The notes under the pieces are model-generated. The model ran no database searches. It was given only the letters and a program-made list of their open reading frames with translations, and had not been told where the DNA came from. Shown piece by piece: positions 1 through 64,000 of a stretch of 64,000 nt of DNA. This DNA is from Pelobacter sp. (lineage in GTDB: Bacteria; Desulfobacterota; Desulfuromonadia; Geobacterales; Pseudopelobacteraceae). Position 1 is the first letter of the stretch, and every line of letters starts with the position of its first letter. The stretch is taken from the NCBI GenBank assembly GCA_030824515.1, contig JAVBXN010000024.1:1-64000 (forward strand). Reading direction: 5' to 3'. Made by a program: the position numbers and the translations under genes.

Positions 1-636
1 CTTGTCCGGATCGAGCCCGAATTCGCCGGCACAGGTGGCCCGCCGGCGCCGTTCCCCGAACACCGGCATGATCGGGATGCCGGTCACCCGGATGCGGTCC
101 GCCGGAATGCCCCGCTCGGCCATGCGCCAGGCCACCTCGTCATTGGCGGCGAAATAGCCGCTGATGTGGGGGTGGATCCAGAGCGCATGCACGTCGAAGT
201 CGGTCACCTGCACCCAGACCGGCTTCGAGAATGTCCCCCTGCCTATCTTGCGCGACAGCAGCTGGGCAGGCAGGAAGTGGGTACAGATCACCTGATCCGG
301 GTTGATTTCATCCAGCACCTGCTTGAGCTTGCGGGTGTTGAGGCGTTCGATGGCGCTGCGCAGCCGAGAGAGCGCCGAATCGACCTTTTCATGGTCGGTC
401 CTGTCGTAGAGATAGCCCCAGAAGGCCGGATGGCGTTCGACCACCTTGATATAGGTGTCGGCGTAGACGGTCTTGAACAGCCTGGGCACCAGTTCCATCA
501 GATCGATGTGCACCGCCTCCACACCGGGATAATATTTCTCGGCCGCGGCCTGCAGCGCCTGGGCGGAGCGCACATGCCCGGCCCCGGCCGAGACGCTGAG
601 GATGGCGATTTTACGGGGTTTGCCGGTTTCTACCAT
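1..636 (-). CDS. MGDG-synthase-like glycosyltransferase, C-terminal part cut off by the window edge
   Basis: The frame is open from an ATG at 636 to base 1, giving 212 residues with no stop. It begins MVETGKPRKIAILSVSAGAG and continues with HVRSAQAL, the N-terminal signature of the MGDG synthase / processive diacylglycerol glycosyltransferase family (a GT28-type GT-B fold). A CTHFLPAQLL stretch near residue 118 and a VQVTDFDVHALW stretch near 143 also fit that family. Known members add hexoses to diacylglycerol at the membrane; the UDP-sugar-binding half would lie left of the window. It is the last visible gene of the minus-strand operon that starts at 10380 and follows a small membrane-protein gene by 34 bases. 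The lipid substrate is inference; family assignment is fairly secure. Confidence 0.75.
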   Translation of the reverse strand, partial: MVETGKPRKIAILSVSAGAGHVRSAQALQAAAEKYYPGVEAVHIDLMELVPRLFKTVYADTYIKVVERHPAFWGYLYDRTDHEKVDSALSRLRSAIERLNTRKLKQVLDEINPDQVICTHFLPAQLLSRKIGRGTFSKPVWVQVTDFDVHALWIHPHISGYFAANDEVAWRMAERGIPADRIRVTGIPIMPVFGERRRRATCAGEFGLDPDK

Positions 637-670
637 TTTGGGATTCCTCGTGATGGATTTGTGAAACAAT

Positions 671-1078
671 CTATGGGGCGGCCAGAAGATACCAGCTGCC
701 CATGATCAGTATGCCAAGCGCAATCATGCCCGCATTCAGGAGGTTGCGCCCGGAGGGAATGCTGGCATGCTGTTGCAGCCCCCGGGCAAAAGCGATGCGA
801 TAGTAGATCCTGAAGGAGAGCAGCAGGATCAGGCCGAGCACGACGCCTCTGTAACGGAACGGATCGCCGGCGGCATACAATCCGGCAATACCGGCAAAAG
901 CGGCCAGCGCCCCCCAGGGCTTCAGTATCAGGAACAGGTCCTCGCGCTCAGGCGGTTCGCAGCTGTAGAACCACTTGTAAAACTTCATGGCAAAGTCGGG
1001 AAAAAACATCGAGACCACGCCGGTAAAGAGGTGGTAGGCGGACAGGACCAGCAGATACGCCCGGCACAGGCTGTTCAT
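671..1078 (-). CDS. small integral membrane protein, paralogue of the next upstream gene
   Basis: 135 residues with about four hydrophobic segments (roughly residues 6-26, 54-70, 77-95 and 113-132). I recognise no named family. The middle and C-terminal segments (RIYYRIAFARGLQQHASIPS) resemble the upstream neighbour (LFQRVCFADKVMQVMQIPPS), so the two probably arose by tandem duplication. The ATG at 1078 has an AAGGGG ribosome-binding site 8 bases upstream. It lies in the operon between the paralogue and the glycosyltransferase, which suggests a membrane role linked to that enzyme, but this is inference only. Confidence 0.6.
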   Translation of the reverse strand: MNSLCRAYLLVLSAYHLFTGVVSMFFPDFAMKFYKWFYSCEPPEREDLFLILKPWGALAAFAGIAGLYAAGDPFRYRGVVLGLILLLSFRIYYRIAFARGLQQHASIPSGRNLLNAGMIALGILIMGSWYLLAAP

Positions 1079-1118
1079 GATGTCAGCCCCTTTTCTCCGC
1101 AGAGGACGCCTTCGGGGT

Positions 1119-1556
1119 TCATTGCCCGGCCCCGTGCATGTCCTTGTACAATTGCCACCTGAAGACGCCCATCAGGGCCGCCAGTACGGCCACGATCAGT
1201 GCCGCGCCCCAATACCGGGACGGCGGGATCTGCATTACCTGCATCACCTTGTCGGCGAAACAGACCCGCTGGAACAGGCGCAGGGAGAACAGGACCAGTC
1301 CGACGGTGACAATGGCCCGGTTTTTGACCGGATTCCAGGCTGCTATGCCCATCATCAGGCCGAAAGCCGCCAGATAGCAGGCAAGGATTTCACCCGCAAT
1401 GCCCAGTTCGGGAGAACCGGAGACAGAGACTCCTGCCAGGTTTTTGAGCAGGCGGAGCGTCAGCTCTCCGGAGAAGAACAGCAAGGCACCCGATAACAGG
1501 TGATACACCGCAATAAACCATAACAGCATCCTCCAACCGGTGTACGACTTTGACAT
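1119..1556 (-). CDS. small integral membrane protein, tandem paralogue
   Basis: 145 residues from the ATG at 1556. A GTG two codons earlier is possible, but AGGAGG is spaced 7 bases from the ATG. There are about four membrane segments (residues 9-29, 51-70, 79-97 and 112-132). The N-terminal WFIAVYHLLSGALLFFSGEL echoes LLVLSAYHLFTGVVSMFFPD of the downstream gene, and both share the Phe-Ala ... Ile-Pro-(S/P)-(S/G)-R loop before the last helix. Function unknown. The gene sits 40 bases before its paralogue and 31 bases after the radical SAM gene, so co-transcription is likely. Confidence 0.6.
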   Translation of the reverse strand: MSKSYTGWRMLLWFIAVYHLLSGALLFFSGELTLRLLKNLAGVSVSGSPELGIAGEILACYLAAFGLMMGIAAWNPVKNRAIVTVGLVLFSLRLFQRVCFADKVMQVMQIPPSRYWGAALIVAVLAALMGVFRWQLYKDMHGAGQ

Positions 1557-1587
1557 ATCCACCCCTCCTGTCAGTTAATTATGAATA

Positions 1588-2880
1588 TCAGGCACCGTTG
1601 CACGGCTGTTTTCCGTGAAAGGAGCACAAAGATTCGCAGCCGCTTGCAGTAAGCGCCGCGCTGCCGCAGCGTTGCACCCTTGACAGGTCCTGGAAGTCCC
1701 GCTGCAGAAACGCGCCGGTGCCGATAAACACTATCCTGGTTCCGCTGCCCCCGGACAGCCTTCTGATGACATGACGCGCCAGCAGCCCCCACCCCCGGCG
1801 ACCCATGCATTTCAGCGCCAGGGCCAGCAGATACCTGCGCCTTGATCCGGGACGCGGGCACTCCGGGCTCCTGGAGGCCAGTTCGATGAACCGGTCCATA
1901 TCGGCATATCCGGAAGCGGTCTCGACCTTCCTGTCCGTTATCACGGCCACGGTATTAGCGGCGCAGTCGGGATGCACATGGATGTGTAAAGGCCGGAAAA
2001 CCGGGATCGGCCAGAAATCAGCATTTGTCAGCCCGCTTATCGCCTGCCCCTCCACCAGCGACGAGACGATCTCCTCTCGGGTAATGTGGCGATCCCCGTC
2101 AATTGCCAGACGACCGACGTGGGCGGCACCCTGGAAGACGATCGTACCCGGCGGAGCGGGCCAGTCAAACACCCGGCGGCAATAGGAGGAAAGCTCTGCA
2201 AGATTGTGTGAAGTCACCGTGCAGACCAGCCCCAGGTTCAGTCCGGCTGCGGCAACAAGTCGCGCCGCCTCTATTTTTTCCGGGATGAAATCGTTTCCGC
2301 GGATAGCGCGATGGGTCTGAAGATCAAAGCTGTCCAGCTGCAGGCTGACCTTTTCGAGTCCGGCCTTTTTCAGCCTGGCGGGCAAGGCCGGATCAGCAGC
2401 CAGCCGCAGCCCGTTTGTCGCCATCCAGACGCACAGCCCGGAATGGCTGAACAGCCGGATCAGTTCAGCCAGGAGCGGGTGCATGGTCGGCTCCCCACCC
2501 ACCAGGACCACGATCCAGGCCCCCTTATCCAGTGCGGTTTTGGCAATTTCACGCGCCTCCTCCAGGGAGAGGTAGTCGTTATCCTCGCTGGTGCCGGAGT
2601 CGGAATAACAGACCGGGCAGCGGCAGTTGCAGTCATTGGTGACCGGCACATAGTGGAAGAAAAACGGGCGATCCTCCGGCGCACGGTAATCGGGCCTAAA
2701 CCCGGCCTGACTCCGGAATTGCAGGAAGAGGTCGGAGTGAGCGGAGAGTGTAGTCCGCCACGGCCCGACCGGACAGTCCACCTCGCCGATGATTCTCCCC
2801 TCTTCCAGCAACTGGCGCGCCGGATGCGCACATCTGCACGCAGGACAGAAGACCTCGGTCTGGCTGATGACCTCATGCAT
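1588..2880 (-). CDS. radical SAM enzyme with N-terminal cysteine (zinc-ribbon-like) domain
   Basis: 430 residues. An N-terminal CPAC (residues 12-15) and a Cys at 36 form a metal-binding knuckle. The radical SAM cluster motif CX3CX2C follows at C84, C88 and C91 (TNDCNCRCPVC), then a VLVGGEPTMHP stretch typical of the GGE SAM-binding motif. The layout is like MoaA/PqqE-type and tetraether-synthase-like radical SAM proteins, but it lacks the extra CPxxCGxC block of the two proteins at 28-32 kb. A Cys-rich C terminus may bind a further cluster. It overlaps the preceding radical SAM gene by 8 bases, implying translational coupling. The reaction cannot be read from sequence. Confidence 0.75.
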   Translation of the reverse strand: MHEVISQTEVFCPACRCAHPARQLLEEGRIIGEVDCPVGPWRTTLSAHSDLFLQFRSQAGFRPDYRAPEDRPFFFHYVPVTNDCNCRCPVCYSDSGTSEDNDYLSLEEAREIAKTALDKGAWIVVLVGGEPTMHPLLAELIRLFSHSGLCVWMATNGLRLAADPALPARLKKAGLEKVSLQLDSFDLQTHRAIRGNDFIPEKIEAARLVAAAGLNLGLVCTVTSHNLAELSSYCRRVFDWPAPPGTIVFQGAAHVGRLAIDGDRHITREEIVSSLVEGQAISGLTNADFWPIPVFRPLHIHVHPDCAANTVAVITDRKVETASGYADMDRFIELASRSPECPRPGSRRRYLLALALKCMGRRGWGLLARHVIRRLSGGSGTRIVFIGTGAFLQRDFQDLSRVQRCGSAALTASGCESLCSFHGKQPCNGA

Positions 2881-4018
2881 TGCAGGACTCCGCGCCAGGC
2901 GGCTCCAGATGGTCGGCCAGGCAGACCGGGATGACCCGGCCGTTGCGTGCGGTGGAGTTGGGGCAGAAGTCGCAGCAGTTGACCGTGCCGTCCGGCATGA
3001 CTACCGGCGCGTTCTCGAACACCAGCCGTTTGGAGTGCAGCCTTGCTCCCGGCCGCAGCGACCTGAGCAGCGCACCGGCATGCTCGGGCAGGCAACCGTT
3101 GGCAATGCCGTTCACCACCAGCTGTATCGCGTTCATCAGCCAGCGGTTTTTGCAGTAGTAGAGATAGCGCCCCTTCAGCAGACGGCTCAGTCGGATCAGG
3201 AACAGTTCCGCGGCACCGGAGGCAACGTTGATGATCCGGTTATCGCTCCTGCCATGCACCACCGGCACGAAGTAACTGATGCAGGGCAGCTCCGATTCGT
3301 CACTGCAGCGTGGCGGTATGCAGGCGTAGGGCTTGAGCCGGAAATGCTTTTCGAAAAACGCGATCACATCGCTGTTGCGCGACGGAGCGGATCGATAGAT
3401 ATGGGGGCGGACCGTGCCCGATCCGATGCCGGAATTGGCCACGATGTCGTCAATCTCCACCGCATGGGTGGCAAAGAGGAAATTGATCTCCGGAGTGGCC
3501 AGCATGCACTCGAACAGCTCTTTCAGGTTTTCGAAATGTTCGCGGTAGATGGTGACGCAGAGGCCGGCATCGATGCCGTGGGCCGCGACCCTGCGGGCGA
3601 TCTCCCGCCTGAGGCTATTGATGTCCGCAACCGTCGGTCCGGCTGGCAGGTCTGGTCGCTGCTGACCCTCATCCACATGGATCATGACAATATCCAGCCC
3701 GGCCAGTTTCAGGCGTGACAACAGCTGATCGGTCAGCAGCAGTCCGTTGGTTACCAGCGAGACGCTGTGCCCGCGACCGTGGATGGCGGCCACGATCTCC
3801 ACCAGATCCGGATGCAGGGTCGGCTCACCGCCGGCCACCGAAACGGTCTGCACCTGCTGATGCCGTTCAATGGTATCCAGGTCCGCCATGATCGCGGCAA
3901 CGGACTTGCTCCCCCCGGTCTTCTCGCGGTAGCAGGCCCGGCAGGAAAGGTTGCACTGCTGGTTGATCTCCAGCACGCAGTGCGGGACACTCTTTTTATC
4001 CCAGGGCAGTTCGATCAT
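2873..4018 (-). CDS. radical SAM enzyme with C-terminal (SPASM-like) cysteines
   Basis: 381 residues from the ATG at 4018. The frame is open further upstream, but this ATG has a perfect AAGGAG 5 bases away and lies 16 bases after the GH3 stop. The CX3CX2C motif is at C22, C26 and C29 (QQCNLSCRAC), followed by SVAGGEPTLHP. A C-terminal CCDFCPN motif could hold an auxiliary iron-sulfur cluster as in SPASM-type enzymes. It is one of four radical SAM enzymes in this operon and shares an 8-base overlap with the next. Substrate unknown; a lipid or peptide-like substrate handled with the GH3 enzyme is possible. Confidence 0.75.
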   Translation of the reverse strand: MIELPWDKKSVPHCVLEINQQCNLSCRACYREKTGGSKSVAAIMADLDTIERHQQVQTVSVAGGEPTLHPDLVEIVAAIHGRGHSVSLVTNGLLLTDQLLSRLKLAGLDIVMIHVDEGQQRPDLPAGPTVADINSLRREIARRVAAHGIDAGLCVTIYREHFENLKELFECMLATPEINFLFATHAVEIDDIVANSGIGSGTVRPHIYRSAPSRNSDVIAFFEKHFRLKPYACIPPRCSDESELPCISYFVPVVHGRSDNRIINVASGAAELFLIRLSRLLKGRYLYYCKNRWLMNAIQLVVNGIANGCLPEHAGALLRSLRPGARLHSKRLVFENAPVVMPDGTVNCCDFCPNSTARNGRVIPVCLADHLEPPGAESCNA

Positions 4019-4034
4019 TGATGCTCCTTGTTTA

Positions 4035-5726
4035 TCACAACTGTTGCCGGCATGCCGGCGCCAGCATCCTCCCCCGGAAGGCATCTGCCCAGCCGCAGCC
4101 ACGATGCAGCGCCACGGGTTTCACATCCCCCAGGCGCTGTCCGCGGCTGCAACAGCCCTGCAGGTAACCTTCCCGGCCATTGCGCTCAACCCGGAAAACC
4201 CTGACCGGGGCGAGCTGCCCCAGATCCCTGCAATAACCGTACTGGAAATTCCCCTTGAGCTGCGCGTCGATCTCAGCCGCGATCCGCAGCAGTTGACTGT
4301 CGCCGGCATTCCCGGCTTCGACGAAATAGACATACCCCGGCGCGGGCAGCTTCTCGCAGGCCAGCATGGCAAAGTCCGGGGCCAGGCCATGGCGGTCGGC
4401 AGCCCGCCGCAGGACCCCGGCGACATGGGACTCATCGAGCTTTTCTCCGAAGTGGTCGGCAACATGATCCGCCTTGCCCACGAAACGGAGCAGCGGCACC
4501 TTGTCGTGGAACCCCGACACCCGCACCAGGTCGTGGAGCCGGTAGCGGTAGAGGCCGCCACCGGTGGTGACGACCAGCGAATAGATCCCGCCGGTCTCCA
4601 GCTGATGAAGCAGGCGGGCTTCGCTGCCCTGTTGCGGCATGAACTCGAGAAAATGCGAACGGAGGGCGGGCAGGCAGCCCTCCAGTCCCGCCACCGGCAG
4701 TGTGAAGAACCCCTCTGTTGCCAGCAGCCCCTTCCCCTGGATCACCGCCCGGGGGAAGAGCTGCCGTATTCCGTCGGCAAGTTCCCCGGCCGCGCCGTCG
4801 CTCCAGCAGCTGATCAGGCGCAGTCCGGGCCAGAGCGCCAGATGCCGGTCCGCCGGAGATTTTTCGCGTATGAAGACGGAACGGATCTCTTTTGCCCGGA
4901 CATGGTCGGGGCGCAACCGCCGTCCCAGTTCTTTGGCCAGCTCCGGATCAAGCGGTTCGGGAGGGGACAGGCCGCCCCGGGCGATATCGTCCGCCAGCTG
5001 CGGCCAGCAATCCTCCAGCCGTCTGCAGAGGATCGTCAGGAAACTGGGGTTCCAGACCGAGATCAGCGTCAACTCCCGGCAGCGCAGCAGGTACAGCAGC
5101 GTGACATACCAGAAATTCTCCATCTGGCCGATGCGCTTGACCTGGTCCGGCACGGCCTGCAGCGAATTCACCAGCAGACGGCCGAAGCCGCCGACATAAT
5201 CGCTGTCGTCATCGAATCCGATCGGGATGCCGCCTGCAGTTGACTGCCGCCGCGTTACCGGTGAAACCGACCAGTAACTTTGCCCGTCCAGCAGTTCCGG
5301 GTAACTGCGGTACAGGGCACTGATCCAGGGGGCAATCCCCCGCTGGAACTGCCGTTTCAGTTCACGGGTACAGGGAATCAGCTTGCTTCCGCCGCCGGAA
5401 CCTCCGGTGGGCTCCAGCAGCAGGACCGGTTCCGCGGTGAGCAGGTTCTGTTCACCGGCACAGATCCGTTCGATATACGGCTCAAAATCCCGATAATCCG
5501 CCTGCGGCACCGCTTCCTGATACTCGCGCGCCGACCGTATCCCGGCAAAACCGTGCCTGCGGCCGAATTCAGTATCCCGGTTGCGGCGGAGCATCTCCAG
5601 AAGCAGCATTTCCTGGGTGGCTTCCATGTCTTGCAGGCTCTTCCAATAGGCGTTCGCCTCCCGTTGCAGGGAGAGTTTCCAGAGCCGGTTGGCGGATTTG
5701 CGGAGCACGCGCCTCACAGCCCGCAT
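4035..5726 (-). CDS. GH3-family acyl-adenylating / amide synthetase-like protein
   Basis: 563 residues, the usual length for bacterial GH3 proteins. GH3 enzymes adenylate a carboxylate and transfer it to an amine or other acceptor. Visible family hallmarks are the Ser/Gly-rich P-loop-like LLEPTGGSGGGSKLIPCT (about residues 103-120), NFWYVTLLYLLRCREL (about 204-219) with ISVWNPSFLTIL, and the ATEGFFTLP motif near 340 where adenylating enzymes bind nucleotide. It overlaps the upstream gene by 13 bases and precedes the radical SAM gene by 16. In context it probably activates an acyl group made or modified by the neighbouring enzymes. Family confident, substrate unknown. Confidence 0.8.
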   Translation of the reverse strand: MRAVRRVLRKSANRLWKLSLQREANAYWKSLQDMEATQEMLLLEMLRRNRDTEFGRRHGFAGIRSAREYQEAVPQADYRDFEPYIERICAGEQNLLTAEPVLLLEPTGGSGGGSKLIPCTRELKRQFQRGIAPWISALYRSYPELLDGQSYWSVSPVTRRQSTAGGIPIGFDDDSDYVGGFGRLLVNSLQAVPDQVKRIGQMENFWYVTLLYLLRCRELTLISVWNPSFLTILCRRLEDCWPQLADDIARGGLSPPEPLDPELAKELGRRLRPDHVRAKEIRSVFIREKSPADRHLALWPGLRLISCWSDGAAGELADGIRQLFPRAVIQGKGLLATEGFFTLPVAGLEGCLPALRSHFLEFMPQQGSEARLLHQLETGGIYSLVVTTGGGLYRYRLHDLVRVSGFHDKVPLLRFVGKADHVADHFGEKLDESHVAGVLRRAADRHGLAPDFAMLACEKLPAPGYVYFVEAGNAGDSQLLRIAAEIDAQLKGNFQYGYCRDLGQLAPVRVFRVERNGREGYLQGCCSRGQRLGDVKPVALHRGCGWADAFRGRMLAPACRQQL

Positions 5727-6520
5727 CCCCCGTCACCGAGCATCCGTTTTCCGGCCGGGGTCACATTGGCCGGAGAGATCTCGGTGATGCAGACCAGCTC
5801 ATCTCCCCGCACGTGTCCGGGATTGACCTGCTGGAAGAAGGCGATATGGGGGTCCCGCAACCTCTGCCCGGTTATGTCGGCAATCCCCTGCTTCAGCGCC
5901 GACGATTCAATGAAGCGGATCACGCCAGCGGCGGCATCATATTCCAGCGGATACCTGGACGCCCCCAGCGTATCCATCAGCTGCCTGATTCCGGCCGGTG
6001 TGCCACGCTTGTAGCAGGGATAGAACTCACTGAAAAACACCGGCAGGAAGCGGTAGGTTTTATAACCGGAACAGATCAGGAACCAGTAGACCTTGCGGTC
6101 GGACATCGCTGACGCCAGACTGAAAACGTGCCTGCTCCAGAGTCGGGGAAGCACGGTTTGCCCCCAGTAATCGCGTTGAATGATGGTATCACCGGAGAAG
6201 AAAGCGGTTACCGGCCTGCCCTCCATCTGCGTATCCAGCTGCATCAGCGTTGAAAAGCCGCGGATGATGCCGTCCAACTCTCCCCGCAGCAGGATGACCC
6301 ACTCCTTCTCGGCCAGGTCCGCCTCGAAACGCTGAAGCGTGGTATTGGTAAAATTTTCGGCCAGCAGCCGGAACATTTGCGTCCGTTCCCGGAGCGAGAG
6401 TGACGTGACCTGTTGAACCGTACCGGTCAAAAGGTCCGTTGCCCTGTCACCATCAAGGCCGGCAGTTTCTTCAGATGGTGGCGATTTCCACATGGCTGAC
6501 GCGAGGGTCGAGATTGTCAT
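5714..6520 (-). CDS. uncharacterised protein, possibly acyltransferase-like
   Basis: The frame is open up to 6793, but its upstream part lies inside the GNAT gene and reads as Arg/Pro/Ser-rich noise. I chose the ATG at 6520 because AAGGAGGAG lies 10 bases before it, giving 268 residues and a 50-base overlap with the preceding gene. The protein has a helical N terminus (SLSLRERTQMFRLLAENF), then a GIIRGFSTLMQLDTQMEGRP beta-rich core and aromatic stretches (FFSGDTIIQRDYWGQ, VYWFLICSGYKTYRFLPVFF). The core faintly suggests a GNAT-like fold, but I do not recognise the family. It sits between GNAT and GH3 genes and overlaps both. Confidence 0.6.
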   Translation of the reverse strand: MTISTLASAMWKSPPSEETAGLDGDRATDLLTGTVQQVTSLSLRERTQMFRLLAENFTNTTLQRFEADLAEKEWVILLRGELDGIIRGFSTLMQLDTQMEGRPVTAFFSGDTIIQRDYWGQTVLPRLWSRHVFSLASAMSDRKVYWFLICSGYKTYRFLPVFFSEFYPCYKRGTPAGIRQLMDTLGASRYPLEYDAAAGVIRFIESSALKQGIADITGQRLRDPHIAFFQQVNPGHVRGDELVCITEISPANVTPAGKRMLGDGGCGL

Positions 6521-7583
6521 GGAATTGGCTCTCCTCCTTCCAGCAGACTGTGTAGAGGCGACTGATGTAGGCAATATGCGGATAGCGTCCGGCCACGGCC
6601 AGCAGCGGATCACGCTCCGTGAGCCCGACCAGGACGCGGCCGTATCCCCGTTGCGCGGCCAGTGTGCAGAGCGCACACAACAACTGCTCGAAAACATCGG
6701 GGTCGTTGCCGGCAATACAGGTGAAGGCGGCATAGGCCAGGGAAAGCGCTTCTCCGGGAGCCGGCAGAGGCCTGTCGCCACGACAGCGGGCATAGCTGTT
6801 GTACAGCGGCCTTCCCCAACGCAGGAAACCGGAATATCCGCGTACGATCGGCTGCTTGTAGGCCGACTGGTCCCACAGCCCCATCACACCGCAGAGCCGT
6901 CCGCCCCGCGTTGCCAGCAGCAAATCCCCGAGGCGCAGGCCACGGGTGCTGGCGGAACCGGGACGGAAATCCTCCTCCCTGAGAACGGGGAAAAACTGTT
7001 TCTCCGCGCCATGGTGATCAAAAAAATGGATCAGTTCCGGCAGGTCGTGCTCAGCGGCGGGGCGGATTTCCGTACCACCCGGTTTCCGCGCCTTGTATGG
7101 TCTGGCCGGAAGCGCCAGGGTATGCAGGCGGTCTATCTCCCGATAGAGCGGAAGCGACCTGGAGGCCCTTCGCACCAGCACACCTTCCGCCACCCGGTTG
7201 CCCTCGATCAGGGTAGTGATATAACCTTGCGCGCACCGGTCCCTATCCAGCTCCCGGAAATAGCTGAAACCGGAGGAAACCAGCCCGCGCCCCTGGAAGC
7301 GGCGATCGACCCGCAGCTGTCCCAGGTATCCCGCGTCGGCCGCTCTGCCGTTGATGAACATGGCGCGTACGGCCCGGCACCCCAGGCCGGCCAGCCGTCC
7401 GCCGGCACGATCACGCGCGATCACGGTCTGGTGGAAGTCTCCCATGACCCCGCAACCGTCAAAATATGAGGGTGAACGCTCATAGGAGATGGTGATCCCG
7501 CCCGGCACCGGGTTGTCGCGTAGCATCTTGCGGATATCGTCATCATCCGCGGCAGTGGCGATACTGAAGTCGAAATTGCTCAT
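6471..7583 (-). CDS. GNAT-family N-acetyltransferase-like protein
   Basis: 370 residues. The acetyl-CoA-binding motif A appears as GYLGQLRVDRRFQGRGLVSS (about residues 85-104), with the R-x-x-G-x-G/A pyrophosphate loop RRFQGRG. A second degenerate GNAT-like half follows after residue 170, so this may be a tandem-GNAT protein. It would transfer an acyl group from CoA to an amine. The start overlaps the preceding radical SAM stop by 4 bases (ATGA), indicating coupling. The substrate is not evident; in this operon it could decorate the product that GH3 activates. Confidence 0.7.
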   Translation of the reverse strand: MSNFDFSIATAADDDDIRKMLRDNPVPGGITISYERSPSYFDGCGVMGDFHQTVIARDRAGGRLAGLGCRAVRAMFINGRAADAGYLGQLRVDRRFQGRGLVSSGFSYFRELDRDRCAQGYITTLIEGNRVAEGVLVRRASRSLPLYREIDRLHTLALPARPYKARKPGGTEIRPAAEHDLPELIHFFDHHGAEKQFFPVLREEDFRPGSASTRGLRLGDLLLATRGGRLCGVMGLWDQSAYKQPIVRGYSGFLRWGRPLYNSYARCRGDRPLPAPGEALSLAYAAFTCIAGNDPDVFEQLLCALCTLAAQRGYGRVLVGLTERDPLLAVAGRYPHIAYISRLYTVCWKEESQFHDNLDPRVSHVEIATI

Positions 7584-9001
7584 GCCTGTGCCACCCGTTC
7601 AAATCCGCTTTTGTGTTGTGGCAGCTCCGGAGCAGTATCTGGCGGAGCTTCCCCGACCCTGAGCAGCGGCCCCGCAAAGCTTTCATCACCCAGCGGATAG
7701 CGTTTCCGCTGCAGCACCTCCCGGCGCATCAGGATGTTGATCACAAAGAAGTTGAACCACATGAAAGGGGTGCTGCTGTTGACAGCGAAATCCAGGCTGC
7801 GCCGCAGTATCGAAGCAAATCCGAAAAAACGGCGTCGGGCATCGACACAGCACTGCTCCAGTTCCCCTGGCAGGATGCTCTGCGGGGTAAACGGCAGCAT
7901 GCCGTAGCGGTAATCTTCGTCGAGCCACCAGCGCCGATGCAGCAGGCGCCCCTCTTCCTGCAACCGGCTGTAGAGTGGCGTGCCGGGAAAGGGAGTAATG
8001 TGGTTGAAGGCGGTCAGGTAAAAGCGCTGTTGTTCGGAAAACTCGACCGCCTGGCGCACCGTATCGGCGGTATCATGATCATAGCCCGCCACGAAGGTGG
8101 CATAGATGCGGATGCCGTATTTCCGCAGGTTGGCAAGCGCCGCCTCATAATATCCCCGGCCGCTGGCAAAGCCTTTGCCCATCTGCTCCAGGGTTTGGGG
8201 ATGCAGGCTTTCCAGGCCGATCAGCAGCCCCTGGCAGCCGCTGCGGGAGAGGAGCTCCAGCAGTTCCGGATCAAAGGCCACGGCAATGCCGGCCTGCCCG
8301 ATCCATCTGATTTTGAGCGGAATCAGCGCCCGCATCAGCTCCCGCGCCCGTTCGGGATCGGCCACGATGTTGTCGTCCACGAAGAACAGGATCCTGCTGC
8401 TTAGCTGCCCGATCTCCTTCACGATCTCTGCGACGGGTCTTCCGGTATAGTTCCTCTGGAAGACGCTCTGTACGGAACAGAATTCGCACCCCAGCCGGCA
8501 GCCGCGGCCGGTTTCCATCAGGGTGACCGGCAGGTAGTTCTTGCCGGCGAAGATACTCCTGTCCGGCATGCACCCGGCCAGCGCCGGACCTGCTTCGTTG
8601 CGGTAGCTGCGTTTGAGCCGACCGGCACGAAAATCCGCTATCAAACGGGGCCAGGTTTCTTCCGCCTCGCCGATCACGATTGCATCGGCATACCCGGCCA
8701 CTTCATCCGGCATCAGCGTGGCGTGGAAACCGCCCATCACCACCGGCACCCCTCGTTTGCGGTATTCGGTGGCGATCTGGTAAGACCGCCGGGCAGTATA
8801 GGTTTCCACCGTAATCGCCACCAGGTCGGTCGGCTCATCAAAGGGAACCGGTTCCATCCGGTCGTCGTGGAAGCTGATCTGCACATCATCGGGAGTCAGG
8901 GCCGCCAGTACCGCCGGCGCCAGCGGTTCCATCTGCCAGGTGCGGATGTACGCTTCACCGCTGCGACGCCCCATGCAGGGTTGAATGATCGTTACTTTCA
9001 C
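7580..9001 (-). CDS. B12-binding-type radical SAM enzyme
   Basis: 473 residues from a GTG at 9001, which overlaps the upstream stop as GTGA and has GGAG 5 bases before it. The N-terminal 150 residues have the cobalamin-binding-like Rossmann pattern (DLVAITVETYTARR, VPVVMGGFHATLMPDE, ADAIVIGEAE), although a DxHxxG cobalt-ligand motif is not obvious. The radical SAM CX3CX2C is at C168, C172 and C175 (GCRLGCEFC). The C-terminal part resembles BchE/HpnJ-like enzymes. Such enzymes methylate or rearrange unactivated carbons of lipids and pigments. It forms a pair with the similar protein encoded just upstream. Confidence 0.78.
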   Translation of the reverse strand: MKVTIIQPCMGRRSGEAYIRTWQMEPLAPAVLAALTPDDVQISFHDDRMEPVPFDEPTDLVAITVETYTARRSYQIATEYRKRGVPVVMGGFHATLMPDEVAGYADAIVIGEAEETWPRLIADFRAGRLKRSYRNEAGPALAGCMPDRSIFAGKNYLPVTLMETGRGCRLGCEFCSVQSVFQRNYTGRPVAEIVKEIGQLSSRILFFVDDNIVADPERARELMRALIPLKIRWIGQAGIAVAFDPELLELLSRSGCQGLLIGLESLHPQTLEQMGKGFASGRGYYEAALANLRKYGIRIYATFVAGYDHDTADTVRQAVEFSEQQRFYLTAFNHITPFPGTPLYSRLQEEGRLLHRRWWLDEDYRYGMLPFTPQSILPGELEQCCVDARRRFFGFASILRRSLDFAVNSSTPFMWFNFFVINILMRREVLQRKRYPLGDESFAGPLLRVGEAPPDTAPELPQHKSGFERVAQA

Positions 9002-10380
9002 GGCGTCTCCGTCAGCTTGAAGCTGCTCCGGTACCACCCCTCATCCGGGGCGGTTCCGGGAGCGAGCATGGAGTAGGGAGCGGAAAAGCGCTGCTCGTTG
9101 TACAAACGGCGGACAAACATCTGATAGGTGAGATTGCCGATGAAATTGATCGCCGTGTTGGTGGACAGGCCGCGCATCCTGCGGATCACGTTAGGCAGCT
9201 TGAAGGTCTCGCGATAGGCCCGCTTGAAGCCGCTGTACAGCTCCTCCGGGGTCATCAGTGCGGGCTGGATCACCACATGCATGGTGTCGTAATCGTCCCA
9301 GTTGTAGCTCAGGATCCGGTCCTCGCCCTGCAGCCGCCGGAACAGCTCCGTTCCCGGATAGGGGGTGTAGAGAGAATAGCGGGGAATGTCGATTTTCAAC
9401 TCGTTGACCCGCTCGACGGTATTCTGGAAGACCTCGGCTGTGTCATGGTCAAAGCCGAACACGAAGCACCCCTGGACGCTGATATTGATGGCATGCATGG
9501 CCCGGATGACATCCTCGTAGTTCACCGGCTTGTTGAACCCTTTCCTGATGCCTTTCAGGGTTGCCTGGCTGTCCGATTCGAACCCGAACAGCAGGTAGCC
9601 GCAACCGCTGGCCTTCATCAGTGCAAGCAGTTCGGGATCGTTGACGATATCGACGGTTGCCAGTCCTCCCCACTTCTTGCCGAGCGGGATCATCGCCGTA
9701 AACAGCTCCTTGGCGTACTCCGGGTCTTCGGCAATGCTGACATCGTTGAAGGCAATGTACCGCCCCTTTGTGGCACGGATATCGCGGATGACATCGTCAA
9801 CGGGACGCCTGAGATATTTCGGCCAAACAGCAGGCACGGTGCAGAAATCGCAGATTTTCTTGCAACCCCGGGTGGCCTGGATCGAATCCGGAACCATGTA
9901 TCCGGAGCGGCGGTGCAGGTCCCGCCGGGGGGCAGGAACGCCCAGCAGGTCATCCACATCATCCTCTTCATAGATTTTCTGCATCCGTCCCGCCCGGAAA
10001 TCTTCGAACAGCCGGGGCCAGGCTTTTTCCGCCCGACCGATGACGATGGCGTCAGCGTGCCTGATCGCTTCACCCGGAAGGATCGTGACATGCACGCCTC
10101 CCAGGACAACCGGTATGTTTCTGCCCCGGTAATGATCCGCAATGGCATAGGCGCTGGCGGCACAGCCGGTGATAACACTGATTGCCACCAGATTGGCATC
10201 GTAATCAAGCGGCACCGGCTCCACGCTGCCGTCGATCAGCCTGATATCCAGATCGGGATATTCGGGAGTCAACGCCGCCAGGGTGCAGATGGAGAGCGGC
10301 ATCTCCCTCATGGAGCGCACAAAGGGTCCGATCTTCAGCGTGTGCATATGGGCGTCCGGCATGATCAGCAATAGTTTCAA
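8998..10380 (-). CDS. B12-binding-type radical SAM enzyme, first gene of the operon
   Basis: 460 residues. The N-terminal Rossmann-like domain (NLVAISVITG, IPVVLGGVHVTILPGEA, ADAIVIGRAEKAWPRL) aligns with that of the next gene, so the two are paralogues. The CX3CX2C motif is at C173, C177 and C180 (GCKKICDFC), followed by a TIM-barrel pattern (GYLLFGFES, VFGFDHDTAEVF, YTPYPGTELF). No DxHxxG motif is visible. It is the promoter-proximal gene of the ten-gene minus-strand run, with a 183-base non-coding stretch upstream. The family is clear but the substrate is not. Confidence 0.8.
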   Translation of the reverse strand: MKLLLIMPDAHMHTLKIGPFVRSMREMPLSICTLAALTPEYPDLDIRLIDGSVEPVPLDYDANLVAISVITGCAASAYAIADHYRGRNIPVVLGGVHVTILPGEAIRHADAIVIGRAEKAWPRLFEDFRAGRMQKIYEEDDVDDLLGVPAPRRDLHRRSGYMVPDSIQATRGCKKICDFCTVPAVWPKYLRRPVDDVIRDIRATKGRYIAFNDVSIAEDPEYAKELFTAMIPLGKKWGGLATVDIVNDPELLALMKASGCGYLLFGFESDSQATLKGIRKGFNKPVNYEDVIRAMHAINISVQGCFVFGFDHDTAEVFQNTVERVNELKIDIPRYSLYTPYPGTELFRRLQGEDRILSYNWDDYDTMHVVIQPALMTPEELYSGFKRAYRETFKLPNVIRRMRGLSTNTAINFIGNLTYQMFVRRLYNEQRFSAPYSMLAPGTAPDEGWYRSSFKLTETP

Positions 10381-10563
10381 TCTGTTCTCCAGAACCGCGT
10401 GAGCCTGAGATGTTGTTTGTTGTCTGCTGCCTTACAAATGCAATGCCAAAACCAGACCTGACATAACACAATGTAATTACGCATCTTTTTACAGCAGCGC
10501 CTTTACATTCAAGAACAGGCCAGCACCTGGTGTTCCAACCGCAGTCAACAAATGTACACAGCG
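10381..10563. other. intergenic region, presumed promoter of the radical SAM/GH3 operon
   Basis: 183 bases between the stop of the PLD gene and the start of the first radical SAM gene. No gene or convincing sigma-70 box pair was found. This is the only sizeable gap upstream of the operon, so its promoter is likely here. Confidence 0.35.
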
Positions 10564-12054
10564 CTAAAGGAACGGCTCCAGCGGCAGCGTCTTCCACATT
10601 TTCATCTTGCGGCGCTTTTCCGGCGGCGCGAAGCGGTCGGGGTTGTCGGCAGCGCTCCAGCTGTTTTCCGGCGCCATGTCGCGGATGATGTTGCGTTCGA
10701 CCTGCTGAGCCAGGTCGGTGTTGCGGATCAGCACCCCCACCTCGGTGTTCAGGTTGGCCGAACGCGGATCGAAGTTGAAGGTGCCGACAAAGAGCGTTTC
10801 TCCGTCGATCACCATGCTCTTGGCGTGGATCGCGAAAACCGGCGCCTGCTTTTCCAGCTTGGGATAGCGTTCGATCAGCTCTTTCTTGATGGCCGGATCA
10901 GGTTTGAACTCGAACACCTTGACTCCGCTCTTCAGGATCGCGCTGCGCTGCTTGTGATAACCGCTGAAGGCCTGCAGGTTGTCGGTCGAGGCCAGGGAGT
11001 TGGTGGCGATGCGCACCTCCACCCCGCGCCTGACCAGGTCGCGGAACAGCTCCAGCCCTCCCTTTGGCATCACCAGGTAGGGGGACTGGATGGTGACGCT
11101 TTTTTTGGCCTTTTTCAGCTCGGCCACCAGGTCGGCCGTGGTCCTGCCGCCGCCGTCGAAGCGGTAGCGGGCGCTGTTCTTGCCAGGCAGATCGCACAGA
11201 AAACGCACCTCGTCCCAGACGATCCCCTGCGCCAGGCGTTCGAATTTCGCGGGCAGGTTCTCCAGCGCCTGCCGCACCTCCGGCGCGAAGTTCTCCTCTT
11301 TGGCCGCATAGGCATGCAGGCCGGCGTACACGGTTCCGGCACGTTCCGGCGTCATGCCATGCATCTGTTTAGCCAGCAGCTTTTCCACCGGCACCGCCTG
11401 CTTGCTGTCCCAGAAACGCTGGAAACTGGCCTGCATTTCGGTCACCACCGGTCCCAGTACCAGCATGTCGCGGTCGCGGAAATTGTACTCGTGGTTGTAA
11501 TCGAAGTATTCGTCGGCCATGTTGCGGCCGCCGGTAATCCCGGCCCGGCCGTCGAACAGCGCGGTCTTGTCGTGCATGCGCTGGTTGACGGTTCGCAGGC
11601 CGGTGGCCACGTTACCGATCTTCTTCAGCCTCGAGGTGCCCACGTTCAGGCGGGGGTTGTAGATGCGGATATCGATGTTGGGATGCAGCGCCAGGGCCAG
11701 CATCGAATCCGGCGGGGCGTCGATCAGCAGGTCATCCACCAGCACGCGCACCTTCACCCCCCGGTCGGCGGCCCTCAAAAGCGCCTCGCTGGCCAGGATA
11801 CCGATGTTATCCGAGCTCCAGATGAAGTACTGCACATCGATGCTGGCGGTGGCATGGTCGGTCAGCCAGGCCCGCGCGCGCAACGCCTCCTCCCCCTTTT
11901 CCAGCACATAAGCGCCGGATTTACCCGGATGGGCGGCGATCAGCGGCGCGACAACCCGGGAAAGCGGGGCCGGAGTCGCGGCAAAGGAGGTCCCCACCAG
12001 GGTAAGCAGGAACAGGAAAAAAATGAATACACGGAGACAGAATTGTGATGGCAA
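10564..12054 (-). CDS. secreted or membrane phospholipase D-family protein (cardiolipin synthase-like)
   Basis: 496 residues with an N-terminal hydrophobic signal (residues 8-25, ending TSFAATP). Two HKD catalytic motifs are present: H161-x-K163-x4-D168 (HDKTALFDGRAGITGGRN) and H410-x-K412-x4-D417 (HAKSMVIDGETLFVGTFNFD). This is the layout of PLD-superfamily phosphatidyltransferases such as cardiolipin synthase C-type proteins, which act at the inner membrane or periplasm. The start is a TTG with GGAGGG 9 bases upstream. It is co-directional with the lipid-type operon but separated by a gap, so it may be independent. Confidence 0.85.
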   Translation of the reverse strand: MPSQFCLRVFIFFLFLLTLVGTSFAATPAPLSRVVAPLIAAHPGKSGAYVLEKGEEALRARAWLTDHATASIDVQYFIWSSDNIGILASEALLRAADRGVKVRVLVDDLLIDAPPDSMLALALHPNIDIRIYNPRLNVGTSRLKKIGNVATGLRTVNQRMHDKTALFDGRAGITGGRNMADEYFDYNHEYNFRDRDMLVLGPVVTEMQASFQRFWDSKQAVPVEKLLAKQMHGMTPERAGTVYAGLHAYAAKEENFAPEVRQALENLPAKFERLAQGIVWDEVRFLCDLPGKNSARYRFDGGGRTTADLVAELKKAKKSVTIQSPYLVMPKGGLELFRDLVRRGVEVRIATNSLASTDNLQAFSGYHKQRSAILKSGVKVFEFKPDPAIKKELIERYPKLEKQAPVFAIHAKSMVIDGETLFVGTFNFDPRSANLNTEVGVLIRNTDLAQQVERNIIRDMAPENSWSAADNPDRFAPPEKRRKMKMWKTLPLEPFL

Positions 12055-12230
12055 GATGCAGATCCCTCCATTTGGGCGATATCGAGCAATTCATCATTAA
12101 AAGCAATTGTTCACGCAACGAAAGACTTTAATCCATAACGGCAGTTCAATAACACGGAGGCACAGAGAACACGGAGAAGTCAAAGGCATTAAACGAATAA
12201 TGCAAGTCTTTGATTTGTGTATTTGATTTT

Positions 12231-12255
12231 CGTCGCGTCGTTGCGTCGTTGCGTG
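12231..12255. repeat. 25-bp (CGTNGCGT)n-type intergenic repeat
   Basis: Begins CGTCGCGTCGTTGCG and ends CGTTGCGTG. Near-identical 25-mers occur at 33774-33798 (opposite orientation) and as an inverted pair at 39486-39568. A half copy, CACGCAACG, sits at 12112-12120 in the same gap facing this one. All copies are intergenic. Confidence 0.7.
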
Positions 12256-12276
12256 AGAACGGATTGCCAGTCTATC

Positions 12277-12885
12277 TCAGCGCTCTGAAACCTTCAACTG
12301 CGCCCCGTACTGGCGAATAAACTTCCTGAAATTGACCCAGACATCGTTGAAGCCAAAGGCTTGCATCTCCGCCTCGGCGTCGGCCAGCGACCACCCCTGC
12401 AGCTTGATGCGATAGGCGGCCACCACGATGCCGGTGCGGTCCTGTCCATGGCGGCAATGGACATAGACCGGCTGGTTGGCCGGGTCTGACATCAGGGCCA
12501 CGACCTGCTCCACCTTTTCCTTCAGCCCCTTGCGGCTCATCTCGATCGGCACCGCGATGGCGCGCATGCCGGCCGCCTCGACCTGTTTCTGCTCGCTCTC
12601 GCTGGTGCGCATGTCGATCACGGTTTTAATGCCCATGGCCTTGAGGGTGGCATAACCATCACTGCCCGGCTGGGCGCCGCGCAGCACGCCGGGCGCGACC
12701 CTGCCCACGTTGGACAGGCCGGGGAGATTGTAAATGCGTTCGGAGGAGACTGCTCTTTCGGGGAAAGCCACCGTTTGCGGTGTGCTTGTTTTGTCAAAAG
12801 CAGCGAAAGCCATGGATGAAATGAAACTTGTTGTGGTCGCAACAATGACGACCATGAGAACTGCTTTGAAAACTGATTTTTGCAT
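12277..12885 (-). CDS. secreted dual-specificity / tyrosine phosphatase-like protein
   Basis: 202 residues with an N-terminal signal or anchor (residues 7-29). The phosphatase P-loop HCX5R is H143-C144-RHGQD-R150 followed by TG, with an upstream TVIDMRTSESE that could supply the general-acid region. This is the DSP/PTEN-like pattern of bacterial secreted or periplasmic protein or lipid phosphatases. The ATG at 12885 is preceded by AGG at a usable distance. It is followed 22 bases upstream by the DUF2809 gene on the same strand. The substrate is unknown; inositol-phosphate or lipid phosphatase roles are possible. Confidence 0.78.
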   Translation of the reverse strand: MQKSVFKAVLMVVIVATTTSFISSMAFAAFDKTSTPQTVAFPERAVSSERIYNLPGLSNVGRVAPGVLRGAQPGSDGYATLKAMGIKTVIDMRTSESEQKQVEAAGMRAIAVPIEMSRKGLKEKVEQVVALMSDPANQPVYVHCRHGQDRTGIVVAAYRIKLQGWSLADAEAEMQAFGFNDVWVNFRKFIRQYGAQLKVSER

Positions 12886-12907
12886 ATGAGGTTACCTATC
12901 CTTCCCT

Positions 12908-13312
12908 TCAAGATTCCCTGAAACAACGACGGTCCACAAGACAAACTACTGTTATTCCGACCAGGTATGCCGTTAAATCCATCCAACTGAAGGTTGTGCC
13001 CAGCAGCCGTCCGACTATCTTCATCAAGATATTTCCGCTTTTTGTCATTTCAAGCGGTATCAGTGTTAACTGAAACGCTTCCAGAACCGTCATGATCATC
13101 AACGCAAGAGCCGCTCTTCGCCGTGGTGATGTGTTCCATGCAAGTGCCAGGATCAGGTAGATCATGATCGCATAAAGCGCATCTCCAAGGTACTTGTCTA
13201 TGAGCAGAATACCACTGTGGATCATCCGCGACCCAAGGCCTGTCATGATTACCACCACGAGGCTGACAAGCAACTTAACCGGTCTGGATATTACGCTGCA
13301 AACCGTCAGCAT
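12908..13312 (-). CDS. DUF2809-family membrane protein
   Basis: 134 residues from the ATG at 13312 (a TTG at 13336 would extend it). It has about four membrane segments. The pattern GLGSRMIHSG, KYLGDALYAIMIYLILA, EAFQLTL and FSWMDLTAYLVGI is characteristic of DUF2809. The start overlaps the end of the histidine kinase gene by 7 bases, so it is probably translated from the same transcript. Its role is unknown. Confidence 0.7.
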   Translation of the reverse strand: MLTVCSVISRPVKLLVSLVVVIMTGLGSRMIHSGILLIDKYLGDALYAIMIYLILALAWNTSPRRRAALALMIMTVLEAFQLTLIPLEMTKSGNILMKIVGRLLGTTFSWMDLTAYLVGITVVCLVDRRCFRES

Positions 13313-14922
13313 AGAGGCACCCTGAGCCTGAAACAAACCCCGGTTTCACTGGGCTCCAAACAGATCGAGCCTCCGTGGGCATGCAGCAGCGCCTGGACGA
13401 TGGAGAGCCCCAGTCCGCTCCCGCCTGTTTCCCGGGCCGTGGTGAAAAATGGTCGGAAAACCTTGTCCCGGTTCCCCTGCGAAATCCCCGGTCCATTGTC
13501 GCGGATATCAAGCTCAAACATCCCGGCGCCGGACGGTTGTGAGATACGTCCATGAACCTGAATCCGCACTTCGCCTCCACCATGCTGACGGGCATTTTCG
13601 ATCATGTTGGAGACGATCGAGTCGAACGTCTCCCCGGCCATCTTGATCGTTGCCTCGCCGCAGCTGAATTCCAATGCAATCGCCACGCCCTGTTCCCGAA
13701 AACGCCGCGCCAGGGAATCCAGCGTCTCAAGCGCCCGGCATTGCTCATCTCCCGGCGCGAAGGTGTCGGCGCGGGCCAGGTCGAGCAGGCGGCGCACCAG
13801 CCGTTCCAGCCGCCCGGTCTCGCTGTCGATTATCCCCAGGAAATTCTCCCGCTCGCATTGGTTCATCTCATGGTAGTGGTCCTTGAGGATTTCGATCGCG
13901 CCATGGATCGAGGTGAGCGGCGTCTTGAATTCATGGGAGACATTCGTGGCAAAGGTCTTGATATATCCGGAGCGTTCGTCCAGCGTTGCCGCCATATGGG
14001 CGATGGCCTCGGAAAGCAGGGCCACCTCCTGGATGCCCGGATTTTTCAGCGGCCCGGCCCCGCTGCCGTCCCCGTTCTTCAGCTGATCAGCCTGCCGGAT
14101 CAGCGCCTTGACCGGGCGGTTGATGTAATAGGCGGTCAGCATGGTCATCACGAGCACGACCACGAGCACGACCAACCCGGCCTTGAAAAGGTGCGCGCGG
14201 ATCAGGTAGAGGGCCTTGCCCACGTCCAGCGGTGTCCGTGAGGCGATCACCGCCCCCACGACCCTGTTCTCGATGATCACCGGCAGGGCCACGAAAACCC
14301 GGAGCCGGGCCCTGCGGCTGATGGATGTGACCGATGGAGCCTGTTCGTCGGAATTACGCACCCGCAGCAGCGTGGCCTGTTCCCCCTTTAGCGCCTTGGT
14401 TACTTCCTCCCGCGCCGTCAGCGACTGCCCTGCCTCTGTGTTGCTGGTCGCCACGACAATTCCGTTGCAATCGACAATCCGTATGCCCGACAACACGATC
14501 TTCCTGGCGTTGGCCAGAACCGGATTCAACTCCCGACCGGAGGCCAGCGCCAGTGGATCGGGAGCGATCATGGGGGGCTCGGCCAGCGGAGCCGGTTCCC
14601 TGATCCTGCTTCTGGCAAGGTCGAGTTGCGGGGGAAGCGGCGTGAGTTCTGCGGATGGAACTGTTGCGGAAGCGGAGATTCCGTTTCCCAGCGAAGCGAC
14701 AGCGATCTTGCGACCCTTGTGATTGAAAGCCTCGATCTGCTCCAGGTAGGCCTCGCGGAACATGGCGGCGGTGAGCGCGGCCTGGCTGATCAGTTCCGAT
14801 TCGGTCTGTTTGACCAGCTCACTCTCGTACAGCCGCAGGATCGCGATGCCGCCCAAAGGGAGCAGCAGCACCAGTATGTTCAGTGTCAGCAGTATGGTCC
14901 GCAGTTTTGGACGATAGGTCAT
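13306..14922 (-). CDS. CreC-like sensor histidine kinase
   Basis: 538 residues. There is a TM helix at about 9-28, a periplasmic sensor region to about 240 and a second TM (LVVLVVVLVMTMLTAYYI), followed by HAMP. HisKA has the phospho-acceptor H330 in NVSHEFKTPLTS. The HATPase carries the N box IENARQHGG, G1 RDNGPGIS and G2 GGSGLGLS. The size and unusually long N-terminal sensor fit the CreC/ChvG-like group. A response-regulator gene lies upstream on the same strand, 405 bases away, and a creD-like gene is at 19690, which supports a Cre-type envelope-stress or catabolic system. The gene name is left blank because orthology is inferred from context. Confidence 0.78.
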   Translation of the reverse strand: MTYRPKLRTILLTLNILVLLLPLGGIAILRLYESELVKQTESELISQAALTAAMFREAYLEQIEAFNHKGRKIAVASLGNGISASATVPSAELTPLPPQLDLARSRIREPAPLAEPPMIAPDPLALASGRELNPVLANARKIVLSGIRIVDCNGIVVATSNTEAGQSLTAREEVTKALKGEQATLLRVRNSDEQAPSVTSISRRARLRVFVALPVIIENRVVGAVIASRTPLDVGKALYLIRAHLFKAGLVVLVVVLVMTMLTAYYINRPVKALIRQADQLKNGDGSGAGPLKNPGIQEVALLSEAIAHMAATLDERSGYIKTFATNVSHEFKTPLTSIHGAIEILKDHYHEMNQCERENFLGIIDSETGRLERLVRRLLDLARADTFAPGDEQCRALETLDSLARRFREQGVAIALEFSCGEATIKMAGETFDSIVSNMIENARQHGGGEVRIQVHGRISQPSGAGMFELDIRDNGPGISQGNRDKVFRPFFTTARETGGSGLGLSIVQALLHAHGGSICLEPSETGVCFRLRVPLC

Positions 14923-14987
14923 GGAGCGCCTTGGTCAGATGTGAGTTGATCTGAGGTTAAAAATATTAATCTTCCGCAAAAGCCAGT

Positions 14988-15317
14988 TCCCCCTTTGAGA
15001 AAGGGGGATTCAGGGGGATCTGCCTTCGATTGCTGCCGCGAAATCCCCCCTTGCCCCCCTTTCGTAAAGGGGGGGACGCGCTAAGACTAGATTTTGCAGT
15101 TAATCCCCCCCTCTTAAGTTAAGAGGGGGCTGGGGGGAGTTATGATCTGCCGTCCATCTACGGCAATGAAACAGTCGGGGGCAACCTTAAAATCATAACC
15201 CCACCTGTCCTCCCCTTAATTAAGGGGAGGGACGCTACGATGCAACTGTCAATTAAGACGCCGAGGCTGTCTTCGCGTTCCCCCTCTTAAGTTAAGGGGG
15301 GGACAGGGGGAGTTATG
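14988..15317. repeat. cluster of five G/C-rich hairpin repeats
   Basis: Five copies of a short hairpin of the type CCCCC(T)-TTAAGTTAA-GGGGG, followed by a G-run and AGTTATG, lie at about 14988-15017, 15042-15075, 15103-15144, 15194-15232 and 15278-15317, in alternating orientation. They fill the whole 405-base gap between the response regulator and sensor kinase genes. They look like REP/MITE-type intergenic repeats and may act as mRNA processing or attenuation elements. Confidence 0.75.
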
Positions 15318-15327
15318 TGACTGTGTC

Positions 15328-16047
15328 TCATGATTTTGCATCCGTAACCTTGTAGCCGATGCTATGCACCGTTTCGATCGGCTCGCCGCCGGCTTTACGG
15401 AACTTGTCACGGATGTGGCGGATATGGCTGTCGATGGTACGATCACTTACAAACGTAGCCGGTTCGCCGCTTCCGGTCATCAGCTGATCCCGGCTGAAGA
15501 CCTTGCCTGGGTATGACAGTAAAACCTTCATGATGCCGAACTCGGTGGCGGTCAGCTGCACCTCCTGCCCCCTCCAGAAAGCCCGGAAACAGTCCAGGTC
15601 CAGCCGCACATCGCCATGCTCCAGCAGCCTGCGCTGATCCCTGCCGATAGCGTCGGAACAGGCCGGCTCGTCACGGCTCTCGCTCCTTCTCAGCACCGCC
15701 CTGATCCGGGCGACCAGTTCCCGAGGACTGAAGGGTTTGGTCAGGTAATCATCCGCGCCCAGCTCCAGCCCCACGACCCGATCCACCTCGTCATCCATCG
15801 AGGAGAGGAAGATCACCGGCACATTCGATTCGGCGCGGATCTGCCGGCAGACATCGACGCCATCCATCTCCGGCATGACTATATCCAGAACTATCAGGTC
15901 CGGTTGTTCGGCGCGAAACTGCTCCAGGGCCTCTTTGCCGTCTTTGGCGGTGATAGTGCGATAGCCGGCCTTGCCGACGGCAAAACCGGCCACCTGCAGG
16001 ATATTGGGGTCGTCATCGACCAGGAGGATCGTTTTTTCAGTGGTCAT
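15328..16047 (-). CDS. OmpR-family response regulator, CreB-like
   Basis: 239 residues. The receiver domain (1-115) has the acidic pocket VDDD (10-13), phospho-acceptor D55 (LIVLDIVMPEMDG) and Lys of LTKPFSPREL. The C-terminal winged helix (LTATEFGIMKVLLSYPGKVF, SHIRHIRDKFRKAG, VHSIGYKV) is OmpR/PhoB type. It is upstream of the sensor kinase on the same strand and presumably its partner. Tandem direct-repeat sites are expected for this family; a TCTGCACA repeat with 11-base spacing is present upstream of creD. Confidence 0.85.
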   Translation of the reverse strand: MTTEKTILLVDDDPNILQVAGFAVGKAGYRTITAKDGKEALEQFRAEQPDLIVLDIVMPEMDGVDVCRQIRAESNVPVIFLSSMDDEVDRVVGLELGADDYLTKPFSPRELVARIRAVLRRSESRDEPACSDAIGRDQRRLLEHGDVRLDLDCFRAFWRGQEVQLTATEFGIMKVLLSYPGKVFSRDQLMTGSGEPATFVSDRTIDSHIRHIRDKFRKAGGEPIETVHSIGYKVTDAKS

Positions 16048-16197
16048 GTGGGTGGTCCGTAATTGACAGAATTGTTGGAATCGTTTACTTCCCGGTTGGC
16101 TACATTTCAGAATTCTTCAAGAGCAACAAAGCGCAGGACAGGCCCCTTTTCAGACTTAAAGCAGCTGTCCCCGCTTCAACGCCTCAATTCAACATAA

Positions 16198-16265
16198 ATA
16201 TCACCGCAATGATATTAACAAATATTTCAAGCGTTTCCGAAGCTAAAATATCACTGCGGTAGTAT
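16198..16265. promoter_or_regulatory. two 18-bp palindromic operator-like sites, 50 bp apart
   Basis: Site 1 (16198-16215) reads ATATCACCGCAATGATAT and site 2 (16248-16265) reads ATATCACTGCGGTAGTAT, each with ATATCA/TGATAT-type arms. They lie between the divergent creB-like and hicA genes. A ribbon-helix-helix repressor such as HicB, or the response regulator, could bind here; the owner is not resolved. Confidence 0.45.
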
Positions 16266-16366
16266 GGCAACATCATAAACAGCTTCACTCGCTGGTCCCG
16301 GTAGGGTCGGGATTCGAAGACTGTTAATAAATGGGTATTGGAAAGTTATCTCGCTTTTCTTATGCT

Positions 16367-16395
16367 TTGACATGATGTGTATTGGTGTGTATAAA
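16367..16395 (+). promoter_or_regulatory. sigma-70 promoter for hicAB
   Basis: TTGACA at 16367-16372, a spacer of exactly 17, and TATAAA at 16390-16395. The hicA ATG is at 16402, where transcription would be expected to start, and no ribosome-binding site is visible, so the message may be leaderless. Confidence 0.6.
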
Positions 16396-16401
16396 TTACT
16401 T

Positions 16402-16590
16402 ATGACCAGTAAAGAGATCATCAAACGACTTGAAAACGAGGGATGGTATTGTGTCGGTGGCAAAGGCGACCACCAGAAGTACAAACATCCGTCGAAAACC
16501 GGTCATGTAGTGGTGCCACATCCACGGAAGGACATGGCAACCGGAACCTTGCGGAACATTTACCGTCAAGCTGGTTGGGAATGGAGATAA
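16402..16590 (+). CDS. hicA: HicA-type mRNA interferase toxin
   Basis: 62 residues from the ATG at 16402; the upstream extension to 16372 lies inside the promoter. MTSKEIIKRLENEGWY followed by GGKGDHQKYKHP is the canonical HicA dsRBD-like fold with catalytic H24. The toxin cleaves mRNAs in a ribosome-independent way. It is followed by hicB after a single base, the usual toxin-first order of this module. Residue length and motif fully match the family. Confidence 0.9.
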   Translation: MTSKEIIKRLENEGWYCVGGKGDHQKYKHPSKTGHVVVPHPRKDMATGTLRNIYRQAGWEWR

Positions 16591-16591
16591 A

Positions 16592-16993
16592 ATGTTATAC
16601 CCCGCATATATTCACGTTGGAGACGATCAACACGCCCACGGCGTAACTATTCCCGACTTTCCCGGCTGTTTCTCAGCCGCCGACGAGTGGGAGGATTTAC
16701 CACACATGATTCAGGAGGCTGCGGAAGTCTATTTTGAAGGCGAAGATATGCCAGTACCGGCGCCAACATCATTGGAACAATTGACAGCTAACCCCGAGTA
16801 TCAAGGAGGGGTATGGCTCTTGGTAGACATTGATCTTGCCAAGCTCAAAGTTAAAGCGAAGCGGGTTAATATCACCATGTCGGAAAATCTTTTGCAAGAG
16901 ATAGACCGTTACGCCGTTCAATACCACATGACTCGCTCCGGTCTCCTGGCCCAGGCGGCAGAACAATATATTCACCGCAAGCAAGCAGCATAA
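16592..16993 (+). CDS. hicB: HicB-type antitoxin with RHH DNA-binding tail
   Basis: 133 residues. The N-terminal partial RNase H-like fold shows PDFPGCFSAADEWEDLPHMI and the EAAEVYFEGEDMPVP stretch typical of HicB. The C-terminal KRVNITMSENLLQEIDRYA with TRSGLLAQAAEQYI is a ribbon-helix-helix DNA-binding domain. HicB blocks HicA and represses the operon, so palindromes upstream are candidate operators. Toxin-antitoxin modules like this are common in integron cassette arrays, which fits the neighbourhood. Confidence 0.9.
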   Translation: MLYPAYIHVGDDQHAHGVTIPDFPGCFSAADEWEDLPHMIQEAAEVYFEGEDMPVPAPTSLEQLTANPEYQGGVWLLVDIDLAKLKVKAKRVNITMSENLLQEIDRYAVQYHMTRSGLLAQAAEQYIHRKQAA

Positions 16994-17074
16994 TCATTTT
17001 TCGTATTAACGGATGGATGTTCTGCTGTGTATCGAAGTTAAAATAACAGCGCCCGAGTGCTGGAAACTGATCTT

Positions 17075-17953
17075 TTACTTCAAACTGTTACGAGCACGAG
17101 CAATTACTGGCTGCATTTCCTTCGAATTACTGACATCCTTGAAATCTCTTGTAAGCTCATCCAGCAAGTAACCCGACTCTTGTCTCGGATTTAAGTCAAT
17201 AGCCTTTCCAATATAGAGGGCTGCAGATTTGGGGTTATTTTGCAAGGAATAGATATGGGCGATGTAGCTGTAAACGGATGAGATCGGCTTTGAAGACTTT
17301 TCTTGAGCGGCAAGAATTTCTTTGACGCTTCTGTTCGCTTCATCTGTCCTCTTTTGCAATACAAGAAGCTTTGCGATTGATGCTTTTATGAACAGATCAT
17401 TCGGCTTCAGTACCTGCGCCTGCTTTTTGAGTTGTTCAGCTTTTTTTAAGTTGTAGTAAGGATTTCCGAGTTCTTTTGGGTCAGTGTAATTGTAGGATAG
17501 GTATGTATAGATGAGGGCTTTGGTATCTATATTCGCGTTTTCTTTAGCTGCCATATTAATGGCTTGTGTCAGGTAATAGATTGATTCTTTATACTTTCGG
17601 TTGTCGTAGTAGTATCTTCCTATTTTGAGTAAGCTCCCTGTTTTGTATGATGTACACCAGAACTTGTTTATCTTAAGAGATTTCAGGAAGGCATCGTTTG
17701 CCTCGTTTCTTTTATTCTTGTCTTCCAGGATGAATCCCAGGTTTTGCTGCCACATGGAACAGTTTGGGTCAATTTTTATAGCCTGTCTCGTCTCGTTTTC
17801 TGCTTCGTCTAAATTTCCAGCTTCCCAAAGTTTTGCCCCTCGGTTCCCATGCTCGCTTCCAACCTTGATTTTCGGGCACTCGTAATTCATGTCGCCGAAG
17901 GAAACCGAAACTGAGAGCAGAACCAATGCTGCAATAAATATTATTTTTTGCAT
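17075..17953 (-). CDS. secreted TPR protein
   Basis: 292 residues from the ATG at 17953, which starts a clean signal peptide (MQKIIFIAALVLLSVSVSFG) and has AAGGAG nearby; the upstream frame extension is disregarded. Tetratricopeptide repeats are visible (GNRGAKLWEAGNLDEAENET, NLGFILEDKNKRNEANDAFL, IGRYYYDNRKYKESIYYL). It is AT-rich compared with the chromosome core. No specific function can be given. It is tail to tail with hicB and downstream of the protease gene. Confidence 0.65.
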   Translation of the reverse strand: MQKIIFIAALVLLSVSVSFGDMNYECPKIKVGSEHGNRGAKLWEAGNLDEAENETRQAIKIDPNCSMWQQNLGFILEDKNKRNEANDAFLKSLKINKFWCTSYKTGSLLKIGRYYYDNRKYKESIYYLTQAINMAAKENANIDTKALIYTYLSYNYTDPKELGNPYYNLKKAEQLKKQAQVLKPNDLFIKASIAKLLVLQKRTDEANRSVKEILAAQEKSSKPISSVYSYIAHIYSLQNNPKSAALYIGKAIDLNPRQESGYLLDELTRDFKDVSNSKEMQPVIARARNSLK

Positions 17954-18030
17954 TTTATCTTTGCTCCTTTTTGTCCAGACGGGTACCCACACATATATCC
18001 GCACACTGTATTTTTCATGCGGCTCAATAC

Positions 18031-19074
18031 TTACAGACTTGATCCTTGTACCTGCGCAATGCCTTCGCTGCCCATTTTCATCAGTGCCTCAAAGGAAATG
18101 TTGTCTTGCAAAGGCAAATGCATAGCAGGACCTATCATAGCTCCATAAGCGTGTCGTTCTCCACTAAAGCTGCGACTTACAACACCGCGCACAACTGCGC
18201 CGTCAGCACCAAAAATTGGTGCCCCACTCATCTTCCCAGGAACCTTTGCTCCAAAATCGAAACAAGGCCCTGGCGTTGGAACGTCTCTCGAAAGATGGTT
18301 GCAGGGGAATACATCCATCACATGCCCTACAGAAACGAAAAGTTCATCTTTGGGTACCGAAAACGAAATTTCATTCTCATTTATTGCGCCCGGCGTGTCA
18401 GGCATTTCAGCATATCCGATTACTGTTGCACGCTCGTTTTTTGAAAATGCGTTAAGCGAAAGATTGAGCGGCTGATGCCCTTCACCGTCTGGCCAAGTTG
18501 CTACTTTGCAAATTGCAATATCCGTGAGCATGTCGAACCTATCGCTCTCGTGTAACAAAGGACTACTCTTCCAATCGCCCCAGTACCAAGAGTTCTCAAA
18601 AGGGAAAAAAGCAAAACCTCTTTGGCCGGTTGCTGGATTGATACGGACAAGCACGCCCATGACAACACCATCCAACATTCGCAATGTGTTACCCTCACGA
18701 TGTACTTTTCCGTAACCTGACTCTTCGGGATCCAGCAAGACATGACATGCAGTCATAAGGTATCCACTGCAGCTAACGAAAAATCCTGTCCCAATAGTAC
18801 GAATGACAGATTCGTTATGAACCCACGCGACTACGGGGACAATGCTCTGCTTTACCAAAAAGTTGGTTGAGCCAAATGACCTAAACAATTCACTTAAAGA
18901 GAGACCGAAAGGTGTTGAAGTCATTAGGTTCATTTCGCCCTTGAACGCAAAATAGTCTTCTTCCTGGTCCTCTCTTGGTTTTAAGGACAACCCCTTTACG
19001 TCATGAATGCCCCACTGGCCGTCTCGCTGTCTGGACCAGATGCTTTTCAGAATCGAAATGTTTGTATTTTCCAT
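18031..19074 (-). CDS. trypsin-like (S1 family) serine protease, non-secreted
   Basis: 347 residues from the ATG at 19074. The catalytic triad is visible as H111 in YLMTACHVLL, Asp in MLTDIAICKV and Ser in VPGKMSGAPIFG, all in the order of the chymotrypsin-fold S1/HtrA-like proteases. No signal peptide or PDZ domain is seen, so it may act in the cytoplasm, possibly as a defence- or stress-linked protease. An AGTTGGC core, the end of an attC-like site, lies just before the start, suggesting it moved as a gene cassette. Confidence 0.7.
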   Translation of the reverse strand: MENTNISILKSIWSRQRDGQWGIHDVKGLSLKPREDQEEDYFAFKGEMNLMTSTPFGLSLSELFRSFGSTNFLVKQSIVPVVAWVHNESVIRTIGTGFFVSCSGYLMTACHVLLDPEESGYGKVHREGNTLRMLDGVVMGVLVRINPATGQRGFAFFPFENSWYWGDWKSSPLLHESDRFDMLTDIAICKVATWPDGEGHQPLNLSLNAFSKNERATVIGYAEMPDTPGAINENEISFSVPKDELFVSVGHVMDVFPCNHLSRDVPTPGPCFDFGAKVPGKMSGAPIFGADGAVVRGVVSRSFSGERHAYGAMIGPAMHLPLQDNISFEALMKMGSEGIAQVQGSSL

Positions 19075-19162
19075 ATATTTTCTCTGCCAACTCGTCAATC
19101 TCCACAGGATAAAGGGGGTAGGCTATTTCCAGGCTCATTTCATAAAGCAGCCTGTTCCCGCT
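19075..19162. repeat. attC-like cassette junction
   Basis: On the minus strand a CAGGCT ... AGCCTG hairpin is followed by GAGTTGGC at 19086-19093, 11 bases before the protease ATG. The same AGTTGGC core precedes the genes at 19432 and 25462. Confidence 0.35.
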
Positions 19163-19432
19163 TCACTCTTCAGACGTAATTCGAGTGTATATTTTATTGC
19201 ATAATTCATTGAGAACGATGAAGGATTTAGACTGCTGAAATGTCGTAATGATGCGGATAATTGCTAGTACAACCGCTCCGACAATAATGCTTCTCTTAGA
19301 TTCTTCAATTGCTCCGAAAACAATTAATGTAATCGAAGGCACTAGGTAAACAGCTTCCCAAACAAATTGTTCCCATTTGCCTGTGCTCGTAATTCGTTTT
19401 AGAAGATCAATTTCCTGTTTTGTGAATTCCAT
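19163..19432 (-). CDS. small two-helix membrane protein
   Basis: 89 residues from the ATG at 19432, with GAGGGG 4-5 bases upstream. After MEFTKQEIDLLKRI there are two hydrophobic segments (about 24-41 and 48-64) and a short polar C terminus. No family was recognised. It is preceded at about 20 bases by AGTTGGC, the cassette-type core, and lies between attC-like segments; it is probably a mobile cassette gene. Confidence 0.55.
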   Translation of the reverse strand: MEFTKQEIDLLKRITSTGKWEQFVWEAVYLVPSITLIVFGAIEESKRSIIVGAVVLAIIRIITTFQQSKSFIVLNELCNKIYTRITSEE

Positions 19433-19453
19433 TTTTCCCCTCAATTCTTTGCA

Positions 19454-19671
19454 GCCAACTTGTTAATCTTCAGCTCACACTCACGAGCGTGTAAACCGGT
19501 CATCTACCCAAACAAAACATCTACCCAAACAAAACATCTATCCTGCAAACTTCCGCCTCATCTGCACACAATCTGCACAATAAAACCCCGAAAAATCCAT
19601 CCGGCCTCCATCACCGCTACACATGCAATCTGTATAACAGACTCATGAAATAAAAACCAGAGTCGGCACCA
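19454..19671. repeat. duplicated array-boundary segment, copy 1, containing tandem repeats and the creD promoter region
   Basis: GCCAAC at 19454 is followed by CCGGT-CATCTACCCAAAC. A 17-bp unit (CATCTACCCAAACAAAA) is repeated 2.4 times from 19501. A TCTGCACA direct repeat with 11-base period (19561, 19572) fits an OmpR-type regulator site. The end (19634-19671, ATAACAGACTCATG ... AACCAGAGTCGGC) recurs at 25665-25702. Confidence 0.6.
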
Positions 19672-19689
19672 CATTCAAGGAGGGTGAGT

Positions 19690-21036
19690 ATGAGCGGGAT
19701 AAACAACACCATGAGAAGGATCGGCAACTCCGTTATGACACGATTGTTGGTTATCGGCTGCCTGGTATTGACGCTGCTGATCCCAGTCGAAATGATCAAG
19801 GGGATCATTCGCGAGCGGGAATCGCGGCGGCAGGGGGTGATAACCGAAGTCAGCTCCAAATGGGGGCGCGAACAGACCATTACCGGGCCGATCCTCTCCG
19901 TGCCCTACAACGCGTACAGTACCGACGACAAGGGCAACCGGCAGACGAGCATTGCTCATGCCCATATCCTGCCGGATCAGCTGGCCATCAACGGCGTAGT
20001 CAGGCCGGAAGTCAGGTATCGCGGCATCTATGAGGTCGTGCTGTACAACTCGGAGCTGCAGGTGCAGGCCGAATTCCAGAAAAACGGCTTCGCCGAACTG
20101 GGCATCAACGAGAGTGACATCCACTGGGACGGAGCGACGGTCTCGATGGGGCTGCCCGACCTGCGCGGGGTGAAGGAGAACAACCTGGTAACCTGGAACG
20201 ACGAGACCTTCCCGATCAATTCCGGTATCGGCGCGGCGCCGGTGATGGAATCTGGTGTCAGCACCCGCGTTCCGGTCTCTCCCCAACAGGCAAGATACAG
20301 CTTCCGCATGAAGCTCAACCTGAACGGCAGCGGCCAGCTGAATTTCGTGCCGCTAGGCAAGGTGACGACGGTGCAGCTGACTTCACCCTGGAAAAACCCC
20401 AGCTTTACCGGCCTGTTTCTCCCCGATGAGCGGGTTGTCAATGAGCAGGGTTTTGCCGCAAAGTGGAAGATCCTGCACCTCAACCGCAACTATCCGCAGC
20501 AGTGGAGCGGCAAGAACGAAAAAGTCCTGGAATCCGCCTTCGGCGCCAAGTTCTTCTGCCCGGTCGATGAGTACCAGAAATCCATGCGCTCGGCCAAATA
20601 CGCGGTGCTGTTCATCCTGCTGACGCTGGTGGCCTTCTTCCTGACCGAGGTGACCAACAACACCAGGGTTCATCCGGTCCAGTACCTTCTGATCGGCTTC
20701 GACATCTGCCTCTTCTATCTGCTGTTGCTGTCCATATCGGAACACACCAATTTCGCCATGGCCTACCTGATTTCGGCGGCCGCATCGGTGTTGCTGGTTG
20801 CCGGCTATTCCAGGAGTATCCTGAAGAGCACCCCGATCGCAGCCACCATCGGCTCGCTGATGACCTGCCTCTACGGTTTCCTGTATGTGACCATGCAGTT
20901 GGAGGACTATGCGCTGCTGATCGGCAGTATCGGCATGTTTGTGGTGCTGGGTATCGTCATGTACCTGACCAGAAAGATCGACTGGTATGCGGTATCATCG
21001 TCAGCTCAAGTTGAAGAAAGTAGCCTCAAACCGTAA
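19690..21036 (+). CDS. CreD-like inner-membrane protein
   Basis: 448 residues from the ATG at 19690 (AGGAGG 6 bases upstream; an in-frame GTG at 19684 is less likely). There is an N-terminal TM (residues 16-34), a large periplasmic domain, then about six C-terminal TM segments from around residue 300 (YAVLFILLTLVAFFLTEV onward). Hallmarks RESRRQGVITEVSSKWGREQ and the PFNY-like SVPYNAYS fit the CreD family, linked to beta-lactam and envelope stress responses and controlled by CreBC. It lies 3.6 kb from the creB-like gene, with accessory genes in between. Confidence 0.85.
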   Translation: MSGINNTMRRIGNSVMTRLLVIGCLVLTLLIPVEMIKGIIRERESRRQGVITEVSSKWGREQTITGPILSVPYNAYSTDDKGNRQTSIAHAHILPDQLAINGVVRPEVRYRGIYEVVLYNSELQVQAEFQKNGFAELGINESDIHWDGATVSMGLPDLRGVKENNLVTWNDETFPINSGIGAAPVMESGVSTRVPVSPQQARYSFRMKLNLNGSGQLNFVPLGKVTTVQLTSPWKNPSFTGLFLPDERVVNEQGFAAKWKILHLNRNYPQQWSGKNEKVLESAFGAKFFCPVDEYQKSMRSAKYAVLFILLTLVAFFLTEVTNNTRVHPVQYLLIGFDICLFYLLLLSISEHTNFAMAYLISAAASVLLVAGYSRSILKSTPIAATIGSLMTCLYGFLYVTMQLEDYALLIGSIGMFVVLGIVMYLTRKIDWYAVSSSAQVEESSLKP

Positions 21037-21160
21037 AAGGCTTTTCTCACGCAACCAGAAGTAGGTGCCTCCAGGCAAGCTCGCAATGGCGCAAAGAGAT
21101 AAGCAGTGTTGTTCTGAGGGGAAAACAGAGTAATATATTGCATCATTCCCCCACACACCG

Positions 21161-21211
21161 AAATAAGGGGACGGACACTTCTTGGCTCTATCCTGATGTC
21201 TGTCCCCTTAT
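21161..21211. terminator. inverted repeat overlapping the stop codon of the SEC-C gene
   Basis: Arms AATAAGGGGACGGACA and TGTCTGTCCCCTTATT are separated by about 18 bases. The right arm contains the TAA stop (21208-21210) of the minus-strand gene. It may be a transcription end shared with creD, or a dispersed hairpin repeat. Confidence 0.45.
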
Positions 21212-21609
21212 TGCTCCTTGACCCTTCTGAAGTCCGAAATGCTCTTGTAACCTTCGTGCCGCAACGACAAGGCAAATTCCTGAGGGCTCCCGTCTCCATC
21301 GATTTGAGCTTGTCTTGCAGCGGCAAGGTGCTCCTCGGCAACAGCATCCGCTGCGTCCTGATCATCAAACAGTGCGTCGGGCTTCACAAGACAGAGATGT
21401 TCCTTCCATGAATCCGGGCCAACTTCTTTGTACCCAAGAATGGATGGCATATACCCACGCCCCGGCCCTCCATAACTTCCGGTTTCGTATCGAAAACGAC
21501 CTGCCGGAAGCACACTTGCCCTCAATTCGGCCTCCTTCTTTTCGCAGCATAGCTTGTATTTTTCCCCGCTGCCGCAAGGACACGGAGAATTGCGTCCGAT
21601 CTTAGCCAT
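21208..21609 (-). CDS. SEC-C motif protein
   Basis: 133 residues. The N-terminal [18 protein letters not shown] is a SEC-C zinc-binding motif, as found at the SecA C terminus and in many small accessory proteins. The remainder ([20 protein letters not shown]) is not recognised. The start at 21609 has GAGGAG 5 bases upstream and overlaps a short leader ORF (21602-21637). It is part of the cassette-like series; function unknown. Confidence 0.65.
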
Positions 21610-21637
21610 AACTACTCCTCGTCTTTATGATCCTCAT
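21602..21637 (-). CDS. leader mini-ORF (11 codons) in front of the SEC-C gene
   Basis: ATG at 21637 with AAGGAG 9 bases upstream encodes [11 protein letters not shown] and stops 8 bases inside the SEC-C gene. The first 30 bases of this leader (21626-21655) are identical to the leader at 23709-23738. The arrangement suggests translational coupling of a cassette gene to a carried-along ribosome-entry leader. Confidence 0.4.
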
Positions 21638-21653
21638 TGTTTTGGTCTCCTTG

Positions 21654-21724
21654 CTAGAATCGTGTCGCGGAGTGACGTGCGCGGCGTTTTTTTTGCCGCG
21701 TCAGTCTCTAAGCCGGTGTTGGCC
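21654..21724. repeat. attC-like palindrome
   Basis: On the minus strand it starts GGCCAACACCGGCTTAG and contains a TGACGCGGC / GCCGCG(CA)CGTCA stem with an A-tract loop, ending near ATTCTAGC. It shares the GCCAACACCGGC start with the site at 23123-23174. Confidence 0.5.
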
Positions 21725-21727
21725 CTT

Positions 21728-22174
21728 CTACATTTCCTTCAGCTTCTCTTTGATCCTGTCCCCTACAGGCCGAGGAACCACAGAATATATAACGTCTTTG
21801 TCACGTTGAATTTCCTCAACTGATAAAAAATGTGTTACCTCAAAATACTTTTTCTCAACTGCAGCAACTCGCACCACACCGCTCATTATTGTCTTGTTCT
21901 TCTCTGAAGCGGTTACCCATAGGTAATATTTTGGATATGAAACGCCGCGCTGAGTTGGCCCATTTCTCAGAAATTCATATTTCACACTTACGTGCAGTCC
22001 AAGGGACTTCTTAAAATATTCCTCTAAATCACGTTTCAGAAAGGCATCAAAATTCCGATCACTCGGGATATTCGCTTCTATATGGTTTTCTTGAATTTGA
22101 TCGTTCGCTTTTGCAGGTGACTGTCCGATCATTAAGATCATGGCAAGCAGGGTAAGGAGTCTGAAATATTGCAT
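21728..22174 (-). CDS. secreted hypothetical protein
   Basis: 148 residues with a signal peptide (LLTLLAMILMIGQSPAKA, cleavage near 24). The mature part is mixed alpha/beta with VSVKYEFLRNGPTQRG and KYYLWVTASEKNKTIMSGVVRV and ends VPRPVGDRIKEKLKEM. Family not recognised. It is flanked on both sides by attC-like palindromes, so it is probably a single-gene cassette. Confidence 0.6.
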   Translation of the reverse strand: MQYFRLLTLLAMILMIGQSPAKANDQIQENHIEANIPSDRNFDAFLKRDLEEYFKKSLGLHVSVKYEFLRNGPTQRGVSYPKYYLWVTASEKNKTIMSGVVRVAAVEKKYFEVTHFLSVEEIQRDKDVIYSVVPRPVGDRIKEKLKEM

Positions 22175-22198
22175 TCGGTTTTTTCCTTCATCTTTTGG

Positions 22199-22266
22199 TG
22201 AACAACGTGGTGGGAGCGCACCGGTGGAGCGTAGCGGAGACCGTGTGCAGCCGCCTTGTTGGAATC
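22199..22266. repeat. attC-like palindrome (best match in the series)
   Basis: On the minus strand it starts CCAACAAGGCGGCTGCACACGG and ends CCGGTGCGCTCCCACCACGTTGTTC: AACAA/TTGTT outer arms and GCACACGGT/ACCGGTGCG inner arms. This is the AACAAGGCG(G)CTGCAC pattern common to integron attC sites. Confidence 0.6.
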
Positions 22267-22771
22267 ATTTTTTTAAGGCTTCGCCGTGCCATGCCAAATA
22301 CTCCTTTGCCCACGCTTGCCAGTCTCTTCTATCCTTTTCTGGGTCTCGGAGGTCTTCCTTTGCAGCTTCTTCAACACGCTTCCAGCGGGCCGAGAATTTA
22401 CCCGCGAGTTTTAATAAGGCGAATGACCATTTTGGGAGAGTTGGGAGGTCTTCAGCTGGATAGTTACTAAGCCCGATTCTCACGTACTCGGCTGCTTGTT
22501 CATGATCTTCGCGCTCTGCGAATATTTGTGACAACATCCTTGGCATTTCGAAGCTGCTGGGATTAAGTTCAAGAGCTTTTTTCGCCGCTTCAATTGCTTT
22601 TTCTTGATTTCCAGCCTCCAAGTGGCAAAGAGCAATCATTTCAAGATACAGTTTGTCCTCAGCGGTGCCGGTAATTTCACCCTCAAGGATTCGTAAAGCC
22701 CCTTCGAAATCTCTCCGGCCGACCAGTGGCGCAACTTTCATCTGTGTCTTTAATGATCTTGCAACAGTCAT
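22265..22771 (-). CDS. TPR-type hypothetical protein
   Basis: 168 residues made almost entirely of TPR-like helices (GRRDFEGALRILEGEI, LCHLEAGNQEKAIEAAKKAL, IFAEREDHEQAAEYVRIGL). The start overlaps the stop of the upstream 112-residue gene by 4 bases (ATGA), so the two form a two-gene cassette. TPRs imply protein binding; function unknown. Confidence 0.65.
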   Translation of the reverse strand: MTVARSLKTQMKVAPLVGRRDFEGALRILEGEITGTAEDKLYLEMIALCHLEAGNQEKAIEAAKKALELNPSSFEMPRMLSQIFAEREDHEQAAEYVRIGLSNYPAEDLPTLPKWSFALLKLAGKFSARWKRVEEAAKEDLRDPEKDRRDWQAWAKEYLAWHGEALKK

Positions 22772-23106
22772 TTTGATTTTCTCTCCAACTGGGCTTGGCG
22801 ATCAGCATCTTTCTCCCCAATGTAGCGGAGAAGCGGCGCAACGTGAGTAAGCATAAGGGCTGGCCCTTGCTCCTTCATATTTTCGTCACGCATGTTGAAA
22901 AGAAACTCCCAGCTATCTCCAAGGCTGCCAACTTCATCAACTTTCGTTATTTCCTTCTCCGTGTCGTACATAACACCTGAGTTTAGGTCCCAGTAATAGT
23001 CGTCTTCAAACCGAAACTCAGGACCATGGACTTTCTCGACATACTCAAGCAGTCCATCCACGATGCGCCGAAGTTCCGAGATATTCACTGTGGGGTACTT
23101 GACCAT
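22768..23106 (-). CDS. hypothetical acidic protein, first gene of a two-gene cassette
   Basis: 112 residues, no membrane segment, rich in acidic and aromatic residues (FRFEDDYYWDLNSGVMYDTE). The ATG at 23106 is preceded by AAGGGTGAG and, 17 bases upstream, by GTTGAAC, which fits the integron core-site consensus GTTRRRY exactly. Coupled by ATGA to the TPR gene. No family recognised. Confidence 0.6.
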   Translation of the reverse strand: MVKYPTVNISELRRIVDGLLEYVEKVHGPEFRFEDDYYWDLNSGVMYDTEKEITKVDEVGSLGDSWEFLFNMRDENMKEQGPALMLTHVAPLLRYIGEKDADRQAQLERKSK

Positions 23107-23696
23107 AGCTCACCCTTTCTTAGTTCAACTCCTTGTTGACCGGTTGCCGCGTCAAAGTCCACGCCGGTGTTGGCAGTTCTTGCTTTTACTCTTTCAACGC
23201 CTTTGAAAAACTCTGATTGTTCTGAATGTGACGGAAATGCTGAGGTCGGAATGAAGTAGGCATACGCTTCTCCAACGTAAATATACAGAAAGTTTGGGGT
23301 GACAACAATTCTCTGGATCGCAGGTGGAAATATCTCTGTTTTTATATTGCCATTTTTTATGCAGATTACACTGTTCTCTGTCACCTCATAACTATAGGTT
23401 GAGCCAAAAATTCCGCTAATATCCTGACCTATCTTTGTAACTAGGAGCCTCCTTAACACCAGTAATGCTATACCTATTACTAGAACGCTAAGACAGTATA
23501 TGATCTCCGCAACATCAGATCCTCTCTCATAAAGGATCTGAACTAGAGGAATAGCGCTTGCCATTGTCAGAAATGAGCCAAGAAAGGAACCGCAAAAATT
23601 GACGACCCGAATTAAACTTGTTTTGGGCTGTAATCTATAAAGACCCTTGCTAGCTTGCTTTTGTTCAGCTTTTGAAAGCACAAATGAAATTTTCAT
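23085..23696 (-). CDS. membrane protein whose C terminus runs through an attC-like site
   Basis: 203 residues with two hydrophobic helices (about 32-52 and 64-83) and a PH-like beta-rich C-terminal half (SYEVTENSVICIKNGNIKTE). The last 30 or so residues are encoded by the attC-like palindrome at 23123-23174, and the stop lies 22 bases inside the next gene. Read-through into the recombination site suggests that the original stop was lost when cassettes were joined. It is preceded by the 7-codon leader at 23697-23720. Confidence 0.55.
   Translation of the reverse strand: MKISFVLSKAEQKQASKGLYRLQPKTSLIRVVNFCGSFLGSFLTMASAIPLVQILYERGSDVAEIIYCLSVLVIGIALLVLRRLLVTKIGQDISGIFGSTYSYEVTENSVICIKNGNIKTEIFPPAIQRIVVTPNFLYIYVGEAYAYFIPTSAFPSHSEQSEFFKGVERVKARTANTGVDFDAATGQQGVELRKGELWSSTPQ
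23123..23174. repeat. attC-like palindrome
   Basis: On the minus strand it starts GCCAACACCGGC, contains the TTGACGCGG / CCGGTCAA stem and ends AGTTGAAC (core consensus GTTRRRY). It overlaps the coding end of the upstream gene. Confidence 0.5.
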
Positions 23697-23720
23697 TTAT
23701 TCTCCTTCTATGATCCTCAT
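23697..23720 (-). CDS. leader mini-ORF (7 codons) in front of the membrane-protein gene
   Basis: Encodes MRIIEGE with its stop TAA directly abutting the ATG at 23696. It carries the AAGGAG that serves the main gene. Its 5' part is identical over 30 bases to the leader at 21626-21655. Confidence 0.4.
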   Translation of the reverse strand: MRIIEGE

Positions 23721-23735
23721 TGTTTTGGTCTCCTT

Positions 23736-23808
23736 GCTGGAACGTGGCGGGGGCGTAGCGGCTGAGCTGGTTTTATAGCGCCAACCGTCTGCCGCCATCA
23801 GGTTGAGC
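23736..23808. repeat. attC-like palindrome
   Basis: On the minus strand it starts GCTCAAC (fits RYYYAAC), with GATGGCGG / CCGCCAC outer arms, and ends GTTCCAGC. Confidence 0.45.
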
Positions 23809-23816
23809 ATTATTCT

Positions 23817-24821
23817 TCAGTAGCTAGTACCAGCAGCATCAAGGTCGTCAAGATTCATGACAGGTGAATACAGCACGCTTTTCAGGTCTGTTGAACGCGC
23901 ATAGCCGTAGTATTGGAGCCCTATGGTTTTCTTTACCATTTTGTAGAGTCGCAGCTTGGTGATGGACGGTACATCTTTCTTCCCAAAGAACTTGTCGCTC
24001 AGTCTCGCCATGGAAACAACTGAAAGACGCTCTGGAGGGAAATGCATGGCAAAAGCAAAGCGTGTTCCACCATCTTCACTATTCAAGTCATCTAGTGTGA
24101 GCGCAACAATGATTGTCTTTGGTGTGATGTCGTAGAGTCGTTGAAGAGGTATTCGCAACTCGTCGCGAACTCGCTCTGCGATAATCTGACCCGACGGTGA
24201 AAACATCTTTGCTGTGCGACCGGCATGAACTGTCGCACGGACATTCAAGCCAAGCTCTGCTGAGAATTTCTTCTCAAGTTCTCGTGTGTACTCAGGGGGA
24301 AAGCCTTCGAGCGGCATGAGCCAAACATCGACGGGCTTGTCAGAAATCGCAGGTTGTGAAATTTCGACTTTTTCTGGCGGATAAGTAATAAGTTCTTGGG
24401 GGTTACTGCTGCTAGATTGCATTGCAAGAGCGCGGGGAATAAGTCTAATTTCCACCTCGCGGTGATTTTGTGTTCCTTTTAGCTTTCCGCCGTTTTGTAT
24501 GATTTCCTTTTTAATCCGGAATCCACTCTCGCCTACATCTAGGTCAATTCCGTACGAGTAATCTGCTAAATCAAGGAGAACTTCGCCGTTTTCGTTGAGA
24601 TTAGTTGAGACATCGGGCGGTTTTCTGAAATCATAGAACACACCATAACTGTCATACCAGTACCTTACTCGTATTGGCAGCATTGCGGCAGGTTGTCCTG
24701 TATCTTTGTAGCTTACCTTGATTTCTGTCTCATGGTAGCTGTGTAATGAAACCCAAGCGCAACCCTCAAGTCCAAGTGACATAGCTATTATAAACAGAAG
24801 GATATTTATCTTTCGGGTCAT
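23817..24821 (-). CDS. putative lipoprotein of unknown function
   Basis: 334 residues from the ATG at 24821 (AAGGA 8 bases upstream; the in-frame GTG at 24842 lies in the attC-like site). MTRKINILLFIIAMSLGLEG followed by CAW is a lipoprotein signal with a plausible lipobox Cys near residue 21. The rest is beta-rich (DTGQPAAMLPIRVRYWYDSYG, then FSAELGLNVRATVHAG). No family was recognised. It probably sits in the periplasm or outer membrane and is one of the cassette-like genes. Confidence 0.6.
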   Translation of the reverse strand: MTRKINILLFIIAMSLGLEGCAWVSLHSYHETEIKVSYKDTGQPAAMLPIRVRYWYDSYGVFYDFRKPPDVSTNLNENGEVLLDLADYSYGIDLDVGESGFRIKKEIIQNGGKLKGTQNHREVEIRLIPRALAMQSSSSNPQELITYPPEKVEISQPAISDKPVDVWLMPLEGFPPEYTRELEKKFSAELGLNVRATVHAGRTAKMFSPSGQIIAERVRDELRIPLQRLYDITPKTIIVALTLDDLNSEDGGTRFAFAMHFPPERLSVVSMARLSDKFFGKKDVPSITKLRLYKMVKKTIGLQYYGYARSTDLKSVLYSPVMNLDDLDAAGTSY

Positions 24822-25129
24822 AATCTGTTTCCTTGCGCACACCGGGGCTGGCGCTGAGCCGCGAGCGTCAGCGAGACGGGCTCTTGCGGCGTGTTGGCAT
24901 CCGATGTTTCTCGACTTCCTTGGCTCAATCTCGAACTTCCACCAGCTTTTCGTCTACTCAATCGGCCTTCACCATCATTCACCAGTTTTTCCCTGGCCCA
25001 GGAATCTGATCGGTCGAGCCTCGTTGCCAATGGCCGTCGAAATTTCTGTTCGGATCATTAGAAAGCACCCCTTCGGGGGTCCCAATTAGCGTAACGGCTA
25101 TCACCACTGTCCCGTATCGGATCTCAGTT
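24822..25129. repeat. 308-base gap with an attC-like palindrome and no gene
   Basis: On the minus strand GCCAACACGCCGC starts at about 24898, followed by a GAGCC ... GGCTC stem and a CGGTGTGCGC closing arm near 24835. The remaining 230 bases (24900-25129) show no supportable gene; they may be remnants of a decayed cassette. Confidence 0.45.
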
Positions 25130-25462
25130 TTATCGAAAGATATTAAAAAGCACCACCATCGTTATGGCCAAGAATACAATGGCAATTCCTACAAGAGCAA
25201 ATGCACCAGGCCAACCGATTATCTCGCCACACAGTTTCATGCCTCTTTTTCTGAAGAACCAGCCGCCAAGCAAGAAATTGATGGGCAGTCCCACGAGTGC
25301 TCCACTATTCCGAGGTAGGAAGCTTAGAAAAAGAAGAGCCCCGAGTCCAAAGACCAGAGCATGCTTCCATGTGATACCGCGATAACGTAGTAATCGAGCT
25401 GAAACTAATATGCCAATGGCGTATATTGCGGCTAAGATCATGATTACTACTGCTGAATTCAT
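25130..25462 (-). CDS. small three-to-four-helix membrane protein
   Basis: 110 residues with hydrophobic segments at about 3-21, 33-50, 56-73 and 86-106 and few charged residues. No family was recognised. AAGGAG lies 5 bases before the ATG and AGTTGGC just upstream, the same cassette-type start as the genes at 19074 and 19432. Confidence 0.55.
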   Translation of the reverse strand: MNSAVVIMILAAIYAIGILVSARLLRYRGITWKHALVFGLGALLFLSFLPRNSGALVGLPINFLLGGWFFRKRGMKLCGEIIGWPGAFALVGIAIVFLAITMVVLFNIFR

Positions 25463-25473
25463 TGATTCTCCTT

Positions 25474-25702
25474 CGCCAACTCCTTGTTGACCGGTTCACG
25501 CACGCGTGAACCGGTGATCTACCCAAACGGATCATTTATCCTGTGGAAATCAGTAAATATTGCGTAACTAACTTCAAAACAGCCTACCAATTAGCTTCAA
25601 AATCCGAGCAAATAAAACTGAAAAAAGTCTTCCATCATCCTTCAACGCTGCATGCGCCTTCGTTATAACAGACTCATGTTCTAAAAACCAGAGTCGGCGC
25701 CA
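25474..25702. repeat. duplicated array-boundary segment, copy 2, with a perfect 11-bp inverted repeat
   Basis: GCCAAC at 25475 is followed by ACCGGTTCACG (25490-25500) and its exact inverse at 25505-25515, then GATCTACCCAAAC. The far end (25665-25702) repeats 19634-19671 with few differences. Together with copy 1 it marks the gene-proximal edge of two cassette-like runs. Confidence 0.6.
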
Positions 25703-25713
25703 GGAACTGATGT

Positions 25714-27189
25714 TCATTTCTGTTCCGCCTCCAGCAACCCCGGATTTACCGTCATAACATGATACATACCGTTCAAGTCCGCGATCATGTCCCGGAAGAA
25801 CTCACGCATCGCTGCCTCGGAATATTTGTCATTGCGTAGATCCTGCATCTCGCGCTTGAGAGCAAGATCAAGCGCCTCCTGAGGTGACTTGTAGAGACAA
25901 ACACCACCGAAAACGTTCCAATGGCGACTCTTGTCGGCTCCATCCTCCTTGTTGCCGGGAAGCAGGAAATTGTCGAGGGCAAGCGAGCTGGACAATGCTT
26001 CTTTCGGGATCGACTTGATCCAAGCGTACGGAATGCGGATGGCCTCATCAAGCAGACCGACAGCTTTCTTTTTGTCGCCGTCCTTTATGCGGAGCGCCTC
26101 GCGAAGGAGAAGCACCATCGGCAGGTTGTGGTTCTCTACATTTGGGTCCAGCAGTTTCTTGCTGGTCCGGGAAACGGCACGCAGGTAGCGTGGGTCGTGT
26201 TGTGCGTATGCGATGAGAAGGCGAAAGTCTTCTTCCCGCGAGGTGCTCTTGTAATACTGCCATTCGGCGCGCTGCAGGTAGTTGGCAAGATCTGTGAGGT
26301 TTCTCGGCGGCCCGAGTGTTTCAAAGTCGTAGGTAAGGCCGAGATCGGTCTTAAGATGGCTGGAGACAATCTTGAGCACGGTGCGCCAATCCTGCTTCCC
26401 CGCCTTGAATTCGGCGTAAACTGGCGAACCAAGTACCTCGCGCAGGTGATCACGAAAGGTCAGGAGCTTGAGCGGAAATTCCGCCTGGCCGCTCACTGTG
26501 AGCGTTTCGGCATCCTCGACAAGTTCCATGAGCGCAAGAAGCAGCTCGTACTGTGCTCCTGACTGGAAGAGAGTCTTTACACGCGCCAATTTCCTCGCGG
26601 CGTACTCTTGCTCGACAGGCTGGAGCTGTGACCGGCGCTTGCGCCAAGCCTGATCGAACCGGACCGCCTCGTTGTAGACAGCGGCGCTAAGAGCCTCCGT
26701 GTAGGAATCCGAACTCACCGGCGGGGTGATGCTTGCGAACCAGTCAAGAACCGAGTCCGAGGCCGGCGGATAGGGCAGCGCCCAGAGGGGGCGCGACCGG
26801 AATTCAGCAACCGAAACATAGCGATAGAGCTCGCGGGGACGCGGGAAGATCACCCCCATTAATCGTGCTTTTTGTTCAGCTGCATAGGGATCACCCGACG
26901 AAGCAACGAGCGCACGAAGGATGCGAAGGTCCTCTTCATCGATCATTCCGTTCTGGTTCATATCGCACCGCCAAACTATGCTGTCCGGCGCAGCGAATGG
27001 GTTTTTAAGTACGGCATCCAGTTTCGCCAGATCAGCGGCTGTCCAGCGGTTGTCTCCGTCCAGATCCCCCAGCATGACCAGTTCTGAACGGATGCCGACA
27101 CGATGGGTCGGGATGGCAAACTTCCAGTAGACATATCCAAGAACGCCGAAAAGACAGATGGCCAATAATAGTCGTTTTAAGGTCTTCAT
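25714..27189 (-). CDS. membrane-anchored protein with dockerin/EF-hand-like repeats
   Basis: 491 residues. N-terminal anchor (LLLAICLFGVLGYVYW), then two calcium-binding-like loops, LGDLDGDNRWTAADLAKLD and CDMNQNGMIDEEDLRILRAL (about residues 42-90), resembling dockerin or EF-hand pairs. A long helical region follows without a family I recognise. It is likely anchored in the inner membrane facing the periplasm. It is upstream of the cassette-like run and downstream of the metallophosphoesterase on the same strand. Confidence 0.6.
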   Translation of the reverse strand: MKTLKRLLLAICLFGVLGYVYWKFAIPTHRVGIRSELVMLGDLDGDNRWTAADLAKLDAVLKNPFAAPDSIVWRCDMNQNGMIDEEDLRILRALVASSGDPYAAEQKARLMGVIFPRPRELYRYVSVAEFRSRPLWALPYPPASDSVLDWFASITPPVSSDSYTEALSAAVYNEAVRFDQAWRKRRSQLQPVEQEYAARKLARVKTLFQSGAQYELLLALMELVEDAETLTVSGQAEFPLKLLTFRDHLREVLGSPVYAEFKAGKQDWRTVLKIVSSHLKTDLGLTYDFETLGPPRNLTDLANYLQRAEWQYYKSTSREEDFRLLIAYAQHDPRYLRAVSRTSKKLLDPNVENHNLPMVLLLREALRIKDGDKKKAVGLLDEAIRIPYAWIKSIPKEALSSSLALDNFLLPGNKEDGADKSRHWNVFGGVCLYKSPQEALDLALKREMQDLRNDKYSEAAMREFFRDMIADLNGMYHVMTVNPGLLEAEQK

Positions 27190-27271
27190 CTGATAATCCT
27201 CAATGACATAACAAATAACACTTCGAACATAATCACTGCCTCACCTGTTCTCCACAATGAAAAATTACAAC

Positions 27272-28111
27272 TCAGCTCGGTTGTGACACCAACTCCAGCA
27301 CGGCGATTTCCGGGTAGCAGTTAAACCTGACCGGTAATATCGACCAGCCGATGCCTCGGGAAATAAACATCTGGCTACCCCGCGACGTGGTGACGACTCC
27401 ACTGATATAGTTCTTGTTGCGTACCGGCAGATAAGGCGGGCCATAAAAAGGAATTTGCACCTGCCCGCCGTGTGTATGCCCCGCCAGGATCAGGTCGATT
27501 CGTCGCGAGTAATCGCTGTCCGCTGTATCCGGGTTATGGGCCAGAACAATCCGGCAATCCCTGTCCGGTATCTTTGCAAGCACCAGGTCGAGATTACGAT
27601 GATCCTCCATTAAATCTCCCGCGCCGGCCAACCAGAGCGCCTGACCATTCCGCTCTATCCGCACAGCTTTGTGGCGCAGGTCCTGACCGTTCTTTTTAAG
27701 CCAGTATTCGGCCCGCGCAGTTTCGGACCAGTGGTCATGATTGCCGAGAACAGACCAGACACCATGGGGTGCAGATAGTCGTGAAAGAACCTGCCAGACT
27801 TCATCGATCTCATCAGAACTGCTTTTGCGATACACATAATCGCCGGTACTGGCAATAAGATCGGGTTTAAGAAGATTGGCGCGCTCCACTATGCCTTTGA
27901 TAAAGATCAAAGGAGTCAACCGACCATAGTGAAAATCGGAAAGGTGCACAATCCTGAAGCCGGAAAAGGCCTCCGGGAGGTTAGGAACTGCAATCCGATA
28001 CTCGTTCGTCAATACTGTCATCCGTTCGACAACTAACGGATAACTCGCAAGCAGACCAACTGAACCGAGACGACAGAATGATTTGAGAAATTGACGGCGA
28101 GAGATATTCAT
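27272..28111 (-). CDS. Tat-exported metallophosphoesterase (YkuE/LpxG-like)
   Basis: 279 residues. The twin-arginine signal is SRRQFLK (residues 4-10) before a hydrophobic stretch. Calcineurin-like motifs occur in order: HLSDFHYGR, ASTGDYVY, VLGNHDHW, VLAHNPD and LAGHTHGGQ, giving a complete binuclear metal site. Related enzymes cleave phospho-headgroups or the UDP-diacylglucosamine pyrophosphate bond. It overlaps the upstream tetraether-synthase-like radical SAM gene by 4 bases (ATGA), so it probably acts on the lipid or polyketide product of that cluster at the outer face of the membrane. Substrate is inference. Confidence 0.82.
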   Translation of the reverse strand: MNISRRQFLKSFCRLGSVGLLASYPLVVERMTVLTNEYRIAVPNLPEAFSGFRIVHLSDFHYGRLTPLIFIKGIVERANLLKPDLIASTGDYVYRKSSSDEIDEVWQVLSRLSAPHGVWSVLGNHDHWSETARAEYWLKKNGQDLRHKAVRIERNGQALWLAGAGDLMEDHRNLDLVLAKIPDRDCRIVLAHNPDTADSDYSRRIDLILAGHTHGGQVQIPFYGPPYLPVRNKNYISGVVTTSRGSQMFISRGIGWSILPVRFNCYPEIAVLELVSQPS

Positions 28112-29523
28112 TGCACATTCAACAATAAATTAGTCACAGATTTATTCCGCAATGCCGACAGGTTATTCTGCGCACAGATCGGCATCAGTTGTCCGTCTGC
28201 CTGAGGGTAGTGATTGCAACACTTCATCAACCTGCCCAGATCGAAGGTGTCACGGTCCATGAAATGATGAATGAATATTCCCTTCATGGAGGCACTCCCC
28301 AATTCAAAGGCCCGCTTGGGCGAAAAAGTTGTGGTGGAAAGCTCCCGAATAATGGACCGCATCCGTTGGAGGACACGTTCGTTGTCATTGCTGCTGTCAG
28401 CGGCTGACCAGAAATCGTAAATCCGCTCCTTGATCATGGCGTAGCCATCCTCCTCCAGACCCGGCAGAGTGCGGTTGGCAATCACCTCCAGATAATTATC
28501 CTTACCCAGAAATTCCTTGAGACTGAGAAACGCTCCCTCATCCAGCTTAAGATAGTAAGAGAGAGCAAAACAGGAATAATGGGAGCATGGCAGAGGATTG
28601 AAATCTCCCTGACGGACATATCGGCTCTGCTCAATCCTGCTAACGACATCCGGAATGGTCAGACGATCATCGGCAAAAATACCGGCGGCTGCGCCGGTGA
28701 ATGTAATCGGTTGGAACATGAGGCTCACTGCCGCTGAATTGAAGAAAAAGTCCGTGATCGGAGTTATCTCGTGGTCATTGACTCCTTTCATCACCGTGGC
28801 GGTCAGGGAATAGCGCACCCCTTCCCGTTCCAGCATGGATATCAGTTCAATCTTCATGTCAGAGAGATCCTGTCCCCGCAGGTTACGCCAGGTTCGGGGC
28901 TCAAAACCGTCGAACTGGAGAGCGGCGATAGTCTCGGTTTCGCGTAACAGGTCGCGCAACCGCCGATCCTCGAAGAGCCGCAGGCCGTTGGTAGAGACGG
29001 TCGTCTGCATGACCCCTTCTTCACTTGAGATGCGTACGATCGCCTCGAATTCAGGATGCATGGTCGGCTCACCGCCGCTCAAATTGAGCACAGGGATGCT
29101 CCCCTCGCATTTCCGGAGCCTCTTCAGCATAGCTCTGTAATCAGTAGCGTTCATCCCGAACGGCTGTCGCAGATCCTTGAGGCAGATTGGGCAGGCTAGA
29201 TTACAGGCGTTGGTGATCTCCACCACCGGCAGGCAGGTGTGCTGGCGATGTTCTGGACAGAGACCGCAGGAGTCGGGGCAACCGGAAAAACTCTTGTTAC
29301 TCAGATCGAGCGGAGCCTGTCCCGGTTTTATGTAGGAACGGCTCTCCCGGTACCAGAAAGGATCGGAGCAGATCAGGGCGGAGCTGATGCCATCCCTGGG
29401 GCAGAGTTTTTCCAGCAAAACCCTGTCGTCTCTTTCGATAATGCGTGCCGGAACCAGGGTGTCGCAGGCGGGACAGATGGCGGTGGTATGAGAATATATT
29501 CGAGAGGGCTGTATATTCGTCAT
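28108..29523 (-). CDS. tetraether-lipid-synthase-like radical SAM enzyme (1)
   Basis: 471 residues. The Cys layout is C17-x2-C20 and C41 (rubredoxin-like knuckle with CPRDG), then a first CX3CX2C at C82/C86/C89 (CPDSCGLC) plus C97, then the radical SAM CX3CX2C at C107/C111/C114 (NACNLACPIC). LNLSGGEPTMHP carries the GGE motif. This multi-cluster layout matches the Tes/MSS family, which joins lipid alkyl chains by C-C bond formation; whether this protein does so is inference. It is downstream of a six-TM gene and translationally coupled to the phosphoesterase. Confidence 0.75.
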   Translation of the reverse strand: MTNIQPSRIYSHTTAICPACDTLVPARIIERDDRVLLEKLCPRDGISSALICSDPFWYRESRSYIKPGQAPLDLSNKSFSGCPDSCGLCPEHRQHTCLPVVEITNACNLACPICLKDLRQPFGMNATDYRAMLKRLRKCEGSIPVLNLSGGEPTMHPEFEAIVRISSEEGVMQTTVSTNGLRLFEDRRLRDLLRETETIAALQFDGFEPRTWRNLRGQDLSDMKIELISMLEREGVRYSLTATVMKGVNDHEITPITDFFFNSAAVSLMFQPITFTGAAAGIFADDRLTIPDVVSRIEQSRYVRQGDFNPLPCSHYSCFALSYYLKLDEGAFLSLKEFLGKDNYLEVIANRTLPGLEEDGYAMIKERIYDFWSAADSSNDNERVLQRMRSIIRELSTTTFSPKRAFELGSASMKGIFIHHFMDRDTFDLGRLMKCCNHYPQADGQLMPICAQNNLSALRNKSVTNLLLNVQ

Positions 29524-30090
29524 TTATGGGGAAACCCTTGCCATGCTGAAGTAACGGTTATGAACATGGGTCAGTGAGATAAAGAATATTCCGAAGCCGA
29601 ATAGCATCGCCAGATAGAAGGTCGCATAATTTGGATAAACCTTTTCCCACCCCTGATAAATACGGAACGCGCTGTTGATATTCAGGGTCTCGTCGGTGAA
29701 GATGCGAGCCAGCAGCTGCAATGCAATTCCGAGTGACATGGCAAACAACCAGGTATGGCGCGGCAGGCGATAATTGCGAATAGCTGTCCCACCCACCAGC
29801 AGGCCGACGATGTGAAACATTGTGCAACTCGGCGTCCAGTCGTTATGCAAAATGGCATCGTAGAGCCAAAGCGGAAAGGCGATCAACAGCCAGCCGAACC
29901 CCACCCCCACCAGCAGTGCCGAGCGGCGGAAGATACCGATGCAAAGCAGCAGGTTTGCTGAGTAGCAGACAAAAAAAAGATACTGCGGATTCAGATTTAG
30001 CACGGTATCTGTGACGTGCCAGATCAGCATGAGCAGCAGCGGAATTCCCCAACTGGGATGTCTTCCGATTTTAAAAAGACCATCGAGCAT
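29524..30090 (-). CDS. multi-pass membrane protein between the two Tes-like enzymes
   Basis: 188 residues, about six hydrophobic helices (IPLLLMLIWHVTD, YLFFVCYSANLLLCIGIF, LLVGVGFGWLLIAFPLWL, FHIVGLLVGGTAI and others) with His and Trp near helix ends. No recognised family. It starts 15 bases after the DUF1571 gene and its stop directly abuts the next radical SAM gene, so it clearly belongs to the cluster; it may be a transporter or a membrane-embedded modifying enzyme. Confidence 0.6.
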   Translation of the reverse strand: MLDGLFKIGRHPSWGIPLLLMLIWHVTDTVLNLNPQYLFFVCYSANLLLCIGIFRRSALLVGVGFGWLLIAFPLWLYDAILHNDWTPSCTMFHIVGLLVGGTAIRNYRLPRHTWLFAMSLGIALQLLARIFTDETLNINSAFRIYQGWEKVYPNYATFYLAMLFGFGIFFISLTHVHNRYFSMARVSP

Positions 30091-30105
30091 GGTTTATGTC
30101 CCTGT

Positions 30106-30825
30106 TCAAAAGCAATATTCCGGGTTTTTGACATCGAAATCCATGTCGGTGAGGCCGACGTTCAGCCTGATAGCATCATACTGGTACTCTTCCAGAAACT
30201 CATTGTCCCAACCATGCACAGTGATCTTAACCGGCAGGGAGGTTTCCTGGTCAATGGAGACAAGCACTGTTTTGCCGTAATATCCGCTCCCCTTGGGAAA
30301 GATCGCCTTGACCAGCTGGGTCTTCCTACCGTTCAGCAGAGCTTCACCTTCGAGTGTTATGCGGCTCTCAGGGTCGTTTTTTGCCTGTTGGTAGTTTTTC
30401 TCCATCAAATAAAGGATCTGTCCGATTCCGGCGTCCATGATGGGGTGGCGGTTATTCTTCAGGGCCAGGGAACCGCGCGGATCAACGGCTATCCGGAAAA
30501 AGCCGAAAAAACCACCCAAATGGACTTCGAGTTTATTGTCGTATTTCCCCTTGGCATAGATCGCCTCCAGCCCGGCATCATCCCCAACGGTGTACTTCAG
30601 GTAAAAGCTGTCCGGTTTTCTGAACTTGAATTGAAGGTTGCGCACCTCCTTTATCTTTCCCCTGACCAATTCCTTTTTGTGAAAGGTGCAACGATAGTCA
30701 GTGACCCGGCTATAGGCAACAAGAGAACGCTGCAGCATTCCATCCAGATCAGCCTGCCCGGCAGATGCAGCGGTTGCCTGGACAAGCAAGAAAATCAAAC
30801 AGAATACTGTGAGCAGCTTATTCAT
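30106..30825 (-). CDS. DUF1571 / LolA-like periplasmic protein
   Basis: 239 residues with a signal peptide (FCLIFLLVQATAASA, cleavage near 22). The beta-rich mature part (RVTDYRCTFHKKELVRG, IKEVRNLQFKFRKPDSFYLK, VKITVHGWDNEFLEEYQYD) matches the DUF1571 family with the LolA-type half-barrel that carries acyl chains. LolA-like proteins are standard members of aryl-polyene-type clusters, so this may chaperone the lipid product across the periplasm. It is coupled to the upstream radical SAM gene by a 4-base overlap. Confidence 0.72.
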   Translation of the reverse strand: MNKLLTVFCLIFLLVQATAASAGQADLDGMLQRSLVAYSRVTDYRCTFHKKELVRGKIKEVRNLQFKFRKPDSFYLKYTVGDDAGLEAIYAKGKYDNKLEVHLGGFFGFFRIAVDPRGSLALKNNRHPIMDAGIGQILYLMEKNYQQAKNDPESRITLEGEALLNGRKTQLVKAIFPKGSGYYGKTVLVSIDQETSLPVKITVHGWDNEFLEEYQYDAIRLNVGLTDMDFDVKNPEYCF

Positions 30826-32231
30826 GCATTACTCTCCACCCAAAAACGGGGATCTTTTTGCCGATAGAGCAGGTTATAAGAACAGGCTGGAATCATGCGA
30901 CCTGATTCGTCAGGCACCAGGTCGCCACAGTGACTAACCCTGGCAACATCGAAATTATCCTCGTCCATATGGGGATGAATATAGACCATGCGGATCATGG
31001 ATTCGGCCCGCGCTTGCCGTTCTGCCGCGGTAAGATTTTTGCCCGGTGGATACATCTCTTTGATGAATCGACGCAGCATGGCAATTGTCTCTTCGCTTTC
31101 TCCCTCGGCCCAGAGACGGTCTATTCCTTCGCGTAGTGCCGCTGCCAACTCCTCGCCGCCATCAAGTACATATGAACCTGCTGTGGCAGTTGTCAGCAGC
31201 CTCCTCTCCACCAGTCGCGACAGGGGGAGCAACTGCTCGCCGTTCACCAGATAATAGGCAACGGAATAACAGAGCGGGTGATAGGAACCGAGCGGAAAGA
31301 AATCACCCTTGCCGAAACCGCCATGGGCAACCAGCAGATCCTCAACTTCGTCGATGGTGACATGTTCCCGTGGCTGAAATCGGCTACCGTTTTTGCCGGT
31401 AAAGGTCATGTTTTGGATCGTCACCCCGCGTACAAAAGACTTGGGCAGAAAACGCCGCACCAGTTGGGCTGTCTCCTCCTCGTTCACCCCTTTGATACAG
31501 ACGATCAGGATGGTTGCAGGTATGGCGAGTGTCTCAAGCCGCTCCAAGGCGGCCAGCTTTTCCCTGGTAATATCCCGGCCATGGATAATGACGCTTTTCT
31601 CCGGATCAGTGGTGTCCAGGGAGAGCACCACCTGGACACCGCTTTCCTTGAGACGCCTGGCAAAGTCCGGGTCGGAGGCTATGCGCAGACCGTTGGTGTT
31701 CATGGTAATTCGTCCGATAGGGCTATGGGTGCAGAGGTCAAGTAGATCGAAGATTTGTGGGTGGAGGGTCGGTTCCCCACCAGTGATGTTGATCAACTCC
31801 AGTTCGCCGCATCTGGCGGTCAAGTTCCGGATGATGGTGTTCATCTCGTCAAGGGATTTGCAGTAGGCCAGATCCGGGCGGTTATAGGTAAAGCAGATTG
31901 GGCAGTCCAGATTGCATAGATTGGTGATCGACACCACCGGAAGGTGAAGCCGGGCGGTGTGGCACTCGCAGGGGCCGCAGTCAAAGGGACATCCCCTGGT
32001 CAGCTTTCCGGCACTGGGCATACTCTCCATAGGTAGTGGCTCTGCGGTGCGTTCCAGGTACCAGTGATAATCCCTGGCGATACGAACACTCACCGTACCG
32101 TGCTGTGGACAAATTCGATCCAGAAAGACTCCGCCGGCGCGGGCTGTGATAAGGGCATGTTCCGTGACCCCGCAAGCCGGGCAAAAAGCGCGGGTGGAGT
32201 CGATGGTTATGCCTGGGGCATTGGAGTTCAA
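30822..32231 (-). CDS. tetraether-lipid-synthase-like radical SAM enzyme (2)
   Basis: 469 residues, paralogous to the enzyme at 28108. C17/C20 and C41 (CPQHG) form the rubredoxin-like site; C81/C85/C88 (CPFDCGPC) plus C90 form the extra cluster; C106/C110/C113 (NLCNLDCPIC) form the radical SAM cluster, with ELINITGGEPTLHP after it. Having two such enzymes in one cluster suggests sequential or heterodimeric chemistry on an acyl chain. It overlaps the SDR gene upstream by 4 bases. The family call is from cysteine spacing and motif order; the reaction is inferred. Confidence 0.75.
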   Translation of the reverse strand: MNSNAPGITIDSTRAFCPACGVTEHALITARAGGVFLDRICPQHGTVSVRIARDYHWYLERTAEPLPMESMPSAGKLTRGCPFDCGPCECHTARLHLPVVSITNLCNLDCPICFTYNRPDLAYCKSLDEMNTIIRNLTARCGELELINITGGEPTLHPQIFDLLDLCTHSPIGRITMNTNGLRIASDPDFARRLKESGVQVVLSLDTTDPEKSVIIHGRDITREKLAALERLETLAIPATILIVCIKGVNEEETAQLVRRFLPKSFVRGVTIQNMTFTGKNGSRFQPREHVTIDEVEDLLVAHGGFGKGDFFPLGSYHPLCYSVAYYLVNGEQLLPLSRLVERRLLTTATAGSYVLDGGEELAAALREGIDRLWAEGESEETIAMLRRFIKEMYPPGKNLTAAERQARAESMIRMVYIHPHMDEDNFDVARVSHCGDLVPDESGRMIPACSYNLLYRQKDPRFWVESNA

Positions 32232-32950
32232 ATCCCACCATCCACAAAGACGTTCTGACCATTCATGTAACTGCTCCGCTCAGAGGCCAGAAAGCATACG
32301 ATCTCCGCCACCTCGGCCGCCGTTCCTGATCGTCCGCTGGCACAGTGTTTGAGGTAATCCTGAACCAGCGCTTCAGGCACGCCCCGTGCTACGCCATCCT
32401 CCAGAAGGCCGGGAGAAACGGTATTGACCCGGATGTTATAACGCTTCAACTCATTCGCCAGGGCGGTGCTGAAACCAGCCACAGCCGCTTTGGAAAGTGC
32501 GTAATGCACCGGCACATCCAGCATGCGGTGACCAGCCAGCGAACCGATGTTGACCACTACGCCCTTCTTGCGCCGGATCATCGGTCTGACCACCGCCTTG
32601 GTAAGGAATAAGGTCCCTTTCACATTAACATCCAGCAAAAGGTCAAGATCTTCGTTCTCCAGCATCGAAAAGGGCATGATCTGACTTACCGCAGCGTTGT
32701 TAATCAGCACATCAAGGGACTCTATGTCATGGTGCAGAGCTGAAACAGTTTCGTTGACTTTTGCCTGATCGCGGATATCCAGCGAAATGGCCCGGCTGCC
32801 GGTGAGTTCCTTTTCAAGCTGTTCGGCCTTCTCCTGATTGGTGTGCCAGGTGAAGAACACCTGGGCGCCGTATCCGCTACAAGCCCGGCAGATGGCCTCT
32901 CCCAGATAGCCAGTGCCTCCGGACACCAACACCTTGACATTCTCAAGCAT
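32228..32950 (-). CDS. short-chain dehydrogenase/reductase, ketoreductase-like (1)
   Basis: 240 residues from the ATG at 32950, with GGGGAGGGG just upstream and an 8-base overlap with the ACP gene; the frame extends further but the extension lies inside the ACP gene. Rossmann motif SGGTGYLGEA (about 10-19), NNAAVSQ, and the catalytic Tyr/Lys in HYALSKAAV. It ends with SYMNGQNVFVDGGI as in FabG. It would reduce 3-ketoacyl groups on the neighbouring ACP. Second of two such reductases in the cluster. Confidence 0.85.
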   Translation of the reverse strand: MLENVKVLVSGGTGYLGEAICRACSGYGAQVFFTWHTNQEKAEQLEKELTGSRAISLDIRDQAKVNETVSALHHDIESLDVLINNAAVSQIMPFSMLENEDLDLLLDVNVKGTLFLTKAVVRPMIRRKKGVVVNIGSLAGHRMLDVPVHYALSKAAVAGFSTALANELKRYNIRVNTVSPGLLEDGVARGVPEALVQDYLKHCASGRSGTAAEVAEIVCFLASERSSYMNGQNVFVDGGI

Positions 32951-33329
32951 GTTCCCCTCCCCTGACCAGCTTTGCCTGGACAATGGCTGTCAGATCAGCG
33001 ACGGTCAACAACGAGAACATATCCACCTTGCTCATGCTCTCGCGGAACTGCTCCTGCTTTGCAGGGAAAATCCCTTTCAATTGAGCCTCGCCATCTCCGG
33101 TAAGGCGGCCATCAAGAAACAGCTCATCCATGGCAAGCCCGCTGCCGCCGAGCATGATCTCATCGGTCTTGATCACAACACCAAAGGTGCGCTCGATCAA
33201 GTGAATGATCTCCACAAAGTCCAGGCTGTCCGCCCCCAGATCGGCGATGAGGGAGTCGCTGTCGTTGATGGTGTCGGGTGACTCAAGGTTGAAGACGCGG
33301 GCAAGGATTTCTTTTAGTTGTTGGTTCAT
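32943..33329 (-). CDS. acyl carrier protein with extended C terminus
   Basis: 128 residues, well above the usual 75-85. The phosphopantetheine site is S35 in LGADSLDFVEI. An insert-like stretch (MLGGSGLAMDELFLDGRLTG, about residues 59-78) precedes the last helices (LLTVADLTAIVQAKL). Dedicated carriers of this kind occur in specialised type II fatty acid or polyene clusters. It overlaps both its neighbours (ATGA upstream, 8 bases downstream), so it is made in step with the SDR. Confidence 0.85.
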   Translation of the reverse strand: MNQQLKEILARVFNLESPDTINDSDSLIADLGADSLDFVEIIHLIERTFGVVIKTDEIMLGGSGLAMDELFLDGRLTGDGEAQLKGIFPAKQEQFRESMSKVDMFSLLTVADLTAIVQAKLVRGGEHA

Positions 33330-33727
33330 GGTTGCGGCCTTTCGTCAGTCGTCGCTACGTTCGCCTTTGGCCTAAGAAAATGCGTCGCATAGGCTCGTTC
33401 GATGTTGGGATCACCTGACTTGCTGAATCTCAAGGGAATCTTTTTCCCTTTTCCCCAGGAGAGGTAAGCGGCAATACTTGGCCGGAGGCCACCTTGCTTG
33501 CCATTGGCATGCAAAGCCCTGAGCAGTATGCTGATCTTGGACAGATTGATCGTGACGACCTTCTCCAGGTAGGGGATCTTGCGGAATCGCCAGGCTTCAT
33601 AATTCTCTTTTGTCAATTTTCCCATGCGGATCAACAGGTCAACAAAGCTGATGTATCCTTTCTCCCGAAGGAGTTCGGAAGAGACGGTGTTCATCTGGGT
33701 GATAAGGTCGTTACGGTTGGCGCTCAT
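33326..33727 (-). CDS. uncharacterised basic protein coupled to the ACP
   Basis: 133 residues, basic, no membrane segment (LLREKGYISFVDLLIRMGKL, TKENYEAWRFRKIPYLEKVV, GGLRPSIAAYLSWGKGKKIP). I recognise no named family. Its stop overlaps the ACP start (ATGA), so it is probably a partner of the carrier protein or of the condensing enzymes. It is the gene next to the point where the ATPase module is inserted. Confidence 0.55.
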   Translation of the reverse strand: MSANRNDLITQMNTVSSELLREKGYISFVDLLIRMGKLTKENYEAWRFRKIPYLEKVVTINLSKISILLRALHANGKQGGLRPSIAAYLSWGKGKKIPLRFSKSGDPNIERAYATHFLRPKANVATTDERPQP

Positions 33728-33773
33728 TCTTACATTCCTTCTGAATCTATTTAAACCTCGAAACGGCTTTACT

Positions 33774-33798
33774 CACGCAACGACGCAACGACGCGGCG
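33774..33798. repeat. 25-bp CACGCAACGACGCAACG-type repeat
   Basis: Begins CACGCAACGACGCAACG and continues ACGCGGCG. Same family as 12231-12255 (inverse orientation) and 39486-39568. It lies at the junction of the lipid cluster and the ATPase module. Confidence 0.7.
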
Positions 33799-33950
33799 GA
33801 ATTCATTTACCCTTCTTTGGATGTATAAGTTTAACAATCTCTCTGAATATCTGATCGAAACGCTTGCTGGAAAGCGACTTTTCGCTGTATTTCAGATCCG
33901 GTTCCGATATGTTTTTCCTGCCGTTATACAGTGCTTCACTTTTGTTGATT

Positions 33951-36851
33951 TTACTTTCGACCGGTCTTTCGCACTCCCTTTTTACCTGTTTTTTCCTCCA
34001 CCACACCGTGCTTCTGGTTGCTCGTCAGCCAGTCATATATACGCTTTGCCGCCCTTCGCACCTCTGGATTCACGTCTCTAAGTTTTTCTTCGCCAAACAC
34101 ATAGGCAGTAAATGCCGCATATAGTGGCCAGTAACGTTCTCCCAGGCCGCTCTCATCCATGAATTGGAGGAGTTTTTCCCCATAATCACGCTCCTTCGCT
34201 ATTCTCAGCACACGCATAAGTCCAGGATAAAAAACGGTAAATATTTCCGGGTGATCTGTTTCAAGCGCAATTGCAAAGGCTTTTGTTGCCTCGCCAAAAT
34301 TGTCATGGGCGAATGCCCGGAATGCGGTTAGTAGAGAATATCCATGAATAGGTAACTGCTTTACAGATTCATCGTAGTATGGTTCGGCTTCTGAGCTGCG
34401 ATTCGGGTCGGACAAAAGTAGATACGCCAGATTAACTTTAGGAGCTATTTCATCCGGTGATAGTTCCAAGCCCTTCCTATATGCTATTTCGGCTTCTCGA
34501 ATCTGTCCTAGATGGTCATAGAGTAGATTACCAATACTACCCCAAGTGTAGGAATACTTTGGATTAATCGTGATCGCTTTTCGAAAGGCAATTTCGGCCT
34601 CCTTGTAACGGCCAAAGTGCGTTTGCAGAAGACAACCCATGCTATTCCATGATTCAGCGAACTCTGGATTGATTTCTAATGCTTTCAAATATGCCGCTTC
34701 AGACTCATCATATCGACAAAAATCATAATATAAAATATCGCCTAAATTGAACCACGCAGAGGCATTATTTTGATCGATACCGATAGCCTTTCGATATGTG
34801 TTTTCCGCCTCCTCGGGCCTTCTTAAACAATATCCTTGAATATTGCCTAGATTGATCCAGGGGTTGACGTTATTAGGATCGATTTCAATTGCCTTACGAA
34901 ATACTATTTCAGCCTCATCATAAAGTGATCGGTAAGTTAAGAGCAATCCATATCCATTGTGACATTCAGAATTTAGATCGTGTTTTTTCCTTTCAAACAG
35001 AGTGGATAGAGCATCTGAAATTTCATCTAAGGAGCTTGTTTCCATTCTATTGACTATTTCTTTATCAATGTAACAAATTATTGCGGCAAGTATCTCATCT
35101 GAGCCCAAATAATTTGCTGCTGCAAGAGCATGATTGAGATCTCCTGGTTCATTTATTATACCTTCTCTGAGTGCTGTCCTAAATTGATCGAACGCTTTTG
35201 TTAAACCAATTGACTTATTAGTGTTTGCTTCTTCATCTTTGTAAATATTTACAATTCTATGTATTTCATCTACCGACAAACTTGGCAATTCCGAAATAAT
35301 TCTTTGCTTTTCACTTCTTGATATAGAAGCGCTTCCACCTAACAAGTCCCAGAACTCCTCTGCGCTGGAATCTCCCCAATTTCGTTGGCAATTCAGCACT
35401 CTACGCTTCAATTCCTTCATTTCCAAAGTCGTCTTGTCCAAATCCGACAGATCCACAATCTCTTCTAGTTTAGTCCGAATTTCCTGTGAGTAATCGTCTA
35501 ATTGAGATGTTGCAAAATGGTGAAGGACGTGGCGCAGTGATGTGTCACCTACAGCGTCAGCGAGGGCGAGACAATACATGCCTGCAGAATGACCGTCGCC
35601 ACTTGGGCTACGCATGAAATCACAGGCCATTGAGCTAAGTTGTTGAGGTGAATACAGACGTCGGAGGAATTCAGTCAGCCAGCGGAGGCGGTTTCGTAAA
35701 CGGCGACTGGCATTGCGCATCAGGTACCAAATATTAAAAAACCGTTCTCCCAATTGATAGCCTGTTGGAGCTGGCGTTGATAGTGTGACCTTCTCCACAA
35801 TACCGAGCTTTTGTAGCCTATCGAGCTGAGATGAAACAGAAGTGGCTTCAATGCCTGTTGTTTCCGAAATACCGGATACTGTGATCGGGTTCCAGTTGAG
35901 TGCTACTGCATCCAGCACAACGCGAGATTGGGGGGGGAGATCTTCTACTCTAGCCTTGTAAAGTACGGTTACCTGATCCAGAAGTCGCTCCAGGTCACCC
36001 ATAACATCACCATCCGTATCCATTTCCAACAGAAGGTAGAGAAGAACAAGTGTACGGGGATTGCCTCCCGTCAGGTCGTAAAGGGATTGAATACGTGCTG
36101 GGTCGCCGTCCAGTAGATGCAGCACTTTTCGCCCTTGCACTCCTCGCTCACGAGCCAGACTCCGAAGACATGAAATCATCTCGGTATAAGTCACCTTCTC
36201 CAATAGTTCGATCTGAAAAAAATCGTAAAATGGGGCCTCAATCTTAGCTGTAGCTTCCAGAAAGCTACAGGTTGCGCCGATGACCACGATACCTCCTGGT
36301 TCCTGAAGGATTCGCCGGAGGGTCCAATCTTGTTTGGCAAGACCATCAAAAATCAGATCAATGTTGTCGATGAGAAGAAGCGGCCTCTTCCCAACTTTCG
36401 AGCACCAACCCTTGAACACTTCTAACGCTAGCGACCCATCCAAATCGTCACCTTTTCGGGACAACATGACAACGTCTCGATCAACTTGGGACGCTAGATT
36501 GCGATTTCCCCCTTTCTCAAATAAATCGCCCAGCGCATCCAGGCAATTGCTCCAGAATACATGGAGATTATGAACATTGTACTGTTCTTCCCGAAAGGTA
36601 AGCGGCAAAAGCACCTTGGATAGTTCCGGGTCCTCTCTGATACCGAGGGAGATGCGGCGAAGCATACTGGTTTTTCCCATGCCACGCTGACCAATGATAA
36701 GCCGGTGCTGCGCCACATTATCGAGGGTCACTTCCCGCAATCTGCTGATAAGCTTTTCAGCTAATTCCCGACGGGCTACAAAACCTGCAAGAAAGTCTTC
36801 ATCGCTCAGGATAGCTGGATTATAGACGGCAAAATTAAGCAGGTTTCCCAT
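33951..36851 (-). CDS. P-loop ATPase with winged helix and TPR tail (STAND-like)
   Basis: 966 residues from the ATG at 36851 (GGGAGG 4 bases upstream). The N-terminal ATPase has Walker A GQRGMGKTS (54-62) and Walker B RPLLLIDNIDLIFDG (156-170). A winged-helix region follows (about 320-400, SGISETTGIEATSVSSQLDR). From about 590 to 870 there are at least six TPRs, several near-identical (AEIVFRKAIEIDPNNVNPW, AENTYRKAIGIDQNNASAW). This is the layout of STAND-type sensors, although no N-terminal effector domain is visible. It is AT-rich compared with its flanks and pairs with the ATPase gene 11 bases upstream. Confidence 0.75.
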   Translation of the reverse strand: MGNLLNFAVYNPAILSDEDFLAGFVARRELAEKLISRLREVTLDNVAQHRLIIGQRGMGKTSMLRRISLGIREDPELSKVLLPLTFREEQYNVHNLHVFWSNCLDALGDLFEKGGNRNLASQVDRDVVMLSRKGDDLDGSLALEVFKGWCSKVGKRPLLLIDNIDLIFDGLAKQDWTLRRILQEPGGIVVIGATCSFLEATAKIEAPFYDFFQIELLEKVTYTEMISCLRSLARERGVQGRKVLHLLDGDPARIQSLYDLTGGNPRTLVLLYLLLEMDTDGDVMGDLERLLDQVTVLYKARVEDLPPQSRVVLDAVALNWNPITVSGISETTGIEATSVSSQLDRLQKLGIVEKVTLSTPAPTGYQLGERFFNIWYLMRNASRRLRNRLRWLTEFLRRLYSPQQLSSMACDFMRSPSGDGHSAGMYCLALADAVGDTSLRHVLHHFATSQLDDYSQEIRTKLEEIVDLSDLDKTTLEMKELKRRVLNCQRNWGDSSAEEFWDLLGGSASISRSEKQRIISELPSLSVDEIHRIVNIYKDEEANTNKSIGLTKAFDQFRTALREGIINEPGDLNHALAAANYLGSDEILAAIICYIDKEIVNRMETSSLDEISDALSTLFERKKHDLNSECHNGYGLLLTYRSLYDEAEIVFRKAIEIDPNNVNPWINLGNIQGYCLRRPEEAENTYRKAIGIDQNNASAWFNLGDILYYDFCRYDESEAAYLKALEINPEFAESWNSMGCLLQTHFGRYKEAEIAFRKAITINPKYSYTWGSIGNLLYDHLGQIREAEIAYRKGLELSPDEIAPKVNLAYLLLSDPNRSSEAEPYYDESVKQLPIHGYSLLTAFRAFAHDNFGEATKAFAIALETDHPEIFTVFYPGLMRVLRIAKERDYGEKLLQFMDESGLGERYWPLYAAFTAYVFGEEKLRDVNPEVRRAAKRIYDWLTSNQKHGVVEEKTGKKGVRKTGRK

Positions 36852-36862
36852 AGTTCCTCCCT

Positions 36863-38008
36863 TTAAACCGTACCGACTACATAGCGTAGCCACCAGAGCC
36901 GCAACAGGTTCATCATGAACTGGAAACGACCGGGATCGTCTTCGCAGGAAATCAGATATCCATCCATAACAAGAGTATCAAGGAGCGTAGAAAGTTGTTG
37001 TCCGCTTACCTGTTCCCCACCCCTGTTAAGAGCCATCAGAATGGTGTCACGCCGGGCTCCTGCCGGATCAGCGGCAATTACGGATAGTATTAGGAATAAA
37101 TAGGTTCGCTCCGGATCAAGAAAATTCTTGGTTAAATGTTCTCGCCAAGTTGCCCAATAAACCCTTTTTTCAAGCGAGAGCATGGCGTCTAGCGCATCCT
37201 GCGCAGCTTTGGCTGACACCTCACCTGTTAAGCTCTTTCTTACACATGCGTCATTCACAATCTTTTCCAGATAGTAGGGTGAAAGCCAGCCTAAACCATC
37301 TATAACAACCTGAAGCGCAGCGTCATCAATATGGCAATTATCTCTGCCGGACAGGGACTGAATATAATCCCTCGCCACTTGTGGAGAAAACGGTTTTAGA
37401 GGGTAGACTTCCATATCGATCAACGCGCCTTCCATCTCCTCGCGTCGGGATACCGCATCCAGACCGACTGAGCCGGTATAAAGCCAGCGAACCATGGGAT
37501 AACGCTGCCGCATGTTACGAAGCCAGTACATAAATGAGGAGGCTCGTCCTCTGTCACCGCCCTTAAGTAAAGTGAGAATGAATATCGGCAATTCGTCTAC
37601 CATAATGAGCAACGGCTTTTCATCACCAGGTTTATTCAGAGTTTCCAGAAGAGTCTCGGCAAACTGCCTCCAGTCAGTATGTAAAAGCAGTTGACGCCAA
37701 TCTTTGAGATTTTCATCCCCATTGATGACCTGCCTCAGTCGCCGTGTAAATGCAGCCATTAGTGTCTGGCCTGTGCCGATCTCTTCCTGGATCGAGCTGC
37801 ATAGCTGCTGGAAAAAATCCTTTTCTTCTCCATACCCCTGAACATCAACTACTACTGCCCGGAAACCACTTTCATCTGCCTGACTACAGAGCTTATGCAG
37901 CAACATTGTCTTACCGACTCTTCTCGGTGCCAACATCAGCACATTTTTGTCCGCCTTGAACCACTTCCACAAGGTTATACAATCCTGTTCCCGATCAAAG
38001 AATTCCAT
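36863..38008 (-). CDS. AAA/archaeal-type P-loop ATPase with C-terminal winged helix
   Basis: 381 residues. Walker A LAPRRVGKTMLL (26-37) and Walker B PLLIMVDELPIF (132-143) are typical of the AAA_14/archaeal ATPase-like group. GLDAVSRREEMEGALI (about 205) fits the sensor region. A C-terminal helix-turn-helix-like region (about 320-381) ends LLRLWWLRYVVGTV. The ATG at 38008 has GGAGG 5 bases upstream. It forms an operon with the larger TPR ATPase. Such ATPase pairs are typical of defence or conflict loci; no nuclease or other effector is seen here. Confidence 0.75.
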   Translation of the reverse strand: MEFFDREQDCITLWKWFKADKNVLMLAPRRVGKTMLLHKLCSQADESGFRAVVVDVQGYGEEKDFFQQLCSSIQEEIGTGQTLMAAFTRRLRQVINGDENLKDWRQLLLHTDWRQFAETLLETLNKPGDEKPLLIMVDELPIFILTLLKGGDRGRASSFMYWLRNMRQRYPMVRWLYTGSVGLDAVSRREEMEGALIDMEVYPLKPFSPQVARDYIQSLSGRDNCHIDDAALQVVIDGLGWLSPYYLEKIVNDACVRKSLTGEVSAKAAQDALDAMLSLEKRVYWATWREHLTKNFLDPERTYLFLILSVIAADPAGARRDTILMALNRGGEQVSGQQLSTLLDTLVMDGYLISCEDDPGRFQFMMNLLRLWWLRYVVGTV

Positions 38009-38057
38009 GGTTTCCTCCGAGTATTCAAATCAATCCTAGAGTCAATAATAGCCGTCG

Positions 38058-38107
38058 ATATACAAATGTCAATAAATTTGATTTTGTATTTATACATTTT
38101 TGTATAT
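38058..38107. promoter_or_regulatory. operator-like inverted repeat upstream of the ATPase pair
   Basis: ATATACAAA (38058-38066) and TTTGTATAT (38099-38107) are inverse copies flanking an AT-rich core with a further GTAT-TT-ATAC element (38086-38095). They lie 50-99 bases upstream of the ATPase start, so a dedicated repressor is likely, for instance the neighbouring HTH protein. Confidence 0.45.
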
Positions 38108-38135
38108 TAACGCTACGTGACAAAAAAGACGGCTC

Positions 38136-38483
38136 TTATGGGGTATTTTCATTATACTCCGACTCACCTTCCGCAACCCGCAACACCGCTGTACCCTCCT
38201 CCGGCTCGAACACTACGCGCACCCGCGCATGAAGCACATGAGCAACCCGCCGAAGCATGCTCAGAGAATGCCCTTCATAACCCGATGACTCCAGACGGCT
38301 GATCTGTTGTTGGGAGGTATGGAGAAGCTTTGCCAATTCTTTTTGGGAAAGCCCGGATTTGCGTCGCAGGTCTGCTATCTGTAATGCCACGTCCCATGCG
38401 TCGCCGGCCGCTGAAAAGCGAGCGGCAAATTCCGGATCTTTCAGCTGTTGGTTAAGATAGTCGTCAAAATTTGTCTTTTTCAT
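38136..38483 (-). CDS. HigA-like XRE-family antitoxin
   Basis: 115 residues. The HTH motif LRRKSGLSQKELAKLLHTSQQQISRLESSGY (residues 39-69, quoted in parts: GLSQKELAKLL and QQISRLES) is of the Cro/C1 type. The N-terminal YLNQQLKDPEFAARF is typical of HigA-type antitoxins. It overlaps the toxin gene by 4 bases (ATGA), toxin first, as in higBA. It should repress its own promoter at the palindrome at 38843. Confidence 0.8.
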   Translation of the reverse strand: MKKTNFDDYLNQQLKDPEFAARFSAAGDAWDVALQIADLRRKSGLSQKELAKLLHTSQQQISRLESSGYEGHSLSMLRRVAHVLHARVRVVFEPEEGTAVLRVAEGESEYNENTP

Positions 38484-38833
38484 GGTTTATTCCTTTGCAA
38501 CCAATTGTTCATTCTTTCCGCCGCCGTAGCAAGATCCTGACGTTGAATAGCCTGCCCTTTATTACGAATTCCATGTACTGCGATAATTCTTTGTCCTTTT
38601 TCGAAAAACCATAACACCCGCGTGTTCAGTTTGCCGACATGACGCAACTCAAACAAGCCATCACCAAGCGCTTTGGATAGTGGTTCGCGATGATACTGTC
38701 GTATGCGCAGCTTTGCCAATCCGGCAAGTACCGCAGCAAAATCGTCCGGATCACTAACTTTCAGCTTATCCAGAAAATCACGCACCGGACAATTTCCGCT
38801 TTCTGTTTCATAAAACTCTACTATAAAGTCCAT
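38480..38833 (-). CDS. HigB/RelE-like (Gp49-type) toxin
   Basis: 117 residues. The motifs NCPVRDFLDKL, LRIRQYHREPLSKALGDGLF, ELRHVGKLNTRVLWFF and IIAVHGIRNKGQAI are those of the phage-derived Gp49-like HigB toxins, which are mRNA interferases of the RelE fold. It is the first gene of the pair and lies 31 bases from the nitroreductase stop, so it forms the upstream edge of the inserted module. Confidence 0.82.
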   Translation of the reverse strand: MDFIVEFYETESGNCPVRDFLDKLKVSDPDDFAAVLAGLAKLRIRQYHREPLSKALGDGLFELRHVGKLNTRVLWFFEKGQRIIAVHGIRNKGQAIQRQDLATAAERMNNWLQRNKP

Positions 38834-38842
38834 AACACCTCA

Positions 38843-38858
38843 ACATCAAATTTGATGT
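38843..38858. promoter_or_regulatory. perfect 16-bp palindrome at the higBA promoter
   Basis: ACATCAAATTTGATGT, centred about 18 bases upstream of the toxin ATG and touching its ribosome-binding region. A perfect palindrome in this position is typical of antitoxin autoregulation. Confidence 0.6.
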
Positions 38859-38864
38859 ACAAGT

Positions 38865-39443
38865 CTATTCCCTGTATCCTACCGGAATAACCGCTCCGAT
38901 CTCAAAGCCCCGCTTCACCCCGATCCGCAAGGCAATTTCCTCTTCCGCCAACAAAGGACCGGTCATGCAGCAGGAGCCAAGCTCCAGACTTGCTGCGGCT
39001 AGCTGCACCAGCATGGTCACTCCGGAGATTGATTTTACATAGTTGTCCCGTTCCCAACGGCCAACCCCATCGTCAGTCCCTTCCAGCATCAGCGACAGGG
39101 AGGGTTGCACCTTGAAAACGGGGATAAACAGGGCCGGGGCCGACTTGAATGCAGCAAAATGCGTTGAATATTCCAGGAACATGTCGCGAAAATCGCTTCG
39201 CACCTGCTCACCCAACTCCCGGCTGCGGTTCCTGACAATCCCGGCAAGATCACGTATAATAACCTGGTCGGTCACTACCAGCAGCTCCCAGTTTTTTTTG
39301 CCCGAGGCATATGGAGCGGTTTGAGTAATCTCGCGGATGGCCGTAATCTGGTCATCAGTGAGCAGCTGGTTACTGAAGCAGCGGATACTTTTGCGGTTTT
39401 GGCAGATGGATTTCAGAGAGTTGTATTCTGAGGTTGTGTTCAT
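38865..39443 (-). CDS. nitroreductase-family flavoprotein
   Basis: 192 residues from the ATG at 39443 (GGAG 5 bases upstream); the longer frame to 39500 runs into the repeat. NRKSIRCFSNQLLTDDQI and TAPYASGKKNWELLVV are the FMN-binding N-terminal signature, followed by LQLAAASLELGSCCMTGPL. These enzymes reduce nitro groups, quinones or double bonds with NAD(P)H. In this cluster it may act as an enoyl-type or desaturating redox enzyme on the growing chain; that is inference. It lies between the FabG-like gene and the inserted toxin-antitoxin pair. Confidence 0.78.
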   Translation of the reverse strand: MNTTSEYNSLKSICQNRKSIRCFSNQLLTDDQITAIREITQTAPYASGKKNWELLVVTDQVIIRDLAGIVRNRSRELGEQVRSDFRDMFLEYSTHFAAFKSAPALFIPVFKVQPSLSLMLEGTDDGVGRWERDNYVKSISGVTMLVQLAAASLELGSCCMTGPLLAEEEIALRIGVKRGFEIGAVIPVGYRE

Positions 39444-39485
39444 ATGTTCTCCGGAAACAGACAAGTTGGGACCACAGTCTTGTTT

Positions 39486-39568
39486 CACGCGACGACGCAA
39501 CGACGCGACGAAAAACTTTTACAAATCATTTTTTGGTTCTAAACGTTGCGTCGTCGCGTCGTTGCGTG
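39486..39568. repeat. inverted pair of 25-bp repeats, long hairpin
   Basis: Left arm 39486-39510 starts CACGCGACGACGCAACG; right arm 39544-39568 is its inverse with three A/G differences (some G-U compatible), loop 33 bases. It fills most of the gap between the nitroreductase and FabG-like genes. Confidence 0.75.
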
Positions 39569-39658
39569 AGTTATGTCTTTTCATGGATGTCATGCGAATA
39601 TTCATCATATTTTCGTGCTTTCCCTGTATTTCGTGGACCGAATGTATTTCTGCTATTG

Positions 39659-40378
39659 CTACACTCCCCGGCTGAAGCCGCCATCCACGGCAATTGTCCG
39701 GCCGGAGATAAACCCGGCTTCGTCACTGCATAGGAACGCAACAGCGGCAGCCACATCATCCGCACTCCCGAGCCGCCGCAGTGCGCTGTTCTGCCGGACT
39801 TCATCCGGGGCAAGCGCCAGCAGCTCCTTGAGGCTGCCGGCCTCAATCGCGCCCGGCGCCACGCAGTTGGCCCGGACTCCCTTGGGACCGTACTCCGCTG
39901 CCAGTGACCGGGTGAATGCCTCCATGAAGCCCTTGGTTCCGGCATAGACCGCCTGCCCGGGATTCCCCCTGGTGGCAGCCACGGATGAGATATTGATGAT
40001 GCACCCTTTTCTTTTCAGAAGCATTCCCGGTACTACTGCTCGGCAGAGTTTCACCAGGGCTGTTATGTTGGCGTCCAGCATGGAGAGGAGATCATGGTCC
40101 GGCATCTGGACCAGGAGCCCAGTTTTTGTGATGGCTGCACAGTTAATCAAAATGTCGCAGTCGTTGGCCGCCCGGCACAACCGGTCCAACGCTGAAGGCT
40201 CGGCATAGTCGGCTGGAATTATGGTGCAGTCAGCACCCAGTTCTTCCGCCAGTTGACGGCAGGAGGCGTCATTGCGAAAACAATGCAGTAGTGCCGTATC
40301 TCCGGGGCGGACGATCTTTCTGCAGATGGCCGCGCCGATGGCGGACGAGGCGCCGGTTATCACAATGTTACGGTTCAT
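39659..40378 (-). CDS. FabG-like 3-oxoacyl-ACP reductase (2)
   Basis: 239 residues. Rossmann motif VITGASSAIGAAI (6-18), INCAAITK, catalytic Ser in IINISSVAATRG, and Tyr/Lys in AVYAGTKGFMEAF. The C-terminal DDVAAAVAFLCSDEAGFISG and VDGGFSRGV match FabG. It would reduce the beta-keto group on the ACP after condensation. It overlaps the ketosynthase gene by 11 bases, so the two are coupled. The other SDR in this cluster (32228) may work on a different cycle or intermediate. Confidence 0.87.
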   Translation of the reverse strand: MNRNIVITGASSAIGAAICRKIVRPGDTALLHCFRNDASCRQLAEELGADCTIIPADYAEPSALDRLCRAANDCDILINCAAITKTGLLVQMPDHDLLSMLDANITALVKLCRAVVPGMLLKRKGCIINISSVAATRGNPGQAVYAGTKGFMEAFTRSLAAEYGPKGVRANCVAPGAIEAGSLKELLALAPDEVRQNSALRRLGSADDVAAAVAFLCSDEAGFISGRTIAVDGGFSRGV

Positions 40379-41561
40379 ATCGTTTCACCACCAGTGCTGT
40401 ATTCTGGCCGCCAAAAGCGGCATTGAGTTTGAGGACATTGCGGATCTCCATTTTAAGCGGCTCGCCAGTAATCACCCGCAAAGGTACATCCGGGTCCGGT
40501 TCGCGAAAATTGACCGTGGAAGGCACTGACTGGGTTTGCAGCGAGTAGATCACCCCCGCCATCTCCATGGCGCCGCAACCGGCAATGAGATGTCCCACCT
40601 GCCCCTTCATGGAAAAGACCGGTATTTCGCGGAAGCGTTTGGGAAAGACCAGCCTCATGGCCGCTGCCTCGGCCAGTTCGTTTTTGAGAGTACCGGTGCC
40701 ATGCAGGTGAACACAATCGATATCGTCAGGGCAGATACCGGCATCTGTCAAAGCATTCATGGCGGCTCTGGCCAGGGCTGAACCGTTCGGGTCAGGGTCG
40801 GTCACCATGTAGGCATCCATGGTAGAGGCGTATCCGGCTATTTCGGCCAGAATGCTCTCAGGGTATGCGGCCGCTTCATGCTGGAGTGTGAACAATGCCG
40901 CGCCCTCGCCTAGTACCAGTCCCCGTCTGTTTTTATCAAAAGGGCGACAAGCCTGTGCCGGGTCACCGTTCCAGTCAGAGAGCGCCCCCAGCTTGTGAAA
41001 ACCCATGTAGTGAAGCGGATTGATCATGGAATCCACTCCGCCGCAGATGGCCAGCGCCCCCGGCTTCATCTGACGTAATCTGCGAAATGAGAGCCCCATT
41101 GCCTGACTGGAAGCTACGCAGGCAGTTACATTCACCGTCACCTCGCCGTCAATGCCGAAACAGCGGGCCAGTTCACGGGCCATGGTCAGGGTGTTGCGGG
41201 AATAAGACTGCCAAGCCCCGCCCCCATCCACATAACCTGGAAGATTGAAGTAATCGATCCCCGCTCCCAGATGTAAAAGTCTGTCTGCAGGTTTCGCGGA
41301 TTGAAACGAAATACCGGTGCAGATTTGTTCCATGACCCTGTTCAGGAAGATCTCTTTTCTATCTACATTCGAAGAAAACACAGGAACTTTACCGTTTTCC
41401 TTCACCTCCGCACCGAGTCGTGAGGGATAGGCATCCACGTCGAAGTTTCGGATATTTCCGCTGCCGGTGGCGCCATTTTCAAGTGCCGCAAAAACATCGC
41501 CGAGACTGCATCCCACCGGTGATACCACTCCAGCACCAGTTATTACGACTCTCCCGCTCAT
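40368..41561 (-). CDS. beta-ketoacyl-ACP synthase (FabF/KAS-II-like)
   Basis: 397 residues. Catalytic triad: C148 in NVTACVASSQA, H287 in HLHGTGT, H324 in QVGHLIAGCGAME; the C-terminal loop LNAAFGGQNTAL is the gatekeeper-type GFGG-like element. It condenses malonyl-ACP with an acyl-ACP. It overlaps the next upstream gene, an active-site-less partner, by 4 bases, the usual KS-alpha/KS-beta arrangement of type II polyketide and aryl-polyene systems. Membership in a specialised cluster rather than house-keeping FAS is supported by the neighbours. Confidence 0.88.
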   Translation of the reverse strand: MSGRVVITGAGVVSPVGCSLGDVFAALENGATGSGNIRNFDVDAYPSRLGAEVKENGKVPVFSSNVDRKEIFLNRVMEQICTGISFQSAKPADRLLHLGAGIDYFNLPGYVDGGGAWQSYSRNTLTMARELARCFGIDGEVTVNVTACVASSQAMGLSFRRLRQMKPGALAICGGVDSMINPLHYMGFHKLGALSDWNGDPAQACRPFDKNRRGLVLGEGAALFTLQHEAAAYPESILAEIAGYASTMDAYMVTDPDPNGSALARAAMNALTDAGICPDDIDCVHLHGTGTLKNELAEAAAMRLVFPKRFREIPVFSMKGQVGHLIAGCGAMEMAGVIYSLQTQSVPSTVNFREPDPDVPLRVITGEPLKMEIRNVLKLNAAFGGQNTALVVKRYEP

Positions 41562-42148
41562 GGCTCAAGCCCTCTTGCCCACTGACGAAACATCTCCACC
41601 GCTTCGTCGCCTGAATCCAGCCAAGGCGATCCCGCCAACTCCTTTCGTTCCACCTGCGCAAAGCCGCATGCCACGCTGCTGTCCCGATACGCCTTCCCAG
41701 CGCCGATCAAGACCGGGCCATCACCAGGTGCACACAGGGCTTGGAGCAACAAGGAACCGGCGGATGAATACAACACCGCATTGTCACCGGTCAGACCGAA
41801 ATTGATTGAAGCAAAACTGAGCGGCATGTTCTGCAGCACCTTGAATTGATTGAGGGGAGAGACCGCCGCAATCCCTTTATCGATAAAGAGCCGGGGGGAA
41901 AAATGCCCGTCTGCATCGCGACTGGCAGCCATGATGTCATCCAGTCCATAGTCCTCATACTCCAGCATGCCGGTGGCGTAGTAACAAGGAATATCCGTAT
42001 CGATTGCCGTAATTTCGTGCAGCTTACCCAATGCCACTATGGCTGCCATGGACTCGCGGTTCAGGTATTTCATCATCTTTCGGTTTATTAGATAGCCCAG
42101 AACCGGGATATCCTCTCCATTACCATAGGTATCGAATACAATCTTCAT
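41558..42148 (-). CDS. truncated ketosynthase-like protein, chain-length-factor type
   Basis: 196 residues, about half a ketosynthase (matching the N-terminal thiolase half; Ketoacyl-synt_2-like). LQNMPLSFASINFGLTGDNA and VLYSSAGSLLLQAL mirror the KS core, but the catalytic Cys is replaced (SSAGS). Such proteins pair with the true KS as chain-length factors in aryl-polyene-type clusters. Coupled by ATGA overlaps on both sides. The exact job is inferred from this pattern. Confidence 0.75.
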   Translation of the reverse strand: MKIVFDTYGNGEDIPVLGYLINRKMMKYLNRESMAAIVALGKLHEITAIDTDIPCYYATGMLEYEDYGLDDIMAASRDADGHFSPRLFIDKGIAAVSPLNQFKVLQNMPLSFASINFGLTGDNAVLYSSAGSLLLQALCAPGDGPVLIGAGKAYRDSSVACGFAQVERKELAGSPWLDSGDEAVEMFRQWARGLEP

Positions 42149-42612
42149 GGCAGTTCACGGGTGTTCTTCATGCAGATCTTGTACAGTTCCAGTCGCGATC
42201 CATGCAGATTCTCATCCTGAATATCCATAAAGGTAAAGGTCAGTTCCCCTTCGGCGCAGACCTCGCCGTCTACTTCACTTTGCACCCGTACTACCCCGAA
42301 ATCGTCACGGAATGAGACCATGTCCGCCCGGAGCAGCATACGATCACCGGGAAAGACCGGTCTGCGAAACTTCATCCGATTGACAATGGAAAGGACACTG
42401 CGCAGAGCCGGTTTCCCCTCATGCTTCATGATCAGCTCAAAGAAGGATCCCCCCAACTGGGCAAGTCCCTCAATGATCAGAGAACCGGGATACACCGGAT
42501 GTCCGGGGAAATGCTCATCAAACACATCGTCTGAAAGTGAGACACACTTTACCGCTGTAATATGTTTGTTGTAGCAGATCTCCTCGATCCTATCGAGCAA
42601 ATGGAATCTCAT
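42145..42612 (-). CDS. FabZ-like 3-hydroxyacyl-ACP dehydratase
   Basis: 155 residues, hot-dog fold. The active-site motif HFPGHPVYPGSLIIEGLAQLG has the catalytic H34 and a Glu in EGLAQ. FRRPVFPGDRMLLRADMVSF is the second family signature. It would dehydrate the 3-hydroxyacyl-ACP left by the FabG-like enzymes, giving unsaturated intermediates. Overlaps with both neighbours are 4 bases. Confidence 0.87.
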   Translation of the reverse strand: MRFHLLDRIEEICYNKHITAVKCVSLSDDVFDEHFPGHPVYPGSLIIEGLAQLGGSFFELIMKHEGKPALRSVLSIVNRMKFRRPVFPGDRMLLRADMVSFRDDFGVVRVQSEVDGEVCAEGELTFTFMDIQDENLHGSRLELYKICMKNTRELP

Positions 42613-43577
42613 GTTTCCTCCGCCGGCATGGTATTTAATGGCATTTCTTCCTTCTGTTTACTCGACTGAGAACGCACCAGCAACGCGATTCGAAAGAGGA
42701 TTACGATGAAGAGAAATTCAGTTATCTCTTCCCAGACATCGGCCCAGAGGGGATGCTCGCCATATCCCCAGAAGCAGATAAAACGCATAAGACTGAAGAG
42801 AAGCGGGCCAAGCCCCAGAGCAACGAGAATTTTTGCACTTGCAAACCCTTTTTCCCGCAGGAAGAGAAGTGTTCCGAACGAAAGCAGTAAATAAAATGCC
42901 GCAACCGCGGGAATGAAACGCACCTCCACCATCTGGTTAAGCAGCGGATGTCCGAACATCACCTGCTGACCGAAGACCAATCCGGTGTAGAACCGGTTCC
43001 CAATTGGGGCGGCAAGAGGCATTGCTGCTACAACAAAGAGAGCCGGAATAATGTAGAGAAAGATAATCCGCATCGTGCAACTCATGTCTCGCTGCTTATA
43101 GCATGAGCCACATTGCGACAGGAGAGCACACTTCTTTCCTTCATCCGAGTAGTGCACTAAACGTTTATCAAACGCCTCTACAAAGGCATAAGCAAAAAAG
43201 GCAAAAGAACAGACCATACCGTAATTGTGCCAGTACTCCATCAGCAGGCTTCTATCGTGAAAGATGAGATAGTTCCCGGCGCAAGCCAGCTCACCGAGAA
43301 AAAAGAGGATCATCCCTCTGCTGATGGCATTAAGTTCCGTCTCAGTGCGCCGCCATAACATAAACGCTATGACAAGGGATATTGTCATGTAGAGCGGTTT
43401 GATGATAAAGGCAGCGGTGAAAAGTATCGCCTGCTCCCATAGTGGGATGATGAAAGGTGTCGCTGCTGTCGGCGTTGCTACAGAGGAGTTGAAATGAATA
43501 CCGAAGAACAGCGGAGGTAGTAACAACCCTGCTAAAAATAATATTAATAAAATCAAGGTAAGAGACTTGATTTTCAT
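42609..43577 (-). CDS. multi-pass membrane protein with a cysteine cluster
   Basis: 322 residues, about eight membrane helices. Between helices 4 and 5 a cytoplasmic or periplasmic loop carries C150, C156, C159 and C167 (C-x5-C-x2-C-x7-C), which could bind iron or zinc. No recognised family. Coupled by ATGA overlaps to the hydrolase and dehydratase genes, so it is an integral part of the cluster, perhaps a redox partner or transporter. Confidence 0.62.
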   Translation of the reverse strand: MKIKSLTLILLILFLAGLLLPPLFFGIHFNSSVATPTAATPFIIPLWEQAILFTAAFIIKPLYMTISLVIAFMLWRRTETELNAISRGMILFFLGELACAGNYLIFHDRSLLMEYWHNYGMVCSFAFFAYAFVEAFDKRLVHYSDEGKKCALLSQCGSCYKQRDMSCTMRIIFLYIIPALFVVAAMPLAAPIGNRFYTGLVFGQQVMFGHPLLNQMVEVRFIPAVAAFYLLLSFGTLLFLREKGFASAKILVALGLGPLLFSLMRFICFWGYGEHPLWADVWEEITEFLFIVILFRIALLVRSQSSKQKEEMPLNTMPAEET

Positions 43578-44473
43578 TTAGCATCACCCTCAACACCCTT
43601 CTTACCGGTCTTAACGTTCCCCGCCAGCGCCGCATCGAAAAACGCCACCAGCCTTGTGCAGTATTCGGACGTGGAATCAGCAAAGGCTTCGGTGTGGTCG
43701 GCCCCTTCGATGGTCCAGAACTGTTTCGGTTCGCGCGCCAGCTCGAAGAGGCGCTGGCCGTGCGAGTACGGCACCACCGAATCTTTGGTGCCGTGGATGA
43801 CCAGCAGCGGTGTCGGCGCAATTTTGGCAATGACCGCATCGGCGCTGTAATCGTCGCCGATCAGCAGGCGGGAAAGCGGACCTTTGAAGAATGACAAGAG
43901 CGGCATATCGGCGATCTTGTCGCGGACCATGCCACGGTACGATGCAAAGGCCGAGTCGATGGCAACAGCCCTGATTCCGCCGGGAGTATGAGCGGCCAGC
44001 GCCGCGATCGCATTGGCGCCTCCCAGGCTCTGCCCCAGCACAAGCAGCCGTTTTTGATCGATGTCCGGGCGTGAAGACACATATTCCAGTGCGGCCAGCG
44101 AATCCTGATAAACGCCGCGTCGTCCGGCCCTGCCGGCCGATTTGCCGTAACCCCGGTAATCGAAAACGAACAGGTTGAAACCCCGGGACGGCAGCCAGGA
44201 GACAAACCCGAAATGGGCGGTCATGTTCTGGGCATTGCCGTGGAAGTGGATCACGGTTCCTCTGGGCTTGCCGACGGCTGGAATGAACCAGCCGGACAGG
44301 CGAGTGCCGTCCCTGCTCAGGAAGGAAACCTCCTCGTACTTCAGACCATGGCGGTCCGGCGTGTCGTAGACTGTTCGATCGGGGTAGTAGAACATGCCAC
44401 CCACGCGCCAGCGGCAGAGAAGAACCAGCGCAAATACGATGAAAATCAGGGATGTAATTTTGACAGGGTTCAC
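43574..44473 (-). CDS. alpha/beta hydrolase, membrane-anchored
   Basis: 299 residues with an N-terminal TM anchor (residues 6-20). Oxyanion motif HFHGNAQN (77-84), nucleophile S149 in VLGQSLGGANA, acid in HGTKDSVVP and base in EGADHTEAF. The family includes BAAT-like and serine aminopeptidase-like esterases and thioesterases. In this setting it could release or hydrolyse the acyl product. It is the first gene of the visible biosynthetic run, 35 bases after the DUF3999 gene. Confidence 0.8.
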   Translation of the reverse strand: MNPVKITSLIFIVFALVLLCRWRVGGMFYYPDRTVYDTPDRHGLKYEEVSFLSRDGTRLSGWFIPAVGKPRGTVIHFHGNAQNMTAHFGFVSWLPSRGFNLFVFDYRGYGKSAGRAGRRGVYQDSLAALEYVSSRPDIDQKRLLVLGQSLGGANAIAALAAHTPGGIRAVAIDSAFASYRGMVRDKIADMPLLSFFKGPLSRLLIGDDYSADAVIAKIAPTPLLVIHGTKDSVVPYSHGQRLFELAREPKQFWTIEGADHTEAFADSTSEYCTRLVAFFDAALAGNVKTGKKGVEGDAK

Positions 44474-44508
44474 GTGATTATTCCTCTGCCACTTTCTACC
44501 ACAGGATT

Positions 44509-45891
44509 TTAATTTTTCATCGGTTTTTTCTGTACATCAGCCAGTCCCATTTCCCTCGCCAGTTTCCAGGCCATCCCGGCCAGCAGCAGCACCCCCGACG
44601 ACAGCGCCGTCCACAACAGCGCCTTGCGCCAGGTTGCGGCCGGAATGCGGGGACGCAGCGCCTGCCTGCCACCAGACTCCAGCGATGCGCCGGCCCTGGC
44701 CGGCAGCGGTTTGATCCGCTGTTTTTCCCAGGTTTCCAGGCCGGCCGCCACCGAGTCGTCCCGCAAGTTTCCCTGCCCGATGCGGGAACTGCCGTATGCC
44801 AGACGGAAGGGCGCATCACCGCTGGCGGCAAAGATCAGCCGGTGCGGCTGCCAGCCGGCTTCCAAACGCGGCAGAGCACCAACCGGGCTCCCTCCGGAAC
44901 GGTGGAGCCGGACCAGCCACTGCCGGTCCGTGGTCGGCGCGATCTCCATTGCTCCGCTTTCAACAACGCCTGCGTCGCGACGCAGGCGATAGAAGGTGCC
45001 GCTACCCCGCTCGATCCAGGGGCATTTGTCATCCGGCCGGGACAGAAATGTGACTCCGGCCAGGCTGTTCTCTTCGGGAAAGAGCAGCCGCAAACGGTCA
45101 ACCGGCATGTAACCGCCGGTGCGTGCCAGGTACTCTCCGTTTTTGCCCTTGACCGGCGTGAGCAGGTAGCCGGCGGTTTCGCGCGCTTCTGTCCGGGGTG
45201 TCTCCAGCCGGGCCGTGACCGCATCGAGTCGCGGCGCGCCCTGTTCCGGGCCGATGTTGAGCCGGTAGTAGCGGGCCTTGACGGCCGGAAACCCGATCCG
45301 CTCCCGACTGAGCTGCCGTTCTCCGGCCGCCAGGGTGGCCAGCGCCCCGCCGGCATGCTGCCGCCACTGCTGCAGATCGTCGCTGGTCTCCACCCGCAGC
45401 GTGCCGACGTAGCCGTTTTCCCTGGGGGTGACAACCAGGTCGAATCCGCTGACGGCCTGATCCAGCTTGCTGGCATCCACGATATAGCTGCTGGCCGGTC
45501 TGTTCGAGTATGAGCCCGGCGCGCTGTTGAGATTGACGATGGCGCCCTGCCCGTCCGTTCGCAGCTGCAGCGCGATTCCACCCGGCAGTGCGCGCGGCGT
45601 TTCGCTGAGCGGAAAGAGCGGCAGGTCCCGGCCGGACGGGGGTGTTTTGGCGGGAAGCGGCCGGAGCAGCGTGAAGGGCACGATCTCCCCGGCGCCGTTG
45701 AAAACGGCCAGGTCGCCCAGATCGCTCCGTTCGCTCCAGGCGTATACTTCGGCCGGCAGCGGCAGTTCATGCAGTGCCCCCTGGCCTGAGAGCGTCAGCG
45801 GCAGCATGCGGGCGAAGTCGTTCAGGACGGGTGTTTCTTGCGCCAGCACCGGTCGGCACATCGACAGGGCAAGCAGCAGTAGCAATATCAT
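44509..45891 (-). CDS. DUF3999 membrane protein
   Basis: About 460 residues from the ATG at 45891, whose first residues (MILLLLLALSMCRPVLA) form a signal peptide; no clear ribosome-binding site is seen and an ATG at 46026 is an alternative. Beta-rich periplasmic region (FNGAGEIVPFTLLRPL, DLVVTPRENGYVGTLRVE) and one C-terminal TM (LLWTALSSGVLLLAGMAW). DUF3999 proteins usually sit next to DUF2339 proteins, as here. Function unknown, likely envelope. Confidence 0.75.
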   Translation of the reverse strand: MILLLLLALSMCRPVLAQETPVLNDFARMLPLTLSGQGALHELPLPAEVYAWSERSDLGDLAVFNGAGEIVPFTLLRPLPAKTPPSGRDLPLFPLSETPRALPGGIALQLRTDGQGAIVNLNSAPGSYSNRPASSYIVDASKLDQAVSGFDLVVTPRENGYVGTLRVETSDDLQQWRQHAGGALATLAAGERQLSRERIGFPAVKARYYRLNIGPEQGAPRLDAVTARLETPRTEARETAGYLLTPVKGKNGEYLARTGGYMPVDRLRLLFPEENSLAGVTFLSRPDDKCPWIERGSGTFYRLRRDAGVVESGAMEIAPTTDRQWLVRLHRSGGSPVGALPRLEAGWQPHRLIFAASGDAPFRLAYGSSRIGQGNLRDDSVAAGLETWEKQRIKPLPARAGASLESGGRQALRPRIPAATWRKALLWTALSSGVLLLAGMAWKLAREMGLADVQKKPMKN

Positions 45892-46076
45892 ATGAAAGGA
45901 AACTGGAAAGCGATCTCGCGCAAAGCCCGCCAGGCGCGCAAAGGTAAATTCAAAAACCGGGAGAAGTGACGAACTGGATTTGTTATTGTCCAAGTTAGCA
46001 ATACATACTTTTGATATTCTCTGCATCTTGCCTGAAAGGTGCCTACTTCTGGTTGCGCGAGTAATGCTTTTGGCTT

Positions 46077-48782
46077 TCACGCCACACCCCCTGCCGCCGC
46101 CCGGGGCGGCACCGGCGAGAACCAGCCGATCAGCAGGATCAGCAGGCCGACCACCACGAAGGAGACGATGCGGGCCACGCTGCCATGGCCGGCCAGGTCC
46201 ACCAGGAACAGCTTTGCCACCACCGCGCCCAAAAGCCCCGCCCCGGCCAGCCAGATCAGGCGCATTGCACTGCGGGTGGCCAGGGTCATCAACGTCAGTG
46301 CCAGCAGGCACCAGCAGATGGAAAGCGTGGTCTGGACCGTCAGCGACGAGAAAAGGTCATGGGGGGTGAAGGGCACGCCGCACCAGTGGTGGATTGTGCG
46401 CAGCAGGATCGCGTTCAGCCAGATGAACAGCGTTGCCGCCAGGCCTGCTGAAGCCTCCCGTTGCGGCAGGTGCCGTGCCAGGCCAGGCAGTGAGCCTTGT
46501 ATGGCGCGGTACCAGCAGACCAGGCTGACCAGGACCAGCAGCGTGGCGCAATCCAGCGGATTCAACAACGGCAGGTAGGGGAGCGGATGGGGGCTGCCGG
46601 ACTGGCTCAGGTTGGCGTACAAAAGCCAGAGCAATGATGCGGACGCCAGCGGGGCGCAACCCCAACCGAGGTAAGTCGCCAGGTTGGCGTTCACCGGCCA
46701 GGGCAGTCCCACGCCAAAACGGGCGATCAGGAGCGCTGCCAGGGCCGGAACCACACCACTGGCGCACAGGGCCCAGGTTCCCATTCCCGGCAACTGCAGT
46801 GCGATCCGTCCGGCCAGCTCCCAGGCGACCAGCAGGGTCAGCAGCCAGAGCGGCGCGGCGTGGGTTATGGGATGGAGCCGTGGCTGGCGTTCACTGTGGC
46901 TGTACAGGATCAGGTACCAGGCTGCCAGGGCCAGCGGCCAGCCGAACCAGCCCCCCTGGAAAGAAGGATGGCTGACCGCCTCCAGTTGCTGCAGCAGCGC
47001 AAAAAGGCCCAGGACCGGAAGCAGCCCCAGCGCCGGCCACTGCAACAGTTGCCAGTCGAGCCACTGTTGCAGCTTGTTGCAGGCCAGACAGGAGGCGGCT
47101 ACGAAGGTCAGGGCCGCGCCGAATACCAGGTCGCCATGGGTATACTCGCCCACTTCACGCAGGCCTCCTCCAAACCACCACAGCATGCCCCATGCGAACA
47201 GCAGCGCTTCGATGTAGCGCTCATGGGTTGCGAGTCCGGATTTATCGCGGCTCAGCAGCCAGGCGCTCAGGAGAGCCGCGCCGCTCACCAGCAGGCTGCC
47301 GATGCAGGAACTGTTCAGCACCGGCCAGCTGCCGCCCTGCAGGCCGACATCGCCCAGGAAGATCACGCCCGATCCGATCAGCAGCAGATAGCCGAAGGCG
47401 CGGGCCAGACGCCGCTCCTGGCGTAGTCCGGTCCAGACCAGCGCCGCTCCCTCGATGCTCCAGGCGGCCGAGGTCCAGCGCCCCTCGCAGGCCAGCGGAA
47501 CGACCATGGTACCGAATACCGTACCCAGTGCCAGGAAAGCCTCGGCCAGGCTGCGCATGCGCCCCGGTTCGCCACGGAACAGCCGCCCGGCCAGCGTGAT
47601 GTAGAATCCGGCGGCCGCCAGCGCGCTCCAGGCCAGGCCGTACTGGTACTGCCGCACCAGGGACGCCTGGAAGGCAAAGGCCAGAATCGGCGCACCGAAC
47701 AACAGCGTACAATCGATATATGCGTCCAACACCGTTGGCTGCCGCCGGGCATAAAGCACCGGCAGCGCGGCATAGATCAGGAAAAACAGCAGCAGGAACG
47801 GTTCGACGCTGAAGAAATATTCAGGACGGTAGAAACTGCTGCCCCACATGGCGCCGACGATGAAGGTTCCAACAAAGCCGATCAGGTTCAGTTCGCGCCA
47901 TGCCCGCCGGAAGGCTATTGCCAGGATGCCGGCGTTGAGGATGGCGTAGTAGCCGAACAGCATGGCCGGGATGCCGCTGCCGATGCCGGCCAGTTGCGGG
48001 GCCAGGAAACCGCCGACGCTCCCCATTACCGCCAGCGAGCGGGAGTCCTGCAAAACCGCCAGCATAGAGGACAGGGCACAGATCGCCACCAGTAACGCGA
48101 AGCCGATGCCGGCCGGGATCAGCTGATAGAGCTGCATCGCGGCATAGCCGGTCAGGTAGAGGATGCCGACGCCGCCCCCCTGGATCACCTGGGCGTAGAC
48201 CGGACGCTGGTCCTTCAGCCTCCAGCCGATGGCCAGCAGCGCGCAGCCACCGGCGGCGGCCGACGCCAGGCGCAGTTCGATCGGGAACAGTCCCTGCTGG
48301 GCTGCGTACTTGACCAGGAACGAGACCCCGATCAGCAGGATCACAACCCCCAGTTTGACCAGCAGGTTTTCGCCGCTGAAGAGGTTGCGCGACCACTCCT
48401 CGAAGGCCGAGGGTGCCACAGGATCGACTACTTTACTCTGCCGCATGCGTGGCGGTGCTGGCGTTTCACTTATCTGCTCCGCGGCGTCAAAGACAAAGAC
48501 GGCCGGTTCCTCGATTCTTGCGGAAACGGGTTCGGGCCACGGCACCATACCGGGCAATTCCCCACTCTCACGCGGCTCGTTTTTCTCCAGGCACTCTTCT
48601 TCCTGCTCTCCGCTCAGGCGCCTCCTCAGGAGTCCCAGCTCTGTTTCCATGGCCAGCTGCCGCTGACGCAGATCGTGCTGTCCGCCGGCCAGCCAACCGC
48701 TGATTCCGCCGCAGACGGCCCCGGCGAAACTGAATAGCATGCCGCCCAGTATGGCGCCGATAACCGCGAATAAGAGGTTCAT
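46077..48782 (-). CDS. DUF2339 polytopic membrane protein
   Basis: 901 residues with more than 20 hydrophobic helices after an N-terminal acidic linker (about 50-110). NLFSGENLLVKLGVVILLIG (about 133-152) and ELRLASAAAGGCALLAIGW are family hallmarks. This is one of the largest membrane proteins in the window and is paired with DUF3999 downstream and two tiny membrane proteins upstream. Role unknown; a transporter or cell-envelope organiser is possible. Confidence 0.82.
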   Translation of the reverse strand: MNLLFAVIGAILGGMLFSFAGAVCGGISGWLAGGQHDLRQRQLAMETELGLLRRRLSGEQEEECLEKNEPRESGELPGMVPWPEPVSARIEEPAVFVFDAAEQISETPAPPRMRQSKVVDPVAPSAFEEWSRNLFSGENLLVKLGVVILLIGVSFLVKYAAQQGLFPIELRLASAAAGGCALLAIGWRLKDQRPVYAQVIQGGGVGILYLTGYAAMQLYQLIPAGIGFALLVAICALSSMLAVLQDSRSLAVMGSVGGFLAPQLAGIGSGIPAMLFGYYAILNAGILAIAFRRAWRELNLIGFVGTFIVGAMWGSSFYRPEYFFSVEPFLLLFFLIYAALPVLYARRQPTVLDAYIDCTLLFGAPILAFAFQASLVRQYQYGLAWSALAAAGFYITLAGRLFRGEPGRMRSLAEAFLALGTVFGTMVVPLACEGRWTSAAWSIEGAALVWTGLRQERRLARAFGYLLLIGSGVIFLGDVGLQGGSWPVLNSSCIGSLLVSGAALLSAWLLSRDKSGLATHERYIEALLFAWGMLWWFGGGLREVGEYTHGDLVFGAALTFVAASCLACNKLQQWLDWQLLQWPALGLLPVLGLFALLQQLEAVSHPSFQGGWFGWPLALAAWYLILYSHSERQPRLHPITHAAPLWLLTLLVAWELAGRIALQLPGMGTWALCASGVVPALAALLIARFGVGLPWPVNANLATYLGWGCAPLASASLLWLLYANLSQSGSPHPLPYLPLLNPLDCATLLVLVSLVCWYRAIQGSLPGLARHLPQREASAGLAATLFIWLNAILLRTIHHWCGVPFTPHDLFSSLTVQTTLSICWCLLALTLMTLATRSAMRLIWLAGAGLLGAVVAKLFLVDLAGHGSVARIVSFVVVGLLILLIGWFSPVPPRAAAGGVA

Positions 48783-48784
48783 GC

Positions 48785-48988
48785 TTATCTCCAGGAACTT
48801 GAGAAAAGGTTATTGAGAACTTCGCTGTAGCTGCTGCCCGGAACATCGTATTCCAACACTGCCGGGGAGATTGACGGGCTGCGATGGAACTCGATTTTTC
48901 GCGCACCATCGGAAGAAATAATTACCAGGGCTGCCAGCAAGGCGACAGGAATCAATGTGACGGCAAATTTTGCGATGGAGCTTTTCAT
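48785..48988 (-). CDS. 67-residue single-pass membrane protein
   Basis: One N-terminal helix (KFAVTLIPVALLAALVIISS), then a polar periplasmic tail with SSYSEVLNNLFSSSW. AAGGGG 6-8 bases before the ATG. Its stop lies 2 bases before the DUF2339 start. Paralogous to the 57-residue gene just upstream. Confidence 0.65.
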   Translation of the reverse strand: MKSSIAKFAVTLIPVALLAALVIISSDGARKIEFHRSPSISPAVLEYDVPGSSYSEVLNNLFSSSWR

Positions 48989-49006
48989 GACGTTCCCCTT
49001 TCTGAT

Positions 49007-49180
49007 TCAGCGCAGCATCACGCCGGCAGCCATGGCTCGCAGGATATGGCGGCGCTTGCGGTGCCAGGACAACGGATGGTGTGCGCAGGATGTGGATATT
49101 CCGGAGGTAAAAGTTACGGAAGCGACCAGGAGAATCAGTGGAATGACGGCAACGGCCAGTTTTAGACAGAAGGTTTCCAT
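49007..49180 (-). CDS. 57-residue single-pass membrane protein, paralogue of the next
   Basis: The ATG at 49180 has GGGGAGG 6 bases upstream. The protein starts METFCLKLAVAVIPLILLVA, which matches MKSSIAKFAVTLIPVALLAA of the neighbour in spacing and hydrophobic pattern, then has a basic His/Arg-rich tail (HHPLSWHRKRRHILR). It is easily missed because of its size. A role as a small subunit or regulator of the DUF2339/DUF3999 system is inference. Confidence 0.6.
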   Translation of the reverse strand: METFCLKLAVAVIPLILLVASVTFTSGISTSCAHHPLSWHRKRRHILRAMAAGVMLR

Positions 49181-49208
49181 TCAGTGCCTCCCCGCAGCGT
49201 TGGTTCAT

Positions 49209-49717
49209 GTTTCACCAAACGTATTACAGGGAGCGTGCCATGGCGGATATTGTGATTTACTTACTTGTTTTTATTGGCTTTATATTGCCGGACGAGGAGT
49301 TGCGGCAAGAAACGCATCATGCTAATATGTGCAATTGATGTATACCTACAATACACACAATGCATTAACCATCAGAATAAAAGCTGTAATAACCGGAACA
49401 TATTTCACAAAAGCGCTCGACAGCAATATTACCGCCACATCCGCTAACATACCTGCTTTTCATAGCGACACAAAGACACAGCATGCCATACAGTCAAATA
49501 GCGTATGCATGTATTCATATAACCGAATCTATGCCCAGATTATTTTTCACCGTTCTTACAGCTAAAAACATCATTGCCATAACCAGTTGATATAGCACGT
49601 TTATTTTTTTAATGAGGAATAATAGCAAATATCATATAATTGGACTTCAATTTGCAATATAGAAAATCAGATCAAGAACGGGCCGTAAAAAGACCCGACC
49701 ATGGCAGGGAGAACAAA
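49209..49717. other. 509-base AT-rich non-coding region
   Basis: No convincing gene: short plus-strand frames here lack ribosome-binding sites and family features. It presumably holds divergent promoters for the small-protein operon and the gene at 49718. Confidence 0.4.
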
Positions 49718-50104
49718 ATGACAATGCTGACTTCGATAATGGTGCTGCTTTCGGTTATTTTGGTAATGGTAATGGTTCCCAGAATCTATGGCAACTGGCT
49801 TCAGTTCAAGGAATATGCGGAATTGATGGATCTGGATGGATTATCGGAATTGCAGACTATGCACAATGGCTGGGTCATCCGCCATATGTTCCTGGCGCTG
49901 ATGGCGCTGGGATTCGTAGTAGCGATAAAATACCTGCCCGGACTGGAAACCTACTCGCAGACCGCCGCCGCCACGGCCGCCTACAGTGCCATATCCTTTA
50001 CGTTCGCATTCATCGAATCACTGCTGGCCCAGAAAATATCCGTAAGCGCGACATCGATGCTCCAGCCTGTCAAGGAACCCAGGGATGACCAGCGCTATTA
50101 CTAG
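49718..50104 (+). CDS. hypothetical membrane protein
   Basis: 128 residues from the ATG at 49718 (AGGGAG 6-7 bases upstream; upstream frame extension rejected). Three hydrophobic segments (IMVLLSVILVMVMVP, MFLALMALGFVVAI, AAYSAISFTFAFIES). No family recognised. Followed by a strong terminator. Confidence 0.6.
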   Translation: MTMLTSIMVLLSVILVMVMVPRIYGNWLQFKEYAELMDLDGLSELQTMHNGWVIRHMFLALMALGFVVAIKYLPGLETYSQTAAATAAYSAISFTFAFIESLLAQKISVSATSMLQPVKEPRDDQRYY

Positions 50105-50132
50105 AAAAAGCTTGTCTTGAACAGTCATTTTA

Positions 50133-50164
50133 AAGGGGTTTGCACAGGCAAGCCCCTTTTTTTT
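50133..50164 (+). terminator. intrinsic terminator after the gene at 49718
   Basis: AAGGGG(T)TTGC ACAG GCAA(G)CCCC followed by T8. It may also end the convergent anti-sigma transcript. Confidence 0.8.
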
Positions 50165-50239
50165 GCGCTTTGAATCGGATCGCCGGCAAATACACCGGAC
50201 AGGATTCAAACGAAGTTCAATAACATGATCCGACCCTGG

Positions 50240-51262
50240 CTACCACTCAACAATCAGCTCGATTACCCCGGAAGAACCGGTCACGGCGGGGCGTTCCGCG
50301 ATCCTGCCCAAGCGCTCCAGACGTCCCAAAAGTTCAGTCAGGCGCTGGATGGGAATGCTTGCCGCAATCTGTCGTCTGGAGCTTGGTTTCGCTTCAGCCT
50401 GACGCACTGTTCCGCCGGAACTGACAATCGCCTGACGAAGCTCTTTAGAGGCCGATTCAGGAGCGGAGATGACCAGACGAATCTTCAACCGCGGAACAAC
50501 TGCCGCGGCAGGCGCCAGCGCCGAACTTGCAGCAGGAGCTGACGACAGGGATTCAGCCTCGTCTTTTGCCTGGCTCTTTGCGCTCTTTTTCATTTCCCGG
50601 ACATCTTCAAGCGGACGGACGAATGCTTCCTCCCTCTTGCTCGAATCAATCCCGACTCCGGTGGCAGGAGCGGCTGACTCGCCCCGTTCCGCTGGCGGCG
50701 CCGAAACAGCCGCGGGTGAAGCTGGCGGTACCGTCTGCGACTGCATGGAATCGGGCCGGTTAATACCCTTCGGAATGATCGGCAGCGGGGCTGTCGGTCG
50801 CGGCACGGATGCGGCCGGCGCTTCCCGCCTGCCGCTCTCCGGAGCTACCAGCATCGGTTGCGGCCTGGTTGCCGGAATATCACTGTCCTGCTGCGCCACC
50901 TGCTGTTTGAGTTCGCTTTCGACATTGCGCGAAAGGTAGTAACCGCTGACACAGACCACCAGCAGTGCCATGACTTCAATCGGCAGTTTGATATGCAGCG
51001 GATAGAAGATGTGCCGCAGCCAGCTGCGCTTCTCAGCCTGCTGCCCTTTCAGTATGGCAATGACACGCGTCGTCATCCAGGGCGGCGGCTCCACCTCCGG
51101 AACGCTGCGAAGCAGCCCCATCAGCGCCCGGAGATCGTCCAGCTCGGCGCGGCAATCCGGGCATTCCGCCAAATGGCTCTCCACCCCCCGACTCCGATCC
51201 GGACCCAGGTCTCCGCCGGCATAGGCCGAAAGCAGCTTCTGTATTTCCTTATGCTCGTTCAT
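50240..51262 (-). CDS. anti-sigma factor with zinc-finger domain
   Basis: 340 residues from the ATG at 51262, which overlaps the sigma stop (ATGA). The N-terminal zf-HC2 motif is H-x3-C-x2-C (SHLAECPDCRAELDDL). A TM helix (PIEVMALLVVCVSGYYL, about 95-111) is followed by a Pro/Ala-rich periplasmic domain. This is the standard ZAS-type membrane anti-sigma that binds the ECF sigma encoded upstream. The C-terminal part ends in a ferredoxin-fold-like LVISAPESASKELRQAIVSS stretch. Confidence 0.85.
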   Translation of the reverse strand: MNEHKEIQKLLSAYAGGDLGPDRSRGVESHLAECPDCRAELDDLRALMGLLRSVPEVEPPPWMTTRVIAILKGQQAEKRSWLRHIFYPLHIKLPIEVMALLVVCVSGYYLSRNVESELKQQVAQQDSDIPATRPQPMLVAPESGRREAPAASVPRPTAPLPIIPKGINRPDSMQSQTVPPASPAAVSAPPAERGESAAPATGVGIDSSKREEAFVRPLEDVREMKKSAKSQAKDEAESLSSAPAASSALAPAAAVVPRLKIRLVISAPESASKELRQAIVSSGGTVRQAEAKPSSRRQIAASIPIQRLTELLGRLERLGRIAERPAVTGSSGVIELIVEW

Positions 51263-51861
51263 GAGATTCCCGCCGTTTTCTTCAGACAATCCCTGACCGC
51301 TTCACGCGCACGGAAGAGCCGTGATTTGACGGTTCCCTCGCGAAGCTGCAGCGCCGCGGCAATCTCCTGGTACGGGATTTCCTGCATATCCCTCAAGACC
51401 AGCACCTCGCGAAACTCCTGCGAGAGCGCCTCGACGCAGCGCCTCAGAAAGCCGTGCATTTCAGCGGCCTCCAGCTGCGCCAGCGCCGACGGGGTTCCGG
51501 CGGGGGGGGCAGGCAGCCCCCCGTCCCCGGCAGGAATCGGGGCATCCAGCGAGTAGAGTTCCACCCTTTCACGCTTTTGTCGCTGCTGCAAACGATTACG
51601 AGAGTTGTTGACCACGATGGCGGTCAGCCAGGTGGAGATTTTGGCTTCGCCGCGAAAATCGCCGATCCTGCGCCAGGCCGCTATCAGCGAATCCTGTACG
51701 ATGTCACTGGCGTCCTCGTACACGCCGGTGATGCGAAAGGCGATATTGAACAGCATGCGCTGGTAGCGCTGAAGCAGTTGTTCATAGGCCGCCAGATCCC
51801 CTTTTCTGCAGGCCTCGACCAGCACGGTGTCATCAGCCCCCATGAATCGTTGCGTATCCAT
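51259..51861 (-). CDS. ECF-type RNA polymerase sigma factor
   Basis: 200 residues from the ATG at 51861 (a TTG at 51867 and an ATG at 51843 are alternatives). Region 2 is YEQLLQRYQRMLFNIAFRIT and DASDIVQDSLIAAWRRI; region 4 is REVLVLRDMQEIPYQEIAAA and LREGTVKSRLFRAREAV. It belongs to the group 4/RpoE class. It is co-transcribed with its anti-sigma. A sigma-E-type promoter lies directly upstream, so it is probably autoregulated. Confidence 0.88.
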   Translation of the reverse strand: MDTQRFMGADDTVLVEACRKGDLAAYEQLLQRYQRMLFNIAFRITGVYEDASDIVQDSLIAAWRRIGDFRGEAKISTWLTAIVVNNSRNRLQQRQKRERVELYSLDAPIPAGDGGLPAPPAGTPSALAQLEAAEMHGFLRRCVEALSQEFREVLVLRDMQEIPYQEIAAALQLREGTVKSRLFRAREAVRDCLKKTAGIS

Positions 51862-51867
51862 GATCAA

Positions 51868-51896
51868 TTTGACAGTGACGCGGGGTGAAAAGTTCC
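51868..51896 (-). promoter_or_regulatory. sigma-E-like promoter of the ECF sigma gene
   Basis: On the minus strand: GGAACTT (51890-51896), spacer 17, TCAAA (51868-51872). This is the classic ECF -35/-10 pair. The expected start point falls at about 51861, at or within a few bases of the ATG, so the message may be leaderless. Confidence 0.6.
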
Positions 51897-52091
51897 CGTC
51901 AACGTGACTTTATTTTTTTCAATCATCATGTGCACAACCCCGGTCGCCATAACAACAACTCCTCAACACATCTGAAAATACACATCAACCGGTAACTTGA
52001 CAATGACTGAATCGGAGTGCAGAAAACGTTTGCCTAAAACCCGCCATTCGTAGCATAAAGACAATTCACCGAAATGCCTCGGAGGCACGTA

Positions 52092-54803
52092 ATGCAATTC
52101 TTCATTGATAACTATTTCCCCGATGACATAAATGCCGTGGGCGATGCCGGCATGGCCAGTTTTGACGAGAAACGCCCGCTCTATTTTTCCGGCTGCAAAA
52201 ACTTCCTGGCGTATTACCGCGAAGAAATCAAGAAACGCCACGATGCCGGTGCAAGCGGAACCGAGGTTACCCACCTGATCTGCGACATGATGGACGAGCT
52301 GAACAACAAGCTTTTCCGCTCCATCATCTACGACCTGGACGGCGGAGACGGGCTGCTGGAGCACATGACCCTGGTGGCGGTGGGCGGCTACGGGCGCGGC
52401 GAACTGAATCCGTTTTCGGATATTGACATCATGTTCCTGCATGACGGAAGCATGCCGACCCCGATGGTGGAGGGAATCGCGCAGAAGCTGCTCTACTTCC
52501 TGTGGGACATGCGTCTCGATGTCGGATATTCGGTGCGGATGATTAACGATTGCATTGAAATGGCGGCATCGGACGGCACGGTCAAGACCGCACTGATGGA
52601 TGCCCGTTTTCTTTCCGGCAGCCGCAAGATGTTCGACAACCTGCACAAGGTCATTTTCACCCAGATTCTCACCAAATCCAGCGACAAGTTCATCAAGGAG
52701 AAGATTTCCGACATGAAAACCCGCCGGGACAAGTACGGCTCCACGGTCTACCTGCTTGAACCCAACATCAAAGAGGGCGAAGGGGGCTTGCGCGACCTGC
52801 AGACCGCCATGTGGGTGGCACGCGTCAAGTTCAAGTTTTCCGACCCGCGCGAATTGATCATCAAGGGCATCATGATCGAGGATGAACTGGAACTGCATGA
52901 CGCGGCGCTGGACTATCTCTGGCGCATCCGCAATGAGCTGCACTATTTCAGCGGACGAAAGAACGACCAGCTTACTTTCGATGCCCAGGTGCATCTGGCC
53001 CGCTTCATGGGCTACAAGGATCGCAACCGGGTGCTGGCGGTCGAGGACTTTATGCGTGACTATTACCGCCACGCCAACAAGGTCGAGCACTTCACCTCCA
53101 GCCTGGTTTCACGCTGTATCTGGCGCGATGAGGGCGCTCTGAAGATACTCGGTTATTTTGTCAGGAGGCCGGTGGGAGATGGCTGTTTCGTACTCAAGGG
53201 CGAATTGATCATACCGGATGAATCGGTGATCGCAAAAAACCCGGCCGTACTGATGCGCATCTTCGAACTGGCCCAGAAACACGGTGTCAGCCTTAATATC
53301 CGGGTCAAAGGCATCATCAGAAAGAACCTCCATCTGATCAATGACAAGTTCCGCCGCAGTCGCGAGGTGAACCAGTCCTTCATGAACATCCTGCGCGCGG
53401 CGAAAGACGTGACCGGCACCTTGCGCCTGATGCACCACCTGGAATTTTTAAACCGTTTCATCCCTGAACTCGAGCACATATACTGCAAGGTACAGCACGA
53501 CATGTACCACATCTATACCGTCGATATTCATACCTTTTTCGCTGTCGAGCAAACCGAGAGGATGCTTAGCGGAGAACTGAAGGAGAAGCTGCCGCTGCCC
53601 TGCGAAGTAGCCGCCCAGATCGGCAAGCCGGAACTGCTGATACTGGCGGTTCTGTTTCACGACATTGGCAAGGGTGAAGGCGGTGGACATGCGGAAAAGG
53701 GCGCCGCGATGATCCCAACCATCTCGCGCCGGATTGGGCTCTCCCGCGAAGACAGCGAACGCCTGGAATTCCTGGTACGCCAACATCTGCTGTTTGCGCA
53801 CATCTCCCAGCGCCGCGACCTGAACGATGAAAAGATGATTGCCCAGTTTGCCTGCCAGATGGAAACCAGCGAGAATCTGAAGATGCTCTACCTGCTGACG
53901 GTGGCCGATGTGCGCGCGGTCGGCTCGGATGTCTGGACCAACTGGAAGGCATCACTCTTCCAGGAATTGTACGAAAAAGCCTTCAGCATCCTTGACCGTG
54001 GAGAATTCCAGCAGGAAGCCAGCAGTGAACGGGTCAAGTCGATAATCAGAAAAGTAGCCGAGATGCTGGAAAACGATTTCCCGGCCCTAGAGGTGCGCGA
54101 GGAACTGACGGCAATGCCGGTTCGCCTGCTGCTTTCCAACACGCCGCAACTGATCTGCGAACACACCCGCATGCTGATCGGCCAGGAGCGGGACGGCATA
54201 CTGATGCGGGTCACCCATCAACCGGAAAGCGGCTATTCGGAATTCACAATCTGCGCCCACGACATGCCTGGTCTGTTTTCACGCATAACCGGCGTGATGG
54301 CCGCAAATGGAGTCAACATCCTGGGAGCCCAGATCAATACCAGTAACAACGGCAAGGTTCTTGACATTCTGCAGGTCAACTCCCCACAGGGCATGCTGAT
54401 TACCGATGAGCAGCGTTGGCAGAGGATACAGGACGACATGCGGCGGGTAATCCAGGGTGAAGCCAGGGTGACGGATCTGGTTGCCAAGCGGCAGCGGCCG
54501 ACTCTTCTGACTTCTCGTCCGGCGCCACGTTTTGCGACCAGAGTGGATATAGACAACGAAGTTTCCGAAAGTTATACCGTAATGGACATATACGCCCATG
54601 ACAAGGTCGGTCTGCTCTACCTGATCACCAGCACGCTGACCGAACTGGGGCTCTACATCGGAGTTTCCAAGATCTCAACCAAGGTGGATCAGGTTGCCGA
54701 CGTATTTTATGTACGGGATATATTCGGGCACAAGATCACCTCCGAAGAGAAACTGGCTGAAATCCGTGGAAAGCTGATCTCAGCCATCGACGACTGGGTG
54801 TGA
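52092..54803 (+). CDS. glnD: bifunctional uridylyltransferase / uridylyl-removing enzyme
   Basis: 903 residues from the ATG at 52092 (GGAGG 6 bases upstream; ATG at 52074 lacks a site). Nucleotidyltransferase motif GGYGRGELNPFSDIDI (98-113), HD domain FHDIGKGEGGGHAEKG (about 525), and two C-terminal ACT domains (ICAHDMPGLFSRITGV; DIYAHDKVGLLYLITS). GlnD modifies PII proteins in response to glutamine. Length and domain order are those of the full family. Upstream is the divergent sigma-factor operon. Confidence 0.95.
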   Translation: MQFFIDNYFPDDINAVGDAGMASFDEKRPLYFSGCKNFLAYYREEIKKRHDAGASGTEVTHLICDMMDELNNKLFRSIIYDLDGGDGLLEHMTLVAVGGYGRGELNPFSDIDIMFLHDGSMPTPMVEGIAQKLLYFLWDMRLDVGYSVRMINDCIEMAASDGTVKTALMDARFLSGSRKMFDNLHKVIFTQILTKSSDKFIKEKISDMKTRRDKYGSTVYLLEPNIKEGEGGLRDLQTAMWVARVKFKFSDPRELIIKGIMIEDELELHDAALDYLWRIRNELHYFSGRKNDQLTFDAQVHLARFMGYKDRNRVLAVEDFMRDYYRHANKVEHFTSSLVSRCIWRDEGALKILGYFVRRPVGDGCFVLKGELIIPDESVIAKNPAVLMRIFELAQKHGVSLNIRVKGIIRKNLHLINDKFRRSREVNQSFMNILRAAKDVTGTLRLMHHLEFLNRFIPELEHIYCKVQHDMYHIYTVDIHTFFAVEQTERMLSGELKEKLPLPCEVAAQIGKPELLILAVLFHDIGKGEGGGHAEKGAAMIPTISRRIGLSREDSERLEFLVRQHLLFAHISQRRDLNDEKMIAQFACQMETSENLKMLYLLTVADVRAVGSDVWTNWKASLFQELYEKAFSILDRGEFQQEASSERVKSIIRKVAEMLENDFPALEVREELTAMPVRLLLSNTPQLICEHTRMLIGQERDGILMRVTHQPESGYSEFTICAHDMPGLFSRITGVMAANGVNILGAQINTSNNGKVLDILQVNSPQGMLITDEQRWQRIQDDMRRVIQGEARVTDLVAKRQRPTLLTSRPAPRFATRVDIDNEVSESYTVMDIYAHDKVGLLYLITSTLTELGLYIGVSKISTKVDQVADVFYVRDIFGHKITSEEKLAEIRGKLISAIDDWV

Positions 54804-54806
54804 GCA

Positions 54807-55061
54807 ATGGACAACAGGGCCAACGATCCGCTGCATGGCATCACATTGAAAATGATACTGGAACAACTGGTGGAACATTACGGTTGGGAAATGCTGGGCA
54901 AAACAATTGATATCAGATGCTTCACCAATGATCCCAGCATTACATCCAGCCTGAAGTTCCTGCGAAAAACGCCATGGGCCAGGGACAAGGTCGAATCAAT
55001 GTATCTAAGATGGCAAATGGATCTCCGGGAACAAACAGGAGCAGATAGCACAATCGAATAA
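54807..55061 (+). CDS. VF530-family DNA-binding protein (DUF2132)
   Basis: 84 residues. [40 protein letters not shown] and ARDKVE are the family signature. It lies 3 bases after glnD and is followed by a strong terminator, so it is co-transcribed with glnD. Its DNA-binding role is known only from related structures. Confidence 0.85.
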
Positions 55062-55091
55062 ATGCTGGTTTCATAAGCAAGTAACGTCCCG

Positions 55092-55140
55092 ACAGCCGGG
55101 ACCGGATACCATTGAGGTGTCCGGTCCCGGCTGTTTTTTT
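55092..55140 (+). terminator. intrinsic terminator of the glnD operon
   Basis: ACAGCCGGGACCGGATACC pairs with GGTGTCCGGTCCCGGCTG around an ATTGA loop, followed by T8. Confidence 0.9.
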
Positions 55141-55167
55141 TGGCGGCTGAAGTTAATGAAGATGTTT

Positions 55168-55183
55168 GGTGATGCCTATCACA
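55168..55183. promoter_or_regulatory. CRP/FNR-type operator
   Basis: GGTGA-TGCCTA-TCACA matches TGTGA-N6-TCACA with one mismatch. Its centre (55175.5) is 41.5 bases before a start point at about 55217 set by the AATAAT -10 (55205-55210), the classic class II geometry. A Crp-family gene lies at 56976. Confidence 0.55.
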
Positions 55184-55231
55184 GGCATCCGAGGTTAATT
55201 AAACAATAATGGAAACATCAACAGGACTGAA

Positions 55232-55349
55232 ACATAGATAGCGATAATACTAAACCATCCGCGAGGATGGGACGGAAAGCCCAAGGGTCTCCCCGAGACA
55301 GCCGGGTCGCCGAACTATCAGACAATGATGGCAGCGATCCGGTTTTTTT
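55232..55349 (+). promoter_or_regulatory. GEMM-Ib (3',3'-cGAMP) riboswitch with transcription terminator
   Basis: Aptamer (55232-55319): P1 GATAG/CTATC, then the AATACTAAACC core, CCATCCGCGAGGATGG hairpin, GGACGGAAAGCC, a GGGTCTC...GAGACAG helix and GCCGGGTCGCCGAA. AATACTAAACC, with A where c-di-GMP riboswitches have G20, is the hallmark of the cGAMP-sensing Geobacter class. The platform: CCGGGTCGC (55302-55310) can alternatively pair with GCGATCCGG (55334-55342), which is followed by T7 (terminator). Because the terminator uses aptamer bases, ligand binding should prevent termination (ON switch). It precedes the secreted Ig-repeat gene. Confidence 0.85.
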
Positions 55350-55369
55350 GTACATGTCGAGGAGATCAT

Positions 55370-56971
55370 ATGAAAACGACACAGATTATAGCATTTATCC
55401 TGATCAGTCTGGTATGGGCAGCAGCAGCATCCGCTTTGGATGTGCAACTTTCGTGGGATCCTAACAGCGAAACCGATCTGGCGGGCTACAAGGTATATTA
55501 TGGCGTCGATGGGCTCACAACAACTGAAGTTCAGGATGTCAGCAATCAGACCATTGCAACGATAGCTGGCCTGGATCCCGCCAAAAACTATTCATTTACG
55601 GTCACGGCCTATAACACCAGCAGCATCGAAAGTTCCTATTCCAATATTGTAACAGTCCTCGAATCGGTGCCCCCATCAGTTTCCATATCAAGTCCCGGCA
55701 ACAATGCAATAGTCAGCGACACGGTCTTAATCAGCGCAAACGCAGCGGATAACGTCGGTGTCGTGAAAGTCGAATTATTAGTTAACGGTGTAATCCATTC
55801 AACCGTGACAGCGGAACCTTACCAGTTTTCCCTGGACACTAAGTCGCTTCTGCCTGGAGCATATTCGATTACCGCTAAAGCCTACGATGCGGCAGGCAAT
55901 ATCGGGACAACTACAATTTCGCTGAATGTAGTCAGCGAACTGACTCCTCCGACGGTTTCCTGTTCAGTTCCGGTTACAGGCAGCGCAAGCGGAACGATTA
56001 CCGTTTCCTGCAGTGCAGCGGATGATGTGGCTGTCACCAGAGTCGAATTTTATATCAACAACGTGATGGGAGCGGCCGTCAACACCGTTCCTTATCAGTA
56101 CGCATGGGACACTACATCGGTAACCAACGGCCAGTACACCATTGCTGCCAAAGCGTTTGACGCGGCCGGCAACATAGGTATTTCAGCAGACAACATTGTA
56201 ACGGTATTCAACGACACCAGCGCACCAACAGTTTCTATCCTGCTCCCGGCCAACAGCGGCACACTCAGCGGGACCCTAGCAATCAGTGCATCGGCAACTG
56301 ACAACGTCGGAATCAGCAAGGTGGAGTTTTATCTGGACGGAATTCTCAAGGCAACCAGCAGCGGTGGTCTTTACGGATACCAGCTCGACACATTGACCAT
56401 AACCAACGGAACCCACATTATATCGGCCAAGGCCTACGACGACGCCGGTAATATCGGCGTGTCAGCCGACAGCATTGTGACCGTATTCAACGACACCATC
56501 GCACCGACGATTTCGATCCTGCTCCCGGCCAACAGCGGCACACTCAGTGGAAGCGTGTCAATCGGAGCAGCGGCAACTGACAACGTCGGGATCAGCAAGG
56601 TGGAGTTCTATCTGGATGGAATTCTCAAGGCGACCAGCAGCGGCGGTCTTTACGGATACCAGCTCGACACATTGGCCATACCCGACGGCCCCCACAGCGT
56701 ATCCGCCAGAGCCTACGACGCGGCCGGAAACATCGGGCTGTCCGGAGAAGTCCAGATCAGCGTGGCCAACCTGCCTCCTCCGGTTTCGTTTACCATTGCC
56801 GACGCAATGCAGGCTCTTCAGATCGCAGTCGGAAGGATAACTCCGACGGACACTGAAAAGACACTGCTTGATGTAGCTCCCTACATCAACGGCAATTCAG
56901 TCCCGGACGGAAAGATCAACGTCAATGATGTAATAGTTATTCTTGCAAAGGTAACCGGGAAGATACTTTGA
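55370..56971 (+). CDS. secreted FN3/Ig-repeat protein with dockerin-like C terminus
   Basis: 533 residues from the ATG at 55370 (GAGGAG 5 bases upstream). Signal peptide to about 23 (IIAFILISLVWAAAASALD), one FN3 domain (DVQLSWDPNSETDLAGYKVY), four Ig-like repeats of about 95 residues with DNVGISKVEFYLDGILKATS, and a C-terminal dockerin-like unit (FTIADAMQALQIAVGRITPT ... NVNDVIVIL). Repeats 3 and 4 are about 95 percent identical in DNA over 112 bases. It is exported and probably a surface or matrix protein under riboswitch control. Geobacter-type C terminus. Confidence 0.8.
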   Translation: MKTTQIIAFILISLVWAAAASALDVQLSWDPNSETDLAGYKVYYGVDGLTTTEVQDVSNQTIATIAGLDPAKNYSFTVTAYNTSSIESSYSNIVTVLESVPPSVSISSPGNNAIVSDTVLISANAADNVGVVKVELLVNGVIHSTVTAEPYQFSLDTKSLLPGAYSITAKAYDAAGNIGTTTISLNVVSELTPPTVSCSVPVTGSASGTITVSCSAADDVAVTRVEFYINNVMGAAVNTVPYQYAWDTTSVTNGQYTIAAKAFDAAGNIGISADNIVTVFNDTSAPTVSILLPANSGTLSGTLAISASATDNVGISKVEFYLDGILKATSSGGLYGYQLDTLTITNGTHIISAKAYDDAGNIGVSADSIVTVFNDTIAPTISILLPANSGTLSGSVSIGAAATDNVGISKVEFYLDGILKATSSGGLYGYQLDTLAIPDGPHSVSARAYDAAGNIGLSGEVQISVANLPPPVSFTIADAMQALQIAVGRITPTDTEKTLLDVAPYINGNSVPDGKINVNDVIVILAKVTGKIL

Positions 56972-56975
56972 TTGG

Positions 56976-57689
56976 TCAGGCAGCCCCCTTGAATCTGGCA
57001 TAAAACGCCTTTGTCAGGAGTATGGTTTTACCTTCCAGGATCAGAATGGCAGCCTCTTTTTCCAACCGGCTCAACACTCTTGTAACTGTCTCACGCGCGA
57101 CTGACGCATAGCTGGCCATCTGCTGATGCGTCAGTCGCACATTAATAAGCGATCCCCTGTCATCCGCAACCCCGTACAACTCATGCAGTCTGCTTAAAAC
57201 CGCCATCACCCTCTGTTCAGCATTATCAAAACTGAGAATCTTTATCATTGCCCACGAATCACGCAGACGTTCACAGAGGAGACCTAGAATCTTCTGCCTG
57301 ACTTCCTCCTGGCTGAGCAGATGACGATCAAAGTCGTTCTTCGAAAGCAGTCCGATAACGGATTCTTCGTGTGCAATTACCGTCGCCGGAGCGGTTTTGC
57401 CGTCAAGAAGCGACATTTCTCCGAAAAACTCGTTTTTCTTGTGGATGGTGATGATCTGTTCGCGCCCCTCTTCATTCAGTTGTACAACCCGCACCTTGCC
57501 AGCATAAACAAGATACATGTAACTTGTTGTTTCTTCTTCAAAAAGAACCACCTGGTCCTTTGCATAACGTTTTTTTACGATTATCCGCTCCACTTCCGCA
57601 AGTGCTTCCGGTGTAAGCGTTGAAAAAAAGGGAACATATTTCAGAATATTCCCATTATGCCTCTGCTTCGGTTTTAAGCTGGCAAGCAT
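56976..57689 (-). CDS. Crp/Fnr-family transcription regulator
   Basis: 237 residues from the ATG at 57689 (GGAGGGG 4 bases upstream). Cyclic-nucleotide-binding fold with KDQVVLFEEETTSYMYLVYA and FFGEMSLLDGKTAPATVIA; no oxygen-sensing N-terminal Cys cluster. HTH TH-QQMASYASVARETVTRVL (about 190-210) and ILILEGKTILL. It faces the riboswitch gene tail to tail, 4 bases apart, and could bind the CRP-type site at 55168, although this is inference. Confidence 0.85.
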   Translation of the reverse strand: MLASLKPKQRHNGNILKYVPFFSTLTPEALAEVERIIVKKRYAKDQVVLFEEETTSYMYLVYAGKVRVVQLNEEGREQIITIHKKNEFFGEMSLLDGKTAPATVIAHEESVIGLLSKNDFDRHLLSQEEVRQKILGLLCERLRDSWAMIKILSFDNAEQRVMAVLSRLHELYGVADDRGSLINVRLTHQQMASYASVARETVTRVLSRLEKEAAILILEGKTILLTKAFYARFKGAA

Positions 57690-57796
57690 GGTTCCCCTCC
57701 TGAAGTAGTAGTACCAGATCATTTATCGATTATAATACCACCAGTTCGATCAATTGCCGCAAATACAGCTGATGCCCATGGTAACCCCGAAAGTTC

Positions 57797-60106
57797 CTAC
57801 TTGATGATAATTTTATCCATGACAAGTGCACCATGCTCGATTGCGACCACCCCTCTGATGGCGCTGTAGCCGCTACTGACCGAATAACCGCTTTCGTAGC
57901 CTCCCTTGAGATCAACCGCTATCGATTTGTTCAACAACAGGTTTTCAATGAATTCCACATTTCTGGCCTGGATGGTCCCGCCCACGCTCATGGCGGCATA
58001 CGCATCATGGATAAACGTGTGATAGCTCAACAACTCCAGAATCCGCACCGGTTTTTCATAGTTAAAAGCAGCGCTAACCAGTTTGTTGTCATCCATTGTT
58101 ACTGAACCGGTTTTATCGGTTCCGGTAACGTCACCGCTCCATCCGGCAAACACCGAGTAGATGTCGGGAGAAGCGGTGAGGGTTACCGGTGTATTGAATG
58201 TAAAGAGTGAACTGCAGGAACCGCTGGTGCAGGATATTCCAACAGGAGAGCTGGTTACATTCCCTCCCCCGTCGCCGGTAACAGTTGCTGTCAACTGCGG
58301 TTTGCGGGTTATCGTGAAATTGCTGACAACAGTGTTTCCCCCGGCCTCTTTGACTGTCAACGTGACGATGTTATCGCCCCAGGCCAGATCGGTTATCGTA
58401 TAGCTCCAGCTGCCTCCAGCGACCGTTGCCGGACCGTCCGATGCGGAAGTATCGGTAGCAACGGTGACAGTCGCTCCCACAGCAACAGTCCCGCCGATAA
58501 CCTGAGTTGAGGAGTTGGTCGGAGTCGTAACCGGATTGAGAATCAGCGGCTGAACCGTGATCAATGTATCCGCCAGCGCATAATGCTCATCCTTGTTCCT
58601 GGCCACGACCCGGACTCCCACCGGACGTGGCAATGTGTGCGTACTGTAAAAATTGCTGTAGGTCGTGGGGAATACCGTACCGGTAAAAACCCCGCTACCT
58701 GTGTTCGTCAACGGATTGGAATAGGTGAGCGGTTCGTAGACCTGACCGTAGGGGAATTCCCGTCCGTCCACCAGCGTATGGATCTGGACCGAAAGAATAT
58801 TGTCAACACCCTTGGGATCGCTGACATGCACGCTAATGCTGACCGGGGTATTCTCTCCGAAAAGCAACTGCGACTGACCGAAGCTGATCGAAGTGATGTC
58901 AGGCGCCGGTGCGCTGGTGGCCGGAGCCATGTCTATGCGATGGATATAGGAAGATGTGCCGGGGTCGCTGCTCATGTAGTAATAGCGGTTATCTGCGGTT
59001 ATGTCGGTCAGGTTGCCGGCGCCGATGGAGGATGCTTCGGGGAAGCGGGTGGAGAAGGTGTCGCGCAGGTCTCCGGTGGCAATCACAGTCCGGGTGGAAT
59101 TATAGCCGTTTGAACTCCACCTGGCGATGCTGCCGTCGGGGGAAATGGTCGGGAACTGCAGGAAGTCGAAACCGCTGATCATTTGTGCCAGCAGGGTCTT
59201 ATCGCCGGTGCCGAGATCAAGCAGATGCAGTTCAGGTAGTGCATTTACATCCTGATAGCTGTAAAGCGCCCGACTGCCGTCGGCATTGATGATATGGCAG
59301 GTCTGCAGGCTGGTGGACGAATTGTCCCACAGATTATTGTGCCACTCGGAGGGGATTGGTTGAAGCGGAGAACTCTGCCACATAACTTCGCGGTTGTCGT
59401 GCCAGTAATCAGGATAATAGGTGAGCAGGAGCTTGCCGCCATTGCGGGACGCGTCCAGGAACTGCAGATCGTAATCGGCTGTTTTTTCCGGAGTCAGCGA
59501 CAGCACGTCCACCGCCGGGACAAGGACATTACTGCCGACTACGGTCGAACATAGGCCGTAATGGGAAACGACCCCCTCGTTCCAGAAATGCTTCATATAA
59601 ATGACTGTGCCGGCGCCGTTCAGGCTGTAGCTGCGTTTGCTGCCCAGCCAGAAACTGTCCGGTTTGTAGGCGGGATGACAGGCATAAGGTGGCGAAGTAT
59701 CGAAGTAGTAGATGTTGCCGTTGCCATAATCCCAGAAAAACAGGCGGGAACCGTCGTCGTTGATCTGCAGCGTTCCGAAACCTACCCCGGCCGGCAGATT
59801 ACCGGTCAGGTCCACCAGTCCGCTGCCGTCGGCGTTCATCACATAGATGTGCCTGTCGCTGTAAACATTCAACTTCACAATGAATCCAACCTTGGAGCCA
59901 TTAGCGCTGACGACGACATCGTGGGGATATCGTGAATAGGTTGTGTAGCCGGTCGGCCACCCCAGAACATCGCTTTCCTGGAGCACGCGGACCATGGTCT
60001 GCCTGTATTCGATCGGAGCGGAATAATCGGCCGCTCCAATGCCGGCTGTCAGTACATTCATGGCCATGACAAGACAAAAACAGAAGCCTGCGTTCAAGAT
60101 ACTCAT
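57797..60106 (-). CDS. secreted beta-propeller and Ig/B-repeat protein
   Basis: 769 residues with a signal peptide to about 26. TolB-like beta-propeller motifs (NADGSGLVDLTGNLPAG, NDDGSRLFFWDYGNGN, SPDGSIARWSS) occupy residues 60-400. An Ig-like module and a bacterial repeat (GDGGGNVTSSPVGISC, FAGWSGDVTGTDKTGSVTM) follow, ending SVSSGYSAIRGVVAIEHG, a common Geobacter C terminus. It is likely exported and surface-associated. Start has GGGAGG 5 bases upstream. Function unknown. Confidence 0.72.
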   Translation of the reverse strand: MSILNAGFCFCLVMAMNVLTAGIGAADYSAPIEYRQTMVRVLQESDVLGWPTGYTTYSRYPHDVVVSANGSKVGFIVKLNVYSDRHIYVMNADGSGLVDLTGNLPAGVGFGTLQINDDGSRLFFWDYGNGNIYYFDTSPPYACHPAYKPDSFWLGSKRSYSLNGAGTVIYMKHFWNEGVVSHYGLCSTVVGSNVLVPAVDVLSLTPEKTADYDLQFLDASRNGGKLLLTYYPDYWHDNREVMWQSSPLQPIPSEWHNNLWDNSSTSLQTCHIINADGSRALYSYQDVNALPELHLLDLGTGDKTLLAQMISGFDFLQFPTISPDGSIARWSSNGYNSTRTVIATGDLRDTFSTRFPEASSIGAGNLTDITADNRYYYMSSDPGTSSYIHRIDMAPATSAPAPDITSISFGQSQLLFGENTPVSISVHVSDPKGVDNILSVQIHTLVDGREFPYGQVYEPLTYSNPLTNTGSGVFTGTVFPTTYSNFYSTHTLPRPVGVRVVARNKDEHYALADTLITVQPLILNPVTTPTNSSTQVIGGTVAVGATVTVATDTSASDGPATVAGGSWSYTITDLAWGDNIVTLTVKEAGGNTVVSNFTITRKPQLTATVTGDGGGNVTSSPVGISCTSGSCSSLFTFNTPVTLTASPDIYSVFAGWSGDVTGTDKTGSVTMDDNKLVSAAFNYEKPVRILELLSYHTFIHDAYAAMSVGGTIQARNVEFIENLLLNKSIAVDLKGGYESGYSVSSGYSAIRGVVAIEHGALVMDKIIIK

Positions 60107-60156
60107 GGCAACCTCCCTGGCAGATTGACGGACACCGGTCGCAATAATTTTCTTTA

Positions 60157-60185
60157 ATATTAGAGCTGTTTCATCGGCAAGTCAA
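60157..60185 (-). promoter_or_regulatory. sigma-70 promoter of the secreted beta-propeller gene
   Basis: On the minus strand TTGACT (60180-60185), spacer 17, TAATAT (60157-60162), about 50 bases before the ATG. Confidence 0.6.
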
Positions 60186-60389
60186 GGGCTTACATTTCTA
60201 ACGCATGCACGGCATGTAGCGTGGCATGCAGTGACAAAAGCGTCTTATGCATGGGCTTGAAATATATAATCAGAGAAAAGTTTAGTTGATCATGGTATTA
60301 TCGTCTCCCGCTTCAACATCCCGGACAGATTCCGTACGGCAAGACCTGATATTAAGCAGTTTGAAATACATCAGAAAGGATTGAATTCC

Positions 60390-61277
60390 TTGAACGACTA
60401 TCTGGACCTGTTCATGAGCTATATGGCCGTTGAAAAAGGGCTATCGGACAACACGCGCAATGCTTACAGCCGGGATCTGGCACGCTATCTCGATTATCTT
60501 GAGAAGGAGGGCTTGCATGCTCTGGCGGAAGTGGGTTCGCTGAATGTGGCGTCTTTCATCGGCGACCTGAAAACCAGGGGCATCGGCGCCCGCAGCCGTG
60601 CACGCTGCCTGTCGGCAATCCGCATGTTTCATAAATTCCTGATGGTCGAGAACTACGCTGACAACAACCCGGCCTCGATCATCGAGGCACCGCGATCTCT
60701 TAACAAACTGCCGCAATTTTTGACCGTCGCCGAGGTGGATGCCCTGCTTGCCTCGTGCAATGGCAAGCGCGCCGAGGATGTGCGCGACCTGGCTATGCTG
60801 GAACTGCTCTACGCCACCGGATTGCGGGTTTCCGAGCTGGTAAACCTGAAACTGCGCGAAGTCAACCTGCAGTCAGGCTATCTGATGACGGTCGGCAAGG
60901 GCAACAAGGAGCGACTGGTTCCGATCGGAGAATCGGCCTCCCGGCAGGTCTCGACATATCTCCTTGAAGTTCGACAACACCAGGATCCATTAGGTCGCAA
61001 CACGTATCTCTTCCTGTCGCGACTGCGTGAAGCGATGAGCCGTCAGGCCTTCTGGAACATCATCAAAAAGAGGACTTTTGCGGCCGGTATCCGCAAGAAC
61101 ATCTCGCCACACACACTGCGTCACTCTTTTGCCACACATCTGCTGGAAAATGGCGCCGACCTGCGCAGCGTACAGATCATGCTGGGACACGCCGACCTGG
61201 CCACCACCCAGATCTACACCCATGTCACCAGGGATCGGCTGAAACGGCTGCACCAACAGATTCACCCGCGCGGATGA
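60390..61277 (+). CDS. tyrosine recombinase XerC/XerD
   Basis: 295 residues from a TTG at 60390 (AAGGA 9 bases upstream; the in-frame TTG at 60381 touches the site). The catalytic set is complete: R146 (TGLRVSEL), K170 (TVGKGNKE), H241 and R244 (SPHTLRHSF), H267 (LGHADL) and Y276 (QIYTHV). Length matches Xer recombinases that resolve chromosome dimers at dif. It lacks the extra helix of integron integrases. Neighbours are pgpH-like and ybeY; whether this is the XerC or XerD paralogue is not resolved. Confidence 0.88.
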   Translation: MNDYLDLFMSYMAVEKGLSDNTRNAYSRDLARYLDYLEKEGLHALAEVGSLNVASFIGDLKTRGIGARSRARCLSAIRMFHKFLMVENYADNNPASIIEAPRSLNKLPQFLTVAEVDALLASCNGKRAEDVRDLAMLELLYATGLRVSELVNLKLREVNLQSGYLMTVGKGNKERLVPIGESASRQVSTYLLEVRQHQDPLGRNTYLFLSRLREAMSRQAFWNIIKKRTFAAGIRKNISPHTLRHSFATHLLENGADLRSVQIMLGHADLATTQIYTHVTRDRLKRLHQQIHPRG

Positions 61278-61315
61278 AGCCTTGTGATTCCAGTCGGCAG
61301 TGATACACAGTTCTA

Positions 61316-61344
61316 TTGACACGTTACATTATATGGACTATATC
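61316..61344 (+). promoter_or_regulatory. sigma-70 promoter of the 7TM-HD gene
   Basis: TTGACA (61316-61321), spacer 17, TATATC (61339-61344). It lies where an upstream TTG would start, so the gene must start further down, at the ATG at 61397. Confidence 0.7.
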
Positions 61345-61396
61345 TCTATATCTAAATCTATTTCAAACACTTACACAGCATCCGGCACACTCGAAT

Positions 61397-63838
61397 ATGC
61401 CTGAACAATCAAGCAGCAACCACAATCAAAACACCCTGTCTTATTTGGGTAAACTCGGATCGAACCTCCTGGATTCAATTATCAGGAGGTTTTCAAATCC
61501 GGAGACGGCACGCCGCAACCGCTTTATTCTGCTGGTTGCGACGGCGCTGTTGTTGACCCTGACAATTCTTCCCAGCCAGCACCTCTCAACTATCTCGTAC
61601 AAAACTGGTGATATAGCCACCTCAGATATTCGCGCCACACAGGATCAGCTGGTCGAAGACCGGGCTCTGACCGAACAGCGCCGAAAAGAAGCCGGTAACG
61701 GCGCGGCGGTGGTCTACAACCTGAATGATCGCGTGCAAACAAATGTCTATGAGAAGCTGGAACAGGCTCTGGCGACGATCAAGGCCGAACGGACCAGACA
61801 GACCGAAATGAGTCCGGCCGACTGGCACAAACTGCTGCTGCCGATATTGGAGACCGAACTTAAAGGACCGGAAATCCAGGCCCTGGTCCGGATCAAGTCC
61901 AACAAAGCTTTCCTGACCAGTGCATCAACATTGTTGAATGACCTGTATAAACGCAGAATTGTTCTGGACGGCAAGGTATTTCAAAACGACGCCCGTCGCG
62001 GTGTCGAAATTGCCGACAACAATGGTCACACAATCGGGGGCGGTGACATAACCACCAGTTTCACCGACATCGGGGATGCCCGCAGGATCGTAGGCGAATG
62101 GCGCTACAACGGCCTTGGAGATGCTTCAGACAATCACCTGATATCAGAGATCATCTCCCGGATTCTGCTCCCCAATCTGTTCTATAACCGCGAAGCATCC
62201 GAGGCACGTGTCAAGACAGCCATGGAAACGGTGCGCCCGGTGCTCTTCAAGCTGCAGAAGGGTGAAATGATCGTCCGTGTCGGAGAGCGGATCACCCCGG
62301 AGCAGGCCCACAAGCTCCAGGCGATCTTCGGTGAGCAGCAGAGCGGAAACCGCCTGTTCACTGCAATCGGAACCTTCTCACTGATCATCGTGCTGTTCTA
62401 CTTCCCCTATCGCTTTGCCTGCAAGAACATCCGCAAGTTCAATCCCAGCAACAAGGATATTCTGATCATTTCATTGCTTATCACCGGCAGCTTTCTCAGC
62501 TGCAAGACATCTCTGCTGATCAGCCACAACATAGGTCCGGTATTCCCATCGATCGAAACTACCAACTACTTCTATCTGTTCCCGTTTGCAGCCGGGGCGA
62601 TGATTGTGCGGATATTCATCAACTCGGAAGTTGCGCTGGTATATTGCGCGGCGCTGGCTCCGCTTTTGGGCATTATGTTCGAAAACAACATGCTGGTAGT
62701 GATCTACTCGCTGCTGGGAAGCATCGTCGGAGCACACGGTGTCCGGCACTGCACCAGTCGCGGCACTATTTATGCCGCCGGACTGAAGGTTACGGTAGTA
62801 AACCTGGCCATGGCACTATCATTCCAGACATTCAACAACGCGATCTTCACCACCCAGACAGTTTACGTGGCTTTTTTTGCCGTACTGAGCGGCATCATCA
62901 GCGCCGGTCTGGTATCCGGGTTTGTCCCGGTGATCGAAACTCTCTTCCAGTACACTACCGACATCAAGCTGCTGGAACTGGCCAACCTGAACTCGCCGGT
63001 CCTGCGTGAACTGATGATCAAGGCTCCCGGCACCTATCACCACAGCGTGGTGGTCGGTAACCTGGTGGAAGCGGCCGCGGAATCGATCAACGCCAATCCG
63101 CTGCTGGCCAGGGTTGCGGCCTATTACCACGATATCGGCAAGGCGTCAAAAGCGCACTATTTCATCGAAAACCAGGGCGGTGAAGAGAACCGTCACGACA
63201 AGCTGGCGCCGAGCATGAGCGCGCTGATCCTGATCTCCCACATCAAGGAAGGCGCCGAATTAGCCCGTGAGAAACGGATCGGCCAGCAGATCATCGACAT
63301 CATCCGCCAGCACCACGGCACCGGGCTGATCAAGTTCTTTTATGAGCGGGCCAAGGCTCAGGCCGAAACAAACGGCAACCAGGTCGATGAAAAAGATTTC
63401 CGCTATCCGGGCCCCAAACCGCAGACACGCGAGGCCGGGATCGTGATGCTGGCCGACTGTGTCGAAGCCGCCTCCCGCACTCTGGTCAACCCTACGCCGG
63501 ACCGCATCCAGGGCATGGTCCAGAAACTCATAAACAATGTCTTTATCGACGGACAGTTGGACGAATGTGAACTTACCCTGAAGAACCTGCACGAAATAGC
63601 CAAAAGCTTCAACCGCATACTGAACGGCATCTTCCACCATCGCATCGATTATCCGGACCCGGTCCACAAGGGAGGAGGGAGCGTTCGAAAAGTTGAGGCC
63701 AACGACACTATCAACCGCGAAAACGGAGATACCACCAATGCTGATACTGATGAACAACCGCCAGAAACGCCATCGCTTCGAGAGCCGCCAGCTAAAAAAG
63801 GTAGCGGAGAGAATCTTAAGCGCCTTGGAATGTCCTGA
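61397..63838 (+). CDS. 7TM receptor with HD phosphohydrolase domain, PgpH-like
   Basis: 813 residues. A TM helix near 40-58, a 7TMR-HDED extracellular domain (VEDRALTEQRRKEAGNGAAV), then seven TMs and an HD domain with YHHSVVVGNLVEAAAE, HDIGKASKAHYFIENQ and HHGTGLIKFFYE, the HDIG-type metal site of c-di-AMP phosphodiesterases. Start after the promoter at 61316. The pgpH-ybeY pair is conserved in Geobacter and many bacteria. A role for a cyclic dinucleotide other than c-di-AMP is possible. Confidence 0.9.
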   Translation: MPEQSSSNHNQNTLSYLGKLGSNLLDSIIRRFSNPETARRNRFILLVATALLLTLTILPSQHLSTISYKTGDIATSDIRATQDQLVEDRALTEQRRKEAGNGAAVVYNLNDRVQTNVYEKLEQALATIKAERTRQTEMSPADWHKLLLPILETELKGPEIQALVRIKSNKAFLTSASTLLNDLYKRRIVLDGKVFQNDARRGVEIADNNGHTIGGGDITTSFTDIGDARRIVGEWRYNGLGDASDNHLISEIISRILLPNLFYNREASEARVKTAMETVRPVLFKLQKGEMIVRVGERITPEQAHKLQAIFGEQQSGNRLFTAIGTFSLIIVLFYFPYRFACKNIRKFNPSNKDILIISLLITGSFLSCKTSLLISHNIGPVFPSIETTNYFYLFPFAAGAMIVRIFINSEVALVYCAALAPLLGIMFENNMLVVIYSLLGSIVGAHGVRHCTSRGTIYAAGLKVTVVNLAMALSFQTFNNAIFTTQTVYVAFFAVLSGIISAGLVSGFVPVIETLFQYTTDIKLLELANLNSPVLRELMIKAPGTYHHSVVVGNLVEAAAESINANPLLARVAAYYHDIGKASKAHYFIENQGGEENRHDKLAPSMSALILISHIKEGAELAREKRIGQQIIDIIRQHHGTGLIKFFYERAKAQAETNGNQVDEKDFRYPGPKPQTREAGIVMLADCVEAASRTLVNPTPDRIQGMVQKLINNVFIDGQLDECELTLKNLHEIAKSFNRILNGIFHHRIDYPDPVHKGGGSVRKVEANDTINRENGDTTNADTDEQPPETPSLREPPAKKGSGENLKRLGMS

Positions 63839-64000
63839 CGGGACCGAACTGTCCATCTCGATTGTCGGCGACCGTTCGATACGAATCATCAACCGCGAGT
63901 ACTTGAACAAGGACCGTCCCACCAATGTGATTTCATTTTCACTACAGGAAGGGGACTGTTCCGGCATAAATCCGCTGTCCCTGGGGGACGTGGTTATTTC
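63738..64000 (+). CDS. ybeY: endoribonuclease YbeY, truncated by the window end
   Basis: The first 87 residues are visible. The ATG at 63738 lies inside the end of the 7TM-HD gene (101-base overlap), with GGAG 9 bases upstream. RIINREYLNKDRPTNVISFS is the family motif; the metal-binding HGxLHLxGyDH block would lie beyond the window. YbeY processes 16S rRNA. Confidence 0.85.
   Translation, partial: MLILMNNRQKRHRFESRQLKKVAERILSALECPDGTELSISIVGDRSIRIINREYLNKDRPTNVISFSLQEGDCSGINPLSLGDVVI

Follow-up and report, generated by a model that had tools for sequence, protein, structure and literature searches.

Gene Organization of the Locus

The window, i.e., the whole analysed stretch of 64,000 nt of Pelobacter sp. 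DNA, carries on its minus strand all ten ORFs of a gene unit that a first-pass annotation had described as a ten-gene operon. With corrected starts, these genes overlap by 4-50 nt or are separated by gaps of 16-40 nt, in agreement with that description. The unit and its upstream flank comprise:

1..669, minus strand: MGDG-type glycosyltransferase, N-terminal part, likely start at 636 (Pfam MGDG_synth)
671..1078, minus strand: TM2, small membrane protein, paralogue of TM1
1119..1562, minus strand: TM1, small membrane protein, no Pfam family over cut-off
1588..2880, minus strand: RS4, radical SAM enzyme, closest NCBIfam models TrsS and Tes
2873..4018, minus strand: RS3, radical SAM enzyme, lineage-specific addition (Pfam Radical_SAM)
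4035..5726, minus strand: GH3, GH3-family acyl-acid amido synthetase, 563 aa (Pfam GH3, GH3_M and GH3_C over cut-off)
5714..6520, minus strand: orphan, modelled as a single GNAT-fold protein, ~268 aa
6471..7583, minus strand: tandem GNAT, modelled N-myristoyltransferase-like fold, predicted long-chain N-acyltransferase, 370 aa
7580..9037, minus strand: RS2, second B12-binding radical SAM enzyme, 485 aa (Pfam over cut-off)
8998..10380, minus strand: RS1, B12-binding radical SAM enzyme that opens the conserved core, 460 aa (Pfam Radical_SAM and B12-binding over cut-off)
10564..12054, minus strand: phospholipase-D/cardiolipin-synthase-like gene, upstream flank of the cassette (Pfam PLDc_2)

Searches of Pfam and NCBIfam identified two B12-binding radical SAM proteins, two more radical SAM proteins, GH3 and a truncated MGDG_synth protein. 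The four radical SAM enzymes named in the first-pass annotation are thus supported by Pfam, and the CxxxCxxC motif is directly visible in each of them. Two gene starts differ from the 5' ends of the reading frames: the orphan begins at the ATG at 6520, preceded by a Shine-Dalgarno sequence (AAGGAGGAG) within the GNAT gene, and RS3 begins at the ATG at 4018. The 183-bp gap between the phospholipase-D gene and RS1 contains no structured leader RNA, as judged by a folding z-score of 0.32 and the lack of an Rfam hit there. TM1 and TM2, the twin small membrane proteins, are indeed paralogous (27% identity over 123 aa, E 1e-10). TM1 has a counterpart with 68% identity at the equivalent place in L021, the nearest relative, where a copy of TM2 was not found; TM2 probably arose by local duplication of TM1.

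A Five-Gene Core Conserved Across Phyla

A scan using the orphan recovered 25 loci in which RS1, RS2, the tandem GNAT, the orphan and GH3 occur together, and these five genes (4035-10380 in the window) constitute the core unit. Their identical order and tight packing recur in 16 other loci of approximately 10 phyla, a count that is approximate as contigs of metagenome-assembled genomes (MAGs) may be misbinned. One such uncertain label is that of locus L098, which is assigned to Erysipelotrichia, yet nests in Riflebacteria. The recurrence of the order in 16 other loci places the gene pattern far beyond chance. Outside cyanobacteria, 22 orphan loci have long flanks, and the orphan is accompanied there by GH3 in all 22, by the GNAT in 21, by RS2 in 19 and by RS1 in 18. 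Comparison of distance matrices (Mantel test) further indicated co-inheritance of the five genes, with r values of 0.56-0.90 and none of 2000 permutations as high.

The cassette is not specific to Geobacterales. The first-pass annotation had suggested a search for the same order in other members of this group; the cassette GH3 is present in only one of 76 genomes of the host family, namely that of the host itself, and the cassette is therefore probably horizontally mobile. The first-pass annotation had named scattering of the homologues over unrelated contexts as the outcome that speaks against a functional unit. Instead, the order is conserved, and its maintenance in bacteria of many phyla leads to the conclusion that the genes represent a real, apparently undescribed pathway. 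While the individual enzyme families are known, their combination in a fixed order is apparently undescribed, and no published description of the cassette was found in the open-access literature searched.

Predicted Activities of the Cassette Proteins

GH3 matches all three domains of its family in Pfam (186.8, 63.1 and 29.5 bits for the N-terminal, middle and C-terminal domains, respectively, against a cut-off of 23.6) and also matches, in sequence, GH3 amido synthetases whose structures have been solved. The adenylation motifs (P-loop, ATEG, YRYR..D and GEK) are kept, with single-residue variants, in 26 of 26 cluster GH3s, i.e., that of the window and 25 others. The OlsH/OlsI ornithine-lipid pathway of Singulisphaera acidiphila likewise has a bacterial GH3-family enzyme encoded among lipid genes: OlsH, which produces N-acyl ornithine on the way to ornithine lipid (PMC12493201). 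ATP-dependent amide formation is the chemistry expected of both enzymes. However, the cassette GH3 is not OlsH (60.4 bits against a cut-off of 620 for NCBIfam NF052613), Pfam detected no OlsI-type alpha/beta-hydrolase domain among the operon proteins, and the description of OlsH/OlsI makes no mention of radical SAM enzymes, which the cassette contains (PMC12493201).

The first-pass annotation correctly assigned the third core gene to the GNATs but missed its tandem, myristoyltransferase-like nature. The structure model (pLDDT 93.8) superimposes over its full length (model range 1-370) on the N-myristoyltransferase 4cax with a Z-score of 23.4 and an rmsd of 3.9 A over 304 residues. Profile searches of PDB and Pfam revealed no sequence link to N-myristoyltransferases (NMTs): none of 28 GNAT members matched the Pfam NMT families, and generic GNAT families alone recurred. 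The predicted relationship to the eukaryotic enzyme, from which the cassette protein also differs by its location in a bacterial biosynthetic cluster, therefore lies at the level of the fold only. A further shared feature is the fixed C-terminus, which, as read from a global alignment, falls on the same column in 32 of 32 relatives, although the strict terminal motif is not kept in five of these. Human NMT1 uses the carboxylate of its C-terminus as the base in catalysis (PMC7048800), and the fixed terminus of the cassette GNAT may, by analogy, play a comparable role.

The orphan, which the first-pass annotation had left without a family, adopts a GNAT fold according to its structure model (pLDDT 90.8). 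The best matches are SpNatD (Z 12.0), LasI (11.5) and FeeM (10.3). The fold is thus common to LasI-type AHL synthases and the N-acyl amino acid synthase FeeM (Z 10-11.5), but many other GNATs score equally (generic members up to 12.0), sequence similarity to LasI or FeeM was not found and, in distinction from these enzymes, the orphan is found near GH3. It has 402 relatives in the genome contigs searched (genome_contigs), and no other marker of the system is as widespread.

RS1 and RS2 share the combination of B12-binding and radical SAM domains with HpnJ, BchE and PhpK, which provide their best NCBIfam models. No NCBIfam model reaches its cut-off for either protein, and with 72-94 bits against cut-offs of 481-600 they form subfamilies of their own. 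An assignment of RS1 or RS2 as HpnJ or BchE is rejected on these cut-offs; RS1 reaches 93.6 bits for HpnJ and 92.2 bits for BchE, and RS2 scores best against PhpK (86.6 bits), likewise under the cut-off. Homologues of RS1 stand first in order at the 16 other loci, and RS2 is 62% identical to its counterpart in L016 and 73% identical to that in L021. RS3 and RS4 have counterparts in L021 with 76 and 59% identity, respectively, and that of RS3 adjoins GH3 there. The nearest models for RS4 are TrsS (111 bits, cut-off 490) and the tetraether synthase Tes (81.2 bits, cut-off 450); both matches are of partial length and far under the cut-off, and an assignment as Tes is rejected.

Related Clusters and Recurrent Neighbors

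In cyanobacteria, the orphan occurs, often together with GH3, with Rieske and di-iron-like oxygenases in place of the radical SAM enzymes. A simple swap of one enzyme type for the other is too simple a description, as both are present in several loci of Chloroflexota, Verrucomicrobiota, Acidobacteriota and Planctomycetota. Partners of lipid type recur in both settings: a fatty acid desaturase in 15 non-cyanobacterial loci, as well as PAP2, and a fatty acid hydroxylase and Mpo1-like proteins in cyanobacteria. In Acinetobacter baumannii, an orphan-GH3-GNAT trio is located between an EmrAB-type pump and, interleaved, an OEP outer-membrane channel. A search of the literature on the trio genes yielded nothing beyond the pump.

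Proposed Function and Alternative Explanations

The cassette is best read, with somewhat better than even confidence, as a mobile biosynthetic unit for a lipid-like metabolite, such as an aminolipid or N-acyl amine, with an amide linkage and probably several acyl groups. Judging from the chemistry of the enzyme families, GH3 would adenylate a carboxylic acid in an ATP-dependent reaction and join it to an amine, the myristoyltransferase-like GNAT would acylate an amine with a fatty acyl group drawn from a thioester, using the conserved carboxylate at its C-terminus as the base, and the orphan might catalyze a further acyl transfer comparable to that of LasI- and FeeM-type proteins. RS1 and RS2 could remodel the carbon skeleton without oxygen by methylation, cyclisation or rearrangement, while RS3, RS4 and the small membrane proteins may contribute an added, Geobacterales-specific step. 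The fixed order in approximately 10 phyla and the related form in common cyanobacteria suggest a useful metabolite, and a bacterial myristoyltransferase-like protein would here be found in a small-molecule setting.

More tentatively, the clusters might together define a class of bacterial lipids that spans phyla and has so far escaped notice, assembled by a GH3 amide ligase together with two GNATs, one of them myristoyltransferase-like. Such a class would comprise an oxygen-independent form with B12 radical SAM enzymes, an oxygen-dependent cyanobacterial form with Rieske and di-iron enzymes and, as an intermediate, Verrucomicrobia-type clusters with both. The two forms provide a ready-made comparison, in which the tailoring around a shared amide-forming core is oxygen-free in one and oxygen-dependent in the other; as both occur in culturable strains, they are directly testable.

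The pump and channel context in Acinetobacter is as compatible with a small molecule for export as with a membrane lipid. A product that is secreted as an acyl-amide signal or antibiotic-like compound has perhaps a quarter of the weight of belief, being further favored by the fold that the orphan shares with acyl-homoserine-lactone synthases and FeeM and by the patchy distribution of the cassette; most other clusters, however, lack transporters as recurrent neighbors and carry desaturase, hydroxylase, PAP2 or phospholipase-D genes. A ribosomal lipopeptide of the selidamide/nostolysamide kind, in which the GNAT acylates a precursor peptide modified by the radical SAM enzymes, appears improbable. 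Tandem GNATs do acylate lanthipeptides in Nostoc (PMC13060382), several radical SAM enzymes are at hand and RS2 shows a sub-threshold match to ApyD, but the locus leaves no room for a precursor: the largest gap within the cassette measures 40 bp, the 183-bp upstream gap holds no convincing small gene, and no small gene recurs beside the core among clustered ORFs of at least 80 aa. A precursor might still be encoded at a distant site.

The first-pass annotation had proposed that an acyl chain is modified by radical chemistry, activated and attached to an amine or a glycolipid. Its first two steps and the use of an amine as acceptor are consistent with the enzyme families and the GH3 motifs. A glycolipid acceptor, formed by the MGDG-type glycosyltransferase, is about as improbable as the lipopeptide; the glycosyltransferase gene lies adjacent on the same strand and encodes a lipid enzyme that could cooperate in function, but its linkage to the cassette is not conserved, and the idea that the conserved system ends in a glycolipid is rejected. 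The glycosyltransferase is present in 16 of 76 family genomes, compared with one for the cassette GH3, and is not adjacent to the cassette in L021 or L023, two other genomes in which the phospholipase-D gene does adjoin it. In G058, this gene lies directly beside the glycosyltransferase and the cassette is absent. The glycosyltransferase is consequently part of the resident neighborhood, with the phospholipase-D gene as its resident partner. The genes of the proposed operon are real, and its borders shift to the five-gene core. That these five are chance neighbors is refuted by their shared order and can be practically dismissed; the glycosyltransferase could still be one. Its gene is cut by the contig end, and the C-terminal half lies at G000:C50:18-443; the homologous gene in G010 shows how the two parts join. 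The cassette that G010 has at the same site is a different one, which likewise encodes an acyl-adenylating ligase, a GNAT and a DUF3419 protein.

Organization of the Operon

All ten minus-strand open reading frames listed in the first-pass annotation are present, and domain and family models identify RS1 and RS2 as B12-binding radical SAM enzymes and RS3 and RS4 as radical SAM enzymes. Together with the upstream neighbor, the order from the operon start is:

10564-12054, minus strand: phospholipase-D-family gene, 183 bp upstream of RS1
4035-10380, minus strand: cassette core of RS1, RS2, GNAT (tandem GNAT protein, 370 aa), orphan (separate single-GNAT-fold protein, about 268 aa) and GH3
from ATG 4018 (corrected start), minus strand: RS3, followed by RS4
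minus strand: TM1/TM2, small membrane proteins
minus strand: MGDG-type glycosyltransferase, N-terminal part

Neighboring genes of the operon either share 4-50 nt or lie no more than 40 nt apart. The orphan start was corrected to ATG 6520, with AAGGAGGAG located upstream of this ATG, within the GNAT gene. The start of the window is a contig end; the rest of the glycosyltransferase gene is found on another contig of the host genome (G000:C50:18-443), and the homologous region of G010, a related genome, joins the two host contigs across a gap of ~62 bp. Two C92-type permuted papain-like amidase genes (G000:C50:1115-2611 and 5506-7056) lie downstream of the glycosyltransferase and are also found beside it in some relatives. 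Elsewhere in the window, a c-di-GMP-I riboswitch is located at 55239-55314 on the plus strand (45.1 bits vs. a gathering score of 35).

Conservation Across Phyla

Scanning genome_contigs with the orphan yielded 402 relatives, 80 of which were kept. In non-cyanobacterial loci with sufficiently long flanks, GH3 was found near the orphan in 22 of 22 cases, GNAT in 21, RS2 in 19 and RS1 in 18, counts that are conditional on the orphan as the query for most of these loci. In 16 loci, RS1-RS2-GNAT-orphan-GH3 stand in precisely this order, close together and all on the same strand; these loci come from Thermodesulfobacteriota, Myxococcota (as classified there), Deinococcota, Acidobacteriota, Planctomycetota, Riflebacteria, Verrucomicrobiota, Pseudomonadota and one Bacillota-labelled bin. 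Chloroflexota loci contain the same genes with insertions among them, and a Citrobacter portucalensis plasmid (NZ_CP134684.1, 11301-23405) shows the order orphan-GH3-RS1-RS2-GNAT, along with genes for further B12 radical SAM enzymes, PAP2, a SnoaL-family protein and a desaturase. This plasmid is of the IncF type and predicted to be mobilizable. Across 25 five-gene loci and the window, the pairwise distances of any one of the five proteins track those of the others (r 0.56-0.90; 0 of 2000 permutations reached the observed value). Phyla are intermingled in the orphan tree, which, taken alone, is no proof of transfer. The unit, correctly proposed to be coherent, is real and widespread and apparently undescribed so far; no description of the cluster was found in the open-access literature (most subscription journals lay outside the search).

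Borders and Probable Insertion Site

Across the 76 genomes from the host's family, only the host itself has a cassette GH3 match (E <= 1e-40), whereas the glycosyltransferase is present in 16. The phospholipase-D-family gene also borders the cassette in a Geobacteraceae MAG, L021, where it precedes RS1, and in Desulfuromonas L023, where it follows GH3; in neither does the glycosyltransferase adjoin the cassette. The glycolipid proposed earlier as attachment target is rejected as part of the conserved system.

In related genomes, one site between the phospholipase-D-family gene and the glycosyltransferase carries exchangeable cassettes. The host harbors RS1 to TM2 at this position, while G010 (C127) contains genes for HMG-CoA reductase, UbiA prenyltransferase, a PPDK-like protein, DUF3419, GNAT and an AMP-binding ligase. 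In G058 (C13), a family member, the two flanking genes directly adjoin each other with nothing between them, as would be expected of an empty site.

Predicted Folds and Enzyme Families

AlphaFold2 models, built solely from sequences of the window and other loci, have high confidence. The orphan model (pLDDT 90.8) exhibits a single GNAT fold, and its structural matches include SpNatD (Z 12.0), LasI (11.5) and FeeM (10.3), scores too near each other to choose among them. The GNAT model (pLDDT 93.8) can be superposed from end to end on N-myristoyltransferases (4cax, Z 23.4, rmsd 3.9 A, 304 residues), and it also matches a tandem GNAT from Mycobacterium abscessus (Z 22.6). Its C-terminus falls at one common column in 32/32 aligned relatives, 27 of which end in the motif [EDL]-[ILVA]-[AG]-x-[ILVMFY]. 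Human NMT1 uses its C-terminal carboxylate as catalytic base, and barely any activity is left once three residues are removed (PMC7048800). A sequence link between GNAT and the N-myristoyltransferases was sought and not found; the likeness is thus one of fold and C-terminus, not of family membership.

GH3 scores above threshold for each of the three Pfam domains, can be aligned to plant amido synthetases of solved structure and retains the four motif regions in 26/26 sequences; its score for OlsH is ten times too low for the cut-off. RS1 and RS2 fall within the broad HpnJ/BchE/PhpK neighborhood without reaching any model cut-off, and CxxxCxxC is present in 80 of the 81 homologues from the clusters. 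Another two adjacent B12 radical SAM genes, paralogues of RS1 and RS2, are located in the host genome (G000:C51:29835-32290; also L018) beside a lipid-A-type acyltransferase, near ketosynthase-like and FabG-like genes (both judged by eye from N-terminal sequence).

Proposed Product

Judged from its family chemistry, GH3 would activate a carboxyl group and form an amide, and this part of the earlier proposal is plausibly right. The two GNAT-fold proteins may transfer acyl groups onto amines, desaturase, hydroxylase, PAP2 and phospholipase-D neighbors would point to acyl lipids, and the B12 radical SAM pair might modify the skeleton. This combination leads us to favor an amide-linked, multiply acylated lipid-like metabolite as the putative product.

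A secreted product is a less probable alternative, as in Acinetobacter baumannii (L013, 8536-15900) a single run comprises HlyD-like and MFS (EmrAB-type) pump genes, the orphan, GH3, an outer-membrane efflux protein and the tandem GNAT, without radical SAM enzymes. A pump of this type, AmfAB, has been studied with no mention of GH3 (PMC10812440); we infer that its locus is the A. baumannii one.

The Cyanobacterial Form

In Planktothrix, the orphan is clustered with genes for three Rieske proteins, weakly ferritin-like and weakly AurF-like proteins, an Mpo1-like protein, a fatty acid hydroxylase, a hexapeptide acyltransferase and GH3, families that recur across many cyanobacterial loci. No description of this widespread cluster (e.g., L065, L085) was found. 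Cyanobacterial orphans form a single group (support 99/95), whose tree neighbors are Verrucomicrobiota and one Pseudomonadota bin. Since these neighbor loci contain the radical SAM core and, partly, also Rieske and SnoaL-like genes, the arrangement suggests, without proving it, that the cyanobacterial form gained oxygen-dependent tailoring and lost the radical enzymes.

Follow-up and report, generated by a model that had tools for sequence, protein, structure and literature searches.

The window (the whole 64,000-nucleotide stretch analysed) carries on its minus strand, at 27272-44473, a gene cluster in which coordinates, Pfam/NCBIfam matches and, for KSp, an orthologue profile identified KS, KSp, FabZ, FabG1, FabG2, ACP, a nitroreductase and two radical SAM proteins, rSAM1 and rSAM2 (Table 1). 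The same evidence placed every gene listed in the first-pass annotation at or very near the position reported there, on the minus strand. Of the 13 junctions between genes of the cluster, 8 are overlaps of 4 bp. Neither the alpha/beta hydrolase nor the metallophosphoesterase had a counterpart in the 23 compared loci; the hydrolase had a 26 % match in L071, and the metallophosphoesterase is a doubtful member of the cluster. The DUF1571 protein is probably a periplasmic lipid-binding protein, judging from family resemblance. The cluster is split by a block encoding two ATPases and an HTH/RelE-like pair, with a GC content of 0.45-0.49 compared with 0.53-0.54 in the cluster. NTR and ACP adjoin without this block in L055, L059 and L062, and the block is likely an insertion lying outside the pathway. 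A PADLOC search with the block returned weak matches only.

Table 1. Predicted genes and other features of the cluster, with positions in the window
Feature	Coordinates	Strand	Evidence
Alpha/beta hydrolase, possible thioesterase/lipase	43574..44473	-	First gene of cluster; Pfam Hydrolase_4
MP322, multi-helix membrane protein with four-Cys loop, no family	42609..43577	-	Alignment and model
FabZ-like dehydratase	42145..42612	-	FabA/FabZ matches; catalytic HFPG..E motif
KSp, half-size Cys-less KS partner, chain-length-factor-like	41558..42148	-	Orthologue profile; window sequence alone without family
KS	40368..41561	-	Cys-His-His triad intact
FabG2 ketoreductase	39659..40378	-	Ser-Tyr-Lys intact
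Nitroreductase-family flavoprotein (NTR)	38865..39500	-	Domain match; PDB relative
Two ATPases and HTH/RelE-like pair, likely insertion	33951..38833	-	Lower GC; missing between NTR and ACP elsewhere
H133, small protein without family	33326..33727	-	4-bp overlap with ACP; no Pfam/NCBIfam match
Long ACP, 128 aa	32943..33329	-	DSL phosphopantetheine site
FabG1 ketoreductase	32228..32983	-	Ser-Tyr-Lys intact
rSAM2, Tes-related radical SAM protein	30822..32231	-	Pfam/NCBIfam; aligned Tes residues
DUF1571 protein, weak MucB/RseB match	30106..30825	-	Pfam; orthologue in L066
MP188, small membrane protein	29524..30090	-	No family match
rSAM1, Tes-related radical SAM protein	28108..29523	-	Pfam/NCBIfam; PDB relative; aligned Tes residues
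Metallophosphoesterase with N-terminal RR motif, YaeI-like	27272..28111	-	YaeI match below family cut-off

The active sites of KS, FabG and ACP were judged from alignment. A phmmer search of the PDB with the window KSp alone retrieved no KS, whereas a profile of its orthologues (196-431 aa as aligned) matched KS structures. Its top fold match, a weak one (TM 0.39), was 7f28, a KS-CLF structure of the aryl-polyene type whose CLF is half-size; such a CLF is described as lacking the second thiolase domain (PMC8358021). NTR was present in 13 of 24 loci, window included, with a BluB-like flavoprotein as best PDB relative (3e-9), and is probably the flavin reductase of the chain-building set. Ka/Ks values for NTR and MP322 were set aside because of over-long frames. 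In a tree with seven other KSs, the 16 cluster KSs grouped together (SH-aLRT 94). From these assignments, KS, KSp, the two ketoreductases, the dehydratase and ACP would build an acyl chain, either reduced or polyene in type. Aryl polyene clusters (ApeO-ApeC KS-CLF) share with the window cluster a half-size CLF, a ketoreductase, a dehydratase and an ACP. They also carry aryl starter genes (ammonia lyase, ligase) and acyltransferases, and we know of none that carries a radical SAM gene. By Pfam, the window set contained no ammonia lyase, ligase, acyltransferase or MMPL exporter of the aryl polyene type.

The best solved relative of rSAM1 was Tes (GDGT-MAS, MJ0619; 7tol, 2e-70), the next match standing at 1e-10. 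Against the NCBIfam model for Tes (NF045702), rSAM1 scored 245.9 and rSAM2 195.5 bits, not reaching the cut-off of 450; both were also similar along their whole length to the TrsS (seleno)protein family, at 244.5 and 208.2 bits (NF045646, cut-off 490 not reached). MoaA-like NCBIfam matches of the two proteins were dismissed as superfamily background. In a quick tree holding a single Tes sequence, rSAM1 and rSAM2 formed two clades, both outside that of Tes. This tree omitted the duplicates L046, L047 and L049 (identical to L058, L059 and L061), L106, L129 and the rSAM2 fragment L057, took every second Chloroflexi-type and TrsS-like row, and was built without L064, L068 rSAM1, L071 and L097. With half-cut-off scores and separate clades, rSAM1 and rSAM2 count as relatives of Tes and are not shown to be Tes itself. 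The first-pass label of tetraether-synthase-like is supported as a statement of kinship, with Tes (7tol) the closest solved protein, but not as one of membership.

Domain order and the cysteines of all four Tes metal sites are common to Tes (7TOL/7TOM), rSAM1 and rSAM2 by alignment. The RS cluster motif CX3CX2C was intact in both window proteins, as were the three cysteines of the rubredoxin-type site (C-X2-C...C-X2-H); the histidine of this site gives way to Asp in window rSAM1 and in L063 and to Cys in L072, and it varies among rSAM2 orthologues. The N-terminal [4Fe-4S] ligands C73, C77 and C80 were found in both together with a histidine, and the alignment points to His83 as the putative ligand. 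Cysteines aligned to 338, 455 and 470 were also kept, and their conservation suggests that they ligate the C-terminal cluster. The labile Met439 of Tes is replaced by His in 25/25 rSAM1 and 20/20 full rSAM2 rows, counts that exclude the duplicates L046, L047 and L049 (alternative counts of 24/24 and 22/22 include them). Tyr459 was kept in all 25 rSAM1 rows, L119 having been left unscored as its rSAM1 is cut, and in none of the other non-Tes rows among 104; rSAM2 lacks both Tyr459 and the second Cys of the CC pair. His439 also occurred in 12/29 Chloroflexi-type rows and so is not special to the rSAM1/rSAM2 pair, whilst TrsS-like outgroup rows (our own label, not assigned by the TrsS model) had Met439 in 25/25 and no Tyr459. 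Since the Tes variants M439A, Y459F and Y459L are reported to remain active (PMC9433317), neither residue appears to dictate the reaction. Besides Met439, what sets the cluster apart from Tes is the separate clades, the two tandem paralogues and the tie to KS and ACP genes.

A search of the order's 140 other genomes available here (103 of all 141 being at least 90 % complete) gave no close relative of rSAM1, contrary to the earlier expectation of a neighbourhood conserved in Geobacterales. The core instead recurred in MAGs titled as distant phyla, and the module is patchily distributed and probably horizontally spread. That a dedicated chain-building set is coupled with two radical SAM relatives of Tes, as first proposed, was borne out by its recurrence as a unit in unrelated genomes. 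Among loci of at least 11 kb, KS and rSAM1 occurred in the same locus in 12 of 14 named rSAM1-clade loci, and KS in 0/37 outgroup Tes-relative loci, indicating linkage beyond chance; these counts derive from a scan with two peptide patterns in which the best 80 of 86 relatives were retained, and relatives without those patterns are missed. KS was also present in the L066, L071 and L097 loci. The first-pass annotation held that its reading would fail if the radical SAM proteins fell outside the Tes clade and related genomes carried the KS set without them: the former was observed, whereas no cluster-type KS set lacking the pair was seen among loci that were all found via rSAM1, or in a KS-side search with KSp only across 297 genomes of one phylum.

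In 20 of 24 loci (window and L069 included), rSAM2 was located upstream of rSAM1 at a distance of two genes or fewer. The four loci without it included L064 and L070, both of which start at rSAM1, and the 21.6-kb locus of L062 also has no rSAM2, which argues against an obligate pair. Pairwise distances of rSAM1 and rSAM2 were strongly correlated (rho 0.88), with 0/500 shuffles as high. This test covered 24 loci including the window, without L069 for rSAM2 and without L071 and L097, and the first FabG of L058 was set to FabG2 by position. In L071 and L097, the protein at the rSAM2 position has lost the radical SAM core (no PF04055 match, CX3CX2C gone) and retains the rubredoxin, N-terminal and C-terminal cluster motifs. 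In sequence it resembles rSAM2 weakly, and a dN/dS of 0.22 between L071 and L097 indicates constraint. As these are closely related MAGs, the coreless pair represents one event.

A candidate sulfur partner accompanied most KS loci. Of the 16, six had a cysteine desulfurase, eight had MP322, two (L062 and L063) had neither and none had both; 9 of the 14 with a partner had it fused to rhodanese. The domain was found in 7/10 desulfurases and 5/8 MP322 proteins, being N-terminal on MP322 of L065, L066, L100, L071 and L097 and absent from MP322 of the window, L067 and L068. Four cysteines of MP322 (C150, C156, C159, C167) were invariant in an alignment of seven homologues. Its AlphaFold model reached a pLDDT of 79, with low values in the Cys loop, and had no fold match in the PDB at E 0.001. 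The evidence for sulfur supply is weakest in the window, where MP322 has no rhodanese domain and no cysteine desulfurase lies inside the cluster. A desulfurase could, moreover, simply repair Fe-S clusters.

The radical SAM pair might instead modify a protein or cofactor, with the chain-building set unrelated to it and placed nearby through coincidence or common regulation. Consistent with this, rSAM1 distances were weakly correlated with those of KS (rho 0.31) and not correlated with those of ACP (rho 0.08, 117/500 shuffles as high; rSAM2-ACP 0.09), and rSAM1 occurs without KS in L072 (21 kb). The 11.6-kb locus of L061 showed no KS either. The KS tree placed the window with L055/L062, the rSAM trees next to the L053 group, and together with the weak or absent correlations this discordance suggests that the chain-building and rSAM halves may have recombined. 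Against mere adjacency stand the occurrence of the same core under record titles of several phyla, the lack of KS in the outgroup loci, and a KS-rSAM2 correlation (rho 0.40) that 0/500 shuffles matched, and we consider this explanation improbable. A ladderane- or polyene-type pathway, in which the radical SAM proteins would form rings or introduce double bonds in a polyene chain, along the lines suggested for clusters of anammox bacteria and their like, finds some support in the resemblance of KS and its half-size partner to the aryl-polyene KS-CLF. Clusters that, as here, place radical SAM genes next to a type II chain-building set are also reported from Kuenenia, Desulfotalea, Geobacter and Pelobacter (Rattray 2009; PMC2649909), those of Kuenenia and Desulfotalea being compared here by description only. 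However, the ladderane family rSAM_ladder_B12 (TIGR04072) is B12-binding and has its member elsewhere in this genome, at C51 (402 bits against a cut-off of 360), which we take to be the Geobacter-type cluster meant in that study. By Pfam, neither rSAM1 nor rSAM2 carries a B12-binding domain, TIGR04072 was not among the best 25 NCBIfam matches of either, and the window set contains no phytoene-desaturase-like gene, second full KS or ammonia lyase. The ladderane-like lipids raised in the first-pass annotation point to a different radical SAM family, and for this cluster such a route seems very unlikely.

Cross-linking of the Tes/Mss type deserves more weight. Here rSAM1 and rSAM2 would couple two chain ends through a C-C bond, giving a membrane-spanning, macrocyclic or ring-bearing lipid, with the sulfur partner merely repairing clusters. 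Tes is the nearest solved relative of rSAM1, which keeps its cysteines and Tyr459, and Tes is reported to keep one of the radicals in the form of a C-S bond until C-C coupling takes place (PMC9433317). Both proteins nonetheless branch apart from the one Tes sequence in the tree and score below the Tes cut-off, with Met439 changed to His in all members examined. Tes is described as binding finished lipids (PMC9433317), and Mss, the bacterial membrane-spanning lipid synthase compared here by description only, shares the Tes catalytic architecture by modelling and, it is argued, works on lipids whose head group is already in place (PMC13274423); ACP, KS and ketoreductase genes are tied in here. 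On balance we regard cross-linking as a tentative possibility.

The general reading that we put forward, with roughly even confidence, is of a chain builder supplying a Tes-like unit of two proteins, whose chemistry would run through cluster-bound sulfur and yield a modified lipid. The substrate, partnership, role of sulfur and product that we infer would fit together as follows. KS, the half-size CLF-like partner, the ketoreductases, the dehydratase, the flavin reductase and the dedicated ACP would produce a reduced or polyene acyl chain, from which rSAM1 would abstract a hydrogen at an unactivated carbon. The carbon radical would be trapped by a sulfide of the [4Fe-4S] cluster at the C-terminus of rSAM1, a step demonstrated for Tes, whose reaction passes through a C-S bonded intermediate and, when SAM is limiting, sets free a lipid that contains sulfur (PMC9433317). 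rSAM2 would act as the partner of rSAM1, its auxiliary metal sites outweighing its own SAM chemistry, and the cluster sulfur would be replenished by a cysteine desulfurase-rhodanese or by an often rhodanese-linked MP322. The outcome may be a lipid with a new C-S bond, which we slightly favour, or a new C-C bond, and in the window lineage DUF1571 may carry it across the periplasm. Sulfur insertion, which the first-pass annotation did not propose, is a possible activity of the pair alongside cross-linking.

A more specific and speculative form of this reading, which we hold only tentatively, is that rSAM1 and rSAM2 make up a heteromeric Tes-like machine, analogous to KS-CLF, in which radical generation falls to one protein and the other contributes auxiliary clusters. 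With its own sulfur relay, the machine would add sulfur to, or cross-link, ACP-bound chains and so produce a new class of sulfur-bearing bacterial lipids, and the L071/L097 protein would represent a relative of radical SAM enzymes in which only the auxiliary clusters are left. No paper describing the gene combination was found among the literature matches listed, a scope outside which preprints and most subscription papers fall. Tes-like bond formation at an unactivated carbon is among the hardest reactions of lipid chemistry, and Tes performs it on finished membrane lipids. The cluster would offer such chemistry in genetically tractable form, on an ACP-bound and possibly soluble substrate and often with its own sulfur source, whilst the coreless partner would provide a way to study the auxiliary clusters of radical SAM enzymes alone. 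It is also a candidate source of unknown lipid biomarkers.

The biosynthetic genes of the window form two runs on either side of a 5-kb block, with 4-bp overlaps at eight of 13 junctions. Active-site residues are present in the ketosynthase (KS; Cys-His-His), FabG1 and FabG2 (Ser-Tyr-Lys each), ACP (Ser) and FabZ (His and Glu). The block is lower in GC content than the cluster (0.45-0.49 vs 0.53-0.54) and lacks a counterpart between the nitroreductase and ACP genes of three related loci (L055, L059 and L062), and we therefore read it as an insertion within the biosynthetic set, probably defence-like or mobile. One of its ATPases appeared by eye to have a repeat-like C-terminal part.

Locations of the gene set and of other features discussed (KSp, half-size Cys-less KS partner; MP322 and MP188, membrane proteins; H133, small protein without family)
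Feature	Sequence	Positions	Strand
Complete set	Window	44473 down to 27272	minus
First run: alpha/beta hydrolase, MP322, FabZ, KSp, KS, FabG2, nitroreductase	Window		minus
Block: two ATPases, HTH/RelE-like pair	Window	33951-38833	
Second run: H133, long ACP, FabG1, rSAM2, DUF1571, MP188, rSAM1, metallophosphoesterase	Window		minus
rSAM2	Window	30822-32231	minus
rSAM1	Window	28108-29523	minus
Second radical SAM operon	Window	1588-10380	
Very large KS frames	Same genome, contig C57	135354-144204	
Tes-like gene, locus L028	Same genome, contig C13	7367-8701	
rSAM1, locus L062	Thermoplasmatota MAG	9959-11632	
Tes-like gene followed by methyltransferase, locus L076	Dehalococcoidia MAG	5507-7728	
Tes-like gene followed by methyltransferase, locus L091	Thaumarchaeota MAG	9980-12114	

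Scanning named genomes with a six-row radical SAM alignment (A1) yielded 80 loci, the best 80 of 86 relatives. The rSAM1 clade as counted here comprises 23 named loci, the window, and L071 and L097 from two MAGs titled groundwater Deltaproteobacteria. Protein comparison revealed a recurring core of FabZ, KSp, KS, FabG2, nitroreductase, ACP, FabG1, rSAM2 and rSAM1, incomplete in some loci. Among the 23 named loci, KS was found in 12 of the 14 of at least 11 kb (exceptions L061 and L072), in some cases several kb away on the opposite strand (e.g. L063, L067), and in none of 37 outgroup loci of that size (L071, L097 and the rSAM1-clade L072 left out). It was also present in L066 (9.6 kb), L071, L097 and the window, giving 16 KS loci, whose KSs formed one group against seven others (SH-aLRT 94; quick tree with some long branches). 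The gene system proposed in the first-pass annotation is real, and its direction was well guessed.

rSAM2 lies upstream of rSAM1, at most two genes apart, in 20 of 24 loci, window included; of the remainder, L064 and L070 start at rSAM1, and L062 and L072 lack rSAM2. Pairwise distances correlated strongly between rSAM1 and rSAM2 (rho 0.88, 19 loci; 0/500 shuffles as high), less so for rSAM2 and KS (0.40; 0/500) and rSAM1 and KS (0.31; 7/500), and hardly for rSAM1 and ACP (0.08; 117/500). The window groups with L055 and L062 in the KS tree and lies beside the L053 group in the radical SAM trees, so that the two halves of the cluster may have differing histories.

The radical SAM proteins had been called tetraether-synthase-like, which is supported as to relationship and not supported as to identity. 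Against structures, the A1 profile matched tetraether lipid synthase (Tes; 7tol) over two stretches that span most of its length (2e-70; next structure 1e-10), yet rSAM1 and rSAM2 scored 246 and 196 bits with the NCBIfam Tes model (cut-off 450), and 245 and 208 with the TrsS model (cut-off 490). In the tree, which has a single Tes sequence, Tes joined the rows that we label TrsS-like (99). It lay outside both the rSAM2 clade (100) and the rSAM1 clade, in which 20 of 21 rows came together at 99 and L072 stood apart. By comparison with Tes residues named in PMC9433317, both proteins share the metal-site cysteines of Tes: those of the radical SAM cluster, the N-terminal cluster (with its His), the rubredoxin site (His variable, Asp in the window rSAM1) and positions 338, 455 and 470; in rSAM2 the CC pair is missing its second Cys. 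Tyr459 occurs in 25/25 rSAM1 rows; none of the other non-Tes rows among the 104 aligned has it. The labile Met439 position is His in 25/25 rSAM1 and 20/20 full rSAM2 rows and Met in 25/25 TrsS-like outgroup rows. In the aligned sequences this His characterises the pair, though not exclusively, since the 29 Chloroflexi-type rows are mixed (four commonest: His 12, Arg 10, Gln 4, Met 1).

Other Tes relatives were also seen. The L062 rSAM1 has, in frame, very roughly 80-90 residues that are absent from the window protein. L028 (295 bits to the Tes model, below cut-off) adjoins an apparent molybdopterin oxidoreductase, an arrangement similar by eye in L031 of another genome. In L076 and L091 the Tes-like gene is followed by a SAM methyltransferase (by Pfam and by eye, respectively), and neither locus contains KS genes.

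In L071 and L097, the gene between FabG1 and rSAM1 encodes 271 and 295 residues, respectively, counted from the start that we chose. Both ends align with Tes-like proteins: towards the N terminus lie the rubredoxin Cys and His, followed by those of the N-terminal cluster, whose second and third Cys are separated by one additional residue; towards the C terminus lie the C-terminal Cys and, at the position of Met439, the His. In the alignment the middle contains no recognisable radical SAM barrel or CX3CX2C motif, and Pfam matched an HMPTM zinc ribbon and no radical SAM domain. At about 33-42 bits, the protein resembles rSAM1, rSAM2 and Tes only weakly in sequence; it is identified by its position and motifs. 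It is constrained, given a dN/dS of 0.22 between the two loci (rSAM1 0.13, FabG1 0.08), and represents a single evolutionary event observed twice. This arrangement suggests that rSAM1 may require no more of its neighbour than the auxiliary clusters; the absence of rSAM2 from the 21.6-kb L062 locus is evidence against a strict need for rSAM2.

On the chain-building side, aligned KSp orthologues range from 431 to 196 residues and match the N-terminal two thirds of KS structures. The best, though weak, fold match of the window KSp (TM 0.39) was the 198-residue chain of 7f28, an aryl-polyene KS whose chain-length factor (CLF) is about half KS size according to PMC8358021; from its length, we infer that this chain is the CLF. 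This resemblance suggests a highly reducing, polyene-type chain builder.

In a ladderane context, Rattray et al. 2009 (PMC2649909) described FASII clusters that include radical SAM genes in Kuenenia, Desulfotalea, Geobacter and Pelobacter. Contig C51 of the window's genome carries an rSAM_ladder_B12 (TIGR04072) member (402 bits, cut-off 360). Its neighbours are KS, a CLF-like protein and one that looks LolA-like by eye; this is a second cluster, distinct from that of the window. ACP and acyltransferase-like genes were also seen there by eye (L137, L138). The second radical SAM operon of the window encodes two radical SAM proteins that have no B12 domain, together with a GH3-type ligase and two radical SAM proteins that bind B12; the latter two share 35-39 % identity with a pair from the C51 cluster. 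The KS matches on C57 lie in open frames of 2263 and 1517 aa, which may encode a PUFA-type synthase. Among the literature matches listed, we found no description of the present gene combination.

Conservation within the Geobacterales was not borne out: an rSAM1 search of the order (141 genomes counting the window's own, 103 of them at least 90 % complete) recovered the window protein, and all other matches had just 27-33 % identity. Among 297 genomes of the phylum, rSAM2 at E 1e-70 or better was confined to the window's genome and G283; KSp matched these two (G283 with the cluster), G407 and G377 (both other KS genes) and, weakly, G338. In the class around G283, 6/63 genomes had rSAM1 at E 1e-55 or better. 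By title, core carriers among the A1-scan loci were Azoarcus, Desulfarculales, Riflebacteria, Thermoplasmatota, Elusimicrobia, Myxococcota, Aminicenantes and unplaced Deltaproteobacteria, and partial-core carriers included Thiomargarita, Zoogloeaceae and Betaproteobacteria. Since every named carrier record bears the title MAG, binning errors may have occurred; the genome of the window is a draft in 62 contigs.

Possible sulfur partners recur. A cysteine desulfurase lies in the same stretch in ten loci (L052, L053, L054, L055, L056, L058, L059, L061, L069 and L119), seven with a C-terminal rhodanese domain by Pfam (two barely above cut-off). MP322 stands in its place in eight KS loci, window included; five (L065, L066, L100, L071, L097) have an N-terminal rhodanese fusion, absent from the window MP322, and seven aligned MP322 proteins (one non-cluster, L094) share four invariant loop cysteines. 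The 16 KS loci thus divide into six with desulfurase, eight with MP322, two with neither (L062, L063) and none with both, an exclusion to which we attach no probability because these loci are mutually related.

According to PMC9433317, a sulfide in the C-terminal cluster of Tes captures the first substrate radical, and when SAM is limiting the enzyme releases a lipid that has gained one sulfur. The paper also points out unusual cluster ligands (Arg, Ser) in several enzymes that form C-S bonds, a pattern that the conserved His at the Met439 position would fit. It further reports that M439A and Y459F/L Tes remain active; these residues therefore leave the reaction undecided. We favour a scheme in which cluster-bound sulfur mediates C-H activation of a chain that is either ACP-bound or newly released, because ACP and chain builder are tied into the system and most loci have a possible sulfur source. 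The end point would be a C-S or a C-C bond, with a slight preference for C-S. Within this scheme the substrate, the product and the parts played by MP322, nitroreductase and DUF1571 are inferred. The chemistry of the rSAM1/rSAM2 cluster is testable, and sulfur may be as important in this system as carbon coupling.
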